Below, piece by piece: positions 1 through 64,000 of a DNA stretch of 64,000 bases (positions within the stretch are counted from its first letter, which is position 1; each line of letters starts with the position of its first letter). The DNA is from Kitasatospora sp. NBC_00374 (lineage in GTDB: Bacteria; Actinomycetota; Actinomycetes; Streptomycetales; Streptomycetaceae), in contig NZ_CP107964.1 in the NCBI RefSeq assembly GCF_041434935.1, positions 1,612,001 to 1,676,000 on the forward strand, in the 5' to 3' direction. The notes under the pieces are model-generated. The model worked only from the letters and a program-made list of their open reading frames with translations, was not told the origin of the DNA and did no database searches. The position numbers were made by a program, and so were the translations under genes.

Positions 1-1941
1 CATCTGCTCGACGTCGTTCAGCGCGTCGAAGATCCGGAAGATGTCGATGCCGGTGGCCGCCGCCTCGTGCACGAAGGCCTGCGCGACCCGGTCCGGATAC
101 GGGGTGTAGCCGACGGTGTTGCGGCCGCGGAGCAGCATCTGCAGGCAGATGTTGGGGATAGCCTCCCGCAGGTCGGCGAGCCGCTGCCACGGGTCCTCCT
201 TCAGGAAGCGCAGCGCGACGTCGTAGGTCGCGCCGCCCCAGGCCTCGACCGACAGCAACTGCGGGGTCAGCCGGGCGACATGGGGCGCGACCTCGACGAG
301 GTCCCTGGTCCGCAGCCGGGTGGCGAGCAGTGACTGGTGGGCGTCGCGGAAGGTGGTGTCGGTGACGGCGAGGGCGTCGTCACCGCGCAGCTGCGCGGCG
401 AACCGCTCGGGCCCGAGGGCGAGCAGCCGCTGGCGGCTGCCGGGCTCGGCGGGGCGCTCCAGGTCGGTCGCGGGCAGGGCGGTGCGCGGGTCGGCGACGG
501 CGGGCGCGGTGCCGAACGGCCGGTTGACCGTGACGTCGGCCAGGTAGGACAGCAGCCGGGTGCCGCGGTCCGCGCCGGTCGGCGCGTCGAGCAGCTGCGG
601 CCGGTCCTCGATGAAGGAGGTGGTGACGTGTCCGGCCCGGAAGTCCGGGTCCTTGAGGACGCCCTGCAGGAACGGGATGTTGGTGGCGACGCCACGGATC
701 CGGAACTCGGCCACCGCCCGCTGCGCGCGGGCCACCGCCGTGGCGAAGTCGCCTCCCCGGCAGGTGAGTTTGACCAGCAGTGAGTCGAAGTACGGGGTGA
801 TCTCGGCACTGTTGTAGGTGCCGCCGTCGAGCCGGACTCCGGCGCCGCCGGGCGAGCGGTAGGCGGTGATCCGGCCGGTGTCGGGGCGGAAGTCGTGGGC
901 CGGGTCCTCGGTGGTGATCCGGCACTGCAGGGCCGCGCCGCTCAGGCGCACGCCGTCCTGGGCGAGGCCGAGGTCGGCGAGGCTCTCGCCGCCGGCGATC
1001 CGCAGCTGCGCCTGGACCAGGTCGACCGAGGTGACCTCCTCGGTGACGGTGTGCTCGACCTGGATCCGCGGGTTCATCTCGATGAAGACGTAGCGGCCTC
1101 GCTCGTCCAGCAGGAACTCCACCGTGCCCGCGCCCCGGTAGCCGATCTCGCGGCCGAAGCGGACGGCGTCGGCGCAGATCCGCTCGCGCAGCCCGGGGTC
1201 GAGGCCGGGGGCCGGGGCGATCTCGACGACCTTCTGGTGGCGGCGCTGGACCGAGCAGTCCCGTTCGAAGAGGTGGATCACCTCCCCGGTGGCGTCGGCG
1301 AGGAGCTGGACCTCGATGTGGCGCGGCCGCACGACGGCCTCCTCCAGGAAGACCGTGGCGTCGCCGAAGGCGGAGGCGGCCTCGCGCATGGCGGCGTCGA
1401 CGGCGGCGGGCAGCGCCGCCCGGTCCTCGACCCGGCGCAGGCCCCGGCCGCCGCCGCCCGCGGCGGCCTTGACGAAGAGCGGGAAGCCGATCTCCTCGGC
1501 CGCGGCCACCAGCGCGGCGGGATCGTCCTGCGGGGCCACCGTCCGCAGCACCGGCAGTCCGGCCGCGCGGGCCGCCTCCAGGGCGCGGACCTTGTTGCCG
1601 GCCAGGCTGAGCACCTCGGCGGGCGGGCCGACGAAGGTCAGCCCCTCCCGGGCGCAGGCCTGGGCGAGCTCGGGGTTCTCGGAGAGGAAGCCGTAGCCGG
1701 GGTAGACGGCGTCCGCACCGCAGCGCAGCGCGGTCGCGACGATGCCCTCCACGTCGAGGTAGCTGCGCAGCGGGTGGCCGGGGGTGCCGATCAGGTAGCC
1801 CTCGTCGGCCTTCTGCCGGTGCAGGGAGTGCCGGTCCTCGTGCGGGTAGACGGCGACCGAGCGGATGCCCAGTTCGTTCGCCGCGCGGAACGCCCGGATG
1901 GCGATCTCGCCCCGGTTCGCCACGAGGACCTTGCGGATCAT
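1..1941 (-). CDS. pyc: Pyruvate carboxylase, N-terminal 647 residues (gene runs off the left edge)
   Basis: Biotin-dependent carboxylation of pyruvate to oxaloacetate (anaplerosis, cytoplasm). The protein starts MIRKVLVANRGEIAIRAF, typical of the biotin carboxylase N-lobe. It has the ATP-grasp Gly-rich loop KAAAGGGGRG near residue 162 and the EMNPRIQVEHTVTEE motif near residue 290. After about residue 540 comes the start of the carboxyltransferase domain, with the signature DTTFRDAHQSLLATR. The presence of both domains in one chain separates pyruvate carboxylase from acetyl/propionyl-CoA carboxylase alpha subunits. The full protein is normally about 1,120 residues, so the rest of the carboxyltransferase domain and the biotinyl domain lie outside the window. 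The ATG at 1941 is preceded by AAGGAG at good spacing. Confidence 0.95.
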   Translation of the reverse strand, partial: MIRKVLVANRGEIAIRAFRAANELGIRSVAVYPHEDRHSLHRQKADEGYLIGTPGHPLRSYLDVEGIVATALRCGADAVYPGYGFLSENPELAQACAREGLTFVGPPAEVLSLAGNKVRALEAARAAGLPVLRTVAPQDDPAALVAAAEEIGFPLFVKAAAGGGGRGLRRVEDRAALPAAVDAAMREAASAFGDATVFLEEAVVRPRHIEVQLLADATGEVIHLFERDCSVQRRHQKVVEIAPAPGLDPGLRERICADAVRFGREIGYRGAGTVEFLLDERGRYVFIEMNPRIQVEHTVTEEVTSVDLVQAQLRIAGGESLADLGLAQDGVRLSGAALQCRITTEDPAHDFRPDTGRITAYRSPGGAGVRLDGGTYNSAEITPYFDSLLVKLTCRGGDFATAVARAQRAVAEFRIRGVATNIPFLQGVLKDPDFRAGHVTTSFIEDRPQLLDAPTGADRGTRLLSYLADVTVNRPFGTAPAVADPRTALPATDLERPAEPGSRQRLLALGPERFAAQLRGDDALAVTDTTFRDAHQSLLATRLRTRDLVEVAPHVARLTPQLLSVEAWGGATYDVALRFLKEDPWQRLADLREAIPNICLQMLLRGRNTVGYTPYPDRVAQAFVHEAAATGIDIFRIFDALNDVEQM

Positions 1942-2307
1942 GGGGGATCTCCTTGTGCGGGTCGCGGTTCCGGCCAGGACGGCCTGCTGTTCGGCGCACT
2001 CGGTTCCACGGTGAGCGTCCGGGCGCAGTCCAGCACCTCGGCGTACGGCACCGCAAGGGTGCCCGCGACCGGTCGGTCAGGTGCCCGCGGTCGTGGCGCC
2101 CGGCCCGGCGCCGGGTCGGCGGCCGCTGCGCCGGATGGTCCAGGTGGGTGGCACCGGGCGTGCGGGGGCCGTGCGCCTCGGGGATGTCGAGCGGGCGCGG
2201 AGCAGGAGCCCGGACGGCGGAACGCCCCGCGCGGCGGGCGCACGGGGCGCCACCGGGCGGGGCGTTCGGCCTGACGGGACCACGCGTACGGGACCACGCG
2301 TACGGGA
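1942..2307. other. Intergenic region with hairpin and tandem repeat, no gene
   Basis: I see no convincing gene here. An 11-bp inverted repeat (arms 2220-2230 and 2257-2267, GC-rich, 26-nt loop) could terminate transcription of the marR remnant. A perfect tandem duplication of 14 bp (ccacgcgtacggga, 2280-2293 and 2294-2307) abuts the stop codon of that remnant. The open frames across this stretch are Arg/Pro-rich and look non-coding. Confidence 0.6.
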
Positions 2308-2637
2308 CTACTTGTTGAGCGCGGCCGACCAGCGTTCCAGGAACTTGAGCAGCTGCTCGCGCTCCTGGTCGTCGAACTCCGCCGCGATGGTCTCCTCGAC
2401 GGCGACGGCCTCCTCGTCGGCCTTGGTCAGCAGCGCCCGGCCGGACCGGGTGAGCCGGGCCTCCAGGATGTGCAGGTGGACGGGGTGGGGCTTGCGCTCC
2501 ACCAGGCCCCGGCCTTCCAGCGTGTTGAGCACGGAGGACATCGTCTGCGGGGTGACCAGGCAGCGGCGCGCCAGTGCGGCGCCCGAGAGCCCCGGTTCCT
2601 CGGAGATGGCCAGCATGACCGTGTACTGGGCCGGGTT
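2308..2637 (-). pseudogene. MarR-family regulator, 5'-truncated remnant
   Basis: About 108 residues of a winged-helix MarR regulator remain: PAQYTVMLAISEEPGLSG leads into helix 2, then the recognition region TPQTMSSVLNTLEGRGLVER, the wing, LTRSGRALL, and the C-terminal dimerisation helix with a normal stop. MarR proteins are usually 140-160 residues. Here the N-terminal helix (about 35 residues) is missing, because homology stops abruptly at about 2635, exactly where a different truncated gene begins on the other strand. The internal ATG at 2616 has no evident ribosome-binding site and would give a protein lacking the dimerisation half. I infer a recombination breakpoint and a non-functional gene. 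Confidence 0.75.
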
Positions 2638-2639
2638 CC

Positions 2640-3392
2640 CCTTCCCAGTGGCTCGGCATCCTCGAAGGCTGCGGCGGCACCGCCGTCGCCGCCGACTCGG
2701 CCACCATCCGCGCCCTGCTCACCTACTGCCGCAACATCGGCTACCCGCTCACCTGGGTGCGGACCGTCATCTGCGTCGACTCCGGCCCGGAGAGCGGCAC
2801 CGCCGACCTCATCCGCGGCACCCTCCCGCGCGCCCGGGTCTGGAGCCTCCACGGATCGCCGGAGGCCTGGGCGATCGGACACAACGGCCCGGACTGCGAC
2901 CGGAACACCTTCCACCCCTTCGGCCACCAGCACGTCGAACTGCGCCACGGCGAGGTGCTGGTGACGACCGTCCACGACCGCCAGGTCGCCCCCGTCCTGC
3001 GCTACCGCACCGGCGCGTACGGCGAGTTCACCCGCTGCTCCTGCGGCGATCCGGCCCCGGCCCTGCGCCTGCTGGAGACCGAGGGCGACGTCCTCGGCTT
3101 CCGCGGTGCCCGGCTGTCCCGGACGGAACTGGTCTCCCTGGTCCGCCGGTTGGCGGAGGTCGAGGACGTCGAGCCCGTGGTGGTGGACCGCGGCCAGCCC
3201 ACCGAACGGCTGCGACTGGAGGTCCGGCTGGACCCGGGCGCGACGGCCGACCAGTACCTGGAGGACTGGATCCGCGAGTGCGTCATCCGCGAGCACATCG
3301 CGATCGGCCAGGCCGTCTCGCGGGCCCCGGAGTCGTTCGAGGTGCTCGCCTCGGTGCGCCCGCGGCTGCGCGCGGGCACGGCGGTCGCCTGA
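2640..3392 (+). pseudogene. PaaK-type acyl-adenylating ligase, C-terminal fragment
   Basis: About 250 residues of the C-terminal part of a phenylacetate-CoA ligase/coenzyme F390 synthetase-like AMP-forming enzyme. The frame opens at the junction with a PSQ-type segment (usually just after the core nucleotide region), continues through RTVICVDSGPESGTADLIRG and HPFGHQHVE, and reaches the adenylate-binding VLRYRTGAYGEF before the C-terminal lid. About 180 N-terminal residues, including the P-loop-like Ser/Thr-rich motif, are absent, so the fragment cannot be an active ligase. There is no plausible start with a ribosome-binding site; the first in-frame alternative start is a GTG at 2757. It meets the truncated marR within a few bases, suggesting a deletion or inversion that removed both 5' ends. 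Confidence 0.75.
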
Positions 3393-3405
3393 CCCTGGCA
3401 AACGC

Positions 3406-3455
3406 CCGGCCGGCGTCGAGCACGGCGCCCGGGACGGACACCACCCGCCGGCCGG
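3406..3455 (+). terminator. Hairpin after the ligase remnant
   Basis: A perfect 10-bp inverted repeat (arms 3406-3415 and 3446-3455, ccggccggcg and its complement) with a 30-nt loop lies 14 bp after the stop codon. There is no U tract, as is usual in this GC class. The long loop makes this moderate evidence. Confidence 0.4.
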
Positions 3456-3544
3456 AGCCGTTCTGACCCGGCATCCCGCGCCGGGCGGCCGGGCGGGCCT
3501 ACGGTGTTGGGACAGTCCGCGCGGCACCGTCGAGAGGCAGCACG

Positions 3545-4075
3545 ATGCAGGAGATCCACAGCATGTTGTTCGTGACCTTCGAGGACACCGACCATGCCCG
3601 GCAGGCGTACCGGGAGATGCGGGAGCTGCACGGCGTACGCCAGGCCGCGGTGATGGAGCGGACGGCCGACGGCCTGCTGGACGTCCCGGAGAGCTGGGTG
3701 CGCGGGGCCGGCGCGACGACGGTGCTCAGCGGGGTGGTCGGCGGGCTGGTCGGCCTGATCGGCGGCCCGATCGGGGTGTTCCTCGGCTGGGGCGCGGGCA
3801 CCGCGCTCGGCGGCGGCGCCGAGTACAAGCGGTTCAACGACGCGGCCGAGGGGCTGATGGTCTTCAGTCGCAAACTCGCCGACAGCACCAGCATGCTGAT
3901 CGTCGACCTGACCGAGTCCTCGCCCGGGCCGGCGGACGCGATCGCGGCCCGCCACGGCGGGCGGCTCGTCCGCCGCCCGGCCGCCGAGGTGGACGCCGAG
4001 GTCCGTCAGGCGCAGGCCGCGGCGGAGGAGTCGCTGCGCGCGGACGAGGAGGCCGAGCGCGGCGGGCACCGGTAG
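3545..4075 (+). CDS. DUF1269-like protein with glycine-zipper membrane segment
   Basis: A 176-residue protein. The N-terminal 50 residues form a ferredoxin-like segment (MLFVTFEDTDHARQAYREMRE). This is followed by a Gly-rich hydrophobic hairpin around residues 58-95 (VLSGVVGGLVGLIGGPIGV, then FLGWGAGTALGGG), a second alpha/beta segment ending in ...STSMLIVDLTE, and a charged Glu/Arg-rich tail. This layout matches the DUF1269 group of predicted membrane-associated proteins, whose function is unknown. The ATG at 3545 is preceded by GAGAGG. It appears monocistronic. The family match comes from pattern recognition only. Confidence 0.6.
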   Translation: MQEIHSMLFVTFEDTDHARQAYREMRELHGVRQAAVMERTADGLLDVPESWVRGAGATTVLSGVVGGLVGLIGGPIGVFLGWGAGTALGGGAEYKRFNDAAEGLMVFSRKLADSTSMLIVDLTESSPGPADAIAARHGGRLVRRPAAEVDAEVRQAQAAAEESLRADEEAERGGHR

Positions 4076-4130
4076 GCCTCCCGTCAGGGTGACACCCGCG
4101 GCGGCCGGATGATCCCCCGGCGCGGCCCGC

Positions 4131-5039
4131 TCACCAGGCGACGTCGGAGAGCCGGACGAAGCGCGCCCCCGCGCCGAGCAGCTCCGGCAGGGCGGCCGCC
4201 ACCCCGCGCGCCGTTCCGCCGGCCGGGTGGTTCATGTGGGCGAGAACGATCGAGCCGGGCCCGGCGCCCAGGAAGGTCCGGCAGACCTGGTCCGCGGTGA
4301 AGGTGGCACCGGCGTCGCCGTTGACCGTGAAGCCCGCGATCCGCGCACCCAGCGCGGTCACCACCTGCGCGGCGACGTCGTCGTAGTAGGCGGTGCCGGC
4401 GCGGAAGAAGGCCGGCGGGCGGCCGAGCAGCCGGGTGAGCCCGTCCTGGTTGCCCGCCACCTCGTCGAAGGCCTCGCCGACATCGCCGGTCCCCCGGATG
4501 CCGTACGCGGACCAGCCCGCCACCGAGAGCGGCCGGTGCTGGGTGCCGTGGTTGCCGATCTCGAACAGCCGGTCGGCCGCGAGCTCCTGGAACGTACCGG
4601 GATTCGCCTCGATCCAGCGGGAGTTGAGGAAGAGCGTCGCGGGCACCCGCCGGGAGCGCAGTTCGTCGATCAGCGCCCCGTCGTAGCCGCTGCCGCCCGG
4701 CCCGCCGCAGGCGTCGAAGGTCAGCGCGATCGCCTGCTCCGTCGCGGGCAGGCTGCTGACCGCACCCGGGGGCTCGAAGTCCCAGCTGCCCGGGGTCGCG
4801 CCCGCCAGTCGCGCGACCAGCTCCGCCCGGGTGGGCGCGGCCGCCGGTACGGCCCGCGCCGCCGGCTCGGGGGCGGGGGCCGGGGGCTCGGCGGGCTGGA
4901 CTGCCGGGGGTGCGGAGGCGGACGGCGAACGCGGCTCGGTCCGCGCGACCGGGCCGGCCGAGGAACGCCGCGAGATCCCGCACCCCGTCACCGCGCTGCC
5001 GGCCAGGGCCGCGAGCACCACCCGGCGAGCCAACGACAT
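4131..5039 (-). CDS. Polysaccharide deacetylase (NodB-type) lipoprotein
   Basis: A 302-residue exported lipoprotein. The signal peptide MSLARRVVLAALAGSAVTGC has a lipobox (VTGC, Cys20), so the mature protein should be lipid-anchored on the outer face of the membrane. A Pro/Ala-rich linker (about 30-70) precedes the NodB homology domain, with motif 1 TFDACGG near residue 108 (catalytic/metal Asp) and motif 2 NHGTQH near 163-168 (metal-binding H-x3-H). The domain ends with VLAHMNHP. Such enzymes de-N-acetylate cell-wall polymers or peptidoglycan; the substrate cannot be told from sequence. I chose the ATG at 5039 because GGAGG sits just upstream and the signal peptide starts there; a longer upstream frame lacks both features. 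Confidence 0.85.
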   Translation of the reverse strand: MSLARRVVLAALAGSAVTGCGISRRSSAGPVARTEPRSPSASAPPAVQPAEPPAPAPEPAARAVPAAAPTRAELVARLAGATPGSWDFEPPGAVSSLPATEQAIALTFDACGGPGGSGYDGALIDELRSRRVPATLFLNSRWIEANPGTFQELAADRLFEIGNHGTQHRPLSVAGWSAYGIRGTGDVGEAFDEVAGNQDGLTRLLGRPPAFFRAGTAYYDDVAAQVVTALGARIAGFTVNGDAGATFTADQVCRTFLGAGPGSIVLAHMNHPAGGTARGVAAALPELLGAGARFVRLSDVAW

Positions 5040-5151
5040 CCGAACCTCCAGGGCCGAGGGAAGAGCCGACGGACCACGGTAGGCACGGCGCGCCGGAGCC
5101 CGCCTCGGACGCACGTCCGTTCGGGTTCTGACGCCGCCTCCGGAGAGCGGC

Positions 5152-5691
5152 TCAGCCGGGCAGCGCCGTCAGGTCGGCCGCGCCGAAGCCGACCGAGAAG
5201 CGGTGGCACCAGATCACCGCGCTCCGGTAGCCGCTGAGGTCGGTGCCGGCCGGGACGGTGTAGTTCTGGTTGCCGACGTTGCCCTTGAGCCGCCCGAGCT
5301 CCAGGGCGCCGTCCCCGAGGGTGTCCAGCCTCGCCTCGGCGGCCGGGCGGGTGGAGAGGTAGACCCGCACGTCGGGCCCCTCGGAGGTGCGCAGGTTCTC
5401 TAGGCGCAGCACGGTGCTCCCGTCCCCCGGCCGCACCAGCCGGGCCGTCCCGCTGGTGGGATGCTCGCCCGACACGAAGCCGCCGCCGACCGGCGCGACC
5501 GTTCCCGCCCCGGCGGTCGGCGGCGCGGTCACGACGGCGGCCGGCAGCGCCTCGTCGACCGTCGTGGTGGTCAGGGCCCGCCAGGGCTGGAACAGGTACA
5601 GCCCGAAGCCGGCGGCCGTCAGCGCGAGCACCGCGAGGGCGGCGGACACCCGGCGCGGGATCCGGCCAAGCAGCGTGACACGGTCGGACAT
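5152..5691 (-). CDS. DM13-domain membrane-anchored protein
   Basis: A 179-residue protein with one N-terminal membrane segment (about 15-35, AALAVLALTAAGFGLYLF) and an extracellular DM13 domain. Domain landmarks are VLRLENLRTSEGPDVRVYLS, LGRLKGNVGNQNYTVP, and the closing YRSAVIWCHRFSVGFGAADL with the conserved Cys. DM13 domains are proposed to act in extracytoplasmic redox or electron-transfer processes; no experimental role is implied here. The ATG at 5691 has GGAGG upstream. It lies in the same orientation as the deacetylase and the phosphatase, about 100 bp from each, so an operon is possible but not required. Confidence 0.8.
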   Translation of the reverse strand: MSDRVTLLGRIPRRVSAALAVLALTAAGFGLYLFQPWRALTTTTVDEALPAAVVTAPPTAGAGTVAPVGGGFVSGEHPTSGTARLVRPGDGSTVLRLENLRTSEGPDVRVYLSTRPAAEARLDTLGDGALELGRLKGNVGNQNYTVPAGTDLSGYRSAVIWCHRFSVGFGAADLTALPG

Positions 5692-5790
5692 CGGGGGCCT
5701 CCAGGGGGGACGACGGCGGGTGGCACTTGCTCCCGGTCAACGCCGTCACCGGGGGCAGCGGTGCCCGTCCGTCCACCCCGTAAGACTCTC

Positions 5791-6915
5791 CTAAGACGGC
5801 CCGAGGCCGGTCTCCGGCAGCCGCACGATGGCGACCATGGCCGCGTCGTCGCCCAGCCGCCCGCCGGTGTGGCGGGCGAGGTCCTGGCACAGCAGCCGCA
5901 GCAGTTCCTCGGGGTCGTGGGCGGGCCAGGCCGGCAGCCGTTCGGTCAGCGGGTAGAACTCCCCGACGGCGTTGCGGGCCTCGATCACGCCGTCGGTGTA
6001 GAGCAGCACGGTGCCACCGACCGGGAAGTCGAACGAGGCGCCGCCCAGGCCCCGTTCGGCCAGTGCGGCGAGGCCGAGCGGCGGGGCCGGCTCCCGGGCC
6101 TCCAGTGGGACGACCCGCCCGTCGCCGAGCAGGAGCGGCGGCGGGTGGCCGCAGTCGACGAGGTGGAGCACCGGGCGGCGGTCGGGGATGTCCAGTACGA
6201 CCGCTGTGGTGAAGGACTCCTGACGGTCCGACAGGTCGTCGGGCCCGTCCGGGTCGGCGGCCACCGTGCCGTCCAGGAAGTCGACCAGGGTGGTCAGCTC
6301 GACCCGGCGGTGGGCGGCGGCCCGGAACGCGCCGAGGACCAGGGCGGCGTCGCCGATCGCGCCGAGGCCCTTGCCGCGGACGTCGCCGACGATGAAGCGG
6401 GTCGCCGGGCCGGAGCGCGCCGCGGCGTACAGGTCGCCGCCGATCTGGGCCTCGGCCTCGGCCGCGACGTAGACGGAGGCGATCCGCAGCGGCCCCAGCC
6501 GGTGCGGGATCGGCCGCAGCACCACCTGCTGGGCGGCCTCGGCCACCGAGCGCAGCCGGGTCATCTCCTGCTCGTGCTGCTCTCGCAGGTAGGCGAAGAG
6601 GGTGACCAGGGCGGAGATCAGGACGAGGGCCGTCGTCTGCACGGTGTGGTTGAGGTCCAGCACGGTGGTGCGGCTGGCGGCGACGACGATCTGGGCGAGG
6701 ACGGCGAGCGCCCCGACCAGGCCGGTGGTGCGGGGGCCGGCGAACGAGGCCGTGACCGCCGGGGCGGCGACCAGGAACGGCCCGAGGTGGACTTCCGGCG
6801 GAGCGAGTACGTCACCGATGCAGACCAGCACGATCAACGCGAGCGGGATGAGCACCAGCGCCCGCCCGGCGCCGCCGGGCCGGCGGAGCGCCTCGGCGCG
6901 TCCCCGGATGTCCAT
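5791..6915 (-). CDS. Membrane-bound PP2C/SpoIIE-type serine/threonine phosphatase
   Basis: A 374-residue protein. Residues about 18-120 hold four hydrophobic segments (for example ALVLIPLALIVLVCIGDVL and TTALVLISALVTLFAYL). A short signalling helix (REQHEQEMTRLRSVAEAAQQ) links to a cytoplasmic PP2C/SpoIIE domain. The Mg/Mn-binding acidic residues are visible in IGGDLYAA, VGDVRGKGLGA, YTDGVIEARN and GDDAAMVAI. Streptomycetes encode many such phosphatases, usually acting on anti-anti-sigma factors; no partner is encoded nearby, so the target is unknown. The ATG at 6915 is preceded by GGGAGG. Transcription is divergent from the hydrogenase operon, with a 234-bp intergenic region. Confidence 0.9.
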   Translation of the reverse strand: MDIRGRAEALRRPGGAGRALVLIPLALIVLVCIGDVLAPPEVHLGPFLVAAPAVTASFAGPRTTGLVGALAVLAQIVVAASRTTVLDLNHTVQTTALVLISALVTLFAYLREQHEQEMTRLRSVAEAAQQVVLRPIPHRLGPLRIASVYVAAEAEAQIGGDLYAAARSGPATRFIVGDVRGKGLGAIGDAALVLGAFRAAAHRRVELTTLVDFLDGTVAADPDGPDDLSDRQESFTTAVVLDIPDRRPVLHLVDCGHPPPLLLGDGRVVPLEAREPAPPLGLAALAERGLGGASFDFPVGGTVLLYTDGVIEARNAVGEFYPLTERLPAWPAHDPEELLRLLCQDLARHTGGRLGDDAAMVAIVRLPETGLGPS

Positions 6916-7102
6916 CCTCCGATCCTCCCAGGGATCCGGGCCCCGGGCCCGGTCCGGCGCGGGTGCGGTGACGCGGCACCGCGGTACGCGCCACTACCGC
7001 GAGCGGTGCTCACCCGGTCGGCGGAGCGGCCGCGCAAGGTCCACCGGTTCGGCCGTATCGACCTCCCCACCGGGGGCGGACCTTGGTAGGAAGATGCCAG
7101 AG

Positions 7103-7118
7103 GACCGATTTGTCGGTC
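7103..7118. promoter_or_regulatory. 16-bp palindrome upstream of hhyS
   Basis: A perfect inverted repeat (gaccga-tttg-tcggtc) lies 32-47 bp before the hhyS start and just upstream of its strong AAGGAGGAGG ribosome-binding site. Its position would suit an operator or a 5'-UTR hairpin in the hydrogenase leader. A second GC-only palindrome (arms of 8 around 6935-6951) is nearer the phosphatase start. No regulator gene is adjacent, so the role is inferred from position only. Confidence 0.35.
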
Positions 7119-7149
7119 TTGTCGTGCCTTCGCAAGGAGGAGGCGTCCC

Positions 7150-8241
7150 ATGGCTTCGACACCGTCGACCACCGAGGCGACATCCCGATCCACCGGCCCG
7201 CCCACCGAGGGCGAGGAACCGGTGGTCCACATTCTCTGGATCAACGCGGGCCTGAGCTGCGACGGCGACTCCGTCTCGCTCACCGCGGCGACCCAGCCCA
7301 GCATCGAGGAGATCGTCCTCGGTGTGCTCCCCGGCCTGCCGAAGATCGCCGTGCACTGGCCGCTGATCGACTTCGAGTGCGGTCCGGTGCAGGGCGCGGA
7401 CAACTTCGTCGAGTGGTTCTTCAAGGCCGACCGCGGCGAGCTGGAACCCTTCGTGCTGGTCATCGAGGGCTCCATCCCGAACGAGGCGATCAAGGCCGAG
7501 GGCTACTGGTGCGGCTTCGGCGACGACCCGGCGACGGGCCAGCCGATCACCACCAGCGAGTGGGTCGACCGGCTGGCGCCCAAGGCCACCGCGGTGGTCG
7601 CGATCGGCACCTGCGCCACGTACGGCGGCATCCACGCGATGGCCGGCAACCCGACCGGCGCGATGGGCCTGCCCGACTACCTGGGCTGGGACTGGAAGTC
7701 CAAGGCCGGTCTGCCGATCGTCTGTGTCCCGGGCTGCCCGATCCAGCCGGACAACTTCTCGGAGACCCTGGTCTACCTGCTCTACCAGCTCACCGGCGCC
7801 GCGCCGATGATCCCGCTGGACGACAAGCTGCGGCCGACCTGGCTGTTCGGCGCCACCGTGCACGAGGGCTGCGACCGGGCCGGCTACTACGAGCAGGGGC
7901 AGTTCGCCTCCGAGTACGGCACCCCCGAGTGCCTGGTGCGGATCGGGTGCTGGGGCCCGGTCGTGAAGTGCAACGTCCCCAAGCGCGGCTGGATCAACGG
8001 CGTCGGCGGCTGCCCGAACGTGGGCGGCATCTGCATCGCCTGCACCATGCCCGGTTTCCCGGACAAGTTCATGCCGTTCATGGACGAGCCGCCGGGCGCC
8101 AAGGTGTCCAGCTCGGCGAGCGCCGCGTACGGCTCGGTGATCCGCCGACTGCGTTCGATCACCACGAACACCGTGGACCAGGAGCCGAAGTGGCGGCACA
8201 CCGGTCGGCAGCTGGCGACGGGCTACAAGCCCCCCTGGTGA
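7150..8241 (+). CDS. hhyS: Group 1h [NiFe]-hydrogenase small subunit
   Basis: A 363-residue electron-transfer subunit of the high-affinity actinobacterial uptake hydrogenase, which oxidises H2 at atmospheric levels. The Fe-S ligand motifs are intact: GLSCDGDS near 34-41, GTCATYGG, VPGCPIQP, and the Cys-rich C-terminal segment with GCWGPVVKCN and GGICIACTMPGFPDKFMP. In the proximal-cluster motif the second Cys is an Asp (C37-x-x-D40), the substitution known for the group 1h/group 5 enzyme of Ralstonia, whose cluster is held by three Cys and one Asp. There is no Tat signal peptide, as expected for this group. The ATG has AAGGAGGAGG upstream. First gene of the operon. Confidence 0.95.
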   Translation: MASTPSTTEATSRSTGPPTEGEEPVVHILWINAGLSCDGDSVSLTAATQPSIEEIVLGVLPGLPKIAVHWPLIDFECGPVQGADNFVEWFFKADRGELEPFVLVIEGSIPNEAIKAEGYWCGFGDDPATGQPITTSEWVDRLAPKATAVVAIGTCATYGGIHAMAGNPTGAMGLPDYLGWDWKSKAGLPIVCVPGCPIQPDNFSETLVYLLYQLTGAAPMIPLDDKLRPTWLFGATVHEGCDRAGYYEQGQFASEYGTPECLVRIGCWGPVVKCNVPKRGWINGVGGCPNVGGICIACTMPGFPDKFMPFMDEPPGAKVSSSASAAYGSVIRRLRSITTNTVDQEPKWRHTGRQLATGYKPPW

Positions 8242-8349
8242 CCGACCCGCCGCCCGGTCCGGGGTCGCGCCCGCCCGCTGCGGCGGCCGCGGCCCCGATC
8301 CGGTGTACCGCACTCCCACGCAGACCTTCAGAAGGGCACGACACACGCC

Positions 8350-10134
8350 ATGACGACAACAGCCCCGCGGCCGGGCGGCAACGACGGCCTGGTGGAGATG
8401 AGCTGGGACCCGATCACCCGGATCGTGGGCAGCCTCGGCATCCACACCAAGATCGACTTCAAGCAGAAGAAGGTCGCCGAGTGCTACAGCACGTCGTCGG
8501 TCTTCCGCGGCTACAGCGTCTTCATGCGCGGCAAGGACCCGCGCGACGCCCACTTCATCACCAGCCGGATCTGCGGCATCTGCGGCGACAACCACGCGAC
8601 CTGCTCGGTGTACGCGCAGAACATGGCGTACGGCGTGAAGCCGCCGCACCTCGGTGAGTGGATCATCAACCTCGGCGAGGCCGCCGAGTACATGTTCGAC
8701 CACAACATCTTCCAGGAGAACCTGGTCGGGGTCGACTACTGCGAGAAGATGGTCCGCGAGACCAACCCGGGCGTACTGGAGAAGGCCGAGCGCACCGAGG
8801 CGCCGCACGCCGCCGAGCACGGCTACAAGACCATCGCCGACATCATGCGCTCGCTCAACCCGATCGAGGGCGAGTTCTACCGCGAGGCGCTGCAGGTCAG
8901 CCGCTACACCCGGGAGATGTTCTGCCTGATGGAGGGCCGCCACGTGCACCCCTCCACGCTCTACCCGGGCGGCGTCGGCACGGTGGCGACGGTGCAGCTG
9001 TTCACCGACTACCTGAGCCGGCTGATGCGGTACGTCGAGTTCATGAAGCGGGTCGTCCCGCTCCACGACGACCTGTTCGACTTCTTCTACGAGGCACTGC
9101 CCGGCTACGAGGAGGTCGGCCGGCGGCGGATCCTGCTCGGCTGCTGGGGCGCGCTCAACGACCCGGACCACTGCGACTTCACCTACCGCAACATGACCGA
9201 CTGGGGCCGGCGGATGTTCGTCACCCCGGGCGTGATCGTGGACGGGAAGCTGGTCACCAACGACCTCACCGAGATCAACCTGGGCATCCGGATCCTGCTC
9301 GGCTCCTCGTACTACCAGGACTGGGAGGGCAAGGAGCAGTTCGTCACCCACGACCCGCTCGGCAACCCCGTCGACCCGCGGCACCCGTGGAACCAGCACA
9401 CCATCCCCGCGCCGCAGAAGCGGAACTTCGACGACAAGTACAGCTGGGTGATGTCGCCGCGCTGGTTCGACGGCAAGGACTACCTCGCCCTGGACACCGG
9501 CGGCGGCCCGATCGCCCGGCTGTGGTCCACCGCGCTGTCCGGCCTGGTCGACATCGGCTACGTCAAGGCCACCGGGCACAGCGTGGTGATCAACCTGCCG
9601 CGCACCCTCACCAAGCCCGAGACCAGCTTCGAGTGGAAGATCCCGAAGTGGTCCAACGCCCTGGAGCGCAACCGGGCCCGGACCTACTTCCAGGCCTACA
9701 GCGCCGCCGTCGCCCTGCACTTCGCCGAGAAGGCGCTGGCCGAGGTGCGCGCCGGGCGCAGCCAGACCTGGGAGAAGTTCGAGGTCCCGAACGAGGGCCT
9801 GGGCGTCGGCTTCACCGAGGCGGTGCGCGGCGTGCTCTCGCACCACATGGTGATCCGGGACGGGAAGATCGCCAACTACCACCCGTACCCGCCGACCCCG
9901 TGGAACGCCAGCGTCCGGGACAGCTACGGCACCCCCGGGCCGTACGAGGACGCGGTGCAGAACACCCCGATCTTCGAGGAGAACACCCCGGAGAACTTCA
10001 AGGGCATCGACATCATGCGGGCCGTGCGCAGCTTCGACCCCTGTCTGCCCTGCGGGGTCCACATGTACCTCGGCGACGGCAAGACGCTGCAGAAGATGCA
10101 CGTGCCGAGCGGCCTCAGCGGGATGTCCGGGTGA
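8350..10134 (+). CDS. hhyL: Group 1h [NiFe]-hydrogenase large subunit
   Basis: The 594-residue catalytic subunit carrying the NiFe(CN)2CO centre. The L1 motif RICGICGDNHATC (residues 73-85) and the L2 motif DPCLPCGVH (ending at His571) supply the four Ni/Fe-binding cysteines. A 23-residue extension follows His571, the usual site cleaved by the maturation endopeptidase encoded downstream at 13340. The 108-bp gap after hhyS is GC-rich with a possible hairpin; the only purine-rich ribosome-binding candidate, AGAAGG, lies unusually far (about 15 nt) from the ATG. The stop overlaps the next gene by 4 bp (GTGA). Confidence 0.95.
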   Translation: MTTTAPRPGGNDGLVEMSWDPITRIVGSLGIHTKIDFKQKKVAECYSTSSVFRGYSVFMRGKDPRDAHFITSRICGICGDNHATCSVYAQNMAYGVKPPHLGEWIINLGEAAEYMFDHNIFQENLVGVDYCEKMVRETNPGVLEKAERTEAPHAAEHGYKTIADIMRSLNPIEGEFYREALQVSRYTREMFCLMEGRHVHPSTLYPGGVGTVATVQLFTDYLSRLMRYVEFMKRVVPLHDDLFDFFYEALPGYEEVGRRRILLGCWGALNDPDHCDFTYRNMTDWGRRMFVTPGVIVDGKLVTNDLTEINLGIRILLGSSYYQDWEGKEQFVTHDPLGNPVDPRHPWNQHTIPAPQKRNFDDKYSWVMSPRWFDGKDYLALDTGGGPIARLWSTALSGLVDIGYVKATGHSVVINLPRTLTKPETSFEWKIPKWSNALERNRARTYFQAYSAAVALHFAEKALAEVRAGRSQTWEKFEVPNEGLGVGFTEAVRGVLSHHMVIRDGKIANYHPYPPTPWNASVRDSYGTPGPYEDAVQNTPIFEENTPENFKGIDIMRAVRSFDPCLPCGVHMYLGDGKTLQKMHVPSGLSGMSG

Positions 10135-10676
10135 GCGCGGCGACCGGGGAGGCCGCCGGACGGCGGGTCGAGGAGATCCTCGACCGGCTGTCGGCGGCCG
10201 GCGACCCCAAGGCGACGGCCTCGGCCGAGGAGCTGGTCCGGGTACTGATGGACTTCTACGGCGCGGGCCTGGCCCGGGCGGTGGAGCTGCTGTCGGCCCA
10301 GGCCCACGACCCCGAGCGGCCGGCCGCCGGACCGCTCGCGGAGCTGCTGGACGACCAGCTGGTGACCGGACTTCTGGTGCTGCACGACCTGCACCCGGAG
10401 GACGTCACCGCGCGGGTCGAGCGGGCGGTGCGGCAGGTGCCCGGCGCCTCCGTGGCAGCCCTCGACACCGCGGCCGGCGTGCTGGAGGTGCGGCTGGACG
10501 GCTCCGGGTGCGGCTGCTCCGGCAGCACGGACTCCGCACGCGAGGCCGTCGCCGAGGTGGTGGCGGTCTTCGCCCCCGAGATCACCGAGGTCCGGCCGGC
10601 GCCGCCCGGGCCCAAGGAACCGGCACTCCTGCAGATCGGGGTCCGGCCGGGGCTGGTGTCGGCGGAGGTCCGGTGA
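10131..10676 (+). CDS. NifU-like C-domain protein of the hydrogenase operon
   Basis: A 181-residue protein that starts with GTG overlapping the hhyL stop. Residues 1-80 are helical and not recognised. Residues 85-155 resemble the NifU C-terminal (Nfu) domain: VTARVERAVRQVPGASVAALD, VLEVRLDGSGCGCSGST, then the helix AREAVAEVVAVFAPEITEV. The domain normally ligates a cluster with C-x-x-C; here the cysteines read C127-G-C129, so the motif is one residue short. It may assist Fe-S delivery to the hydrogenase, or act as an electron-transfer or assembly factor. Operon position and translational coupling support a dedicated role in Hhy assembly. Confidence 0.7.
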   Translation: MSAATGEAAGRRVEEILDRLSAAGDPKATASAEELVRVLMDFYGAGLARAVELLSAQAHDPERPAAGPLAELLDDQLVTGLLVLHDLHPEDVTARVERAVRQVPGASVAALDTAAGVLEVRLDGSGCGCSGSTDSAREAVAEVVAVFAPEITEVRPAPPGPKEPALLQIGVRPGLVSAEVR

Positions 10677-11302
10677 CCGCCCCCGCCACCGGACTGCGCC
10701 GGTTCCGGGCGCCCGCCCCGCCGCAGCCCGAGCGCTGCGAGCTGTGCGGTATCGCCCTGACCGACCGTCACCGGCACCTCGTCCGGCTGGAGAACCGCAG
10801 CCTGGCCTGCGCCTGCACCCCCTGCGCCCTGCTGTTCGAACAGCAGGGCGCAGGGCGGGGCCAGTACCGCACGGTGCCCGACCGGTTCCTGGCCGACCCG
10901 GCGCACGACCTGGACGACGGTGCCTGGGAGCAGCTGCAGATCCCGGTCGGAACCGCGTTCTTCTTCCGCAACGCCGAACTGGACCGGCTGGTGGCGCTCT
11001 ACCCCAGCCCGGCCGGAGCCACCGAGAGCGAGCTCGACCCCGCCTCCTGGCAGGCCGTGCTGGGCGGCAGCCCGCTGGCCGCACTGCTGCAACCCGACGT
11101 GGAGGCCCTGCTGCTGCGCCGCGAACAGGGCCGTGGCGAGTGCTTCCTGGTGCCGATCGACGTCTGCTACGAGCTGGTCGGCCGGATGCGGCTGACCTGG
11201 CAGGGCTTCGACGGCGGAGCCGAGGCGCGGGCCGAGCTCGCCGCCTTCTTCGACAACGTCCGGGCCCGCGCCCGGACCGTACGGACCGAGGAGCCGGCGT
11301 GA
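10673..11302 (+). CDS. DUF5947 family protein of the hydrogenase locus
   Basis: A 209-residue soluble protein, GTG start overlapping the previous stop by 4 bp. The N-terminal third has two paired cysteine motifs, CELCG (near 21-25) and CACTPC (near 45-50), separated by HRHLVRLENRSL, resembling a zinc ribbon or small Fe-S site. The rest (ALYPSPAGATESELDPASW, DVEALLLRREQGRGECFLVPID) matches my memory of DUF5947, found mainly in actinobacterial group 1h hydrogenase operons. The function is unknown; a role in assembly or in linking the enzyme to its electron acceptor is inferred from constant association only. Confidence 0.65.
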   Translation: MTAPATGLRRFRAPAPPQPERCELCGIALTDRHRHLVRLENRSLACACTPCALLFEQQGAGRGQYRTVPDRFLADPAHDLDDGAWEQLQIPVGTAFFFRNAELDRLVALYPSPAGATESELDPASWQAVLGGSPLAALLQPDVEALLLRREQGRGECFLVPIDVCYELVGRMRLTWQGFDGGAEARAELAAFFDNVRARARTVRTEEPA

Positions 11303-11952
11303 CCGAACTGGGCTTCAGCTGCACCGGGGTGCGGGCCGATCCGTACGCGGCCGGGCCGACCCTGGTGTTCCGGCTGCGGATCACCGCCGCCGACCGGGCA
11401 CGGGTGCACGCCCTGGCGCTGCGCTGCCAGCTGCGGATCGAGCCCGCGAAGCGCAGGTACGGGCCGCAGGAGGCGGCCGGGCTGGCGGACCTGTTCGGCG
11501 AGCCGGCCCGGTGGGGCAGCACGCTGCACCCGGTCCAGTTCGCCCAGGTCTCCCTGACCGTACCGGGGTTCACCGGGGAGACCGAGGTGGACCTGGTGGT
11601 GCCGTGCAGCTACGACCTGGACCTCGCGGCGACCCGCTACTTCGACGCGCTGACCGGGGGCGACGCACCGCTGCTGCTGCTCTTCTCCGGCACCGCCTTC
11701 ACCGGCGAGGGCGGCTTCCGGGTCGAGCCGGTGCCGTGGGACCGCGAGGCGACCTGCGGCCTGCCCGCCGCGGTGTGGCGGGAGATGATCGACCAGCACT
11801 TCCCGGGCTGCGGCTGGATCCGGCTGCCCCGCGAGGACCTCGCGGCCCTGCTGGAGTACCGCTCCCGGCACGCGCTGCCGTCCTGGGAGGCGACCGTCCG
11901 GGCGCTGCTGGCCGCCGAGACGGCCCCCGTCGCCGAGGGGAGTGTGCTGTGA
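11299..11952 (+). CDS. DUF6084 family protein of the hydrogenase locus
   Basis: A 217-residue protein with a GTG start overlapping the upstream gene. The sequence is beta-rich (FSCTGVRADPYAAGPTLVFRL, then LRCQLRIEPAKRRYGPQE, VPGFTGETEVDLVVPCSYDLD, LLLLFSGTAFTGEGGFRVE) and lacks membrane segments or obvious catalytic motifs. It matches my recollection of DUF6084, a protein accompanying group 1h hydrogenases in actinobacteria. The partner is presumably the hydrogenase or its neighbour at 11949, to which it is translationally coupled. No function can be assigned. Confidence 0.6.
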   Translation: MTELGFSCTGVRADPYAAGPTLVFRLRITAADRARVHALALRCQLRIEPAKRRYGPQEAAGLADLFGEPARWGSTLHPVQFAQVSLTVPGFTGETEVDLVVPCSYDLDLAATRYFDALTGGDAPLLLLFSGTAFTGEGGFRVEPVPWDREATCGLPAAVWREMIDQHFPGCGWIRLPREDLAALLEYRSRHALPSWEATVRALLAAETAPVAEGSVL

Positions 11953-13343
11953 CCGCGACCACCGAGCTGGACGACGCGCCGTTCGAGGTGGCGCGCAGGA
12001 TCGCCGACGCCGTGCTCTTCGAGGGCTACGTGCTCTACCCGTACCGGGCCTCGGCCGCCAAGAACCGGCTGCGCTGGCAGTTCGGGGTGCTGGTGCCGCC
12101 GGCCTGGGAGGAGATCGGCGGCGAGCACTCCTGGCAGCGTACCGAGCTGCTGATGGAGCCCCGGGCGGGTGCCCGGCTCACCGTCGAGCTGCGGTTCCTG
12201 CACGCGGTGCGCCGCACCGTCCAGGAGCTGCGGCCGGACGGCTCCACGCCGACCGTCGCCTCCCTGGAGCTGCCGGACCGGGTGCTGGTGCCGTGGGACG
12301 AGGGGGCCGAGGAGCGGGTACGGCTGTCCTTCCCGGTGGCCGAGCTGCTGGGCGACGGGGTGACGGTGCCGTTCAACCGGCCCGCCGCGACCGAGACCGA
12401 GCTGGTCTCGGCCGACGGGCAGCCGGTCGGCCGGCTGATCCGGCGCCGGGAGCGGGTGGAGGGCGCGGTCCGGCTGACCGCCGTCGAACTGCCCGGCCCG
12501 TACCCGGTGGTGCGGCTGACGGCCGAGGTCGCCAACAGCAGCGACTGGGAACCGTCGGCGAGCCCGGCGGACCGGGAGGCCGCACTGCCGCGCTCGCTGG
12601 TCGCCGCGCACCTGCTGCTCGGCCTGGACGGCGGGTCGTTCCTCTCCATGACCGACCCGCCGCAGTGGGCGGCCGGCGCCGTCGCCGAGTGCCGCAACCT
12701 GCGGACCTGGCCGGTGCTGGCCGGGGCGGACGGGCGCGCGGACGTGGTGCTCTCCTCCCCGATCATCCTGGAGGACCACCCGGCGATCGCGCCGGAGAGC
12801 CCCGGCGGCTTCTACGACGCCACCGAGATCGACGAGATCCTGGCCCTGCGCACCTCCGCGCTCACCGACCGGGAGAAGCGCGAGGCCCGTGGCACGGACG
12901 ACCGCGCCGGGGCGGTGATCGACCTGGCCGACTCGCTGCCGGCCGAGGTGATGGAACGCCTGCACGGCGCCGTCCGGGCGCTGCGCGAGGTCACCGGGCC
13001 CACGGCCGCTCCCCCGGCGGACGACACCCCGTGGTGGGATCCCGGCGGTGACCGCTCGGTCGACCCCGACCGGGACCGGGTCCTGATCGACGGCCGGCAG
13101 ATCGGCGCGGGCAGCCGGGTGGTGCTCCGGCCCGGCCGGCGGCGCACCGACGCCCAGGACCTCTTCCTGCAGGGGCGCACCGCACTGGTCGAGGCCGTCC
13201 TGCACGACGTCGACGGCACGGTGCACCTCGCCGTGACGGTCGAGGGCGACCCCGGCGCCGACCTCTGGCGCGAGCAGGGCCGCTTCCTGTACTTCCAGCC
13301 CGACGAGGTCGCCCCCGCCCCCGCCCCCGAGGAGGTCCGGTGA
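11949..13343 (+). CDS. Conserved hydrogenase-operon protein of unknown function
   Basis: A 464-residue soluble protein, GTG start overlapping the preceding stop. The N-terminal half is beta-rich (VLFEGYVLYPYRASAAKNRLRWQFG, WQRTELLMEPR). The middle has a conserved-looking segment (GLDGGSFLSMTDPPQWA, DVVLSSPIILEDHPAIAPESPG), and the C-terminus a small beta-barrel-like unit (GSRVVLRPGRRRTDAQDLFLQGRTALVEAV) ending in an acidic Pro/Ala tail. No cofactor motif is evident. Hydrogenase operons of this group commonly carry a protein of this size here; I infer a structural or assembly role but do not recognise a named family. Confidence 0.6.
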   Translation: MTATTELDDAPFEVARRIADAVLFEGYVLYPYRASAAKNRLRWQFGVLVPPAWEEIGGEHSWQRTELLMEPRAGARLTVELRFLHAVRRTVQELRPDGSTPTVASLELPDRVLVPWDEGAEERVRLSFPVAELLGDGVTVPFNRPAATETELVSADGQPVGRLIRRRERVEGAVRLTAVELPGPYPVVRLTAEVANSSDWEPSASPADREAALPRSLVAAHLLLGLDGGSFLSMTDPPQWAAGAVAECRNLRTWPVLAGADGRADVVLSSPIILEDHPAIAPESPGGFYDATEIDEILALRTSALTDREKREARGTDDRAGAVIDLADSLPAEVMERLHGAVRALREVTGPTAAPPADDTPWWDPGGDRSVDPDRDRVLIDGRQIGAGSRVVLRPGRRRTDAQDLFLQGRTALVEAVLHDVDGTVHLAVTVEGDPGADLWREQGRFLYFQPDEVAPAPAPEEVR

Positions 13344-13867
13344 GCGACACCGTACCGCCGGGCAGGGTCCTGGTCGCCGGGGTGGGGAACATCTTCCTCG
13401 GCGACGACGGCTTCGGCGTGGAAGTGGTCCGGCGGCTGTCCGCGCTGCCGTTGCCCGACCACGCCGAGCTGGTCGACACCGGGGTACGCGGCGTCCACCT
13501 GGCCTACCAACTCCTGGAGGGCTACCGGACGGTGGTCCTGGTGGACGCCACCGCCCGGGGGTGCGAGCCGGGCACCGTCTACCTGATCGAGGCCCGGCTG
13601 CCCGAGCCCGAGGAGCAGCCGTCCGCCGTCCTGGACGGGCACCGGATGACTCCCGACGCCGTGCTCGCCGTCCTCGGCACACTCACCGCCGGGCTCGGCA
13701 GCGCCGGCCCGGAACGGGTGCTGGTGGTCGGCTGCGAACCGCTGTCCCTGGACGAGGGCGTCGGGCTCAGCCCGGTGGTCGAGGCAGCCGTGGACGAGGC
13801 CGTCCAGGTCGTGCTGGGGCTGGTGGAGGAGGCCGGCCGGACGACGGCCGCGCTGGGAACCCGATGA
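13340..13867 (+). CDS. Hydrogenase maturation endopeptidase (HyaD/HybD family)
   Basis: A 175-residue Ni-dependent protease that removes the C-terminal extension of the large subunit once nickel is inserted. The family opening VLVAGVGNIFLGDDGFGVEV holds the first metal-binding acidic residue. A central VDTGVRGVHL segment and a third-site His in the VLDGHRMTPDAVLAVL region complete the pattern seen in HybD. The GTG start overlaps the previous gene by 4 bp. Its natural substrate is the HhyL precursor encoded 3.2 kb upstream, whose 23-residue extension after DPCLPCGVH is intact. Confidence 0.9.
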   Translation: MSDTVPPGRVLVAGVGNIFLGDDGFGVEVVRRLSALPLPDHAELVDTGVRGVHLAYQLLEGYRTVVLVDATARGCEPGTVYLIEARLPEPEEQPSAVLDGHRMTPDAVLAVLGTLTAGLGSAGPERVLVVGCEPLSLDEGVGLSPVVEAAVDEAVQVVLGLVEEAGRTTAALGTR

Positions 13868-13901
13868 GACGCGCCGGTCACCGACGAGAGGCGACAACGC
13901 G

Positions 13902-14030
13902 ATGAGCAGAGAGGACTGTTCGGACATGAGCAAGTTCCTGATCCGGGGCGCGGCGGTGTGCGCCGTGCTCGCCCTGGTGAAGCTGACCCTGCCCGACATC
14001 AAGCGCTATCTGCGGCTCCGGCGGATGTGA
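13902..14030 (+). CDS. 42-residue membrane peptide (DUF6893-like)
   Basis: A small gene between the endopeptidase and the hyp operon. The ATG at 13902 has GAGAGG upstream. The peptide has a hydrophobic stretch at residues 12-30 (FLIRGAAVCAVLALVKLTL) followed by a basic tail (DIKRYLRLRRM), so a single-pass membrane peptide with a cytoplasmic C-terminus is likely. An internal Met9 is an alternative start. It resembles the short DUF6893 proteins I recall from actinobacterial hydrogenase loci. It might anchor or couple the otherwise soluble Hhy complex to the membrane; this is inference. Confidence 0.6.
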   Translation: MSREDCSDMSKFLIRGAAVCAVLALVKLTLPDIKRYLRLRRM

Positions 14031-14061
14031 CGCCGGGACCGCTGGGACAAACGGAGGACGC

Positions 14062-14111
14062 CAGGCCCGGTGCCCGGCGCGGCGCGAGGGCCGTGCCGGG
14101 CACCGGGCCTG
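14062..14111 (+). terminator. Strong hairpin ending the hhy structural operon
   Basis: A perfect 17-bp inverted repeat (arms 14062-14078 and 14095-14111, 16-nt loop), 32 bp after the 42-residue peptide gene and 77 bp before hypA. Its stability makes it a convincing factor-independent terminator or processing site dividing the structural operon from hypABFCDE. Confidence 0.75.
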
Positions 14112-14187
14112 TAATGGTCCACGGCGCCGGGCTCCCTGCCCGGAGCGGTGGGACGGCAGTCGCGGGCCCGACGGGCGGAGAGAGCCG

Positions 14188-14565
14188 ATGCACGAGATGT
14201 CGATCGCCCTGGCGATCGTCGACCAGGTCACGGCCCGGTCCGAGGCCCGGGCGGGCTCCACCGCCGAACGCGTCCGGCTCCAGGTCGGCGAACTCGCCGG
14301 GGTGGTGCCCCAGGCGCTGCAGTTCGGCTTCGACCTGGTCTGCGAAGGCACGCCGCTGGCCGGCGCCGAGCTGCAGATCGACGCCGTCCCGGCCCTCGCC
14401 GAGTGCGGCCCGTGCGGGACCGGCTGGGCCCCCGGCATGCCGCCCGACCTGGTCTGCCCGACCTGCGGCAACGGCAACGGCACCGAGCTGGTCGCCGGCC
14501 GCGAGTTGCAGATCACCGCTGTGCACTGGGCCGGCGAACCGGCCCCCCAAGCCGAGGAGTTGTGA
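14188..14565 (+). CDS. hypA: HypA, nickel insertion protein
   Basis: A 125-residue maturation factor that delivers nickel to the hydrogenase large subunit with HypB. It starts MHEMSIALAIVDQV; His2 and the surrounding MHE are the conserved nickel site. The zinc site is formed by two C-x-x-C pairs, CGPCG and CPTCG (near residues 73-95). The ATG has GGAGAGA upstream. It is the first gene after the strong hairpin, so a separate promoter is likely in 14112-14170. Confidence 0.93.
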   Translation: MHEMSIALAIVDQVTARSEARAGSTAERVRLQVGELAGVVPQALQFGFDLVCEGTPLAGAELQIDAVPALAECGPCGTGWAPGMPPDLVCPTCGNGNGTELVAGRELQITAVHWAGEPAPQAEEL

Positions 14566-14569
14566 GCCC

Positions 14570-15370
14570 GTGTGCCGTGTGGTCGAGCTGAAGCAGTCGG
14601 TACTGGCCCGCAACGACGAGTGTGCCCTCGCCCTGCGCGAGGAGCTGACGGCCCGCGGGACGGTCGCCGTCAACCTGCTCTCCAGCCCCGGCAGCGGGAA
14701 GACCGAGCTGCTGGAGCGTGAACTGACCCTGGCCCGCGAGCGCGGCCTCCCGGTGGCCGCCCTCACCGCGGACCTGGCGACCGAGCACGACGCCGTCCGG
14801 CTCGCCCGCTCCGGCGTACCCGTCAAGCAGGTGCTCACCGACGGGCTGTGCCACCTGGAGGCGCACATGCTGCGCGGGCACCTGGACGGCTGGCTGCCGC
14901 AGGACACCCGGCTGCTGTTCGTGGAGAACGTCGGCAACCTGGTCTGCCCGGCCGGCTACGACCTCGGCGAGACGCTGCGCGTGGTGCTGGCCTCCGTCAC
15001 CGAGGGCGAGGACAAGCCGCTCAAGTACCCGACCGCCTTCGGCCTGGCCAACCTGGTCGTCGTCACCAAGACCGACCTCGCGGCGGCGGTCGGCTTCGAC
15101 GAGGCCGCCTTCCGGGCCAACGTGGTCCGGGTCAACCCGGGCGTCGAGATCCTGCTGACCTCCGCCCGGGACGGGCAGGGCGTCGGCACGCTGCTCGACC
15201 GGGCGCTGGACGCCCTCGCGGGCGGGCCGGTGCACCGGCCGGTGATGGCCCGCCAGGCGCCGCACGACCACGACCACGACCACGGGCACGGGGACTCCGG
15301 CGGCCACCACGGGCACGGCCGCGCCGGAGCGGCACACGAGCACCGCGAACACCCCGCGCCGCTCCGGTGA
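14570..15370 (+). CDS. hypB: HypB, nickel-chaperone GTPase with C-terminal His-rich tail
   Basis: A 266-residue SIMIBI GTPase needed for nickel loading. The GTG at 14570 gives VCRVVELKQSVLARND, the usual N-terminus; GAGGAG lies upstream. The P-loop SSPGSGKTELL is at residues 38-48, switch and metal-site residues in NLVCPAGYDLGE, and the guanine-specificity motif TKTDL near 172. The last 35 residues are dominated by His, Asp and Gly (HDHDHDHGHG and further His clusters), a likely nickel-storage segment. In well-studied HypB proteins such a stretch is near the N-terminus; here it is at the C-terminus. The stop overlaps hypF by 3 bases. Confidence 0.93.
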   Translation: MCRVVELKQSVLARNDECALALREELTARGTVAVNLLSSPGSGKTELLERELTLARERGLPVAALTADLATEHDAVRLARSGVPVKQVLTDGLCHLEAHMLRGHLDGWLPQDTRLLFVENVGNLVCPAGYDLGETLRVVLASVTEGEDKPLKYPTAFGLANLVVVTKTDLAAAVGFDEAAFRANVVRVNPGVEILLTSARDGQGVGTLLDRALDALAGGPVHRPVMARQAPHDHDHDHGHGDSGGHHGHGRAGAAHEHREHPAPLR

Positions 15371-17694
15371 CCGACCTGCGGGCTCCCGCCGCTCCGGTGG
15401 AACGGCGGGAGGTGACGGTACGCGGCGTCGTCCAGGGCGTCGGCTTCCGCCCGTTCGTCCACGGGCTGGCCGTCGGGCTGGGACTCGCCGGGCACGTCAC
15501 CAACACCGGGGAGGGCGTGCTCGCCGAGGTCGAGGGCGCCGCCGGGGCCCTCGACGAGTTCTGCGCACGGATCGGCCGGGACGCGCCCCCGCTCGCCGAG
15601 GTCGAGTCCGTGTCGCACCGGCCGGCCACCGCCACCGGGCGGGCCGGATTCCGGATCCTCGCCTCGGTGCCCGGCGGCCCGCAGCGCACCCTCGTCCCCC
15701 CGGACGTGGCCACCTGCGACGCCTGCCTCGCCGAGTTGGCCGACCCGGGCGACCGGCGCCACCGGCACCCCTTCATCAGCTGCACCCACTGCGGGCCCCG
15801 GTTCACCATCGTCACCGCCCTGCCGTACGACCGGGCCACCACCACCATGGCCCGCTTCCCGATGTGCGACGCCTGCCGCGCCGAGTACACCGACCCGGGC
15901 GACCGGCGCTTCCACGCCCAGCCGATCGCCTGCCACGACTGCGGGCCGACCCTGCGGCTGTCCGGCGCCGCCGAGGCGAGCGGCGGGCTGGCCGTGGACG
16001 CCGCCCGGACGCTGCTCGCCGCCGGCGCGATCGTGGCGGTCAAGGGGATCGGCGGCTACCACCTGGCCTGCAACGCCGCCGACGCCGCCGCCGTCGAACT
16101 GCTCCGCCGACGCAAGGGGCGCGCCGACAAGCCCTTCGCGCTGATGGCCCGATCGACCGCCGAGCTCGAACCGCTGGTGCACGCCGGGCCCGCCGAACTC
16201 GCCCTGCTCACCGGGCGGGAGCGGCCGATCGTCCTGCTCAGACGGCGCCCCGGAGCCCCCGGCGTCGCCGCCGCCGTCGCACCCCGCAGCCCCGACCTCG
16301 GCGTGATGCTGCCCTACACCCCCCTGCACCACCTGCTGCTGGGCCTGCCCGGCGACCCCGCCGGCCCCGGGCTGCTCGTGCTGACCAGCGGCAACCTGTC
16401 CGGCGAGTCGATCGTCACGGACGACTGCGAGGCCAGGGAACGGCTCGCGCCGCTCGCCGACGCCTGGCTGACGCACGACCGGCCGATCCAGGTGCCCTGC
16501 GACGACTCCGTGGTCCGGGTCTGCGACGGCGAGCCGCTGCTGCTGCGCCGCTCCCGCGGGTACGTGCCCCGGCCGCTCACCCTGCCGGCCCCCGTGCCGC
16601 CGACCCTGGCCGTCGGCGGGGACCTCAAGAACACCTGCTGCCTGGGCGAGGGCGACCGGGCCTGGCTGTCCGCCCACATCGGCGACATGGACGACCTCTC
16701 CACCCTGCGCGCCTTCGACCGGGCCGAGCGCCACCTGGAGGCCGTCACCGGCGTGCGGCCCGAACTGCTCGCCGCCGACCGCCACCCCGGCTACCGGTCG
16801 GGCGGCTGGGCCCGCCGGTCGGCCGCCGGCCGCCCGGTGGAACAGGTGCAGCACCACCACGCGCACATCGCCTCCGCCATGGCCGAACACCGCCTGGACG
16901 CGCGGGCCCGGGTGATCGGGGTGGCCTTCGACGGCACCGGCTACGGCGAGGACGGCGCCGTCTGGGGCGGCGAGGTGCTGCTGGCCGGGTATGCCGGCTT
17001 CGAGCGCTTCGGGCGGCTCGGCTACGTCCCGCTGCCGGGCGGCGACGCGGCGGTGCGCCGCCCGTACCGGACCGCGCTCGCCCAGCTCTGGGCCGCAGGC
17101 CTGCCGTGGACCCCTGGGCTGCCCTGCGTCCGGGCCTGCCCCGACGACGAACTCGGCGCTCTGAAAGTGCAGTTGACGCGCAACCTGAACTGTGTGGCGA
17201 GCTCCGGGATGGGCCGGCTGTTCGACGCCGTGTCCGCGCTCGCCGGGATCTGCCAGGTGGCCGGGTACGAGGCCCAGGCCGCCGTCGAGCTGGAGGCGGC
17301 GGCGCTCGCCGCACCGGCCGGCGGGAGCTACCGGTTCGGTCTGCGGCCGGGCGCCGGCGGGGTCGACGGGGAGCTGGTCGCCGAACCCGGGCCGGTGATC
17401 GCCGCCGTGACCGCCGACGTCCTCGGCGGGACGCCGCCGGGCGTCGTCGCGGCCCGCTTCCACGCCGGTGTGGCCGACCTGGTGCTGCGGCTGAGCGAGG
17501 CCGCCCGGGACCGCCACGGGCTGGGGACGGTGGCGCTGACCGGCGGGGTGTTCGCCAACACGCTGCTGTCCACCACCTGCGCCGGCGGGCTGCGGGCGGC
17601 CGGGTTCGAGGTGCTGCGCCACCGGCTGGTCCCGCCCAACGACGGCGGGCTGGCACTCGGCCAGCTGGTGGTGGCGGCGGCCCGCACGCGGTGA
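15367..17694 (+). CDS. hypF: HypF carbamoyltransferase
   Basis: A 775-residue enzyme that converts carbamoyl phosphate into a thiocarbamate on HypE, the source of the cyanide ligands of the NiFe centre. Domains in order: acylphosphatase (1-95, VRGVVQGVGFRPFVHGLA), two zinc fingers (CDACLAELADPGDRR..CTHCGPRF near 118-150 and CDACRAEYTDPGDRR..CHDCGP near 168-195), a YrdC-like domain (about 210-390), and a Kae1-like C-terminal domain with the metal-site motif VQHHHAHIASAMAEH near 495. The length is normal. The GTG start overlaps the hypB stop. Confidence 0.95.
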   Translation: MTDLRAPAAPVERREVTVRGVVQGVGFRPFVHGLAVGLGLAGHVTNTGEGVLAEVEGAAGALDEFCARIGRDAPPLAEVESVSHRPATATGRAGFRILASVPGGPQRTLVPPDVATCDACLAELADPGDRRHRHPFISCTHCGPRFTIVTALPYDRATTTMARFPMCDACRAEYTDPGDRRFHAQPIACHDCGPTLRLSGAAEASGGLAVDAARTLLAAGAIVAVKGIGGYHLACNAADAAAVELLRRRKGRADKPFALMARSTAELEPLVHAGPAELALLTGRERPIVLLRRRPGAPGVAAAVAPRSPDLGVMLPYTPLHHLLLGLPGDPAGPGLLVLTSGNLSGESIVTDDCEARERLAPLADAWLTHDRPIQVPCDDSVVRVCDGEPLLLRRSRGYVPRPLTLPAPVPPTLAVGGDLKNTCCLGEGDRAWLSAHIGDMDDLSTLRAFDRAERHLEAVTGVRPELLAADRHPGYRSGGWARRSAAGRPVEQVQHHHAHIASAMAEHRLDARARVIGVAFDGTGYGEDGAVWGGEVLLAGYAGFERFGRLGYVPLPGGDAAVRRPYRTALAQLWAAGLPWTPGLPCVRACPDDELGALKVQLTRNLNCVASSGMGRLFDAVSALAGICQVAGYEAQAAVELEAAALAAPAGGSYRFGLRPGAGGVDGELVAEPGPVIAAVTADVLGGTPPGVVAARFHAGVADLVLRLSEAARDRHGLGTVALTGGVFANTLLSTTCAGGLRAAGFEVLRHRLVPPNDGGLALGQLVVAAARTR

Positions 17695-17745
17695 CCGTGA
17701 CCGCACGGCGCGACCGCGACCGTACGAAGAGGCGAGGAGAGACTC

Positions 17746-18036
17746 ATGTGCCTGGCGGTGCCCGGCAAGGTGTTGGAGATCGAGGAACGCGACGGTACCC
17801 GGATGGCGGTGGTCGACTTCGGCGGCGTGGTCAAGGACGTCTGCCTGGAGTACCTGCCGGACCTGGAGGTCGGCGAGTACGCCATCGTCCACGTCGGTTT
17901 CGCCCTGCAGCGCCTCGACGAGGAGTCGGCGCTGCGGACCCTGGAGCTGTTCGCCGAGATCGGCGCGCTCCAGGAGGAGTTCGGTGACCCATGGGCGCTG
18001 GCCGCCGAGGCGGCCGGCGGGGAGGAGCAGCGGTGA
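17746..18036 (+). CDS. hypC: HypC/HupF chaperone
   Basis: A 96-residue chaperone that carries the Fe(CN)2CO unit with HypD and holds the large-subunit precursor. The essential Cys2 is in the opening [12 protein letters not shown]. The rest is the small OB-fold ([37 protein letters not shown]) and a C-terminal helix. The ATG has GAGGAGAGA upstream. It follows hypF by 51 bp and overlaps hypD by 4 bp. Confidence 0.95.
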
Positions 18037-19166
18037 AGTATCTGGAGGAGTTCCAGGACCCCGAGCTGGCACGGCGACTGCTGGCCGACATCCGGGCCAC
18101 GGTGACCCGCCCGTGGGCGCTGATGGAGGTCTGCGGCGGGCAGACGCACAGCATCATCCGGCACGGGCTCGACCAACTGCTGCCGGAGGAGATCGAGTTG
18201 ATCCACGGGCCGGGCTGCCCGGTCTGTGTCACCCCGCTGGAGGTGATCGACAAGGCACTGGAGATCGCCGCCCGGCCCGGGGTGATCTTCTGCTCCTTCG
18301 GGGACATGCTGCGGGTGCCGGGCAGCGACCGCGACCTGTTCCAGGTGAAGAGCGCCGGCGGCGACGTCCGGGTGGTGTACTCGCCGCTGGACGCGCTGCG
18401 GATCGCCCAGGAGAACCCGGCGCGGGAGGTGGTGTTCTTCGGCATCGGCTTCGAGACCACCGCTCCCCCGAACGCGATGACCGTCTACCAGGCGCGCCGG
18501 CTCGGGATCCGCAACTTCAGCCTGCTGGTCTCGCACGTCCGGGTACCGCCCGCGATCACCGCGCTGATGGAGTCGCCGACCTGCCGGGTCCAGGCCTTCC
18601 TGGCCGCGGGCCACGTCTGCTCGGTGATGGGCACCGAGGAGTACCCGGAGCTGGCCGAGCGGTACCGGGTGCCGATCGTGGTCACCGGATTCGAGCCGCT
18701 GGACATCCTGGAGGGCGTCCGGCGGGCCGTGCGGCAGCTGGAACGCGGCGAGGCCACGGTCGAGAACGCCTACCGCCGGGCCGTGCGGGACGAGGGCAAC
18801 CCGGCCGCGCGGGCGATGATCGAGGACGTCTTCGAGGTCACCGACCGGGCCTGGCGCGGGATCGGGGTGATTCCCGGCAGCGGCTGGCGACTCGCCGAGA
18901 AGTACCGGGAGTTCGACGCCGAGCAGCGTTTCTCGGTGAGCGGGATCACCACCGTCGAGCCGGCCGAGTGCCGCAGCGGCGAGGTCCTCCAGGGGCTGCT
19001 GAAGCCGCACGAGTGCGCCGCCTTCGGCACCGTGTGCACCCCGCGCACCCCGCTCGGCGCGACCATGGTCTCCAGCGAGGGCGCCTGCGCCGCGTACTAC
19101 CTGTACCGCCGCCTCGGCACCACGAGCACCACGGGCACCACTCGGGAGGCGAGCCGCGTTGGCTGA
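18033..19166 (+). CDS. hypD: HypD, Fe(CN)2CO scaffold protein
   Basis: A 377-residue iron-sulfur protein that, with HypC, is the scaffold for building Fe(CN)2CO. The family motifs are all present: [13 protein letters not shown] (near 32), [10 protein letters not shown] (near 58), GFETTAPP (near 140), GHVCSVMG, and the C-terminal Cys cluster with [15 protein letters not shown] and [10 protein letters not shown]. The GTG start at 18033 overlaps the hypC stop. The gene ends 8 bases inside hypE. Confidence 0.95.
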
Positions 19167-20244
19167 CCTGATCAGTGTCGAAAGCACCACGGCGGCACCG
19201 GACTTCGACGGTTGGAGCTGCCCGCTCCCGCTGCGCGACCAGCCACGGATCGTGCTCGGGCACGGCGGCGGCGGGGTGCTCTCCGCCGAGCTGGTGAAGC
19301 ACATCTTCGCTCCGGCGTACGGCGGTTCGGTGCTCGCCGAGATGGGAGACGCGGCGACGGTGACCCTCGGTGGCACCCGACTCGCCTTCTCCACCGACTC
19401 GTTCGTCGTCCGGCCGCTGTTCTTCCCCGGCGGGAGCATCGGGGACCTGGCGGTCAACGGGACGGTCAACGACCTCGCCATGTCGGGCGCCCGGGCGGCG
19501 TACCTGTCCTGCGGGTTCATCCTGGAGGAGGGTGTGGAGACCTCGGTGGTGGCGCGGGTCGCACAGGCGATCGGGGACGCCGCCCGGGCCGCCGGGGTCG
19601 AGATCGCCACCGGCGACACCAAGGTCGTCGAGGCCGGCCACGGCGACGGCGTCTACCTCAACACCGCCGGCATCGGGCTGATCCCGGCCGGGGTCGACAT
19701 CCGGCCGCAGCGCGCGCGGCCCGGCGACGTGGTGATCGTCAGCGGGGACATCGGTGTGCACGGCGTCGCCGTGATGAGTGTCCGCGAAGGCCTGGAGTTC
19801 GGGGTGGACATCCGCAGCGACTGCGCCGCGCTCGGCGGCCTGGTGCAGGCCATGCTGGACGTCACCCCCGATCTGCACGTGCTGCGCGACCCCACCCGGG
19901 GCGGGCTGGCGGCGGCACTCAACGAGATCGCCTCCGCGGCCGGCGTCGGGGTGGTCGTCCAGGAGCGCAGCATCCCGGTGCCGGCTCCGGTGGCCAACGC
20001 CTGCGCCATCCTGGGGCTCGACCCGCTGTACGTCGCCAACGAGGGCAAGTTGGTGGCCTTCGTGCCGCGGGAGAGCGCCGAGCAGGTGCTGGCGGCGATG
20101 CGTGCCCACCCGCTCGGCGCGGGCGCGGCCGTCGTCGGCGAGTGCGTGGACGAGCACCACGGGATGGTGGTCGCCCGCACCGGTCTGGGCGGTACCCGGG
20201 TGGTCGACCTGCCGATCGGGGAGCAACTGCCCCGAATCTGCTGA
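19159..20244 (+). CDS. hypE: HypE, ATP-dependent dehydratase producing the thiocyanate
   Basis: A 361-residue PurM-like enzyme that dehydrates the carbamoyl group on its own C-terminal cysteine to the cyanide donor. The protein ends in PRIC, the invariant C-terminal Cys. The ATP-binding segments are visible in [43 protein letters not shown] and [15 protein letters not shown]. The TTG start overlaps hypD by 8 bases and has GGGAGGCGAG upstream. Last gene of the hyp operon. Confidence 0.95.
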
Positions 20245-20258
20245 GAGTTCTCCGTGCC

Positions 20259-20306
20259 CGGACGGCTCCGGCCCGCTCGCGCGAGTGAGCGGGCCGGAGC
20301 CGTCCG
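20259..20306 (+). terminator. Hairpin terminator after hypE
   Basis: A perfect 20-bp inverted repeat (arms 20259-20278 and 20287-20306) with an 8-nt loop, starting 15 bp after the hypE stop. It is the most stable hairpin noticed in the window and a clear operon end. Confidence 0.85.
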
Positions 20307-20353
20307 CCGGGTCGGGTCCTCCGTCGGGTCGGGTCCGCGGATCAGGCGGCGGA

Positions 20354-20653
20354 TCAGCGCGGCGGGGACGGTCGGGTCAGGGCCTGCGCCGTCCGCTCGG
20401 CGGCGGCGCGCATCCACCGGGCCGGCGAACGGCGGGCCACCGCGTTCGACAACTCCCCTCCCCCGTACGACAGTCGGCGCCATCTGGCATCGGTGAGGCG
20501 CAGGCCGAGCGCGCTCAGCAGCCCGGCGCCGCCGTCGGTGGAGGCCGAGTCGCCCAGGCCCAGCAGGAGGCGGTGGGCGCCGTGGTCGAGGGCGGCCGCG
20601 ACGACCTCGCCGGTGCCCCGGGTGGTGGCCGTGAGCGGTGCGGGGTGCCGCAT
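20354..20653 (-). pseudogene. Glycerate kinase fragment
   Basis: About 55 residues of a GlxK-type glycerate kinase are recognisable on this strand: an ATTRGTGEVVAAALDHGAH segment followed by LLLGLGDSASTDGGAGLL and SALGLRLTDA, the conserved substrate-loop region of the family (normally GLGGSATTDGG). Full enzymes are about 370-400 residues; nothing else of the gene is present, and the residues after about 20485 are degraded and Arg-rich before a stop at 20354. It lies head-to-head with another broken gene. I infer a decayed remnant. Confidence 0.6.
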
Positions 20654-20677
20654 CAGCGGGAGGCCGCCGGTGCTGGC

Positions 20678-20911
20678 AACCGGTACCTGGTGCTCGGCCT
20701 CGGCGCGGGGCAGGCCGCCGACCTCGCGGTGCCGCCCGACCGGGGCGATCTGATCGCCTACGGGCCGCTGCTGTCCGATGACGGCGCCGCCTGACTGGGC
20801 CCGGCGGTGTTGGTCCGGGCGCCGGACTCGGAGACCGCAGGCGCCATACTGACCCCCGACCGGTACGCCGACATCGAGGTGCACAACTGGCAGTTCGGCG
20901 GGCGCCCGTGA
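20678..20911 (+). pseudogene. YCII-domain protein with in-frame stop and lost start
   Basis: Two halves of one small YCII-like protein sit in the same frame: RYLVLGLGAGQAAD through DLIAYGPLLSDDGAA, a TGA at 20792-20794, then LGPAVLVRAPDSETAGAIL and DRYADIEVHNWQFGGRP with its own stop at 20909-20911. The TGA stands where related proteins, as I recall them, have Trp (TGG to TGA would be a single change). There is no start codon at the expected place (about 20675), where the frame runs into the glycerate kinase remnant. Loss of the start plus a nonsense codon argues for a pseudogene rather than recoding. Confidence 0.55.
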
Positions 20912-21141
20912 CGACCGAGGACCACGGGCGCATCGGTCTGACGCACGCCGCTGAACCTGCGGCTCAGCGGCTGGACGCCCCATCCGGCCCGCTCGCGGAG
21001 TACGGCACCGCACTGCACGGGCTCGGCATGCTACGGGTGTTCCAGTCGACGATGGCGGCGGAGCGGGCCCGGGGACTTCGAGTGTGGCTGGGAATGCCGG
21101 TGGGCGGCGTACGCCGATGTGGTGTCGGGGTACGCCGTCCT

Positions 21142-21184
21142 GGGGTGGGGCGGGGTGGGGCGGGGCAGGGTGGGGTGGGTGGTG
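21142..21184 (+). repeat. G-run tract at the 3' end of the ABC operon
   Basis: Seven runs of three to four guanines separated by one- or two-base spacers lie immediately before the permease stop codon (read on the opposite strand). The pattern satisfies the usual G-quadruplex rule on the + strand and gives a C-rich stretch in the leftward transcript. The rest of 20912-21185 holds no gene I can support. Confidence 0.6.
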
Positions 21185-21185
21185 G

Positions 21186-21977
21186 TTACTTCGGGTCGCG
21201 GTTGAAGGTGGCGGTGGACCAGCGGTAGCCGAGTGCGGTGAGGGCGAGGCACCAGGCGATGGCGAGCCAGCCGTTGTGGCCGATCTCGGTGCCGAGCAGC
21301 AGGCCGCGGAGGGTTTCGATGGCGGGGGTGAACGGCTGGTACTCGGCGATGGGCTGGAACCAGCCGGGCATGGAGTGGATCGGGGTGAAGGCGCTGGACA
21401 GCAGTGGCAGCAGGATCAGCGGCATCGCGTTGTTGCTGGCGGCCTCGGCGTTGGGACTGATCAGGCCCATGCCGACGGCGATCCAGGTGAGGGCCAGGGC
21501 GAACAGCACCAGCAGTCCGAGGGCGGCGAGCCACTCCAGGGCGGTGGCGTGGGTGGAGCGGAAGCCGATGGCCACGGCGACGGCGCCGACGAGGAGCACG
21601 CTGGCGACGGACTGCAGCACGCTGGAGGCGACGTGCCCGACGAGGACCGAGGGGCGGTGGATCGCCATGGTCCGGAAGCGGGCGATGATGCCCTCGGTCA
21701 TGTCGTTGGAGACGGAGACCGCGGTGCCGACGACGGTGCTGCCGATGGTCATCAGCAGCAGGCCCGGGACGACGTAGGCGATGTAGGCGGCGCGGTTCGG
21801 GCTGCCGCCGGCGAGGCCGGCGCTCATCGTGTCGCCGAAGATGTAGACGAAGAGCAGCAGCAGCATGATCGGGGTGAGCAGCAGGTTCAGGGTGAGGGAG
21901 GGGTAGCGCCGGGCGTGCAGGAGGTTGCGGCGCAGCATGGTGGAGGAGTCGCGTGCGGCGAGGGTGAGGGAGCTCAT
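21186..21977 (-). CDS. ABC-2 type exporter permease (DrrB-like)
   Basis: A 263-residue integral membrane protein with about six hydrophobic segments, for example LLLTPIMLLLLFVYIFG, YVVPGLLLMTIGSTVVG, VLLVGAVAVAIGF and LAALGLLVLFALALTWIAV. The conserved ABC-2 loop SNDMTEGIIARFRTMAIHRPS follows the second helix. It resembles DrrB/daunorubicin-type multidrug exporter permeases. The ATG at 21977 overlaps the stop of the ATPase gene by 4 bp, so the two are translationally coupled and should form one transporter. The substrate is unknown. Confidence 0.9.
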   Translation of the reverse strand: MSSLTLAARDSSTMLRRNLLHARRYPSLTLNLLLTPIMLLLLFVYIFGDTMSAGLAGGSPNRAAYIAYVVPGLLLMTIGSTVVGTAVSVSNDMTEGIIARFRTMAIHRPSVLVGHVASSVLQSVASVLLVGAVAVAIGFRSTHATALEWLAALGLLVLFALALTWIAVGMGLISPNAEAASNNAMPLILLPLLSSAFTPIHSMPGWFQPIAEYQPFTPAIETLRGLLLGTEIGHNGWLAIAWCLALTALGYRWSTATFNRDPK

Positions 21978-22951
21978 CGTGCGGCCTCCGTGGGCTGGTC
22001 GGGCTGGTTGGGGATGCGGGGTTGGGGGTCGGTGCCGGCGGTGAGGGCGAAGAAGACGTCGTCGAGGTCGGGGGTGTGGACGGTGAGTTCGTCCGCGTCG
22101 ATGCCGGCCGTGTCCAGTCGGTCGAGGACGGCGCGCAGTTGGCGTTGGCTGCCGTCGTTGGGGATCTGGAGTGTCAGTGCGTCGTCGTCGCGGGTGGCGT
22201 CGTGCAGGGCGAGGGTGGCGTTGCGGTAGGCGGTCGGGTCGGTGAAGCGCAGTCGGACGTGGCCGCCGGGGACGAGGCGTTTGAGTTCGTCGGCGGTGCC
22301 TTCGGCGGCGATCCTGCCGTCGTTGAGGACGGCGATGCGGTCGGCGAGTTCGTCGGCCTCGTCCAGGTACTGGGTGGTGAGCAGGACGGTGACGCCGTCG
22401 GTGACGAGCCCGCGGATGATCTGCCACATGGTGTGCCGGGAGCGGGGGTCGAGGCCGGTGGTCGGCTCGTCGAGGAAGATGATCCGCGGGTCGCCGACCA
22501 GGGTCATCGCGATGTCCAGGCGGCGTTTCATGCCGCCGGAGTAGGTGGAGGCGGGCTTCCTCGCCGCCTCGACCAGGTCGAAGCGTTCCAGCAGCTCGGC
22601 GGTGGTGCGCCGCCCCTCCCGCCTGGACAGGTGGTGCAGGTCCGCCATGAGCAGCATGTTCTCCTCGCCGGTGATCAGCCCGTCGACGGCGGAGAACTGC
22701 CCGGTGACACCGATCGCGGCGCGCACGGCCTGCGGGTCGGTGGCGACGTCGTGGCCCGCGACCCGGGCCTGCCCGCCGTCCGCGGAGATCAGCGTGGACA
22801 GGATCTTCACCGCGGTGGTCTTGCCCGCGCCGTTCGGCCCGAGCAGCGCGAACACCGACCCCGCCGGGATGAACAGATCGACACCGTCGAGAACGGTCTT
22901 GTCGCCATAGGACTTACGAAGACCGTTCGCCGCGATGGCCGGGTTGGTCAT
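21974..22951 (-). CDS. ABC exporter ATP-binding protein (DrrA-like)
   Basis: A 325-residue ATPase. Walker A GPNGAGKTT at 38-46, signature YSGGMKRRLDIA at 137-148, Walker B IIFLDEPTTGLDPRSR at 157-172, and the H-loop region replaced by Gln (LLTTQYLDEADELADR), as is usual in the DrrA group. The C-terminal 80 residues form the DrrA-type extension ending in DLDDVFFALTAG. It sits 13 bp after the DUF4097 gene and overlaps the permease, so the three form an operon. Such pairs export amphiphilic compounds; nothing ties this one to the lipopeptide cluster 7 kb away. Confidence 0.93.
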   Translation of the reverse strand: MTNPAIAANGLRKSYGDKTVLDGVDLFIPAGSVFALLGPNGAGKTTAVKILSTLISADGGQARVAGHDVATDPQAVRAAIGVTGQFSAVDGLITGEENMLLMADLHHLSRREGRRTTAELLERFDLVEAARKPASTYSGGMKRRLDIAMTLVGDPRIIFLDEPTTGLDPRSRHTMWQIIRGLVTDGVTVLLTTQYLDEADELADRIAVLNDGRIAAEGTADELKRLVPGGHVRLRFTDPTAYRNATLALHDATRDDDALTLQIPNDGSQRQLRAVLDRLDTAGIDADELTVHTPDLDDVFFALTAGTDPQPRIPNQPDQPTEAAR

Positions 22952-22964
22952 GATGGGTGCTCCT

Positions 22965-23636
22965 TCAGAGGCTGCGGGCGGTGATGTCGCCCTGGGTGGT
23001 GGTGGCGTGGATGGTGAGGGCGGCGTCGGCGCCGTCGGTGTTCTTGAGCGCGTTGTCGATGCGGCCGTAGGAGGTGCCGGCGTTCAGGGCGGCGGAGACG
23101 CCGCGGGCGGCGCCGATCGAGATGTCGCCGGCCTGGGTGCGCAGTTCGACGGTGCCGCGTGCGGCCTCGGTGATGTGGAGGTCGCCCTGCTGGGTGGTGA
23201 TCTTCGCGGGGCCGCCCAGGCGGCCGACCGCGATGTCGCCGGCGAGGAGGGTGAGGTGGGCGCTCGCGGTCTCGTCGAGCTTGACCGCGCCCCGGGCGGT
23301 GTCGAAGGTGACGTCGCCGAGCCGTCCGACGCCGCGGAGTTCGGCGTCGGCGGCCTTCGCCTCGATCCGGGAGCCGGCGGGCAGTTGGACGGTGACCTCG
23401 ACGGATCCGCAGGCGCCGAGGATCTGGTTCCTCGCCTCCGGGGCGTTGATCCGCAGGACGCCGTCGGCGTACTCGACGGTGGTCTGCTCGGCCGCCTTCA
23501 CGTCGCGGCCCTTCGAGGCGTTCGCGGGCAGGACCTCGACCGTGGTGTCGGTGCGGTCGGCGGCGATGAAGCGGAGGCGGCCGGCGGGGATGTCGAGGAC
23601 GGCGGTGATCGGGGTGGGGGTGGCGAACTTCTGCAT
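22965..23636 (-). CDS. DUF4097 beta-strand-repeat protein
   Basis: A 223-residue protein made of repeated short beta strands with the pattern G-x-[VI]-x-[IVL] (for example AGDIAVGRLGGPAKITTQQGDLH, GTVELRTQAGDISIG), expected to fold as a right-handed beta helix. Family members (DUF4097) are often encoded next to DrrAB-type ABC exporters, as here, but have no agreed function. There is no signal peptide or membrane anchor. The ATG at 23636 has GGAGAGA upstream. It is the first gene of the three-gene operon and lies behind a repeat-rich promoter region. Confidence 0.8.
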   Translation of the reverse strand: MQKFATPTPITAVLDIPAGRLRFIAADRTDTTVEVLPANASKGRDVKAAEQTTVEYADGVLRINAPEARNQILGACGSVEVTVQLPAGSRIEAKAADAELRGVGRLGDVTFDTARGAVKLDETASAHLTLLAGDIAVGRLGGPAKITTQQGDLHITEAARGTVELRTQAGDISIGAARGVSAALNAGTSYGRIDNALKNTDGADAALTIHATTTQGDITARSL

Positions 23637-23674
23637 GGCGTTCTCTCCTGCACTCGTTGTTTCTGACTCCGGGA

Positions 23675-23802
23675 ACGCTACGTTGCGTTCAAGAATCGCG
23701 CAACGAGTTCGTTGCGCACGATCGGCATCAGTGCAGGTAGAAGCCCAAGTTTCGTTGCAACGGATCTGGCTTTAACGCAACGAACGCCTCGCTGTGCGTT
23801 GC
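23675..23802 (-). promoter_or_regulatory. Promoter with a cluster of CGTTGC operator-like repeats
   Basis: On the - strand a promoter fits well: -35 TTGCGC (23698-23703), 17-bp spacer, -10 TAGCGT (23675-23680), about 40 bp before the DUF4097 ATG. Overlapping the -35 is a perfect palindrome at 23698-23717 (9-bp arms gcgcaacga/tcgttgcgc, 2-bp centre). The same CGTTGC half-site recurs at 23681-23687 (in the spacer), 23753-23762 (palindrome cgttgcaacg), 23776-23782 and 23796-23802. Repression by a dimeric (TetR- or MarR-type) regulator is inferred; no regulator gene is present in the flanking kilobases. Confidence 0.6.
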
Positions 23803-23953
23803 ATTGGATTGAGAGTGAACGCTATGCGGCAGGCATCAGGGGAGCGTGAAAGGGGCGGCACGTCGCAGTTCGGCCGGCGGCAGGAGCACGGAGACCGTGC
23901 GGTCGGGTCGCGGGCGCCCAGGTCCGCGCGCCGACGACCCAAGGAAGTTGACG

Positions 23954-24055
23954 ATGCAACAGTTGGAGAGGGTCCGGCCGGCGGCCGTGGGTGCCGGCGA
24001 CGGCTCGAATTCGGCGCGCCTTCCGATCGGGTACCCCCCGGGGGTTTCGACGTGA
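23954..24055 (+). CDS. Possible 33-residue leader ORF
   Basis: A short frame starting MQQLERVRPAAVGAG with AAGGAAG upstream and ending just before the Met-rich membrane protein gene. The CsoR-like palindrome lies inside its 3' end, so if the promoter is at that palindrome this ORF is not on the same transcript. I list it as a low-confidence candidate. The remainder of 23803-23953 shows nothing else. Confidence 0.2.
   Translation: MQQLERVRPAAVGAGDGSNSARLPIGYPPGVST
24030..24047. promoter_or_regulatory. CsoR-like palindrome upstream of the Met-rich protein
   Basis: The sequence ggtaccccccgggggttt has 6-bp arms (accccc/gggggt) around one C, close to the TACCCC...GGGGTA pattern bound by copper-sensing CsoR repressors of actinobacteria. 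It ends 26 bp before the start of a gene whose product has a Met-rich loop typical of copper ligands. Known: CsoR site shape. Inferred: copper-responsive control here. Confidence 0.4.
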
Positions 24056-24073
24056 GCGGACGGGGGTGGCACG

Positions 24074-24847
24074 ATGGCGAACACTGTGACTGCCCGACTG
24101 CCTCGCGTGATCCGTTCGGGGGCCTTCGCCGCGCTGTGCGTGGCGCTGGCCGCCTGTGCGCACGTCAGTATGACGCCGGCTGAGCTGCCCTCGCGGTGGC
24201 TCGCGTTGGCGTTCGCGGGCGTCATGGCCTGCTCCTGGCTCGCCGCCGGACGGCGCCGCGGACCGCTCGCGGTCACCGGCTGGATGCTGGCCGTGCAGGG
24301 CGCTCTGCACCAGCTGTTCGACGGGGTGCAGCAGACGCCGGGCCTCCAGGCCGGAAAGCCGGACTGGGTGGCCCTGCTGCTCTGCGAGGCCGGTCCCGTC
24401 CGGGGTCGGATCGACCCGGAGGAGCTGGCACGCGCCGCCGGGCTGGACCCTTCCGCCGTCCCGGCGACCCTCCAGGGCATGCCCGAGATGGCGGGGATGA
24501 GCGGCATGACGGGGATGACCCACACGACCCCCGTCGCGCACCTGGGGTCGGCGCTCGGCGACGGCCTGTCCACGGCGCACCCCGCGTCCGTCGGAATGGT
24601 CGCCGCGCACATCCTGGCCGCGCTGGCCTGCGCCCTGCTGTTCTGCCGCGGCGACGCCGCCGTGGCCGGGGTCGGCCGGCTCCTGCTGGCCCTCGCGGGC
24701 ATCGTCGCCCCTCTGGTCCTGCGTCCAACGGCCGTCCGGGCGCCGCTCGTCCGGCGGCGGCCGTACGAGCGGCACAGACCCGCGGCCGAACCCGTCCTGC
24801 TGCACGTGGTGGTACGGCGCGGCCCGCCGCGGCCCGTCTCGCTGTGA
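24074..24847 (+). CDS. Membrane protein with Met-rich loop, possibly copper-related
   Basis: A 257-residue protein with hydrophobic segments at about 12-32 (VIRSGAFAALCVALAACAHV), 42-58, 72-90 and two near 175-215 (VAAHILAALACALLFC, GRLLLALAGIVAPLVL). Between the third and fourth lies an extracytoplasmic loop of about 80 residues with the Met-rich run MPEMAGMSGMTGMTHTT (about 137-153), then HLGSALGDGLSTAHP with His residues. Met/His clusters of this type bind Cu(I). The C-terminus is basic and cytoplasmic. The family name is not known to me; the copper role rests on the Met-rich loop and the upstream CsoR-like site. Confidence 0.65.
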   Translation: MANTVTARLPRVIRSGAFAALCVALAACAHVSMTPAELPSRWLALAFAGVMACSWLAAGRRRGPLAVTGWMLAVQGALHQLFDGVQQTPGLQAGKPDWVALLLCEAGPVRGRIDPEELARAAGLDPSAVPATLQGMPEMAGMSGMTGMTHTTPVAHLGSALGDGLSTAHPASVGMVAAHILAALACALLFCRGDAAVAGVGRLLLALAGIVAPLVLRPTAVRAPLVRRRPYERHRPAAEPVLLHVVVRRGPPRPVSL

Positions 24848-25229
24848 CACGCCCGCCACCCCGCCCGCCGACCGCCCGACCGGTGGTCGCCGCGCCGACG
24901 CGCTGACCGGACCGCCGGTCGGCGCCCGGGTGGTGGGCCGGTCGCCCCGTACCCGCCCGCCTCGCCGCGGGCGCCAGGGGCATGCCCCGCACCGCGCCGT
25001 TCCGGCCGGCCGTCACGGCCGGACCGGTGGGCCGACCACGCGTCGGCGACGGCCGCCGGGTGCGGGCCCGCCGTCTCCCCCTTGACCTCAGGACTCCACC
25101 ATGTCTGTCAGCCTTCCGGCTGCCCGGCGCCCGGCCGACGCGGCGATACCGCCGGCCGGCGGCCGGGCCCCCGCCCTTCCCACCACCCGCCGCACCGCGC
25201 ACCTGGCGACCCGCTCGGCCGACCGGGTC
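24848..25229. other. Non-coding stretch between convergent genes
   Basis: No gene is supported in these 382 bp. An 8-bp stem (tccggccg at 25001-25008 and its complement at 25016-25023, 7-nt loop) could terminate the Met-rich protein gene or the leftward small gene. Open frames crossing the region are Arg/Pro-rich shadows. Confidence 0.5.
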
Positions 25230-25427
25230 TCACTCGCCGCCGAGTGCCGCGTCAAGCCGCCCCATCAGTCCCCGCGTCCAGCCCTCGGACGGCCCTGGCG
25301 CCTGCCCGGCCAGCTCGTCCAGTCGGCGCGCCGCCCGCAGCCACTGCGCGCACTCCACGCAGGCGGCGGCACCGTCCGGGGCGTCGAACTCGGCGGAGGG
25401 GGCTGCACGATGGTCCGGGCATCTCAT
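25230..25427 (-). CDS. Small Cys/His protein divergent from an ECF sigma factor
   Basis: A 65-residue soluble protein starting MRCPDHRAAP, with two short metal-site-like motifs, C3-P-D-H6 and a later C-V-E-C, about 26 residues apart, followed by helices (AQWLRAARRLDELAGQ, GWTRGLMGRLDAALGGE). It is divergently transcribed from the sigma factor gene only 65 bp away. Zinc-binding anti-sigma factors (ZAS, H-x3-C-x2-C) are the usual partners of such sigma factors, but this protein is smaller and the motif is different; it may be a degenerate anti-sigma or unrelated. A GTG at 25445 is an alternative start. Confidence 0.5.
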   Translation of the reverse strand: MRCPDHRAAPSAEFDAPDGAAACVECAQWLRAARRLDELAGQAPGPSEGWTRGLMGRLDAALGGE

Positions 25428-25492
25428 AGGTCCATCGTCCCGCACCCCCGGGGCCGTCGATCACTCCGCCCCCGCGCCCAGGGGGGCCGCGG

Positions 25493-26083
25493 ATGAACGA
25501 CGACCAGCTCACCGCACTGGCCCTGGCGGCCGGCGGCGGCGACCGGCAGGCTCTGGAGGAGTTCATCCGCGCCACCCAGCGCGACGTCTGGCGGTTCGTC
25601 GCCCACCTCGCCGACACCGATGCGGCCGACGACCTCGCCCAGGAGACCTTCCTGCGCGCCCTGCGCAGCCTCCCCGGCTTCAGCGGCCGGGCCTCCGCCC
25701 GGACGTGGCTCCTCTCGATCGCCCGCCGCACCGTGGTGGACCGTTACCGCCGGTCGTCCGTCCGGCCGAGAAACGCCGGCATCCCGGACTGGGAGGAGGT
25801 GGTGGACCGTCGGCCCACCCCGCCCGGGGGCTTCGAGGAGGGCGTCGCCCTGGCCGACCTGCTGGCGCGGGTCTCGGTCGACCGCCGCGAGGTGTTCGTG
25901 CTGACCCAGGTCCTGGGCTACAGCTACCAGGAGGCCGCGGCGGTGTGCGGCTGCCCGGTGGGCACCGTGCGCTCGCGGCTGGCCCGGGCCCGCGACGAGC
26001 TGGTGCTGCTGCTCCGGGCCGCCGAGTGCGCGGACCGGGACCCGGTCCTCGGGCGCGGCCTGCCGGCGGTGGTCGGCGGCTGA
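25493..26083 (+). CDS. ECF-type RNA polymerase sigma factor
   Basis: A 196-residue group 4 sigma factor. Region 2 spans about 25-95, with region 2.2 DTDAADDLAQETFLRALRSLPGF and region 2.4 ARTWLLSIARRTVVDRYRR. A Pro-rich linker leads to region 4 (about 120-180), with the helix-turn-helix VFVLTQVLGYSYQEAAAVCGCPVGTVRSRLARARDEL. No extra C-terminal domain is present. The target promoters are unknown. The ATG at 25493 follows a GGGGGG-containing leader. A dedicated anti-sigma is not obvious apart from the small divergent protein. A 9-bp stem downstream would end the transcript. Confidence 0.92.
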   Translation: MNDDQLTALALAAGGGDRQALEEFIRATQRDVWRFVAHLADTDAADDLAQETFLRALRSLPGFSGRASARTWLLSIARRTVVDRYRRSSVRPRNAGIPDWEEVVDRRPTPPGGFEEGVALADLLARVSVDRREVFVLTQVLGYSYQEAAAVCGCPVGTVRSRLARARDELVLLLRAAECADRDPVLGRGLPAVVGG

Positions 26084-26111
26084 GCCGGGACGGTGGCGGG
26101 GCCGGGACGGT

Positions 26112-26140
26112 GGCGGGGCCCGTGCGTCCACGGCCCCGCC
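26112..26140 (+). terminator. Hairpin after the sigma factor gene
   Basis: A perfect 9-bp inverted repeat (ggcggggcc at 26112-26120, complement at 26132-26140, 11-nt loop), 28 bp after the sigma factor stop. The left arm is part of a 17-bp direct duplication (gggacggtggcggggcc, twice in 26087-26120). Confidence 0.6.
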
Positions 26141-26154
26141 GCCACCGGCCGTCC

Positions 26155-26196
26155 GGCTACGGCTACGGCTACGGCTACGGCTACGGCTACGGCTAC
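26155..26196 (+). repeat. Hexanucleotide tandem repeat (GGCTAC)x7
   Basis: Seven perfect tandem copies of ggctac between the sigma factor terminator and the NUDIX gene leader, 52 bp before the NUDIX start. The unit has length 6, so copy-number change keeps any reading frame. In the frame of the NUDIX gene it would read as alternating Ala-Thr, but the ribosome-binding site places translation downstream of it. Confidence 0.95.
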
Positions 26197-26248
26197 GGCA
26201 GGCTCTGGCAGGATCGCAGCCGCACGGAACACGACCCTTGGAGGACGG

Positions 26249-26749
26249 ATGGCGCACCTGCCCGTGGCCGAGTACCTGGAGACCCTCCCGCACGGCACGG
26301 TGTTCGCCGCCGTCCACCTGACCGACGAACAGGACAATCCGCTGCTGCTGCGCAGCGTCTACGACCCGGAGGAGTGGCAGTTCGGCGGCGGGAACCTGGA
26401 GTTCGCCGACCTGGCCGACGGCCTGTGGTCCTGCGCGCGGCGGGAGACCTGCGAGGAGACCGGCCTGGAACTGCCCGAGCGGCCCGGCCCGCTGCTCGTC
26501 GTGGTGTACGCCCCGCCGGCCGGCGCGTGGCCGTTCAAGCTGGGCTTCGTCTTCGACGGCGGCACCCTCACCGACCGCCGGATCGCCGGTATCCGGCTGG
26601 ACCCCGGCGAGCACAGCTCGTACGCCGTCCGCCCGCTGGGCGAGTGGCGCCGTCTGGTCGCGCCGCGGCGGCTGCGGCTGATCGAGGCCGCCGCCCAGGC
26701 GCGGGCGGACGGCCGCACGGTGGTCCTCCACCTGGGCGCGGAGGCGTAG
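26249..26749 (+). CDS. NUDIX hydrolase
   Basis: A 166-residue protein of the NUDIX fold, hydrolysing a nucleoside-diphosphate-linked substrate that cannot be named. The box is recognisable as GGGNLEFAD..CARRETCEETGLEL (about residues 48-75); the catalytic RExxEExGL core is intact, while the preceding spacing is slightly off the Gx5Ex7 rule. The first strands are VFAAVHLTDEQDNPLLLRS. The ATG at 26249 has GGAGGA upstream, whereas the frame itself stays open further upstream through the GGCTAC repeat. It stands alone as a transcription unit. Confidence 0.8.
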   Translation: MAHLPVAEYLETLPHGTVFAAVHLTDEQDNPLLLRSVYDPEEWQFGGGNLEFADLADGLWSCARRETCEETGLELPERPGPLLVVVYAPPAGAWPFKLGFVFDGGTLTDRRIAGIRLDPGEHSSYAVRPLGEWRRLVAPRRLRLIEAAAQARADGRTVVLHLGAEA

Positions 26750-26800
26750 CGGCCGCCCGCCGTCCCGGCGCGGAGGCCAACGGCCCGCAGGTGGGCGGTG

Positions 26801-27109
26801 CTACCCGGCGCGGGTTCCGCCCTCGTCGCAGCTCTCGTGCAGCAGGTCCATCAGCCGGCGATGGTCCTCGAACTCACGTGTCCTGGCGGAGCTTTCGAGG
26901 ACGATCGACCTCGCCTGGCCGAGGCTCTCCGGGCCGCCCCCCAGCAGTTCCCGTGTCACGAGAATCGCGTCGACCGGGCCCAAGCCTCGCTCGGCCAGCA
27001 GACGTTGGACGTCCTCCTGGTCCGCGCCCGCGGCGCAGGCCGACCGGATCTCCGTCACCAGCCCGTTCAGCAGGGCGGCACGCTCCGGATCGAGACCGCT
27101 CGGCAGCAT
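26801..27109 (-). CDS. Small helical protein of unknown function
   Basis: A 102-residue, mostly helical, acidic protein (LPSGLDPERAALLNGLVTEIRS..ADQEDVQRLLAERGL). There are no transmembrane or metal motifs. I choose the ATG at 27109 because GAGGAGG is placed ideally before it; the frame remains open about 230 bp further upstream with good codon bias. It follows the gene at 27132 in the same direction, 22 bp away, so they may be co-transcribed. I do not recognise a family. Confidence 0.6.
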   Translation of the reverse strand: MLPSGLDPERAALLNGLVTEIRSACAAGADQEDVQRLLAERGLGPVDAILVTRELLGGGPESLGQARSIVLESSARTREFEDHRRLMDLLHESCDEGGTRAG

Positions 27110-27131
27110 GGTCGGTTCCTCCTCGGGATGG

Positions 27132-27842
27132 TCACCTGGATCCTGGCACACCACACACCGCACGGGTGGCTCGCGAGGACGTATCGCTCCGAGTTCGACG
27201 GCCCCACCGGCGCGGATGCCTGCCGCACCGGCGGGTCGGTCGGCTCGATGCCGGTCCGCGCCGGAGCGGACCGCCCGGCTGCTGCTCGCCGGCGCGGTCA
27301 CCGTGACGACCGACTGGATCCGGCCGTTCCGTGACACCTGGCTGGCCCCGGAGGCGGGTCCGTGGGCGGGCCGCAGTCTCCTCGGTCTGCACCGCGTCAG
27401 CCGCCGGCTCGACCGGGCGGGCCGCGGCGACGAACCGGAAGGGGTCCGACCCGGAGATCAGCCGCTCCCCCCGCTCGCGGCGGGTCAGGCCGGCGGGTCG
27501 GCCGGGCGCACCCATCCGGACGACCACCGGGCAGCCGCCCGCCACGCCGTGAACCAGCGGGAGCGCACGGCCAGGGCGGGTGGTCCGCGCGAGGTGCTTC
27601 GCGACCGCCGAACACAGCTCCCCGCGCGCCCGGCGGCTCGTCGGTGCCGCCTGCCGCAGCTCGGCGAGCGTCGCCCCCGGCCCGGCGCCGCGGTACCGCG
27701 CGGAGCCCTCCCGTAGCCCGGTCACCAGGGCGGCGTCGTCCGACGAGCCCGCGAAGGCGCCCGGGTCCCCCAGCACGAGCATGCCGATGTCGGTGGCCAC
27801 GGTCGTCGAGATCTCGGCCTCGGGCCGTGGTGCGGCGGTCAT
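27132..27842 (-). CDS. Unknown protein, C-terminal part possibly frameshifted
   Basis: A frame of 236 residues starting MTAAPRPEAEIS, with GGAGG upstream of the ATG. The first about 150 residues (to about 27385) have normal codon bias and composition (VATDIGMLVLGDPGAFAGSS, ELCSAVAKHLARTTRPGRALP). The remainder is Arg-rich with poor third-position GC. In the latter stretch the next frame on the same strand has the good bias and runs on into the following gene. This suggests either a frameshift near 27385 or that the true 3' end is different. No family recognised. Confidence 0.4.
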   Translation of the reverse strand: MTAAPRPEAEISTTVATDIGMLVLGDPGAFAGSSDDAALVTGLREGSARYRGAGPGATLAELRQAAPTSRRARGELCSAVAKHLARTTRPGRALPLVHGVAGGCPVVVRMGAPGRPAGLTRRERGERLISGSDPFRFVAAARPVEPAADAVQTEETAARPRTRLRGQPGVTERPDPVGRHGDRAGEQQPGGPLRRGPASSRPTRRCGRHPRRWGRRTRSDTSSRATRAVCGVPGSR

Positions 27843-28056
27843 CCGGTCCTCCCCCGTCCAGCCCCCGTCCGGCCCTCGCCGGCGGAAACGCTCAGCGTAG
27901 CGGGGCGGGGCCGGGCGCCGCGGCCGGCGGCCACCCGGTGCTGTGACGTGACACGACCGGTGTGTGTGCCGGGAGTTGGGGGTCCGGTGTCGGCGGGCCG
28001 GGATATGGTCCCCTCGCAAGGCGCCGCACATCACGTTCGCAACGGGGAGATCAGCC

Positions 28057-28509
28057 ATGGGCAAGTCCGACGGCAGCGCGCACGAGGGATTCACGGCCGA
28101 GGAGCGGGCCGCGATGAAGGAGCACGCCAAGGAGCTGAAGTCCGCCGCGCGCCGCAGCTCGCACGCGGACAAGGCGGCGGAGGCGGAGCGCGAGGTGCTC
28201 GCGAAGATCGCGGAGATGCAGGACTCGGACCGGATCATGGCCGAGCGCGTCCATGCCGTCGTCAAGGCCAACGCCCCGCTCCTCGCGCCGAAGCTCTGGT
28301 ACGGGATGCCGGCCTACGCGCTGGACGGCAAGGTGGTCTGTTTCTTCCAGAGCGCGGAGAAGTTCAAGGCGCGCTACGCGACGCTCGGGTTCAGCGACCA
28401 GGCGAAGCTGGACGAGGGCACGATGTGGGCGACCGCTTTCGCCCTGACCGAGGTGACGGCCGAGGTGGAGGCACGGATCACGGCACTCGTGAAGCAGGCG
28501 GTGAGCTGA
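28057..28509 (+). CDS. DUF1801/YdhG-like protein
   Basis: A 150-residue protein. The first 70 residues are a charged helical region rich in Glu/Lys/Ala ([23 protein letters not shown]). The second half carries the DUF1801 (YdhG/YdeI-like) fold: [60 protein letters not shown] is the diagnostic stretch (split here only by my reading). Its function is unknown in the family at large. The ATG at 28057 has GGGGAGA upstream. A 14-bp hairpin follows 36 bp after the stop. Confidence 0.8.
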
Positions 28510-28545
28510 CGGGCCCGGCACCCGCCTGATCCCGGGTCTGCTCGG

Positions 28546-28577
28546 AGCCCCCGCCCGGTCGTCACCGGGCGGGGGCT
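28546..28577 (+). terminator. Hairpin terminator after the DUF1801 gene
   Basis: A perfect 14-bp inverted repeat (agcccccgcccggt at 28546-28559, complement at 28564-28577) with a 4-nt loop. A short T-containing trail follows. It is a convincing terminator. Confidence 0.8.
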
Positions 28578-28667
28578 TCGGCCTGTCTGCTGCCCGCCTG
28601 CGGTCGGGCCGGCATCCCGAGCGACCTAATCGCTCAGGTGTTCGATATGAGGCGTATCCTGGCTGCC

Positions 28668-29297
28668 ATGACCGTCCACGTGCAGGGTTCGCTGTTCGAC
28701 GCGGCCGAGGAGATCGGCCTGCGGCGGCTGGTCGGGGTGCGGCGGACGGTGCTGGGACACGGGGCGTGGATCGATCTGCTGCCCGGGTGGCTGACGGGTT
28801 CGGACGCGCTGTTCGAGGAGCTGGCCGCAGGCGTGGACTGGCAGGAGGAGCGGCGGCTGATGTACGAGCGGGTGGTGGCCGTTCCCCGGTTGCTGGCGTA
28901 CTTCCGGGCCGGTGAGCCGCTCCCCCATCCGGTGCTGGAGCGGGCGCGGGCCGAGCTCGGCGCGTACTACGCGGCGGAGCTGCGGGAGCCGTTCGTCAGC
29001 GCCGGGCTGTGCTACTACCGGGACGGACGGGACAGTGTGGCCTGGCACGGCGACCGGATCGGGCGGGGTGACCGGGAGGACACCATGGTGGCGATCGTGT
29101 CGGTCGGTGAGCCGCGCCCGTTGCTTCTGCGGCCCCGGTTCGGCGGTGGGGCGACGGTGCGCCAGGCCCTGGGGCACGGGGACCTGATCGTGATGGGCGG
29201 TTCCTGCCAGCGCACCTGGGAGCACGCCGTCCCGAAGACGGCGCGCCCGGTGGGGCCGCGGATCAGTATCCAGTTCCGGCCGCGCGGTGTGGCCTGA
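28668..29297 (+). CDS. AlkB-like Fe(II)/2-oxoglutarate dioxygenase
   Basis: A 209-residue enzyme of the AlkB family, which oxidatively removes alkyl groups from nucleic acid bases. The iron-binding triad is visible as H-x-D in SVAWHGDRIG (about 128-137) and the distal His in CQRTWEHAVPKTA (about 180-192); the 2-oxoglutarate-binding Arg is in the final strand RISIQFRPR. The nucleotide-lid SAGLCYYRDGRDS is present. I prefer the ATG at 28668: upstream starts at 28638 and 28647 lack a ribosome-binding site, and a TATCCT -10-like element ends 7 bp before it, so the mRNA could be leaderless. Confidence 0.85.
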   Translation: MTVHVQGSLFDAAEEIGLRRLVGVRRTVLGHGAWIDLLPGWLTGSDALFEELAAGVDWQEERRLMYERVVAVPRLLAYFRAGEPLPHPVLERARAELGAYYAAELREPFVSAGLCYYRDGRDSVAWHGDRIGRGDREDTMVAIVSVGEPRPLLLRPRFGGGATVRQALGHGDLIVMGGSCQRTWEHAVPKTARPVGPRISIQFRPRGVA

Positions 29298-29306
29298 GCG
29301 GCCGGG

Positions 29307-29768
29307 TCAGGCCGGGTCCCCGGCGGTCCACTCGATCCGTGGCGGCCGGATCGCCGCGCACACCGGCAGCCCCGCCGCGTCGGTGAGCCGCAGGCGGCCG
29401 GTGAGCCGGCCGGCCCGGACTGCCTCGGCCAGGGTGTCGGGGTCGACCGCGTCGAGCATCAGCTTGGCCCGGCGGAACATGGCGTGTCCGCCGTCCGGCT
29501 CCGCGGCGACCCAGGACAGGTAGACGAACCGCCCGCCCAGGCGGTTCTGCAGATAGGGGCCGTGGAGTTCGACGCCGTCCGGGCCCTGCGCGGCGGTGCA
29601 GTCCAGGGTCCAGGCGGCGGCCGGCGCGTCGCCCGGCACCAGGTCGAGCAGTTCGCCGGGGCGGTCCTTGCGCTGGACGCCCACGTGGAGGTCCTGCCGG
29701 CCCTCGAACCCGGGAGCGGTGGGGCAGGAGCGGCCCGGCAGAGCGGTGGCCTCGATGCGGATCTGCAT
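29307..29768 (-). CDS. DUF5990 family protein
   Basis: A 153-residue soluble protein starting MQIRIEATALPGRSC. Characteristic stretches are VGVQRKDRPGELLDLVPGDAPAAAWTLDC, GPYLQNRLGGRFVYLSW and AMFRRAKLMLDAVDPDTL. This is the pattern I associate with DUF5990, whose function is unknown. The ATG at 29768 follows GGGGAGA. It is convergent with the AlkB-like gene (9-bp gap) and lies just beyond the last gene of the lipopeptide cluster, to which it probably does not belong. Confidence 0.7.
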   Translation of the reverse strand: MQIRIEATALPGRSCPTAPGFEGRQDLHVGVQRKDRPGELLDLVPGDAPAAAWTLDCTAAQGPDGVELHGPYLQNRLGGRFVYLSWVAAEPDGGHAMFRRAKLMLDAVDPDTLAEAVRAGRLTGRLRLTDAAGLPVCAAIRPPRIEWTAGDPA

Positions 29769-29799
29769 GGCGACCAGTCTCCCCCACCGGGCCCGCGCC

Positions 29800-30834
29800 T
29801 CAGCGCACGGCCTCGCCGTAGAAGTCCGGCACCGGCTGCCCGCCGCCCGCCGCGACGACCGCGTCGTGCACCCACTTGCCGACCGCGAGGTCCAGGATGC
29901 CCAGGCCGAACGGCGAGAAGACCGCCGCCCGTCCGGGGTCGCGCACCACCGTGCCGGCCAGCAGGTCGGCGATCGTCCCGTGCACGAAGTCCCGGTGCCC
30001 GACCTGCTGTTCGGCCAGGTGCAGGGAGGTCCGCTCGCGTACGGCGTGGTCGATGTCGTCGGTGAAGTTCTGCGCGGCGAGGACCAGTTCGGGCGCCAGG
30101 TCGCGCAGCGAGAGGTGCAGCACCACCGGCGCGTGGGCGAGCAGGCCGGGGTCGGTGAGGTGCGGCTCCCCGGCGACGGTGGTGAGGATCACCAGGTCGC
30201 AGTCGGTGAAGGCGCCGGCCGCCTCGTCGACCACCTGGACGTCCTCGACGCCGTCCGCGGTGAGGGTGGCGGCGAAGCGCTCGGCGTGCGCGCGGGACAG
30301 GTCGAAGATCCGGAAACCGTCGAACTGCCACTTGAGGTCCCGGAGGAACTTCCACACGTGGCCGCCGATCAGGCCGGCCCCGACCAGGCCGATCCGCTTC
30401 ACCCGGCGCCCGCCCACCAGGGCCTCGGCGCCCAGCACGGCGGAGGCCGCGGTGCGGCTGGCGGAGACCACCGAGGACTCCATGGCGACGATCGGGTAGC
30501 CGGTCTCGGTGTCGTTGAGCAGCAGGACGGCCGAGGCGCGCGGGATGCCGCGGGCGGGGTTGTCCGGGAAGCTCGCGATCCACTTGATGCCCGCCACCTC
30601 GAACTCACCGCCCAGGTAGGCCGGCAGCGAGATGATCCGGGAGTTCGGGCGCTGCGGGAAGCGCAGGAAGGCGCTCTCGGGGTTGACGCTGTGGCCGGCG
30701 GCGTGCGTGACGTAGGCGCGGCGCACCACGTCGACGCAGGTGGCCCGGTTGGCGTCGACGTGGCGCAGCACGTCCTCGCCGGTCAGCACGCGCAGCTGCG
30801 GCAGGGTGAGCGGGGCGGCCTGGGTGTCGGTCAT
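29800..30834 (-). CDS. sbnB: SbnB-like N-((2S)-2-amino-2-carboxyethyl)-L-glutamate dehydrogenase
   Basis: A 344-residue NAD-dependent enzyme of the ornithine cyclodeaminase superfamily. In the staphyloferrin B pathway SbnB oxidatively splits the SbnA product ACEGA into L-2,3-diaminopropionate and 2-oxoglutarate. Visible here: the substrate-side FLRFPQRPNSRIISLPAYLG, IKWIASFPDNPARGIPRASA, and the Rossmann motif IGLVGAGLIGGHV near 158. It lies 56 bp downstream of sbnA in the same direction, with CAGGAG before the ATG. The pairing with sbnA is what separates it from true ornithine cyclodeaminases. It supplies Dap to the NRPS. Last gene of the cluster. Confidence 0.87.
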   Translation of the reverse strand: MTDTQAAPLTLPQLRVLTGEDVLRHVDANRATCVDVVRRAYVTHAAGHSVNPESAFLRFPQRPNSRIISLPAYLGGEFEVAGIKWIASFPDNPARGIPRASAVLLLNDTETGYPIVAMESSVVSASRTAASAVLGAEALVGGRRVKRIGLVGAGLIGGHVWKFLRDLKWQFDGFRIFDLSRAHAERFAATLTADGVEDVQVVDEAAGAFTDCDLVILTTVAGEPHLTDPGLLAHAPVVLHLSLRDLAPELVLAAQNFTDDIDHAVRERTSLHLAEQQVGHRDFVHGTIADLLAGTVVRDPGRAAVFSPFGLGILDLAVGKWVHDAVVAAGGGQPVPDFYGEAVR

Positions 30835-30890
30835 CGTTCGGTGCTCCTGAGCGGTAGGGACGGTGGGGCGGTGCGTCACACGGCGGTGCG

Positions 30891-32030
30891 TCACAGGGCG
30901 GACGGCAGGGCGGCGCCCGGCCAGTCGGCGGGGGCGGGGCGGCCGGCGAAGGACCGGGCGACCCAGCCCGCGTCGTACACGGTCTCGGCGTACGCGGTGC
31001 CGCGGTCGGCGCAGAGGAAGGCGACGGTCGGGCGCGGCCCGGCGGTCGGGCGGCGGCCGAAGTAGTGGCCGATGGCGGCGTAGACGCTGCCGGTGGAACC
31101 GCCGGCGTACAGGCCGTGCTTGCGGACCAGTTCCAGGCAGCCCTGGACGGCGGCCGGTTCGGGGACGATCACCACGTCGTCGATCAGCGCCCGGTCGCAC
31201 AGCGGCGGGACCAGACTGGAGCCGAGGCCGGGCAGCAGGCGGGTCTGCGGCGGCTGGCCGAAGATCGCCGAGCCGGCCGCGTCCACCGCGACCACGGTGG
31301 CGGCCGGGTGGGCCTCCTTGACCCGGCGGGAGACGCCGGCGATCGTGCCACCGGTGCTGACGCCGAGGAAGACGTAGTCGAGCCGGGGCAGCGCGGCGCA
31401 GAGTTCGCCGCCGGTCATCTCGTAGTGCGCGAGCAGGGCGTCCTCGTTGGCGTACTGGTTGGGCCAGTACACGTGCCGGTACTCGGTCTGCAGCTCCTTG
31501 ACCCTGGTCAGCCGGGTGGTGAGGTAACCGCCGCTCTGGTCCCGCTCGGTGACCTTCTCCACCCGGTCGCACATGATGCCGAGGTACGCCTCGGTGAGCT
31601 GGTTGCAGTTGGGGTCGATCACCGGCACGAAGCCGATGCCGAGCGAACGGCAGAACGCGGCCATCGAGATGGCGAAGTTCCCCGAGGAGGACTCGACCAC
31701 CGTGGTCTCGGTGGTGATCTCGCCGCGCTCGATGGCGCCCTTGAGGATCCAGAACGCCGAGCGGTCCTTGGAGCTGCCGTTCGGGTTGCAGTACTCCAGC
31801 TTGGCGTAGAGGTCCACGTTCTCGTCCTCGATCCGCACCAGCGGCGTCTCGGAGAAGGTCGCGGCCAGCATCGCGAGACGGCTGCGCAGCGGCCCGGCCG
31901 GCGCGTCGGCACCGGTCAGGGCCGGGTCCGGGGCGAGGGCCGCCGCCGGGTCGAGGACTGCGGGCGCACACTCGGCAGGCCGTGGCATCGTCGACACGGT
32001 GCAGTCCTTGTGACCGTTCTGTGCTGGCAT
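30891..32030 (-). CDS. sbnA: SbnA-like PLP-dependent ACEGA synthase (Dap biosynthesis)
   Basis: A 379-residue cysteine-synthase-fold enzyme. SbnA joins O-phospho-L-serine and L-glutamate to give N-(1-amino-1-carboxyl-2-ethyl)-glutamate, the precursor of L-2,3-diaminopropionate. The PLP lysine is K88 in YCNPNGSSKDRSA; the substrate loop reads VESSSGNFAISMA and the phosphate-binding Gly-rich loop GVSTGGTIAGVS. An extension of about 55 residues precedes the core. The ATG at 32030 has GGAG upstream at long spacing. A 168-bp gap with a GC hairpin near 32092-32110 separates it from the condensation-domain gene, so a separate or attenuated transcript is possible. Confidence 0.88.
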   Translation of the reverse strand: MPAQNGHKDCTVSTMPRPAECAPAVLDPAAALAPDPALTGADAPAGPLRSRLAMLAATFSETPLVRIEDENVDLYAKLEYCNPNGSSKDRSAFWILKGAIERGEITTETTVVESSSGNFAISMAAFCRSLGIGFVPVIDPNCNQLTEAYLGIMCDRVEKVTERDQSGGYLTTRLTRVKELQTEYRHVYWPNQYANEDALLAHYEMTGGELCAALPRLDYVFLGVSTGGTIAGVSRRVKEAHPAATVVAVDAAGSAIFGQPPQTRLLPGLGSSLVPPLCDRALIDDVVIVPEPAAVQGCLELVRKHGLYAGGSTGSVYAAIGHYFGRRPTAGPRPTVAFLCADRGTAYAETVYDAGWVARSFAGRPAPADWPGAALPSAL

Positions 32031-32198
32031 AACGCCGTTTCTCCAGTCGTGTGTGACGGGTGTGGGGGGATACCCCGGGCAGCGGGCGATCGCGCGGCGG
32101 CCCGCCGCGCTTCGCCGGGTCGGTGCGCTTCGCCGGTGGTCGGGTCGCCGTCGGCCCGTCCGGCCCGGCCTGTGGCGGAGCGGTACGGTGCGTGCCCG

Positions 32199-33623
32199 CT
32201 ACCAGTCGGCGGTGGCGAAGGAGAGCAGGGTCGCCCGCTCCGCCGCGTCGACCAGGGGCACCCGGCGCACGGACAGGTCCGGGTCGGCCACCGCGGCGGC
32301 GAGCAGCAGCCGGTAGTGGTTGGCCATCCGGCCGACGGTCGCCGCATCGAACAGGTCGGTGTCGTACTTGAACGCCACCTTCACTGCGCCGTCGCTCTGC
32401 AGCACCTCGGCACTCAGATCGAACTGGCCCTCCTGCTGCGGCAGGTCGAAACCGGTCAGCCGGACGCCGTGGTGGAGCAGCTCGGGCTTGGCGCCGTCCT
32501 CGGGGGCCAGCAGTTCGAGCAGCGGCTGGAACCGGGTGGCGGTGATCAGGCTGAACATGCTCTGGAACACCGGGGTACGGCTGGGGTCGTGCGCCAGGCC
32601 CAGCTCGGCGGGCAGCAGCGGCAGCGGCAGGTCGCGGTGCGCGATGCCCTGCCGCAGTTGGTCCGCGGTCCGCTCCAGCAGCCGGCGGAAGGTCAGGTCG
32701 CCGTCGGTGAAGGCGGCCCGGCAGGGCAGGGTGTTGACGAAGTAGCCGACTGTGCTGCGCATGGTCCGCTCCGGCCGGGTGCTGACGGCGTAGCCGACCA
32801 GGAACTCGGGCTGCGCCGTCCAGCGGTGCAGCAGGGCCTGGAAGGCGCCGAAGAGCAGGACGAACGGGGTCACCCCCGCCGCGGCGGCGGCCGGCCGCAG
32901 TGACCTGGCCAGGTCCTCGGGCAGCCGGAAGTCCCAGCTGGCGCCGGTGAACCGCTTGCGGGCGGGGCGTGGCCGGTCCGTCGGCAGTTCCAGCGCGGAC
33001 GGCACGCCTTCGCAGACCGCCCGCCAGTGGTCGGCCAGCACGGCCCGGCGCGGCGAGTCGAGCAGTTCCCGTTCCGCGGCGACGTACTCCCGGTACGGGC
33101 GGGCGACGCCCGCGCGGCCCGGATCCTCGCCGTCCAGCTCGGCCCGGTAGGCCGTCAGCAGGTCCTCCAGGACGAGTACCTGGGACGCGCCGTCGGTCAC
33201 CGCGTGGTGTGCCGCCAGCAGCAGCACCACGTCCTCGCGGGACCGGCGCAGCAGCAGGAGCCGGACCGGGCCCGGTTCCGCGAGGTCGAACGGGCGGGCG
33301 ACGGCCTCGCGCGCCGCGGCGTGCAGCTGCTCCTCGGTCGTGTCGGGCAGCTCGCGGATCTCCAGCAGGCCCGGCAGGGCGTCGGCGACGACCCGGCGCG
33401 GACGCCCGTCCCGCTCGGTGAAGCCCGAGCGCAGCAGCTCGTGCCGGGCCGCGACCGAGGCGGCGGCGCGGTGCAGCGCCGCGTCGTCGAGCGCCTGGCG
33501 GATCCGGACGGCCATCGCGACGTTGTACGCCGGGCTGGCCGGGGCCAGCTTCTGCAGGAACCAGAGGGCCTCCTGCCCGAGCGAGACCTCGTGCCCGGCC
33601 TGCGGGGTGGGCTCGGCGGTCAA
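32199..33623 (-). CDS. Free-standing NRPS condensation domain
   Basis: A 474-residue single condensation domain. The active-site motif HHAVTDG at 139-145 is canonical, as are the N-terminal SLGQEALWFLQKLAPASPAYN, GYFVNTLPCR and HRDLPLPLLPAELG segments. There are no A or carrier domains attached. Translation begins at a TTG that overlaps the stop of the ACP gene (TTGA), so the two proteins are made together. The likely job is transfer of the fatty acyl group from that ACP to the first aminoacyl carrier of the assembly line, or to a side-chain amine such as Dap; the sequence cannot decide which. Confidence 0.88.
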   Translation of the reverse strand: MTAEPTPQAGHEVSLGQEALWFLQKLAPASPAYNVAMAVRIRQALDDAALHRAAASVAARHELLRSGFTERDGRPRRVVADALPGLLEIRELPDTTEEQLHAAAREAVARPFDLAEPGPVRLLLLRRSREDVVLLLAAHHAVTDGASQVLVLEDLLTAYRAELDGEDPGRAGVARPYREYVAAERELLDSPRRAVLADHWRAVCEGVPSALELPTDRPRPARKRFTGASWDFRLPEDLARSLRPAAAAAGVTPFVLLFGAFQALLHRWTAQPEFLVGYAVSTRPERTMRSTVGYFVNTLPCRAAFTDGDLTFRRLLERTADQLRQGIAHRDLPLPLLPAELGLAHDPSRTPVFQSMFSLITATRFQPLLELLAPEDGAKPELLHHGVRLTGFDLPQQEGQFDLSAEVLQSDGAVKVAFKYDTDLFDAATVGRMANHYRLLLAAAVADPDLSVRRVPLVDAAERATLLSFATADW

Positions 33624-33886
33624 CGCTGCCCCACCAGGCCGTGCAGGTACGCGGTGATGGCGCCGATGGTCGGGTGGTCCCAGGCGAGGGTGGATTCCAG
33701 CTCCAGGTCGTAGCGGTCCTCGATCTCGGTGATGATGCTCATCCCGTAGACCGAGTCGAGGCCGTACTCGACCAGCTTGACGTCGGGCCGGAGCTCGTCC
33801 GCGGGCCGGTCGAGGTAGTAGGCGACGCGGCCGGTGAGCCAGTCGGCGATGGCCTCGGCGGAGGTGTCGATGGCGGTGTCGGACAT
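33620..33886 (-). CDS. Acyl carrier protein of the lipopeptide cluster
   Basis: An 88-residue carrier protein. The phosphopantetheine Ser is S45 in EYGLDSVYG; the D-S-V form is typical of acyl (PKS/FAS-like) rather than peptidyl carriers, which usually read GGHS. It has a helical N-terminus (EAIADWLTGRVAYYLDRPADEL) and the acidic recognition helix 2. The ATG has AGGGAA upstream. It lies between the dehydrogenase gene (37-bp gap) and the condensation domain (4-bp overlap), so it should carry the fatty acid loaded by the acyl-AMP ligase and desaturated by the dehydrogenases. Confidence 0.92.
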   Translation of the reverse strand: MSDTAIDTSAEAIADWLTGRVAYYLDRPADELRPDVKLVEYGLDSVYGMSIITEIEDRYDLELESTLAWDHPTIGAITAYLHGLVGQR

Positions 33887-33923
33887 GTCGGGTTCCCTGC
33901 CGTTCGGTTGGTGGGTGTGGTGG

Positions 33924-35465
33924 TCAGCGGGCCGGCGGGCGGCCGGCCAGGTCGAGGGTGCGGCCCTGCTGCAGCCGGGTGCGCAACTCCTGGAGGAGTG
34001 CCGGGTCGCGGTCGGGCGCGGCGGGGCCGGTGGGACGGCCGGTCCGGGCGGCCAGGCGCTGCAGTGCGGCGTGGATCCAGAGCGGTGCGTCGCGGAAGGC
34101 GTCCCGGCCGGTGCGGCCGTGCCACCAGAGCCGGAGGCAGGCGGCGGCCGCGAAGGCGTCCTCGTCCTCGTCGGTGGTGGCGAACGACCCGGCCAGGGAA
34201 GCCAGTTCGGGGTGGGCGGCGGCCAGGTCGGCGGGCAGGCCGGCGAGGCCGGCGGGCAGGCCGGTACCGGCCACGCCCGGGGCCCGGAGCCGCGCCGGGT
34301 CGAGGGCGGGCAGCTGCGGATCGGGGGCGAACAGCGCCTCGGCCGGTGCGGACGGGGCCTGCGTGGGGTCGGCGCCGGCGGGTGGCGGCACGTTCAGCAG
34401 GGCGGTGAGTGCGGTGCGGTCCCGCTGGTGCTTCTGGAACACCGCGTGCGGGCCCTCCCGCAGGTAGGAGCGGGCGCCGAGGAGCAGCGAGAGCTGGTGC
34501 CCGGCGTCCCGGACCAGGCGGGCGACCAGGCGCTGTGCGGTGTGCTGCAGGTCCGCCCGCTCGGGGTGCAGGTGCAGGGCGCGGGCGGCGACGGCGGTCG
34601 CGCAGTCGGCGATCAGCAGGTCGAGGAAGGCGTCGGCCAGCAGGCCCCGGGCGCTGGGCAGCCCGGTGACGGGCCTGCCGTAGAGGACCCGTTCGTCGGC
34701 GAAGGAGAGCGCCGTGCGCAGCTGGGTGTCGAGGACGCCGACCAGGGCCGAGGCCAGGACGGTGCCGGTGATCCGGCGGACGGTGGCGGCCCGGGCCCGC
34801 CCGTCGCCGTCCGGGCCGACCAGCCGGTCGGCGGGGACGCGCAGGCCGTCGGCGGTGACGGCGGCGAACCGGCAGCCGCGCAGTCCGGTGCCGCTGTGCG
34901 GCGGGGACGGGCGCAGGCCGGCGTCGCCGGTGAGCAGCAGGTGGCCGTGCCCGCGGTCGAGGGTGACGGGCAGGAACAGCGCGTCGGCCCCGGCCGGGTC
35001 GCCGACCAGCTGCTCGGCGCCGCGCAGCACGAGGTCGCCGCCGTCCCGGGCGGCCCGCAGACCGGGGCCGGGGCTGGGGAAGGCGGTGGCGACCCGGCGG
35101 TCGCCGAGCAGCAGGGCGGCGAGCTCGGACTGCTGGGCGGGGTCACCGGTCTGCCAGACGTGCAGGCCCGCGGTCAGGCTGCCGAGGCCGTACCCGGCCG
35201 CCAGGGCCAGGTCCCGGCGGGCGACCGTGCGGAAGGCGTCGGCGAGTTCGTCGGCTCTGGTGAGGGTGCCGCCGAGGGCGGCGGGCACGAGTTCGGCGTT
35301 GAAGCCGTAGGCGTCCAGGGCGCGGACCCCGGCGGCGGGGAGTTCGGCCCGCTCGTCGGAGTCCACCACGGCGTCCAGGCCGAGCGGGTTGCCCGGGGCG
35401 AGCGGGTCGCCGAGCAGGGCGTCCAGGCGGGCCGTGCGGGGGCGCTCGGGCAGCGGCGCGGTCAT
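33924..35465 (-). CDS. Divergent acyl-CoA dehydrogenase-like protein (second of pair)
   Basis: A 513-residue protein of the acyl-CoA dehydrogenase fold with a C-terminal extension of about 120 residues. The helical N-terminal domain (FRTVARRDLALAAGYGLGS) and the C-terminal four-helix domain (LLADAFLDLLIADCATAVAARAL) are recognisable. The flavin/substrate strand that reads LTEQQHGSD in its neighbour is here AFPSPGPGLRAARDGGD, so the usual motif is lost. It may be a non-catalytic partner or may use another binding mode. The ATG overlaps the stop of the first dehydrogenase (ATGA), implying equal synthesis and probably a heteromeric complex. Confidence 0.8.
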   Translation of the reverse strand: MTAPLPERPRTARLDALLGDPLAPGNPLGLDAVVDSDERAELPAAGVRALDAYGFNAELVPAALGGTLTRADELADAFRTVARRDLALAAGYGLGSLTAGLHVWQTGDPAQQSELAALLLGDRRVATAFPSPGPGLRAARDGGDLVLRGAEQLVGDPAGADALFLPVTLDRGHGHLLLTGDAGLRPSPPHSGTGLRGCRFAAVTADGLRVPADRLVGPDGDGRARAATVRRITGTVLASALVGVLDTQLRTALSFADERVLYGRPVTGLPSARGLLADAFLDLLIADCATAVAARALHLHPERADLQHTAQRLVARLVRDAGHQLSLLLGARSYLREGPHAVFQKHQRDRTALTALLNVPPPAGADPTQAPSAPAEALFAPDPQLPALDPARLRAPGVAGTGLPAGLAGLPADLAAAHPELASLAGSFATTDEDEDAFAAAACLRLWWHGRTGRDAFRDAPLWIHAALQRLAARTGRPTGPAAPDRDPALLQELRTRLQQGRTLDLAGRPPAR

Positions 35466-37192
35466 ACCGTCTCCTCCGTCCGGCAGTGCAGCAGCGAGAA
35501 CAGTTCGCCGTCCCGGTACTGCTGGTGGAGCCTCTCGGAGAGGCGGTCGAAGACCGATCCGTCCCGGACGGCTCCGGGCCGGAGCCGTCCGAGCAGCCGG
35601 GCCAGGCCGGCCTCCAGCCACAGGCCGTCGGCCCACAGCGCGGCGGTGGGCGAGTCCGCGGCCGCGTCCCGGTTGCGCAGCCACAGGTGGACGCAGGCGG
35701 CGGCCGCGAACACCTGGGTCCACCGCCGGGCCAGGTCGAAGGCCTCGGGCGGGACGTCCCGGGCGGAGGGGCGGTGGTCGGCCATCGCCGTGTGCAGGCC
35801 CTCGGTGATCTCGCGCAGTTCCTCGGCGTACCGGCCGAGCACCGCCGGTACGGCGCACCGCTCGGCCAGGTCGGCCAGTTCGGCGAGCGCGGCCGGCAGG
35901 CTCTGTACCAGGCTGCTGCCGGTGCGGGAGAGCAGTTCGAGCGAGCCGCCGTCGGCGGGCGGCAGGGGGGCCTGCAGGTCGACGGTGCTGGCGAGGCCGT
36001 CGGTGTCGGCCTTGCGCCGCCGGTGGCCGCGGGCGAGCTGGGGGAACTGGTTGATCAGCCCGTTGAGGTTCACGAAGCTGTTGCCGTCGAAGATGCTCAT
36101 GATGTGGTGGTCGCGCTCCAGCTTCTGGAACGCGCCGTGCATGGTCGAGCGGCTGAGGAACACTCCGGCGCCCAGCGCCGAGCCGAGGGTGGCGATCAGC
36201 TGCTCGACGGTGAGCGGGACGAAGCACTTGACGGCGGCGGACACCACGGAGAGCTCGCCGGTGAGGGCGTGGATCGACCGGGCGCCGACCAGGGTGACGG
36301 CCTCCGCGACCAGCAGGTCGGCGTAGGACTCGGTGAGCGGGCGGGCCGCGGCCGGGGTGCCGTCCGCCGGGTTGACGTGGTCCAGGCTGTACCGGACGGC
36401 GAGCCGCAGCGCGTGCTCGCCGGTGCCGAGCGACAGCGGGCCGCACAGACTGCGGGTCAGCTGGAGGCACTTGAGGACGGTCTCCAGGCCGGTGCCGACC
36501 GCCCCGACCAGCGCGCCGGCGGGGACCTCGGCGTCGGTGAAGGCGATACCGCTGATGTCGGCGCCGCGGATGCCGACCGTGCGGACCGCCGGCAGGCAGC
36601 GGTAACTGCCCGGCGCCAGCTGTCGCTTGTCGACCAGCAGCAGGCTGAAGGCGCGCGGCCCGCCGGCCGGGTCGGTCCGGGCGAGCACACAGACGAACTG
36701 GCCGCGCGAGGCGTTGCCGATCAGCCACTTCTCGCCGTTGATCCGGTACCAGCTCTCGCCCTCGGCGGTGGCGAGCTCGTTGGCCAGCAGGTCGCTGCCG
36801 TGCTGCTGCTCGGTGAGCGCGAGCGAGACCACACTGCCGTCGTGGATCTCCGCGGCGAGCCGGTCGGCCTGCTCGGGGTCGCCCGCGAGCCAGACCGAGG
36901 CGGCGCCGAGGAAGGTGCTGACGTGGGCGATCGCGACGGTCAGGTCACGGCGGGCGACGGTGCGCAGCAGTGCGGCGAGCTCCTCGTAGCTGTGCAGCAG
37001 GCCGCCGTGGCCGGTGGGCACGTAGTGGCGGGCCAGTCCGCGTTCGTCCAGCGTCCGGCAGATCTCGGTGGGGAACTCCTCGCGCTCGTCCAGATCGGCG
37101 CAGCGGGCGAAGGAGAACACCTGGAGCGGATCGTGCGGGTCGCCGAGCCTGCGGTCGAAGTCCGCGATCAGCTCGTGCGGCAGGTACTTCAC
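35462..37192 (-). CDS. Acyl-CoA dehydrogenase acting on the carrier-bound acyl chain (first of pair)
   Basis: A 576-residue FAD enzyme, much longer than the usual 380-residue dehydrogenases because of a C-terminal extension of about 180 residues. Conserved parts: FRTV-like LLRTVARRDLTVAIAHVSTFLG, the flavin motif SLALTEQQHGSDLLANE (about 127-143), NGEKWLIGNASRGQFVCVLART, and the C-terminal-domain helices around 265-400 (HGAFQKLERDHHIMSIFDGNS). Starts with GTG overlapping the ligase stop by 4 bp. By position it should introduce an alpha,beta double bond into the acyl chain, as dehydrogenases next to acyl-AMP ligases do in friulimicin- and ramoplanin-type clusters. Confidence 0.88.
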   Translation of the reverse strand: MKYLPHELIADFDRRLGDPHDPLQVFSFARCADLDEREEFPTEICRTLDERGLARHYVPTGHGGLLHSYEELAALLRTVARRDLTVAIAHVSTFLGAASVWLAGDPEQADRLAAEIHDGSVVSLALTEQQHGSDLLANELATAEGESWYRINGEKWLIGNASRGQFVCVLARTDPAGGPRAFSLLLVDKRQLAPGSYRCLPAVRTVGIRGADISGIAFTDAEVPAGALVGAVGTGLETVLKCLQLTRSLCGPLSLGTGEHALRLAVRYSLDHVNPADGTPAAARPLTESYADLLVAEAVTLVGARSIHALTGELSVVSAAVKCFVPLTVEQLIATLGSALGAGVFLSRSTMHGAFQKLERDHHIMSIFDGNSFVNLNGLINQFPQLARGHRRRKADTDGLASTVDLQAPLPPADGGSLELLSRTGSSLVQSLPAALAELADLAERCAVPAVLGRYAEELREITEGLHTAMADHRPSARDVPPEAFDLARRWTQVFAAAACVHLWLRNRDAAADSPTAALWADGLWLEAGLARLLGRLRPGAVRDGSVFDRLSERLHQQYRDGELFSLLHCRTEETV

Positions 37193-38958
37193 GCGTCCGC
37201 CCCGCCCTCGGTGACGGCGGCCGGCCGGTACTGCGCGCGGGTCCGCGGGCCGAGGTCCTCGTGCAGCGGCTCCAGTTCGCCGGCGACGAACAGCTGCCGC
37301 ATCCGGGAGCGCTGGATCTTGCCACTGGTGGTGCGCTGCACCTTGCCGGGCCCCAGCAGCACCACATTGCCGACGGGCACGCCGAGGCTGCGGCTCAGGG
37401 TGAGCTTGACCTCCCCCGCGAGGGTGGCCAGGTCGGTACCGGCCAGCTTGGCCGGCCGGACCTCCTGGACCACCACCAGGTCCTCGCCCGAGCTGCCCCC
37501 GGGGACGGAGAACACGCTCGCGGACAGCCCGCCGAAGGCCGGGTGCAGCTCGCCGCTCTCCCGTTCGATGTCGTGCGGGTAGAGGTTGCGGCCGTTGACG
37601 ATCAGCAGGTCCTTGATCCGGCCGGTGACGTAGAGCTGGCCTTCGTGCAGGACGCCCAGATCGCCGGTGCGCAAGTGGCCGCGGTCGCCGTCGGCCGTCG
37701 CCACGTCGAAGACCTGTTCGTTGATCTCGGGCTTGCGCCAGTACCCCGGGGCGATCGATCCGCCGCGCAGCCAGATCTCGCCGACCTCGCCGTCCGCGAG
37801 CACCTGACGGGTGCTCGGGTCGACGATCCGGACCTCGATGCCCACCGGGGAGCCGCAGCTGACCAGCGGTGCGCCGTCCGGCCGCGGCCGGAACACGTTG
37901 CGCTCCAGCTCGGCCGGGTCGACGAGGGCGACCGGGGGTTCGCGGTCGAGGGCGGTGGTGGTCACCCCGAGGGTGGCCTCCGCCAGGCCGTACGAGGGTC
38001 GCATCGCGGTGGCCCGGAAGCCGGTCGGGGCGAGCCGCTCGGCGAACAGGTCCATGGTCCGGGCGTGCACCGGCTCGGCGCCGTTCGCGGCGCAGCGCCA
38101 GGAGGACAGGTCGAGGCGGGCGAGGTGGTCCTCGGTGACGGACCGGGCGGCCAGGTTGTAGCCGAAGTTCGGCGCGTAGCTGTGGGTGGCCCGGTAGGTG
38201 TGGATCAGCTCCAGCCAGGCGTACGGGCGGCGCACGAAGTCCGTCGGCGGCATCAGCACGGTGCGCAGCCCGTAGTGGAGCGGCAGCAGCAGCGCGGCGA
38301 TCAGGCCCATGTCGTGGAAGAGCGGCAGCCAGCTGCAGACGGTGTCGCCGGCCCGCAGGCCGAGCAGGGCGCGCAGCTCACCGAAGTTGTGCGCGAGGTT
38401 GCCGTGGCCGACCATCACGCCCTTGGGGTCGCTGGTCGAGCCGGAGGTGTACTGCAGGAAGGCGAGCTGCTCGGGGTCGGCCTCGGGCCAGACGTAGCGG
38501 TCCGGCTCCACCTGCGGCACGGTCTCGGTGACCAGGCAGCGGACCTGGGACTGCTCCTCCTGCTCCAGCCACTCGGCGACCTCGGGCAGGGTGGCGCGGT
38601 CGGTCAGCACCGCCGTCGCCTCGCAGTCCTGCAGGACGCCGGTGGTGCGGCGGCGCTGGCTGGAGCCGCGCCCGGGCAGCGGGACCGGCACCGGGGCGAG
38701 GCCGGCGTAGAGGCAGCCGAGGAAGCCCTTGACGAACTCCAGGCCGGTGGGGAAGAGCAGCAGGACCCTGTCCCCCGGTTCGCAGTGCCGGCGCAGTTCG
38801 GCGGCCACCGACTGGGCGTCCTGGACGAGTTGGGCGTAGCCGAGGGTGCGGGTGACGGCGTCCTTGCCGTAGCCGGTGACGAGGACGACGGCCTCGTTGC
38901 CGGGGATCTCGCGGGCGTGCCGCGCCGTCGACTGGATCAGATCGGACATGGTCGCCAT
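37189..38958 (-). CDS. Fatty acyl-AMP ligase (FAAL)
   Basis: A 589-residue adenylating enzyme that activates a free fatty acid as acyl-AMP and passes it to an ACP rather than to CoA. The P-loop-like motif is QYTSGSTSDPKGVMV (about 171-185), followed by WLPLFHDMGLI and the FAAL-type FRPSYGLAEATL-like segment MRPSYGLAEATLGV. The D-x-x-Y/F-x-x-GR motif appears as VTGRIKDLLIVNGRNLYPHDIE. An FAAL-specific insertion is consistent with the length. The start at 38958 shares one base with the MFS stop (TGATG); Met at 38949 is an alternative. It supplies the N-acyl group of the lipopeptide. Confidence 0.92.
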   Translation of the reverse strand: MATMSDLIQSTARHAREIPGNEAVVLVTGYGKDAVTRTLGYAQLVQDAQSVAAELRRHCEPGDRVLLLFPTGLEFVKGFLGCLYAGLAPVPVPLPGRGSSQRRRTTGVLQDCEATAVLTDRATLPEVAEWLEQEEQSQVRCLVTETVPQVEPDRYVWPEADPEQLAFLQYTSGSTSDPKGVMVGHGNLAHNFGELRALLGLRAGDTVCSWLPLFHDMGLIAALLLPLHYGLRTVLMPPTDFVRRPYAWLELIHTYRATHSYAPNFGYNLAARSVTEDHLARLDLSSWRCAANGAEPVHARTMDLFAERLAPTGFRATAMRPSYGLAEATLGVTTTALDREPPVALVDPAELERNVFRPRPDGAPLVSCGSPVGIEVRIVDPSTRQVLADGEVGEIWLRGGSIAPGYWRKPEINEQVFDVATADGDRGHLRTGDLGVLHEGQLYVTGRIKDLLIVNGRNLYPHDIERESGELHPAFGGLSASVFSVPGGSSGEDLVVVQEVRPAKLAGTDLATLAGEVKLTLSRSLGVPVGNVVLLGPGKVQRTTSGKIQRSRMRQLFVAGELEPLHEDLGPRTRAQYRPAAVTEGGADA

Positions 38959-40280
38959 CACTTCCCTGCGGGGGTCGGGGTGGGGCTCTCGGCCGGGGCG
39001 GGTACCGCTGCCGCGCGTTCGCGCAGCTCGGAGCCGATCCGGCGGAGCGAGGGGCTGGCCACGGCGGCCAGTGTGAGCAGCAGCATCACCGCGCTGCAGG
39101 CCAGCACGCAGGTGCGGAAGCCGAAGGCCTGGAGGGCGTAGCCGCCGATCAGGGCGCCCAGCGGGAGGGTGCCGAAGGCCACGATGCCGATCACGCTCGC
39201 GATCCGGCCCTGCATCTCGTCCGGGGTCACCTCGACCTGGAAGGAGACCACAGCGATGGTCCACATCGCCCCGATGAACGACATCGGCGTGATCACCAGG
39301 CCGAAGAGCAGCGGGTTCTTCAGGAACACGGCCAGCGGGAAGAGCACCGTCCAGAGGGCGTTGGCGCCGATCACGATCACCGGCAGCCGCAGCCGCTCCA
39401 TCCACCAGTTGGTGCTGAGCGCACCGGCCACGCCGCCGATCCCGGCCGCGCCCATCACCAGGCCGACCACCGCCTGCTGGGCACCGTCGTCGCGGAGCGT
39501 GGTCAGCATCCCGAGGACCAGCACCTCGAAGAGCATGTTGCTGACCGCGACCAGCACGGCGGCCGCCCTCAACTGCCGGTGGTTCCAGAGCCACTTGACG
39601 CCCGCGGAGATGTCGGCGAGCACCTTCGGGCGCTCCGCCGCCGGCTTCCGCTCGGCCTGGAACTTCCGCTTGATGCCCGACAGGGTGACCAGCGACACCA
39701 GGTGCGAGACCACGGTGAACAGCAGCGGCAGCCAGGCCACCAGCGAGGACAGCGCGCCGGCCAGCGGCTGTCCGAGCAGCCCGGCGCCCTGGACCCGCGC
39801 CTCGTTCTGCGAGATGGCCTGCGAGAGGTGCTCCGGGTCCACGACGTTGCGGACGGCGGAGTGCTCGGCCAGCTTGTAGAGCACCGTCAGGCTCGCCTCG
39901 ACGAACGCCACCGCCAGCAGCAGCGGGAGGATCACCCGGCCGGACAGCATGGTCGCCACCAGCACGCCGAGCGCGGCCGCCCGGCCGAGGTTGCAGCCGA
40001 TCATCAGCCTGCGGCGGTCGAACCGGTCGACCATCACCCCCGCGAACAGCGACAGCAGCAGCTGCGGCAGGCTCGCGGCGGCACCGGTCAGGCCGGCCTC
40101 GGAGACCGAACCACCGGACCAGAGCACGATCAGCGGATAGGCGAAGGTGCTGACCTGCGAACCCAGTGAGGAGAACGCCGTCCCGGTCCACAGCAGCCGG
40201 AAGTCGCGGTTGCGGCGCAGCGGGAGCGGCTCGGTCGCGGCAGCCGTCGGCGCAGCGGTCAGATTGTCGGTGGCGCTCAT
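38958..40280 (-). CDS. MFS transporter (likely product exporter)
   Basis: A 440-residue protein with about 12 hydrophobic segments and the enterobactin-exporter-like (EntS/MFS_3) opening LRRNRDFRLLWTGTAFSSLGSQVSTFAYPLIVL. The loop 2-3 signature is GVMVDRFDRRRLMIGCNLGR. A middle cytoplasmic loop is basic (IKRKFQAERKPAAERPKVLADISAGVKWLW). The ATG overlaps the stop of the carbamoyltransferase gene by 4 bp. Its place inside the operon points to export of the lipopeptide or self-protection. Confidence 0.9.
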   Translation of the reverse strand: MSATDNLTAAPTAAATEPLPLRRNRDFRLLWTGTAFSSLGSQVSTFAYPLIVLWSGGSVSEAGLTGAAASLPQLLLSLFAGVMVDRFDRRRLMIGCNLGRAAALGVLVATMLSGRVILPLLLAVAFVEASLTVLYKLAEHSAVRNVVDPEHLSQAISQNEARVQGAGLLGQPLAGALSSLVAWLPLLFTVVSHLVSLVTLSGIKRKFQAERKPAAERPKVLADISAGVKWLWNHRQLRAAAVLVAVSNMLFEVLVLGMLTTLRDDGAQQAVVGLVMGAAGIGGVAGALSTNWWMERLRLPVIVIGANALWTVLFPLAVFLKNPLLFGLVITPMSFIGAMWTIAVVSFQVEVTPDEMQGRIASVIGIVAFGTLPLGALIGGYALQAFGFRTCVLACSAVMLLLTLAAVASPSLRRIGSELRERAAAVPAPAESPTPTPAGK

Positions 40281-41266
40281 GCCGGCAGCTCCGCCGACTC
40301 GTCGGACAGCCGGGTGGAGGCCTCGGCCGCCGGAACCCGGCCACGGGCGCACCACTCCAGGACGGCCATGGCGCTGTACAGCTTGTGCTCGGCCTGCCAG
40401 AACGCGATGCTCGCGGGCCCGTCCAGCACCTCGGCCGTCACCTCCTCGCCCCGGTGGGCGGGCAGGTCGTGCATGAAGACCGCGCCGGGGCTGCTCTCCC
40501 AGAGCTCGGCCCGCGCCTGGAACGGTGCGAACACCTCGCGCCAGTCGGGGTCCGGCTTGGTGGTGCCGGTGGTCTGCCAACGGGTCGTGTAGATGACGTC
40601 CACGCCGGCCGGCAGATCGGCCATGTCGTGGCGCTCCGTGACCACGGACCCGTACGCCTCGGCCTGCTTGACGGCCTCGGCGAGGTACCCAGCGTCCAGC
40701 CCGTACCCGGGCGGCGTCCGCAGGTGCAGCTCGGTGCCGGGGAAGCGGCTCAGCGCCAGGGCCAGCGCGGACGCGGTGTTGTTCCCCTCGCCGACGTAGA
40801 GCACCCGCAGGCGCTCGATCCGGCCGAAGTGCCGGGCGAGGGCCGTGAGATCGGTCAGCGCCTGGGTGGGGTGCTCCTCGGCGCTCATCGCGTTGACCAC
40901 CGCCATCCTGCCGCGGGCGGCGAGTGCGCGCAGGTCCGCGGTGGGCTCGGCGGTGCGGGCCACCAGGACGTCGAGCATCCGGGAGAGGATGTCGCCGGTG
41001 TCCTCCAGGCTCTCGCCGGTGGCCAGCTGCAGGTCGCCGTTCTGGTAGGTGAGGATCCGGGCACCGAGGCGCAGGGACCCGCTGGAGAACGCCGTCCGGG
41101 TCCGGGTCGAGGACTTCTTGAAGTAGATGCCGACCACGTCGCCGTCGAGGGTCTGCGGGTACGGGCGGCCGCCGGCGGCGAACTGCGTCCCACGGGCCAC
41201 GATGTGCCGCAGGTCGGCGTCCTCCAGGTCCGATATCGAGATCAGGTGTCGTACGGGAGCCGTCAT
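40277..41266 (-). CDS. OTC-superfamily carbamoyltransferase, probably not ornithine-specific
   Basis: A 329-residue aspartate/ornithine carbamoyltransferase-fold protein. Carbamoyl-phosphate-binding motifs are intact: STRTRTAF (53-60) and HPTQALTD (132-139). The ornithine-side signatures are not: the DVWxSMG segment is replaced by TTRWQTTG (227-234), and the HCLP loop reads HDLP (266-269). So the amine acceptor is probably different. With sbnA/sbnB in the same cluster, the attractive acceptor is the beta-amino group of Dap (free or within the peptide), giving beta-ureidoalanine, in analogy to the viomycin/capreomycin carbamoyltransferases. The ATG at 41266 is preceded by GGAA. It lies 73 bp after the NRPS gene. 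Confidence 0.8.
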   Translation of the reverse strand: MTAPVRHLISISDLEDADLRHIVARGTQFAAGGRPYPQTLDGDVVGIYFKKSSTRTRTAFSSGSLRLGARILTYQNGDLQLATGESLEDTGDILSRMLDVLVARTAEPTADLRALAARGRMAVVNAMSAEEHPTQALTDLTALARHFGRIERLRVLYVGEGNNTASALALALSRFPGTELHLRTPPGYGLDAGYLAEAVKQAEAYGSVVTERHDMADLPAGVDVIYTTRWQTTGTTKPDPDWREVFAPFQARAELWESSPGAVFMHDLPAHRGEEVTAEVLDGPASIAFWQAEHKLYSAMAVLEWCARGRVPAAEASTRLSDESAELPA

Positions 41267-41339
41267 CGTCTTTCCGTTCCATGGGTGTTGGGGGGAGCCG
41301 GGCACAGTGGGGCTCGGCGGGGCGCGGGTGGGCGGCGGC

Positions 41340-44300
41340 TCAGCCGCCGAGCCGCCCGGTCAGCACGCGCCCGATCTCGGCGGATGCCTGACGTGTCGTC
41401 ATGTCGGCGTGCGCGCAGTCCACCGGGTGGACCACCACCTCGCCGGAGGTGAGCCGCTCCCAGGTGGGCGGCTTGGGCGCCCCCGCCGCCTCGGTACGCC
41501 CCGCGACGAACAGGAGCACGTCGCCGTCGCCCAGCGGCTCGGCCCGGTAACTCTCGCCGATCCGCTGGTTGTTGAGCAGGACGTCGACCAGGGCCGCCGA
41601 GGACTTCTCGTCGAGGTCGGCGAGCTCGGGATAGGCCGAGCGCAGGATCTCCAGGGCCTGTGCGCGGGGCGACCCGTCGACGTCACGGGCCTCGGATGCG
41701 GACTCGGGCAGGATGCCCAGGCCCGCCAGCACCTCGATCAGCGCCTCGCGCTCGCTGCGCCCGGCCGGAGCGGCCGGACCGTCGCTCCAGTCGGGGTAGG
41801 CGTCCAGCACGGCCAGCAACTCGACCTCGTCGCCCTGCGCCCGCAGCTCGGCCGCGACCGCCGCGGCGACCATACCGCCGAACGACCAGCCCAGCAGCCG
41901 GTACGGCCCTGCGGGCTGCACGGAGCGGATCCGTGCCAGGTAGTCCGCCGCCATCTCACCGATGCTGCATGGGAGTTGTCCGGTTCCGTCGAGGCCGCGG
42001 GCCTGCAGAGCGTACACCGGAACCTGCGCCGGAAGGTACGGCAGCAGGTTCGCGTAGCTCCAGCCGACGGCGAGACCCGGGTGCACGCAGAACAGCGGGA
42101 GCTCCGTGCCGGCGGCGCGCAGCGGCAGCAGCGGGGCGAGCGCCCGTTCCCTGCCGGCCGCGTCGAGGCGCTCGGCGAGGCGCTCGGCGAGGGCGGCGAC
42201 GGTCGGGGCGTCGAACAGCGCCCGGATCGGGACCTCGACGCCGAGCTCGGCCCGGATCCGGCTGACCAGGCGGGTCACCAGCAGTGAATGGCCGCCCAGG
42301 GCGAAGAAGTTGTCGTCGATGCCGACGCTCTCCAGGCCGAGGATCTCGGCGAAGAGTCCGGCGAGCGTGTGCTCCCGCTCGGTGCGGGGTGCGCGGCCCT
42401 CGACGAGCGCGGAGAAGTCCGGTGCCGGCAGCGCGCGTCGGTCCAGCTTGCCGTTCGGGTTCAGCGGCAGCGCGTCCAGCAGGACGAACGCCGACGGCAC
42501 CATGTACTCCGGCAGGGCGGCGGCGACGTGAGCCCTCAGCTCTGCCGGGTCCACGGCTCTGCTGCACACCGCGTACGCCGTGATCCGCTGGTCGCCGGGC
42601 CGGTCCTCACGGACCAGCACCGCGGCCTGGACGACGCCCGGATGCCCGGTCAGGACGGACTCGATCTCACCGAGCTCGATCCGGAAACCACGCACCTTCA
42701 CCTGACTGTCGGAACGGCCCAGATAGTCGATCTGCCCGTCCGGCGTCCACCGCACCACATCACCCGTGCGATACATCCGCGCACCCGGCTCCCCGAACGG
42801 ATCCGGCAGGAACCGCTCCGCCGTCAGATCCGGACGGTTCAGATACCCCCGCGCCAACCCGCCACCCGCGATGAACAACTCACCCGCAACACCCGGCGGC
42901 ACCAAACCCAACCGCGCATCCAGCACATACACCCGGGTGTTGCTCAACGGCCGGCCGATCGGCGGCGCCGCATCGACCGCGTCATCCGTGTACCAGGCGG
43001 TGGCATACACCGTCGCCTCCGTCGGACCGTAGACGTTCGCCACCGTCGCACCCGGCGCAGCCGCCCGGATCACGTTCAACGTGTGCGCCGACAACCCCTC
43101 ACCGGCCAACACCACCATCCGGGCGTCCAGCTCCACCTGCCCCTGACCCACCAGATGCGCCACCGCCGACGGCACACCACTCACCAGACTCCCGCTCCAC
43201 CGGGGAACCTCCAGCAGCGCCAGCACATCACGCACCACCTCGATCCGCCCACCACACAGCAAGGGACCGAACATCTCGAACACCGACACATCGAAGTTCA
43301 GCGAGGTCGACGCCAGCACATGCGACAACCGCTCCCGCCCGATCTCCGCCACCGCCCACGCGACCAGACCCACCACACTCCGATGCGCCACCACCACACC
43401 CTTCGGCCGACCCGTCGACCCCGAGGTATAGATCACGTACGCCGGATGCTCCGGCAGCAGGTCGGGACGGTTCGGGGGCGTGCCGACCTGGCCGTCGATC
43501 TCCGCTGCGGTCGCCGGGTCGTCCAGCACCACGACCGGCACGCCGGCCACCAGGTCGGCCGTCGAGGCGAGTGTCAGGGCGAGGGCGGGTGCGGCGTCGG
43601 AGAGCATGTACGCGATCCGGTCCGCCGGGTACTCCGGGTCCACCGGCAGATACGCCGCCCCCGACTTCAGCACCGCCAGCACCGCCACCACCATCTCCAC
43701 CGACCTCGGCAGAGACAACGCGACAAGGTCCTCCGGACCCACCCCACGACCCACCAACAACCGCGCCAACCGATTCGCCCGGGCATCCAACTCCGCATAA
43801 CTCAGCCCGACACCACCCGACACCACCGCCACCGCACCCGGCGACCGACCGACCTGCGCCTCGAACAACCCCGGCACCGTCCCCGCCGACACCTCCAACA
43901 CCGTGTCGTTACGCACCACCAACAGCTCACGCCGCTCCGCGCCCGACAACAACTCCACCCCACCGACCCGCACATCCGGATCGGCCAACACCACCTCCAA
44001 CAACCGCACCAACCGCCCCACCAACGCCTCGACCGTCGACCGGTCGAACAGCTCCGTCGCATACTCGACGCTGCCGCCGAGACCGGCCCGGCCCTCGTCG
44101 GAGAAGGTGAACGAGAGGTCGAACTTGGCTCCCTCGCCCACCTCGGCGAGCGGTTCGGCCGTGAGGCCCGGCAGGTCGAGGGTGCCGACGGTGCCGGCGC
44201 TCTCGGCGAAGTTCAGCATCACCTGGAACAGCGGGTGCCGGTTCATCGAGCGGACCGGGTTGAGCACCTCCACCAGCCGCTCGAACGGCACGTCCTGATG

Positions 44301-47300
44301 CGCGAACGCCGCCAGATCCGCATCCCGGGCACGGCCGACCAGCTCCCGGAACGTCGGATCACCCGACACGTCCGTCCGCAGCACCAACGTGTTCACGAAG
44401 AAGCCCACGAGGTCGTCCAGCGCCTCGTCGGTGCGGCCCGCGATCGGTGTCCCGAACGGGATGTCCGAGCCCGCACCGAGCCGGGACAGCAGCGCCGCCA
44501 CCGCCGCCTGCACCACCATGAACACCGTCGCCCCGCACTCCCGGGCCAAGGTGGTCATCGCGCGCTGGGCGTCCTGCCCCAGCCGGAACTCGACCGTCTC
44601 CCCGCGGTGACCGGACTCCGCCGGCCTCGGACGGTCGGTCGGCAGCGCCAGCTCGGGCGGCAGGCCGGCCAGGGTCGCGCGCCAGAAGTCGAGTTGGGCC
44701 GAGACCAGGCTGTCCGGGTCGTCCTCCTCGCCCAGCAGCTCCCGCTGCCACAACGTGTAGTCCGCGTACTGCACCGGCAGGCCGTCCCAGTCCGGCGCAC
44801 GGTCCTCGGAGCGGGCGGCGTACGCGGTCCGGAGATCGCGGGAGAGCGGCACCAGCGACCAACCATCGGCGACGATGTGGTGCAGCACCAGCATCAGCAC
44901 GTACTCGTCCTCGCCCGCCTCGAACAGCCAGGCCCGCACCGGCAGGTCCGCCGTCACGTCGAAGGCGTGTCCGGCCGCCGCGGCGACCGCACCTTCGTCG
45001 GTGCCGGCCACCACCTCCAGCAGCTCACCCACCTCCGCCGGCGACAGCACCCGCTGGAACGGCACGCCGTCGATCTCCGGGAACACCGTCCGCAGGCTCT
45101 CGTGCCGCCCGACGAGGTCTCGCAGCGCCAGCCGCAGCGCCGGCACGTCCACCCGGCCCGAGAGCCGCAGCCCGATCGGGATGTTGTAGGTCGACGACGG
45201 GCCCTCGAAACGGTTCAGGAACCACAACCGCTGCTGCGCGAACGACAGCGGCACGGTCGCGGGCCGCTCACGCTTCCGGAGGCCGCCGCGCGCTCCCCCG
45301 GCCTCGTCGAGGCGCTCGGCGAGGGCGGCGACGGTCGGGGCGTCGAACAGCGCCCGGATCGGGACCTCGACGCCGAGCTCGGCCCGGATCCGGCTGACCA
45401 GGCGGGTCACCAGCAGTGAATGGCCGCCCAGGGCGAAGAAGTTGTCGTCGATGCCGACGCTCTCCAGGCCGAGGATCTCGGCGAAGAGCGCGGCGAGCGT
45501 GTGCTCCCGCTCGGTGCGGGGTGCGCGGCCCTCGACGAGCGCGGAGAAGTCCGGTGCCGGCAGCGCGCGTCGGTCCAGCTTGCCGTTCGGGTTCAGCGGC
45601 AGCGCGTCCAGCAGGACGAACGCCGACGGCACCATGTACTCCGGCAGGGCGGCGGCGACGTGAGCCCTCAGCTCTGCCGGGTCCACGGCTCTGCTGCACA
45701 CCGCGTACGCCGTGATCCGCTGGTCGCCGGGCCGGTCCTCACGGACCAGCACCGCGGCCTGGACGACGCCCGGATGCCCGGTCAGGACGGACTCGATCTC
45801 ACCGAGCTCGATCCGGAAACCACGCACCTTCACCTGACTGTCGGAACGGCCCAGATAGTCGATCTGCCCGTCCGGCGTCCACCGCACCACATCACCCGTG
45901 CGATACATCCGCGCACCCGGCTCCCCGAACGGATCCGGCAGGAACCGCTCCGCCGTCAGATCCGGACGGTTCAGATACCCCCGCGCCAACCCGCCACCCG
46001 CGATGAACAACTCACCCGCAACACCCGGCGGCACCAAACCCAACCGCGCATCCAGCACATACACCCGGGTGTTGCTCAACGGCCGGCCGATCGGCGGCGC
46101 CGCATCGACCGCGTCATCCGTGTACCAGGCGGTGGCATACACCGTCGCCTCCGTCGGACCGTAGATGTTCGCCACCGTCGCACCCGGCGCAGCCGCCCGG
46201 ATCACGTTCAACGTGTGCGCCGACAGCCCCTCACCGGCCAACACCACCATCCGGGCGTCCAGCTCCACCTGCCCCTGACCCACCAGATGCGCCACCGCCG
46301 ACGGCACACCACTCACCAGACTCCCACTCCACCGGGGAACCTCCAGCAGCGCCAACACATCACGCACCACCTCGATCCGCCCACCACACAGCAACGGACC
46401 GAACATCTCGAACACCGACACATCGAAGTTCAGCGAGGTCGACGCCAGCACACGCGACAACCGCTCCCGCCCGATCTCCGCCACCGCCCACGCGACCAGA
46501 CCCACCACACTCCGATGCGCCACCACCACACCCTTCGGCCGACCCGTCGACCCCGAGGTATAGATCACGTACGCCGGATGCTCCGGCAGCAGGACACCGT
46601 TGCGCTCGGCGTCGGTCAGCGGTGTGTCCGGGAGGCAGGCCAGAACCGCGAGGGTCTCCGCGCTGTCCAGCAGGAGCCGGTCGCCGTCGATCGCGACCTC
46701 CGAGGAGGTGACGACCAGGGCGGGTGCGGCGTCGGAGAGCATGTACGCGATCCGGTCCGCCGGGTACTCCGGGTCCACCGGCAGATACGCCGCCCCCGAC
46801 TTCAGCACCGCCAGCACCGCCACCACCATCTCCACCGACCTCGGCAGAGACAACGCGACAAGGTCCTCCGGACCCACCCCACGACCCACCAACAACCGCG
46901 CCAACCGGTTCGCCCGGGCATCCAACTCGGCATAACTCAGCCCGACACCACCCGACACCACCGCCACCGCACCCGGCGACCGACCGACCTGCGCCTCGAA
47001 CAACCCCGGCACCGTCCCCGCCGACACCTCCAACACCGTGTCGTTACGCACCACCAACAGCTCACGCCGCTCCGCGCCCGACAACAACTCCACCCCACCG
47101 ACCCGCACATCCGGATCGGCCAACACCCCCTCCAACAACAGCACCAACCGCCCCACCAACGCCTCGACCGTCGACCGGTCGAACAGCTCCGTCGCATACT
47201 CCAGGACCGCCGGCAACTCACCGTCCTGATCGCCACTCGCCGACCCGCCGAAGGCGAAGGCGAGGTCGAACTTGGCGCTCCGGCCGTCGGCGACGACCGG

Positions 47301-50300
47301 TTCGGCCGTGAGTCCGGGCAGGGCGAGGTCGCCGTCGGTGGCGTTGTCGTTGAAGGAGATCATCACCTGGAACAGCGGGTGCCAGGCCATCGAGCGGACC
47401 GGGTTGAGCACCTCCACCAGCCGCTCGAACGGAACGTCCTGATGCGCGAACGCCGCCAGGTCCGCATCCCGGGCACGGCCGACCAGCTCCCGGAACGTCG
47501 GATCACCCGACACGTCCGTCCGCAGCACCAGCGTGTTCACGAAGAAACCGACCAGGTCGTCCAGTGCCACGTCGGTACGGCCCGCGATCGGCGTGCCGAG
47601 GGGGATGTCCGGACCGGCGCCCAGGCGGGACAGCAGCGCCGCCACCGCCGCCTGCACCACCATGAACACCGTCGCCCCGCACTCCCGCGCGAAGGTGTTC
47701 AGGGCAGCGTTGAGCTCGGCGTCGAGGCTGAACTCGACCACCTCGCCGTGGTGGCCGGCCTCCGTCGGCCTGGTGCGGTCGGTGGGGAGGGCCATCAGTT
47801 CCGGCAGGTCGGCCAGGGTCGCGCGCCAGAAGTCGAGTTGGGCCGAGACCAGGCTGTCCGGGTCGTCCTCCTCGCCCAGCAGCTCCCGCTGCCACAACGT
47901 GTAGTCCGCGTACTGCACCGGCAGGCCGTCCCACTCGGGGGCATGGCCCGTCACCCGGGCGGCGTACGCCGTACGGAGGTCGCGGGCCAGCGGGAGCATC
48001 GACCAGCCGTCGGCGGCGATGTGGTGCAGCACGATCAGCAGCACCGCCTCCTCGGCGCCCGTCTCGAACAGCCAGGCCCGCAGCGGCAGGTCCGCCGTCA
48101 CGTCGAAGCCGTACTCCGCCGCTGCGGTCACGGACTCCTCGTCGGCCCCGGCGACGACCTCCAGGAGGTCGCCGACCTGCGTCAGCGGCAGCACCTGCTG
48201 GAACGGCACGCCCTCGGCCTCGGGGAACACCGTCCGCAGGCTCTCGTGCCGCCCGACGAGGTCTCGCAGCGCCAGCCGCAGCGCCGGCACGTCCACCCGG
48301 CCCGAGAGCCGCAGCCCGATCGGGATGTTGTAGGTCGACGACGGGCCCTCGAAACGGTTCAGGAACCACAACCGCTGCTGCGCGAACGACAGCGGCAGTC
48401 GGGCCGGGCGCTCACGGACCGCGAGCGCGGTGCGAGCACCCCGGGCCGTCGTCGTGATCCAGGCGTCCAGTGCGGCGACCGTCCCGGCCTCGAACAGGGC
48501 GCGGATCGGAAGCTCCACCCCGAGCTCGGCCCGTACCCGGCTGACCAGGCGGGTCACCAGCAGTGAATGGCCGCCCAGGGTGAAGAAGTTGTCGTCGATG
48601 CCGACGCCGTCCAGGCCGAGGACCTCGCCGAACAGCGCGCACAGCACGCGTTCCCGGCCGGTCCGGGGCGTGCGGCCGGCCGCCACCAGCGAGTGGTCCG
48701 GGGCCGGCAGGGCCCGCCGGTCGAGCTTGCCGTGCACGGTCAGCGGGAAGGCGTCGAGCAGGACGAAGGCCGACGGCACCATGTACTCCGGCAGCGACCG
48801 GGCGACGTGCGCCCGCAGTTCGGCCGGCTCCACCTCGGCGCTCGGGACCGCACTCGGGACCGCGCTCGGGACCAGGTAGGCGACCAGGCGCGGATCACCG
48901 GGCTGGTCCTCGCGTACGACCACCGCGGTCTGGGCAACCGCCGGGTGGCGGGCCAGGACGGCCTCGATCTCGCCGAGTTCGATCCGGAAGCCGCGGATCT
49001 TCACCTGGTCGTCGGCCCGGCCCAGGTACTCCAGGGCGCCGGCGGAGTTCCAGCGGACCACGTCACCCGTGCGGTACATCCGTGTGCCCGCCGCACCGAA
49101 CGGGTCCGGCAGGAACCGCTCCGCGGTCAGGTCGGGACGGTTCAGATAGCCGCGCGCCAGACCCTCACCCGCGAGGTACAACTCCCCCTGCACGCCCGCA
49201 GGCACCAGCCGCAGGTCACCGTCCAGGACGTAGCCCCGGGTGTTGTCCAGCGGCCGACCGATCACCGGCGTCTCCGACACCGCGAGCGAGCAGGCCACCG
49301 CGTCCACCGTGCACTCGGTGGGCCCGTAGTAGTTCAGACTCACCGTCCGCTCCGCGGCCCGCAGTTCGGTCCACAGGTCGGCGCCGACCGCCTCGCCGCC
49401 CGCCATCACCAGCGCCGGGACGTGCTCGCGGTCGTCGGCGAGCAGCCCTTCGGTGAGGAGGACGGACAGGTAGGACGGGGTGAGGTCGAGGAAGTCCAGC
49501 CGGTGCTCGGCCACGTAGCGCACCAGGGCGGCGGCGTCGAGTCGGACGTCGTCCGCGACGACGTGGAGCCGGTGTCCGGCGACGAGGCAGCAGAGGGCGT
49601 CGAGCGAGGTGTCGAAGGTGATCCCGGCGACCAGGCCCACCGGAACGCCCGTCCGGTCGCCCAAGTGCGGCTCGATGAGCGTACGCCGATGGGTGTGGAA
49701 CAGATCCGCCAGACTCCGGTGCTCGACCACCACACCCTTGGGCCGACCGGTCGAACCCGAGGTGTAGATCACGTACGCCGGATGCTCCGGCAACAACTCC
49801 CGCTCGACGGAAGTCAGATCGGAGCCGTCCCGCGCACCCACCGCCACGGCCGTCACCGGATCGTCCAGCACCAGCACCGGCACCGCCGCACCGTCCAGCA
49901 CCCCCGCCGACGAACCGACCGCCAACGCCAGCACCGGCCCGGCATCCGCCAGCATGAACCCGACCCGCTCCGCCGGATGCGACGGATCCAACGGCAGATA
50001 CGCCGCCCCCGACTTCAGCACCGCCAGCAGACCCACCAGCAGATCCGTCGTCCGCGGCAGCACCAACGCCACACACCGCTCCGGCCCCGCACCACGCGCC
50101 ACCAACTCCCGCGCCAACCGGTTCGCCCGCACGTTCAACTCACCGAACGACAGCTCACCGTCAACCGCGACCACCGCCACCGCATCCGGCGACAACCCGA
50201 CCTGACGCTCGAACACCTCACCGAACAACGCCCCATCGGCAGCCACCGACGAACCGTTCCACTCCCCCAACAACCGGGACCGCTCCGCCCCCTCCACCAA

Positions 50301-53300
50301 CTCCACCGCACCGACCCGGACATCCGGATCCCCCACCACCGCCGCCAGCAACCGCACGAACCGCGCCACCAACACCTCGGCCGTCGACCGCTCGAACAGA
50401 TCGGAGGAGAACTCCACAGTCCCGGCGAGGCTCTGGCCGGCCTGCTCGACGAAGCCGAAGGACAGGTCGAACTTGGCGGTGGCCGCCCCGGGCTCCCACG
50501 GCTCCACGTGCAGTCCGGGCAGCTCCAGCCGGTCGGCGACGGCGCCCTCGTCGAAGGTCAGCATCACCTGGAACAGCGGATGGTGCGACATCGAACGCGC
50601 CGGGTTGAGCACCTCCACCAGCCGCTCGAACGGCACGTCCTGATGCGCGAACGCCGCCAGGTCCGTGTCCCGGGCACGGCCGACCAGCTCCCGGAAGGTC
50701 GGGTCACCGGAGACGTCCGTCCGCAGCACCAGCGTGTTCACGAAGAACCCCACGAGGTCGTCCAGCGCCTCGTCCGTCCGGCCGGCCACCGGTGTCCCGA
50801 GGGGGATGTCCGGGCCCGCACCCAGACGGGAGAGGAGCGCGGCCACCGCGGCCTGCACCACCATGAACACCGTCGCCCCGGACTCCCGCGCCAGCGCGGT
50901 GAGGGCCTGGTGGACGTCGGCGTCGAGCGTGAACTCGATCAGCTCGCCTCGGCTGCCCGACTCCGACGGCCGGGGGCGGTCCGCCGGCAGCTCCAGGAGC
51001 TCGGGCGAGCCCGCGAGGGTCGAGCGCCAGAAGTCGAGCTGGGCGGAGATCAGGCTGTCCGGGTCCGACTCCTCGCCCAGCAGGCGGCGTTGCCAGAGCG
51101 TGTAGTCGGCGTACTGAACCGGCAGTTCGGCCCACCCGGGCAGGTCGTTCACCGCCCGGGCCGCGTAGGCCGCCTGGAGGTCGCGGGCCAGCGGAAGCAT
51201 CGACCAACCGTCGGCGGCGATGTGGTGCAGCACGATCAGCAGTACCGACTCGTCGGCGCCCGTCTCGAACAGCCACACCCGGATCGGCAGGTCCACCGTC
51301 ACGTCGAAGGAGCACGCCGCGGCCTCGGCCACCGCCGCCTCGTCCGCGCCGGGCACGACGGTGAGAAGCCCGTCGAGATCGATCGGCGCGATCAGCCGCT
51401 GGGACGGAACACCGTCGGCCTCGGGGAAGACCGTCCGCAGGCTCTCGTGCCGCACCACCACGTCCCGCAGCGCCAGCCGCAGCGCGGCCACGTCGACCCG
51501 GCCCGAGAGCCGCAGCCCGACCGGGATGTTGTAGGTCGAGGAGGGGCCCTCGAAACGGTTCAGGAACCACAGCCGCTGCTGCGCGAACGACAACGGCACT
51601 TCGGCGGGCCGCTCCTGGCGGCCCAGGGCGGCCCGCGCCCCGGCGGCGTCGCCGAGCCGATCGGCCAGGCCCGCGACGGTGGCGGCCTCGAAGAGGGCGC
51701 GGATCGGGAGCTCGACACCGAGCTCGGCCCGGATCCGGCTGACCAGGCGGGTCACCAAGAGCGAGTGGCCGCCGAGGGCGAAGAAGTTGTCGTCGATGCC
51801 GACCTTCTCCACACCCAGGACCTCGCCGAACAGCGCGCACAGCACCCGCTCGCGCCCGTTGCGCGGCGCACGGCCGGCCGCCGAGGGCGAGAACTCCGGC
51901 GCGGGCAGCGCCCGGCGGTCCAGCTTGCCGTGCGCCGTCAGCGGCAGCTCCGCCAGCAGGACGAAGGCCGACGGCACCATGTACTCGGGCAGGGCTCGGG
52001 CGGTGTGGGCGCGCAGTTCCGCCTCGGCCACCTCGGCGGTGGTGACGAGGTACGCCACCAGCCCGGGGTCACCCGGCCGGTCCTCCCGGACCGTCACGCA
52101 GACCTGGCCGACGGCCGGGTGGCGGGCCAGGACGGCCTCGATCTCGCCGAGTTCGATCCGGAAGCCGCGGATCTTCACCTGGTCGTCGGCCCGGCCCAGG
52201 TACTCCAGGGCGCCGGCGGAGTTCCAGCGGACCACGTCACCCGTGCGGTACATCCGCGTGCCCGCCGCACCGAACGGGTCCGGCAGGAACCGCTCCGCCG
52301 TCAGGTCGGGACGGTTCAGATAGCCGCGCGCCAGACCCTCACCCGCGAGGAACAACTCCCCCGGCACACCCGCAGGCACCAGCCGCAGGTCACCGTCCAG
52401 GACGTAGCCCCGGGTGTTGTCCAGCGGCCGACCGATCACCGGCGTCTCCGACACCGCGAACGAGCAGGCCACCGCGTCCACGGTGCACTCGGTGGGCCCG
52501 TAGTAGTTCAGACTCACCGTCCGCTCCGCGGCCCGCAGTTGAGACCACAGCTCCGGTCCGGTGGCCTCGCCTCCGACGGAGAGGACGGCGGGGACGTGCT
52601 CCCGCTCGTCGGCGAGCAGGCCTTCGGCGAGGAGGACGGACAGGTAGGACGGGGTGAGGTCGAGGAAGTCCAGCCGGTGGTCGACCACGTAGCGGGCCAG
52701 GGCGGTCGCGTCCAGGCGGGTCCCGTCCGAGATCAGGTGCAGTTCGTGGCCCGCGAGCAGGAAGCAGAGGGCGTCGAGCGAGGTGTCGAAGGTGATCCCG
52801 GCGACCAGGCCCACCGGAACGCCCGTCCGGTCGCCCAAGTGCGGCTCGACGAGCGTACGCCGATGGGTGTGGAACAGATCCGCCAGACTCCGGTGCTCGA
52901 CCACCACACCCTTGGGCCGACCGGTCGAACCCGAGGTGTAGATCACATACGCCGGATGCTCCGGCAACAACTCCCGCTCGACGGACGTCAGATCGGAGCC
53001 GTCCCGCGCACCCACCGCCACGGCCGTCACCGGATCGTCCAGCACCAGCACCGGCACCGCCGCACCGTCCAGCACCCCCGCCGACGAACCGACCGCCAAC
53101 GCCAGCACCGGCCCGGCATCCGCCAGCATGAACCCGACCCGCTCCGCCGGATGCGACGGATCCAACGGCAGATACGCCGCCCCCGACTTCAGCACCGCCA
53201 GCAGACCCACCAGCAGATCCGTCGTCCGCGGCAGCACCAACGCCACACACCGCTCCGGCCCCGCACCACGCGCCACCAACTCCCGCGCCAACCGGTTCGC

Positions 53301-56300
53301 CCGCACGTTCAACTCACCGAACGACAGCTCACCGTCAACCGCGACCACCGCCACCGCATCCGGCGACAACCCGACCTGACGCTCGAACACCTCACCGAAC
53401 AACGCCCCATCGGCAGCCACCGACGAACCGTTCCACTCCCCCAACAACCGGGACCGCTCCGCCCCCTCCACCAACTCCACCGCACCGACCCGGACATCCG
53501 GATCCCCCACCACCACCGCCAGCAACCGCACGAACCGCGCCACCAACACCTCGGCCGTCGACCGCTCGAACAGATCGGCCGAGTACTCGACGCTGGCGTC
53601 CAGGCCTGCGCCCGCGCGGTCCGAGAAGCCGAAGGACAGGTCGAACTTCGCGGTGCCCCCGACCGTCGACAGCGGGGCGACCTCGATGCCGGGAAGGTCC
53701 AGGCCGGCCGCCACCTCGCCGTCGTCGAAGGTCAGCATCACCTGGAACAGCGGATGCCGGGACATCGAACGGGCCGGGTTGAGCACTTCGACCAGCCGCT
53801 CGAACGGCACGTCCTGGTGCGCGAACGCCGCCAGGTCGGCCGTCCGGACCCGGCCCACCAGCTCCCGGAACGTCGGATCACCCGACACGTCCGTCCGCAG
53901 CACCAGCGTGTTCACGAAGAAGCCCACGAGGTCGTCCAGCGCCTCGTCCGTCCGGCCGGCCACGGGCGTGCCGAGGGGGATGTCCGGGCCCGCACCAAGA
54001 CGCGACAGCAGCGCGGCCACCGCGGCCTGCACCACCATGAACACCGTCGCCCCGGACTCCCGCGCCAGCGCGGTCACGCCCGCGAACACCGCGTCGTCCA
54101 GCCGGAACTGGACCAGCCCGCCCGCACCACCGGGCTCGGCCGGCCGCATCCGGTCCGCCGGCAGCGCGAGCTCGGCCGGCAGATCCGCCAACGCGGTGCT
54201 CCAGAACCCGAGTTGGCGGGCGAGCAGGCTCGCCGGGTCGCTCTCCTCGCCCAGCAGCTCCTGCTGCCAGAGGGTGTAGTCGGCGTACTGCACCGGCAGT
54301 TCGTCCCACTCCGGCGCGGCGCCGCCCAGCCGGGCCGCGTACGCCGTCCCGAGGTCCCGCGCGAGGGGTGCCAGGGACCAGCCGTCGGCGGCGATGTGGT
54401 GCAGCACGATCAGCAGCACCGACTCGTCGACGCCCGTCTCGAACAGCCACACCCGGATCGGCAGGTCCACCGTCACGTCGAAGGAGCACGCCGCGGCCTC
54501 GGCCACCGCCGCCTCGTCCGCGCCGGCCACCACCGTCAGCAGCTCGCCGATCTGCGTCAGCGACTCGACCCGCTGGAACGGCACACCGCCGACCTCGGGG
54601 AACACCGTCCGCAGGCTCTCGTGCCGCCCGACCAGGTCGGACAGCGCCAGCCGCAGCGCGGCCACGTCGACCCGGCCCGAGAGCCGCAGCGCCACCGGGA
54701 TGTTGTACGTCGAGGAGGGGCCCTCGAAACGGTTCAGGAACCACAGCCGCTGCTGCGCGAACGACAACGGCACCACGGTCGGACGCTCTCCTTCCCGCAG
54801 TCCGTCGCGGGCGTCCTCGGCGGCGCCGATCCGGCCGGCGAGGGCGGCGACCGTCGACGCCTCGAAGACCGTGCGGATCGCCAGCTCGACACCGAGCTCG
54901 ATCCGGATCCGGCTGACCAGCTTCGTCACGAGCAGCGAGTGGCCGCCCAGTGCGAAGAAGTCGTCGTCGACGGCGACGTGGGTCAGGCCCAGGACGTCGG
55001 CGAACAGGCCGCACAGGACCCGCTCGATCTCCGAGCTCGGCTCCCGGCCCTCGGAGACCCACTCGGCCGCGGGTTGCGGAAGGCTGCGCCGGTCGAGCTT
55101 GCCGTGGGCCGTCAGCGGCAGCTCCGCCAGCAGGACGAAGGCCGACGGCACCATGTACTCGGGCAGCGCCTGGGCGGCGTGCTTGCGCAGGACGTCGGCG
55201 GCCGGGGCGGTGTGCCCGGGGACCACGTACGCGACCAGGCGGCGGTCGCCGGGGGTGTCCTCGCGGACGATCACGACGGCCTCGCGGACGTCGGGGTGGG
55301 CGGCCAACGCGGCCTGGATCTCACCGAGTTCGATCCGGTAGCCACGGATCTTCACCTGGTCGTCGGCCCGGCCCACGGACTCCAGGGTGCCGTCGGGGAG
55401 GCGGCGGGCCAGGTCACCGGAGCGGTAGAGCCGGGAACCGGGTACGCCGAACGGGTTGGGGACGAAACGCTCGGCCGTCAGCGCGGCCCGGTCGAGGTAG
55501 CCGCGGGCGACCCCGCGTCCGCTGACGTGCACCTCGCCGACCACGCCGACCGGCACCAGCCGGCCGTACGCGTCCAGCAGGTGCACACCGAGGTCCGGCA
55601 GCGGGCCACCGATCGGGCTGGCGGACGGCGTCGCGAGGTCGGCGGCCGTGAGGCGGTGGAAGGTGGTGTGGACGGTGGTCTCGGTGATCCCGTACATGTT
55701 GATCAGCGCGGGCGCGTCCAGCCCGAGCCGTCCGGCCCACGGTGCGAGCTCGGCGAGCTCCAGCTTCTCGCCGCCGAACACCACGTGCCGCAGCGCGAGT
55801 TCACCGATCCTCGGGTCGCCGGCACCGGCCAGACCGACCAGCGAACGGAACGCGGACGGCGTCTGGCTGAGCATCGTGACCTGCTCGATGACCAGCAGGT
55901 CGAGGAAGTCCTCGGGCGAACGGGCCACGTCGAACGGCACCACCACCACCCGGCCACCGAACAGCAGCGCACCCCACAACTCCCAGACGGAGAAGTCGAA
56001 CGCGTACGAGTGGAACAGCGACCACACGTCGTTCGGGCCGGGGTGGAACGACTGCTCCGCGGCCGTGAACAGGCCCACCACGTTGGCGTGCGACAGCGTG
56101 ACGCCCTTGGGCCGTCCGGTGGAGCCGGAGGTGTAGATCACATACACCGCGTTGTCCGGCGACACGGCCGTGTCCAGGTCGGCGGACGGCAGCTGCGCGA
56201 CCTCCTCGGCGACCTCCTCCAGCACCACCACCGGACCGCCCCACACCGAGGCCACCAGCCCCGCGTGCGCCGACTGCGTCACCACACACGCCAACGCGGC

Positions 56301-57953
56301 ATCGGACGCCATGTACGCCAACCGCTCCGCCGGGTACGCCGGATCCAACGGCACATACGCACCACCGGCCTTCAGCACCGCCAGCAGCGTCACCACCAGC
56401 TCGAACCCACGCTCCAGACACACCCCCACCAGCGCCTCCGGCCCCACCCCGAGACCCCGCAACCGCCACGCCAACCGGTTCGCCCGCGCGTTCAGCTCCC
56501 CGTACGACAGCGACACCCCCTCGAACGACACCGCCACCGCATCCGGGGCGCAACCCACCTGCCGCTCGAACACCTCATGCACACACAGCCCCTCCCAGAC
56601 ACCGACCGCACCCACGATCGGCCGGTCGACGACCGCCAGCTCGGCGGCGTCGAGCAGTGCGACCTCGCCGACCCGCGCGTCGGGGCCTGCCACAACGGCT
56701 GCCAGCAGCCGCTGGAACCACTCCACCAGCCGTTCGGCGGTCGACCGGTCGAACAGGTCGGCCGAGTACTCGACGCCGGCGTCCAGACCTGCGCCCGCGC
56801 GGTCCGAGAAGCCGAAGGACAGGTCGAACTTGGCGGTGTCCCCGATCGTCGGCAGCGGCTCCACCCGGACGCCCGGGAGGTCGACCGCGGCGGCCACCTG
56901 GCCGTCGTCGAAGGTCAGCATCACCTGGAACAGCGGGTGGCGGTTCATCGAGCGGACGGGGTTGAGCAGCTCGACCAGCCGCTCGAACGGCACGTCCTGG
57001 TGCGCGAACGCCGCCAGGTCCGCCGTCCGGACCCGGCCCACCAGCTCCCGGAACGTCGGATCACCCGACACGTCCGTCCGCAGCACCAGCGTGTTCACGA
57101 AGAACCCCACGAGGTCGTCCAGCGCGACGTCGGTCCGGCCGGCCACGGGGGTGCCGATCGGTACGTCCGTCCCGGCGCCCAGGCGGGAGAGCAGGGCGGC
57201 GACTGCCGCCTGCACCACCATGAACACCGTCGCCCCGCACTCCCGCGCCAGCGCGGTCACGCCCGCGAACACCGCGTCGTCCAGCCGGAACTGGACCAGC
57301 CCGCCCGCACCACCGGGCTCGGCCGGCCGCACCCGGTCCGCCGGCAGCGCCAGCTCGGCCGGCAGATCCGCCAACGCGGAGCTCCAGAACCCGAGTTGCC
57401 GGGCGAGCAGGCTCGCCGGGTCGCTCTCCTCGCCCAGCAGCTCCTGCTGCCAGAGGGTGTAGTCGGCGTACTGCACCGGCAGTTCGTCCCACTCCGGCGC
57501 GGCGCCGCCCAGCCGGGCCGCGTACGCCGTCCCGAGGTCGCGGGCGAACGGGGCGAGCGACCAGCCGTCGCCGGCGATGTGGTGCAGCACGATCAGCAGG
57601 TCGTACGCGTCCGTGCCGGTCCGGGTCAGCCAGGCGCGGATCGGCAGCTCGGCCGTCAGGTCGAACGGCCGGGCGGCGGCCTCCACCGCGTTCCACGGCC
57701 CGGCGACCGGCTCCAGCAGGTCGCCGACCTCTCCGAGCGACAGCACCCGCTGGTGCGGCTCACCGTCGGCCTCGGGGAACACCGTCCGCAGGCTCTCGTG
57801 CCGCCCGACGACGTCCCGCAGCGCGAGTCCGAGCGCCACCCGGTCCACCGGGCCGGTCAGCCGCAGTCCGAGCGGGATGTTGTACGAGGAGCCGGCTCCC
57901 TCCAGTCGGTTCAGGAACCACAGGCGCTGCTGGGCGAAGGAGAGGGGGATCAC
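41340..57953 (-). CDS. Five-module NRPS with terminal thioesterase
   Basis: A 5,537-residue assembly line: (C-A-T)x5-TE. Approximate residues: C1 1-440, A1 455-960, T1 975-1040; C2 1060-1490, A2 to 2010, T2 2065; C3 from 2118, A3 core 2732, T3 3130; C4 from 3185, A4 core 3800, T4 4178; C5 from 4233, A5 core 4845, T5 5222; TE 5285-5537 with GWSFGG near 5355. All C domains have HHIA/V-x-DG, all carriers GGHS. Specificity residues as I read them: A1 DFWSVGMVHK (Thr-like), A2 DTDDSGYVDK and A3 DTDDMGYVDK (acidic pocket, basic substrate), A4 DVFSVAIVYK and A5 DVFSVAVVYK (not assigned). No epimerase or methyltransferase domain. The GTG start overlaps the upstream NRPS stop (GTGA). Confidence 0.97.
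42170..47200. repeat. Near-identical direct repeat of A-T regions, modules 4 and 5
   Basis: About 42170-44065 and 45300-47200 match at an offset near 3,132 bp, covering the end of each A domain, the carrier and the A core. One divergent block (about 43460-43595 versus 46593-46725), upstream of the A core in the protein, interrupts the identity. Codon usage within the repeat is conspicuously C-ending even for this genome. Confidence 0.85.
48940..53579. repeat. Near-identical direct repeat of A domains, modules 2 and 3
   Basis: About 48940-50405 and 52114-53579 match at an offset of 3,174 bp. A block at about 49365-49600 versus 52539-52775 diverges strongly inside otherwise identical sequence; it covers the part of the substrate pocket around specificity positions 278-301, where Met replaces Ser at position 299. 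Confidence 0.85.
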
Positions 57954-60900
57954 GCGGTTCCCTCCGGGCGGGTCATCCGGCGCAGCTTGGGGCGGGCGGG
58001 CGTGGTGTCGGCCGGGTCGGTGCCGCCGAGGCGTTCGGCGATGGCGGCGACGGTGGGGGCCGCGAAGAAGGCGTCGATGGCGAGTTCGACGTCGAGCACC
58101 GAGCGGATCCGGCCGATCAGGCGGATCACCAGCAGGGAGTGGCCGCCGAGGGCGAGGAAGTCGTCGTCGATGGAGACCTGTTCGAGGCCGAGCAGTTCGG
58201 CGAACAGGCCGGTGAGGGTCGTCTCCAGCGGTGTCCGCGGGGCGCGGCCGGGCGCGGCGGCGGGGGTGGGCCCGGGGGCGGGGAGGGCCTTGCGGTCGAG
58301 CTTGCCGTTCGGGGTGAGCGGGAAGGCGTCGAGCGCGACGAAGGCGGAGGGCACCATGTAGTCGGGCAGTTCGGCCGCGAGGTGGGCGCGGACGGCCTCG
58401 GGGTCGAACCGGTCGACGCGGTGGGCGGGGACGAGGTAGGCGACCAGGCGGACGTCGCCGGGCCGGTCCTCACGGGCGACGACGGCGCACTGGGCGACGG
58501 CCGGGTGGGCGCCCAGCACGGCCTCGATCTCGCCGGGCTCGATCCGGTAGCCGCGCAGCTTGACCTGGGTGTCGGCGCGGCCGCGGTAGTCCACCTCGCC
58601 GTCGGGCAGGACGGTGCCGACGTCCCCGGTGCGGTACATCCGGGCGCCGGGCGGCCCGTACGGGTCGGGCAGGAAGCGCTCGGCGGTCAGGGCGGGCAGG
58701 TCGGTGTAGCCGCGGGCGACGCCGGCCCCGCCGACGTAGATCTCCCCGGACTCGCCGGCGGCCACGGGGCCGAGCGCACCGTCCAGGACGTGCATCGTGG
58801 TGTTGGTGATGGGCCGGCCGATGGGGACGGTCTCGGGCTGCGGGCCGGTGGCGACGTGGGCGGAGTTGGCGACGGTGATCTCGGTGGGGCCGTACTCGTT
58901 GACGAAGCGGATACCGGTGTCGCCGGCCAGGTCGAGCCAGGTGTTGACCAGCCGGCCCGGGAAGAGCTCACCTCCGACGCTCAACAGCCCCGCGAGTCCG
59001 GCGAGTTCGTCTCCGGACAGCTGCTGGAGCAGCACCTCCAGGTGGGCGGGGGTGAGCTTGACGAAGCTGTACGGGCCGCCGTCGACGAGGTGCTTGCCGA
59101 GGTCGGCGGGGGCCAGGTCGGCGGGCAGCAGGTGGACGGTCTGCCCGGCGAGCAGCGGGGTGTACAGGGCGGGCACGACGAGGTCGAAGGCGACCGAGGA
59201 GAAGACCGGGGCGCCGCCGGTGCCGCGGGTGGCGTACTCCTCGACCGTCCAGGTGAGGTAGTTGGCGAGGCCCCGGTGGGTGACCTCGACGCCCTTGGGC
59301 CTGCCGGTGGTGCCGGAGGTGTACACGACGTAGGCGAGGGTGTCGGGGTCGACGTCGATCCCGGGGGCCGCGGTGGGCTGCCCGGCGAGGGCGTCGCGGT
59401 CGACCAGCAGCCAGTCGCACTGGCCGAGGCCGGTGAGCCGGGCGGCGAGCGCGGGGTGGGTGATGACCACGTCGGCGTGCGACTCGCGGATCACCCGCTC
59501 CAGGCGGGCGGTGGGGAAGGCGGGGTCGAGCGGGACGTAGGCGCCGCCGGCCTTCCAGACCCCGAGCAGGGCGGCGACCAGGTCCGGGCCGCGGTCGAGC
59601 AGGACGGCGACCCGGGACTCGGGGCGCACGCCGAGGGCGAGCAGCCGGTGGGCGAACTGGTTGGCCCGGGTGTTCAGCCTGGCGTAGGAGAGCTTGCCCT
59701 CGGTGGAGACCAGGGCGGTGGCGACCGGGGTGGTGGCGGCCTGCTGTTCGAACAGCGCGATGGTGGTGCCGGCGGGCCGGGGGTCGGCGGCGGGCCGGGC
59801 CGGGTGGGTCCGGCGGACGGGCTCGGCGCCGGTGCGGGCGTCTCCGTCGAGGTTGTTGACCATGTCGCGCAGAACCTCTCGGTACATGTCGGCCAGCCGC
59901 TCGGCGTTGGCCCGGCTGATGGTGTGGGTGTCGGTGGAGAGCACGATGCCCCGGCCGGAGGCGATCACGTTGAGGCCGATCTCGTTGGGCGTCTCGCCGA
60001 TCCCGAGGTCGCCGTCGACCTGCTCGTCGGTGGCGTGGAAGTCCAGGTAGCTGAACGAGATCTGGATCAGGCCGGTGCGGCCGGTGTCGCGCTGGATGGC
60101 CGGCAGCGGGTAGCGGCGGTGCGGCCAGATCTCGGCCTCCCGGTCGAGTACCTGCCTGATCAGCTCCCGCCAGGTGCGGGCGCCGCGCTCGGCCGCGAAC
60201 GGGACGGTGTTGAGGTGCATGCCGTAGACGTGCTCGGCGCCGGGGACCTCGGGGCGGCCATGGGCGACCAGGCCGGTGTAGAAGCTGCGGGCCGGGGTGA
60301 AGCCGCTCATCACCCTGGTGTGGGCGGCGAGCAGGACGCTCTTGACGGAGGCCCGGGTGGCGGTGGCGACGGCGCTGACGCCCTCGGCCAGGTCGTCCAG
60401 CAGGATCCAGGTCTGGAAGGCCTCGCGCGGTGTGCCGGGTGCGTCCCGCCAGTGGGCGGGGAGGGTGACCGGGGTGTGGTCGGTGACGATCCGCCGCCAG
60501 TAGGCGCGGTCCTCGGCCGAGTCGAGGGCGGCCAGTTCGGCGGCGATGAAGTCGGCGTAGCGGACGGTGGTGCGGCCGGGCTCGGGCGGCGCCTCGCCGT
60601 CCCGGAGGCTGCGGTAGCAGGCGATCAGTTCCATCACCAGGGCGTGGTGGCTCCAGCCCTCCAGGATCACGTGCGACTCGGTGAGGGTCAGCCACCAGCC
60701 GCCGCGGCCGGTGTGGGCGAAGACCCGCAGCAGCGGGAGGTCGTCGGACGCGAACACGGCACGGCGCTCGGCGGCGATGAAGGTGCGCAGGGCGGCCTTC
60801 TCGGCGTCCTCGTCGAGGTTGGAGAGGTCGTGGCTGCGGAACGGTATCCCGGCGGTGCGGTGGACGATCTGCAGCGGGACGGAGTAGCCGGAGATGTCCA

Positions 60901-62992
60901 GCGAGGTGCGCAGGATCTCGTGCCGCTCGGCCATCAGGGCGACGGCGGCGCGCAGGGCCTGCTCGGAGAACGGCCGGTCGTCGTTGATCCTGAAGCAGGT
61001 GACGTTGTGGTACCGGTTGCGCTCGCGGTCGGCCAGCATCTCGATCAGCATGCCGAGTTGGAGCTGTCCGAGCGGGTAGGCGTCGGTGGCGTCGGCGGGC
61101 AGGGCGGCCCGGTCGTCGGCGGTGATCAGCTCGAACGGGCGGACCGGGGCGTCCGGTCGGGCGTCCGTCGGGGTGCGGGAGTCGACCAGCCCGGCGAGGC
61201 CGGCGACGGTGGCGTGCTGGTAGACCTCACCGGCGGTGACCTGGAAGCCGGCCGTTCGCAGGGCGCCGATCAGGGAGAGCACCCGGATGGAGTCGCCGCC
61301 GAGGTCGAAGAAGGTGTCCTCGACGCCGATCCCGTCCCGGCCGAGGACCTCGCTCCAGAGCTCGGTGAGCCGTGCCTCGGTGGCGGTGCGGGGTGCCACC
61401 GCCGTGCGGACGGCGGCCGTGGCGGCACGCTCGGGCGCGGGCAGGGCCCTGCGGTCGAGCTTGGCGGTCGAGGTCAGCGGGATGGCGGGCAGTTCGACGA
61501 AGGCCGCCGGCACCATGTACGCGGCGAGGGTGGTCGAGAGCGCGGCGTGCAGCTGGGCGGCGTCGGCAGAGCCGCCGGGCCGGGCCGTCCAGTAGGCGAC
61601 CAGTTCCCGGTACCCGGGGGTGTCCTCGCGGACGATCACGACGGCCTCGCGGACGTCGGGGTGGGCGGCCAACGCGGCCTGGATCTCACCGAGTTCGATC
61701 CGGTAGCCGCGGATCTTCACCTGGTCGTCGGCCCGGCCCACGGACTCCAGGGTGCCATCGGGGAGGCGGCGGGCCAGGTCACCGGAGCGGTAGAGCCGGG
61801 AACCGGGTGCGCCGAACGGGTTGGGGACGAAACGCTCGGCCGTCAGCGCGGCCCGGTCGAGGTAGCCGCGGGCGACCCCGCGTCCGCTGACGTGCACCTC
61901 GCCGACCACGCCGACCGGCACCAGCCGGCCGTACGCGTCCAGCAGGTGCACACCGAGGTCCGGCAGCGGGCCGCCGATCGGGCTGGCGGACGGCGTCGCG
62001 AGGTCGGCGGCCGTGAGGCGGTGGAAGGTGGTGTGGACGGTGGTCTCGGTGATCCCGTACATGTTGATCAGCGCGGGCGCGTCCAGCCCGAGCCGTCCGG
62101 CCCACGGTGCGAGCTCGGCGAGCTCCAGCTTCTCGCCGCCGAACACCACGTGCCGCAGCGCGAGTTCACCGATCCTCGGGTCGCCGGCACCGGCCAGACC
62201 GACCAGCGAACGGAACGCGGACGGCGTCTGGCTGAGCATCGTGACCTGCTCGATGACCAGCAGGTCGAGGAAGTCCTCGGGCGAACGGGCCACGTCGAAC
62301 GGCACCACCACCACCCGGCCACCGAACAGCAGCGCACCCCACAACTCCCAGACGGAGAAGTCGAACGCGTACGAGTGGAACAGCGACCACACGTCGTTCG
62401 GGCCGGGGTGGAACGACTGCTCCGCGGCCGTGAACAGGCCCACCACGTTGGCGTGCGACAGCGTGACGCCCTTGGGCCGTCCGGTGGAGCCGGAGGTGTA
62501 GATCACATACACCGCGTTGTCCGGCGACACGGCCGTGTCCAGGTCGGCGGACGGCAGCTGCGCGACCTCCTCGGCGACCTCCTCCAGCACCACCACCGGA
62601 CCGCCCCACACCGAGGCCACCAGCCCCGCGTGCGCCGACTGCGTCACCACACACGCCAACGCGGCATCGGACGCCATGTACGCCAACCGCTCCGCCGGGT
62701 ACGCCGGATCCAACGGCACATACGCACCACCGGCCTTCAGCACCGCCAGCAGCGTCACCACCAGCTCGAACCCACGCTCCAGACACACCCCCACCAGCGC
62801 CTCCGGCCCCACCCCGAGACCCCGCAACCGCCACGCCAACCGGTTCGCCCGCGCGTTCAGCTCCCCGTACGACAGCGACACCCCCTCGAACGACACCGCC
62901 ACCGCATCCGGGGCGCAACCCACCTGCCGCTCGAACACCTCATGCACACACAGCCCCTCCCAGACACCGACCGCACCCACGATCGGCCGGTC
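55251..62992. repeat. Near-identical 1.38-kb direct repeat (two copies, A domains)
   Basis: 55251-56627 and 61616-62992 match at a constant offset of 6,365 bp with only a few substitutions seen (for example in the stretches near 55397/61762, 55444/61809 and 55608/61973). Both encode the whole core of the DFWSVGMVHK adenylation domains of the two NRPS genes. Flanking C and carrier domains are clearly different, so homogenisation was confined to the A domain. Confidence 0.9.
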
Positions 62993-64000
62993 CACCAGGG
63001 CCAGCTCCCCGGGTGGGAGGAACGTGACGGTGGCGTCGCCGTCCGGGTCGGCCGCCATCGCCTCGACGACGGCGCGGTAGAGCGCGGCGATCCGGTCCGT
63101 GTCGGCGCGGCCGAGGGTGTGGGAGTCGGTGGCGAGGGTGAAGCAGCCGCCGAGGGTGGTGACGGTCAGTCCGAACTCGGTGTGGCCCTCGTCGATGACG
63201 CTCTCCGCGTCGATCTGGCCGAGGTCCACCTGGTGGAAGTTCTGGTGGTTGAACATCACGTCGATCAGGCGGCCGCCGTCGCCCAGTTCCCGCTGGATGA
63301 CCGGCATCGGGAACCGGCGGTGCGGCCACATCGCGATCTCGTCGCCGAGCACCTGCTGCACGAGCTCCCGCCAGGTGCGGGCGGTGCGGCGGGCCGGGAA
63401 CGGCAGGGTGTTGAGGTACATGCCGTACACCCGGTCGGCGCCGACGATCTCGGGCCGGCCGTCGCAGACCAGGCCGGTGTAGAAGCTCGCCTCGTCGGTG
63501 AGCATGCTGAGCACCTTGAGGTGGGCGGCCACCAGGACGTTCTTGAGGGAGGCCCGGGCCCGGACGGCGAGCAGCCGCAGCTGCGGCTCCAGGTCCCGGT
63601 AGGGCACCGGGATGCGGTAGTACTCGCGCGGAGCCGTGCGGTCGGCGCCCCAGCCGGCGGGCAGGGCGAAGGCGGGGTGCTCGTCCAGGACGCCCTGCCA
63701 GAAGGCCCGTTCGTCCGGGGAGGCGATGGCGGTCTGCTCGGCGGCGATGAAGTCGGCGAACCGGACGGCGGGCGTCTCGGGCACCAGCGGGGTACGGCCG
63801 AGGCGCAGCGCGCGGAAGGTCTCCAGCAGCTCCATCAGCAGGGAGTGGTAGCTCCAGCCCTCCAGGACCGGGTGGCACTCGGTGATCGAGATCCACCAGC
63901 TGTCCTCGGCGGTCAGGTGCGCGGTGACCCGGATCAGCGGCGGCACGTCGAGGTGGAACGGGTTGGCCCGTTCGGCGGCGGTGAACTCACGGAGGGCGCG
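57950..64000 (-). CDS. Two-module NRPS, N-terminus beyond the right edge
   Basis: The last 2,016 residues of an NRPS whose start is outside the window. Order: partial C (64000 to about 63000), A (about 62990-61470, core at 62495), T (GGDS near 61290), C (about 61090-59860), A (about 59760-58300), T (GGHS near 58130) and a short basic tail. The first A domain is nearly identical in DNA to A1 of the next NRPS (code DFWSVGMVHK, Thr-like). The second reads DLPKSGEVAK; Lys at 278 and Glu at 322 suggest Asp/Asn or a derivative. Both C domains have an unusual active-site motif (CHPVLEGW and SHVILEGW). The first carrier reads GGDSI, a form often seen before epimerase or dual domains. Confidence 0.95.

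Follow-up and report, generated by a model that had tools for sequence, protein, structure and literature searches.

Tuberactinomycin clusters are recognised by a core NRPS set, capreomycidine genes and the ligation of β-Lys, and the viomycin and capreomycin clusters are not known to hold FAAL, ACP or acyl dehydrogenases, nor are their products known to be lipidated. A dehydrating type of condensation (C) domain, CmodAA, is reported to carry a [K/R]SVLLAAH helix together with T, E and RR close to its donor tunnel, and the DG of HHxxxDG is invariant among 50 published members (PMC11342130). The same source links an acyl-tail set of FAAL, ACP and dehydrogenase genes to branched unsaturated tails (PMC11342130). 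In this study we describe a cluster of a soil actinomycete that shares some features with these systems and has apparently not been studied. No named cluster or product with this gene set was found in searches of an open-access library, which lacks most subscription papers. We consider it moderately probable that the cluster makes a peptide some ten residues long, N-acylated and beginning with β-ureidoalanine (Uda), by the steps set out below. The sequence shows which genes and domains are present, how they are ordered and conserved, which active-site signatures they carry and what co-occurs with them; every substrate and chemical step is an interpretation of these.

In window coordinates the cluster spans 29800 to about 74416 (Table 1), the window being the whole stretch of 64,000 nucleotides. 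The complete leftward series named in the original prediction was recovered from the minus strand in the stated order: NRPS, NRPS-TE, carbamoyltransferase, MFS, FAAL, two dehydrogenases, ACP, lone C domain, SbnA and SbnB. The mostly overlapping starts and stops described with it were seen again: judged from our own start calls, 6 of the 10 junctions in the window overlap (4 bases in five cases, 1 base in the sixth), and at the remaining four the genes stand 37 to 201 bases apart. The repeated NRPS modules were recovered as well: A3 and A5 share 99% nucleotide identity, A8 and A9 95%, A6 and A7 94%. The window edge cuts the cluster within NRPS 2, which is followed by NRPS 1 (A-T-C-T), MbtH, a TauD oxygenase and a regulator; the original prediction is without these four, as all lie outside the window. 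It is also without two unusual C domains inside the window or at its edge. The genes left of SbnB have no match beside SbnB in the Kitasatospora genome G066, so SbnB is the left cluster limit. The source genome is Kitasatospora-like, and two more Kitasatospora genomes have the gene set, there scattered across contigs and with only partial coverage of the NRPS genes. SbnA and SbnB both score above their NCBIfam cut-offs. For the TauD protein two generic relatives were found. A siderophore role, considered from an MFS_3 match alone, was dropped, since the annotated cluster genes include no siderophore gene.

Table 1. Features of the cluster, in window coordinates
Feature	Position	Strand	Basis
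SbnB-type dehydrogenase (Dap synthesis)	29800..30834	-	TIGR03944 404.5 bits, cut-off 326.9
SbnA-type PLP enzyme (Dap synthesis)	30891..31997	-	TIGR03945 381.8 bits, cut-off 349.95
Stand-alone condensation domain	32199..33623	-	PF00668 280 bits
Acyl carrier protein (ACP)	33620..33886	-	PF00550
Acyl-CoA-dehydrogenase-like protein a (divergent)	33924..35465	-	weak PF00441, below cut-off
Acyl-CoA-dehydrogenase-like protein b	35462..37192	-	PF02770, PF02771, PF00441
Fatty acyl-AMP ligase (FAAL)	37189..38958	-	PF00501; PRK05850 (fatty-acid--AMP ligase) 437.7 bits, under its 775 cut-off
MFS exporter	38958..40280	-	PF07690, PF05977
Carbamoyltransferase	40277..41266	-	PF02729/PF00185; STRTR, HPTQ motifs
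NRPS 3, five C-A-T modules + type I thioesterase	41340..57953	-	
Thioesterase (TE) domain of NRPS 3	41388..42098	-	PF00975 114.8 bits
NRPS 2	57950..64000, on to 67672 outside window	-	
CmodAA 2 of NRPS 2, dehydrating-type C domain	59858..61117	-	active site ESHVILEGW
CmodAA 1 of NRPS 2, dehydrating-type C domain	63053..64000, runs to 64321	-	active site ECHPVLEGW
NRPS 1, A(DAWQFATIDK)-T-C-T	67669-71244, outside window		
MbtH	71309-71530, outside window		
TauD	72194-73126, outside window	+	
AfsR-like regulator	73211-74416, outside window		

Besides its carbamoyl-phosphate motifs and transcarbamylase domains (Table 1), the carbamoyltransferase carries the second-substrate signature TTRWQTTG with HDLP, where solved ornithine enzymes have TDVWASMG with HCLP. 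The presumed VioL of Streptomyces californicus has TSRWQTTG and HDLP and is 54% identical to the cluster enzyme. Among 67 family sequences, this presumed VioL included, some being one gene fetched twice and some cut by locus ends, T[TSA]RW[QEN]TTG is found in 65 and HDLPAHRG in 64; S-M-G and HCLP are found in the solved ornithine enzymes and in a housekeeping-like copy in genome G335. The non-ornithine, viomycin-type carbamoyltransferase of the original prediction is borne out by the absence of the ornithine SMG/HCLP signature and by the signature shared with the presumed VioL. Citrulline synthesis was dropped, the ornithine signature being lost. We propose that the enzyme is of the VioL type and would convert Dap to Uda. 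Of 394 genomes sampled from the source organism's family, 53 carry a relative (E <= 1e-100). The pointer to Dap as the substrate is genomic co-location: SbnB and the carbamoyltransferase are no more than 40 kb apart in 16 of the 18 carbamoyltransferase-positive Kitasatospora genomes, and in the other two (G048 and G057) the matches are on different contigs. Of the Dap and/or Uda residues predicted originally, Uda is retained, and free Dap is probably an intermediate and not a peptide residue. A DIWE-type code, present beside SbnB in some loci without the carbamoyltransferase and by our own inference a Dap code, is found in no A domain of the cluster line.

The first A domain (A1, on NRPS 1) reads DAWQFATIDK; the code positions were set by reference to GrsA and fixed with the help of motifs, a procedure that returned the published Thr code. 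A search for A1-like domains in Kitasatospora, with the best 21 candidates scored per genome, gave 89 matches in 41 genomes, and the code was read at the best locus of 30 of them, 10 negative genomes and the positive genome G059 being left out. Fourteen of these loci read DAWQ[FCTL]ATIDK, all in carbamoyltransferase-positive genomes, absence of the code in negative genomes referring to the loci read; the other 16 read what we take to be a Ser code. With one further genome (G019, locus L122) an A1-type code is present in 15 of the 18 positive Kitasatospora genomes and was seen in none of the other three (G010, G057 and G059, the A1-like match of the last not being among the loci read), all A1 and carbamoyltransferase counts being uncorrected for kinship. 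Outside the genus, where the best 3 candidates were scored per genome, 22 loci were read (those matched in G125, G318, G286, G369, G221 and G243 were left out, as was the second match in G121 and in G361); 20 belong to carbamoyltransferase-positive genomes, and for 19 of these the enzyme is encoded at most 31 kb away on the contig of the locus. One exception, G335, has a 49% carbamoyltransferase homologue with the full signature elsewhere in the genome. The other, G307, has SbnA/B-like genes and no such carbamoyltransferase, and its A1 reads DAWQSGTNEK; two of the four odd residues (S299 and G301) occur also in positive genomes (loci L201 and L188). In G066 a second NRPS (contig C46) reads DAWQCATIDK, and the sole carbamoyltransferase match and the sole above-cut-off SbnB are both on contig C67. 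Because the A1-type code tracks carbamoyltransferase-positive genomes, we infer that A1 would load Uda as the acylated first residue. Against this weigh the three positive genomes in which the code was not seen, the second NRPS of G066 and the presence of two of the odd G307 residues in positive genomes; A1 and the carbamoyltransferase may also simply have been inherited together.

Other readings of these genes have to be weighed. A1 might load Dap, and carbamoylation might follow, either while the residue is tethered to a carrier protein or once the peptide is complete, the order proposed for VioL in viomycin. The Dap genes are in the same cluster, and a review places VioL carbamoylation after Dap incorporation (PMC10880069). 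We nevertheless regard this order of events as unlikely. The DAWQ code is absent from 20 SbnB-positive loci of carbamoyltransferase-negative genomes, 11 of which held an A domain and 9 none; three of the 11 read DIWE (one partly resolved) and one DIWQSTA, and two further SbnB control loci (L132 and L133) held no A domain. Dap as residue 1 was dropped because these control loci and the altered A1 pocket of G307, with its SbnA/B-like genes and no such carbamoyltransferase, speak against it.

The A1 code is also two positions away from DAWQFGLIDK, which we take to be a Gln code, and carbamoyltransferase loci often contain DLPK or DLTK codes with EV; hence A1 might load glutamine and Uda enter elsewhere, for example at the DLPKSGEVAK module. 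This seems rather improbable, as nothing requires a Gln domain to accompany the carbamoyltransferase, as G061, G006, G039, L050 and L055 show A1 but, in the stretch seen, no code of the DLPK/DLTK type, and as EV-type codes are also found in two negative control loci (L112 and L113). A4 as the only Uda module was likewise dropped, several positive loci being without such a code in the stretch seen and two negative loci having one. A transcarbamylase for 2,4-diaminobutyrate (Dab), as in padanamide, exists (PMC4581275), but action of the present enzyme on Dab or on ornithine is hardly to be expected, given the co-located SbnB, the signature shared with the presumed VioL and the lost ornithine SMG loop. 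We retain the reading in which A1 would load Uda.

The two unusual C domains of NRPS 2 each stand directly after a Thr module. The upstream A domains are 82% identical and read DVWSVGMVHK and DFWSVGMVHK, the latter a listed Thr code (PMC12283262). The best solved relatives of the two C domains are the McyA C domain (3e-64 for CmodAA 1, 3e-54 for CmodAA 2) and AmbE CmodAA (1e-50 and 3e-46), and the next relatives (1e-24 and 3e-28) trail them by over 15 orders of magnitude. As a control, an ordinary C domain from this NRPS line matches McyA at just 2e-7 and AmbE at 9e-7. Both domains hold a KNVLVAAH helix (K..L.AAH), RR and, counted by eye, the T and E marks. A profile made from the window's own pair picked out 65 CmodAA-type domains in the compared loci; just 21 of them carry the published helix motif in its strict form, and 57 carry the loosened form, which occurs in 1 of 185 other C domains. 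Both window domains have EG instead of the published DG, and the C3 motif of the 65 is EG in 41, DG in 20 and other in 4. CmodAA 1 has D where AmbE has its active histidine H1632. The two domains are predicted to give two dehydrobutyrines (Dhb).

NRPS 2 has the domains C-A(Thr)-T-CmodAA-A(Thr)-T-CmodAA-A(DLPKSGEVAK)-T, and the module codes of NRPS 3 are Thr, two DT-D.GYVDK (with an alignment gap at position 239) and two DVFSVA[IV]VYK, followed by the TE. NRPS 1 has one C-T module without an A domain; an assembly error was dropped as explanation, since the A-T-C-T protein is full length in G029 (82%) and G066 (66%). Loading of such a module in trans has a precedent in CmnA-A1 loading CmnI (PMC12400406). 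The second T domain of NRPS 1 scores 67.8 bits against that of locus L044 but 67.0 against two NRPS 3 T domains, a weak comparison. The stand-alone C domain is LCL-like with HHAVTDG intact, and its best solved relatives are Txo1 and 5u89, the CDA C domain being far weaker; a starter-type identity was dropped on this PDB ranking. It has orthologues in G029 (82%) and G066 (66%), and we propose that it transfers the acyl chain carried by the ACP to residue 1. FAAL, ACP and C domain, as expected for FAAL-initiated lipopeptides, are all present, the stand-alone C replacing the fused starter C in a putative acylating role, and they support the N-acylated peptide of the original prediction. The unsaturated tail it named is kept as probable, by analogy; the two dehydrogenase-like proteins share 28% identity and match characterised dehydrogenases distantly.

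In the proposed pathway, SbnA and SbnB would make L-Dap, which the carbamoyltransferase would convert to Uda. FAAL would charge the ACP with a fatty acid, which the two dehydrogenases would desaturate. The A domain of NRPS 1 would load Uda on the first T domain, the stand-alone C would couple the acyl chain with it, and the A-less C-T module would contribute a residue loaded in trans. NRPS 2 would add two Thr, dehydrated to dehydrobutyrine by the CmodAA domains during condensation, and then an Asn- or Uda-like residue; NRPS 3 would contribute Thr, two probably basic and two more residues before the TE frees the chain. The predicted product is unsaturated acyl-Uda-X-Dhb-Dhb-Asn/Uda-like-Thr-(basic?)2-(X)2. 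Acyl tail, ureido group and adjacent dehydrobutyrines in one peptide would, if true, be chemically unusual. A testable A-domain code for Uda might make many orphan actinobacterial clusters readable, their products being spotted by HNCO loss (43 Da), and the EG-type dehydrating C domains and the A-less module that accompany the code could both be tested in vitro.

The same carbamoyltransferase family occurs in unnamed clusters of Streptomyces, Phytohabitans, Micromonospora, Nonomuraea and others, many of which have SbnA/B, a DAWQ-type A1 and CmodAA-type domains as here. They differ in that FAAL or dehydrogenase relatives are seen in few (L050 and L055, beside A1), A1 is followed by a complete C-A-T module, and the NRPS lines are other ones. 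It is an evenly balanced question whether the cluster belongs to a large, apparently undescribed actinobacterial NRPS family in which Uda is often the first activated residue and a dedicated Gln-like code, DA[WL]QxAT[IV]DK, arose out of Ser-activating domains alongside a VioL-type transcarbamylase; many lines would have a Glu-type CmodAA, and the Kitasatospora branch would have lost the second A, its T being charged in trans by another A of the line. Like the present cluster, the S. californicus locus (L081) has an SbnB-type Dap gene, a carbamoyltransferase with the same signature and MbtH, and viomycin and capreomycin also share an NRPS module without an A domain (PMC12400406). However, the codes at L081 differ (DPQDVGIVNK and DTEDVGTVMK), none of the tuberactinomycin marks is among the annotated cluster genes, and the NRPS architecture is different. 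AmbE, albopeptide, McyA (microcystin) and corallorazine have the same C-domain type in the same position after a Thr or Ser module; here Glu replaces Asp in the C3 motif (EGW) and Cys or Ser the first His, a Cys or the loss of this His having been reported in some published members. The acyl-tail gene set is that of the corallorazine clade III, malacidin, cadaside and taromycin clusters, and of the ramoplanin cluster; in the present cluster it is combined with the proposed synthesis of Dap and Uda, with a C domain encoded on its own and with a pair of CmodAA-type domains.

Gene calls made across the 195 kb surrounding the window in the 9.2 Mb source genome show that about 10.4 kb of the cluster lies to the right of the window end. 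Its limits were taken from gene conservation in G066, a more distant member of the genus, where one contig (C67) holds SbnB through the carbamoyltransferase and part of NRPS 3, and another (C399) part of NRPS 2, NRPS 1, MbtH, TauD and the regulator; no match was found in G066 for the genes left of SbnB. In G029, the closest relative of the source genome in the carbamoyltransferase searches, the gene set is split across contigs C181 and C831. The regulator gives a partial match to the AfsR profile, below the profile cut-off. Since every cluster gene except TauD points left, NRPS 1 should act first, NRPS 2 next and NRPS 3 last; 4-base overlaps join the ends of these three genes. The cluster's ten condensation-family matches are all C domains and no separate E domain is among them, hence L residues are expected, except for dehydrobutyrine (Dhb). 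The very long open frames opposite the NRPS genes are probably not genes but a product of GC-rich codon usage.

Features of the cluster and its surroundings in the source genome (G000)
Feature	Position	Size	Domains or A-domain code
Cluster	window 29800 to 74416
NRPS 1		1191 aa	A-T-C-T
NRPS 2		3240 aa
NRPS 3		5537 aa	carries TE
Module 1			DAWQFATIDK
Module 2			none (module without A domain)
Module 3			DVWSVGMVHK
Module 4			DFWSVGMVHK
Module 5			DLPKSGEVAK
Module 6			DFWSVGMVHK
Modules 7 and 8			DT-D[LM]GYVDK twice
Module 9			DVFSVAIVYK
Module 10			DVFSVAVVYK
Long open frames	window 41340-64000, + strand	up to 3264 aa
NRPS cluster to the right	G000:C1:1703277-1735218 (~91-123 kb, window coordinates)		DMWNLGLINK twice, DSWDLG[YF]VDK, one Ser-like, one Gly-like
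NRPS cluster to the left	G000:C1:1565347-1599752

The separate NRPS cluster to the right, which perhaps makes a hydroxamate siderophore, also encodes a flavin N-monooxygenase-like protein and two ABC exporters. The one to the left encodes a histidine-ammonia-lyase family enzyme together with DpgC, which scores over its cut-off, and a CmlS-like halogenase, which scores under its own.

We propose that A1, the first A domain, loads β-ureidoalanine (Uda). Glutamine and Uda are isosteric; a Gln code is DAWQFGLIDK. When the best A1-like locus was read in 30 genus genomes, the codes split cleanly into 14 DAWQ[FCTL]ATIDK and 16 others, presumably Ser codes. All 14 genomes of the former group are positive for the cluster's VioL-type carbamoyltransferase, vs 2 positive and 14 negative in the Ser group. 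Once G019 (L122) is counted, the DAWQ code occurs in 15 of 18 positive genus genomes; it was not seen in positive genomes G010, G057 and G059. The random probability of all 15 coded genomes falling among the 16 positives of the 30 read is 1e-7, with kinship ignored and loci picked by homology; over all 70 genomes, only part of which were read for the code, it would be 1e-12, kinship again being ignored. Outside the genus, 20 of 22 loci read have DA[WL]QxAT[IV]DK, and 20 of the 22 are in positive genomes. G335 (DALQFATVDK) has no carbamoyltransferase near A1, its 49% homologue with the full signature lying ~358 kb off. In G307, which has CmodAA-type matches as well as genes resembling SbnA and SbnB, no carbamoyltransferase of the cluster's type was found, and the A1 code is altered to DAWQSGTNEK: N330 and E331 are unique to it, while S299 and G301 are shared with positive genomes (L201; L188, DAWQTGTIDK). 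In SbnB loci of negative genomes the DAWQ code was found in 0 of 20 (11 informative), and three, one only partly resolved, have a DIWE code, taken for that of Dap, the proposed Uda precursor. Counted against the Uda reading is a second G066 NRPS with DAWQCATIDK that has no carbamoyltransferase of its own. No DAWQ code occurs in the text of PMC12283262.

In that paper DFWSVGMVHK is given as a Thr code, and DLTKIGEVGK and DLTKVGHVGK are placed in the Asp/Asn group; DLPKSGEVAK (A4, NRPS 2) is similar to Asn codes. DT-D.GYVDK, in whose first domain position 299 is S or L depending on the alignment, probably denotes a basic residue, judging solely by Asp278, Gly301 and Asp331, common to many Arg codes.

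The A-T-C-T architecture of NRPS 1 is kept in three species. Related A1 proteins are A-T-C-A-T, which suggests that the second module of NRPS 1 probably lost its A domain. In these relatives the second A is DLPKVAEVGK in seven (L035, L041, L044, L062, L088, L114, L118), a Thr domain in two (L050, L055), and DVDENGNVTK in four whose A1 is preceded by a C domain (L085, L121, L122, L149). A4, A1 or a Thr domain could load the A-less module in trans, as demonstrated for CmnI (PMC12400406); in the T2 comparison scores were too close to add much. At L050:3-1565 a class C beta-lactamase-like domain, possibly a penicillin-binding-protein-type thioesterase, is fused to an NRPS end piece.

C domains 2 and 3 of NRPS 2 read ECHPVLEGW and ESHVILEGW, vs HHxxxDGW in ordinary C domains. 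For both, McyA is the top solved structure (3e-64, 3e-54) and the dehydrating-type (CmodAA) domain of AmbE second (1e-50, 3e-46), with PvdL far behind (1e-24, 3e-28); an ordinary NRPS 3 C domain, used as control, has 5u89 on top (3e-123) and McyA (2e-7) and AmbE (9e-7) near the bottom. Both contain residues that PMC11342130 reports for CmodAA (K..L.AAH, RR; T and E by eye); the equivalent of AmbE H1632, by counting, is D in the first and H in the second. Contrary to the published rule, both have EG for DG. Among 65 CmodAA-type domains (64 distinct) selected from fetched loci with a profile of these two, 41 have EG, 20 DG and 4 another motif; a strict helix motif occurs in 21/65 vs 0/185 other C domains, a loosened one in 57/65 vs 1/185. 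Because each window domain follows a Thr module, two Dhb are predicted. Both domains are visible in G029; the G066 contig stops short of them.

The FAAL, the ACP and the two dehydrogenase-like proteins, related to each other (28% identical), resemble acyl-tail genes linked to branched unsaturated tails in PMC11342130. The stand-alone C domain family occurs in 14 fetched loci, some being the same place fetched twice, and adjoins a carrier-sized gene in those inspected (L035, L044, L030, L037; PF00550 checked in L035 only), consistent with its moving the acyl group to the N-terminal A-T.

The carbamoyltransferase family is broad: one scan of GTDB species genomes gave 55 loci, 31 with a CmodAA-type domain, and in a sample of 394 genomes from the window's family, 53 (16 in the genus) carry a relative at E <= 1e-100. 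At E <= 1e-40, 18 of 70 genus genomes are positive; SbnB is above cut-off in 46 of the 70, including all 18, and lies <=40 kb from the carbamoyltransferase in 16 of these. In the genus search and the family sample, no genome other than G029 and G066 has an enzyme more than 74% identical to that of the window; in the GTDB scan one Streptomyces contig (WAC 04229) reaches 74%. Relatives outside Actinobacteria (52-55% identity) occur in Acidobacteriota MAGs (L066, L068, L079) and a Holophagales MAG (L072), in L066 with a FAAL-like protein and NRPS domains nearby. In a second type of conserved cluster (L032, L042, L047, L048, L060, L078; domains checked in L032), genes resembling those for myo-inositol-phosphate synthase and xylose isomerase sit next to the carbamoyltransferase and NRPS genes. 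L037, L040 and L089 (Streptomyces sp. SM10, Kitasatospora paracochleata, G059) combine SbnA, SbnB, carbamoyltransferase and stand-alone C domain, L037 additionally with a carrier-sized gene and an ATP-grasp protein; no A domain lies within the fetched stretches, and the product is perhaps a non-NRPS ureidoalanine compound.

Searches of an open-access library, which did not extend to MIBiG or most subscription papers, listed neither a Uda-containing lipopeptide nor a named cluster with such genes. Transcarbamylases that form Uda have precedents in viomycin and zwittermicin (PMC4581275), and CmodAA domains and FAAL starts are already known. As far as could be seen, what is new is the gene combination, the EG variant of CmodAA and the proposed code for Uda; the chemistry is inferred.
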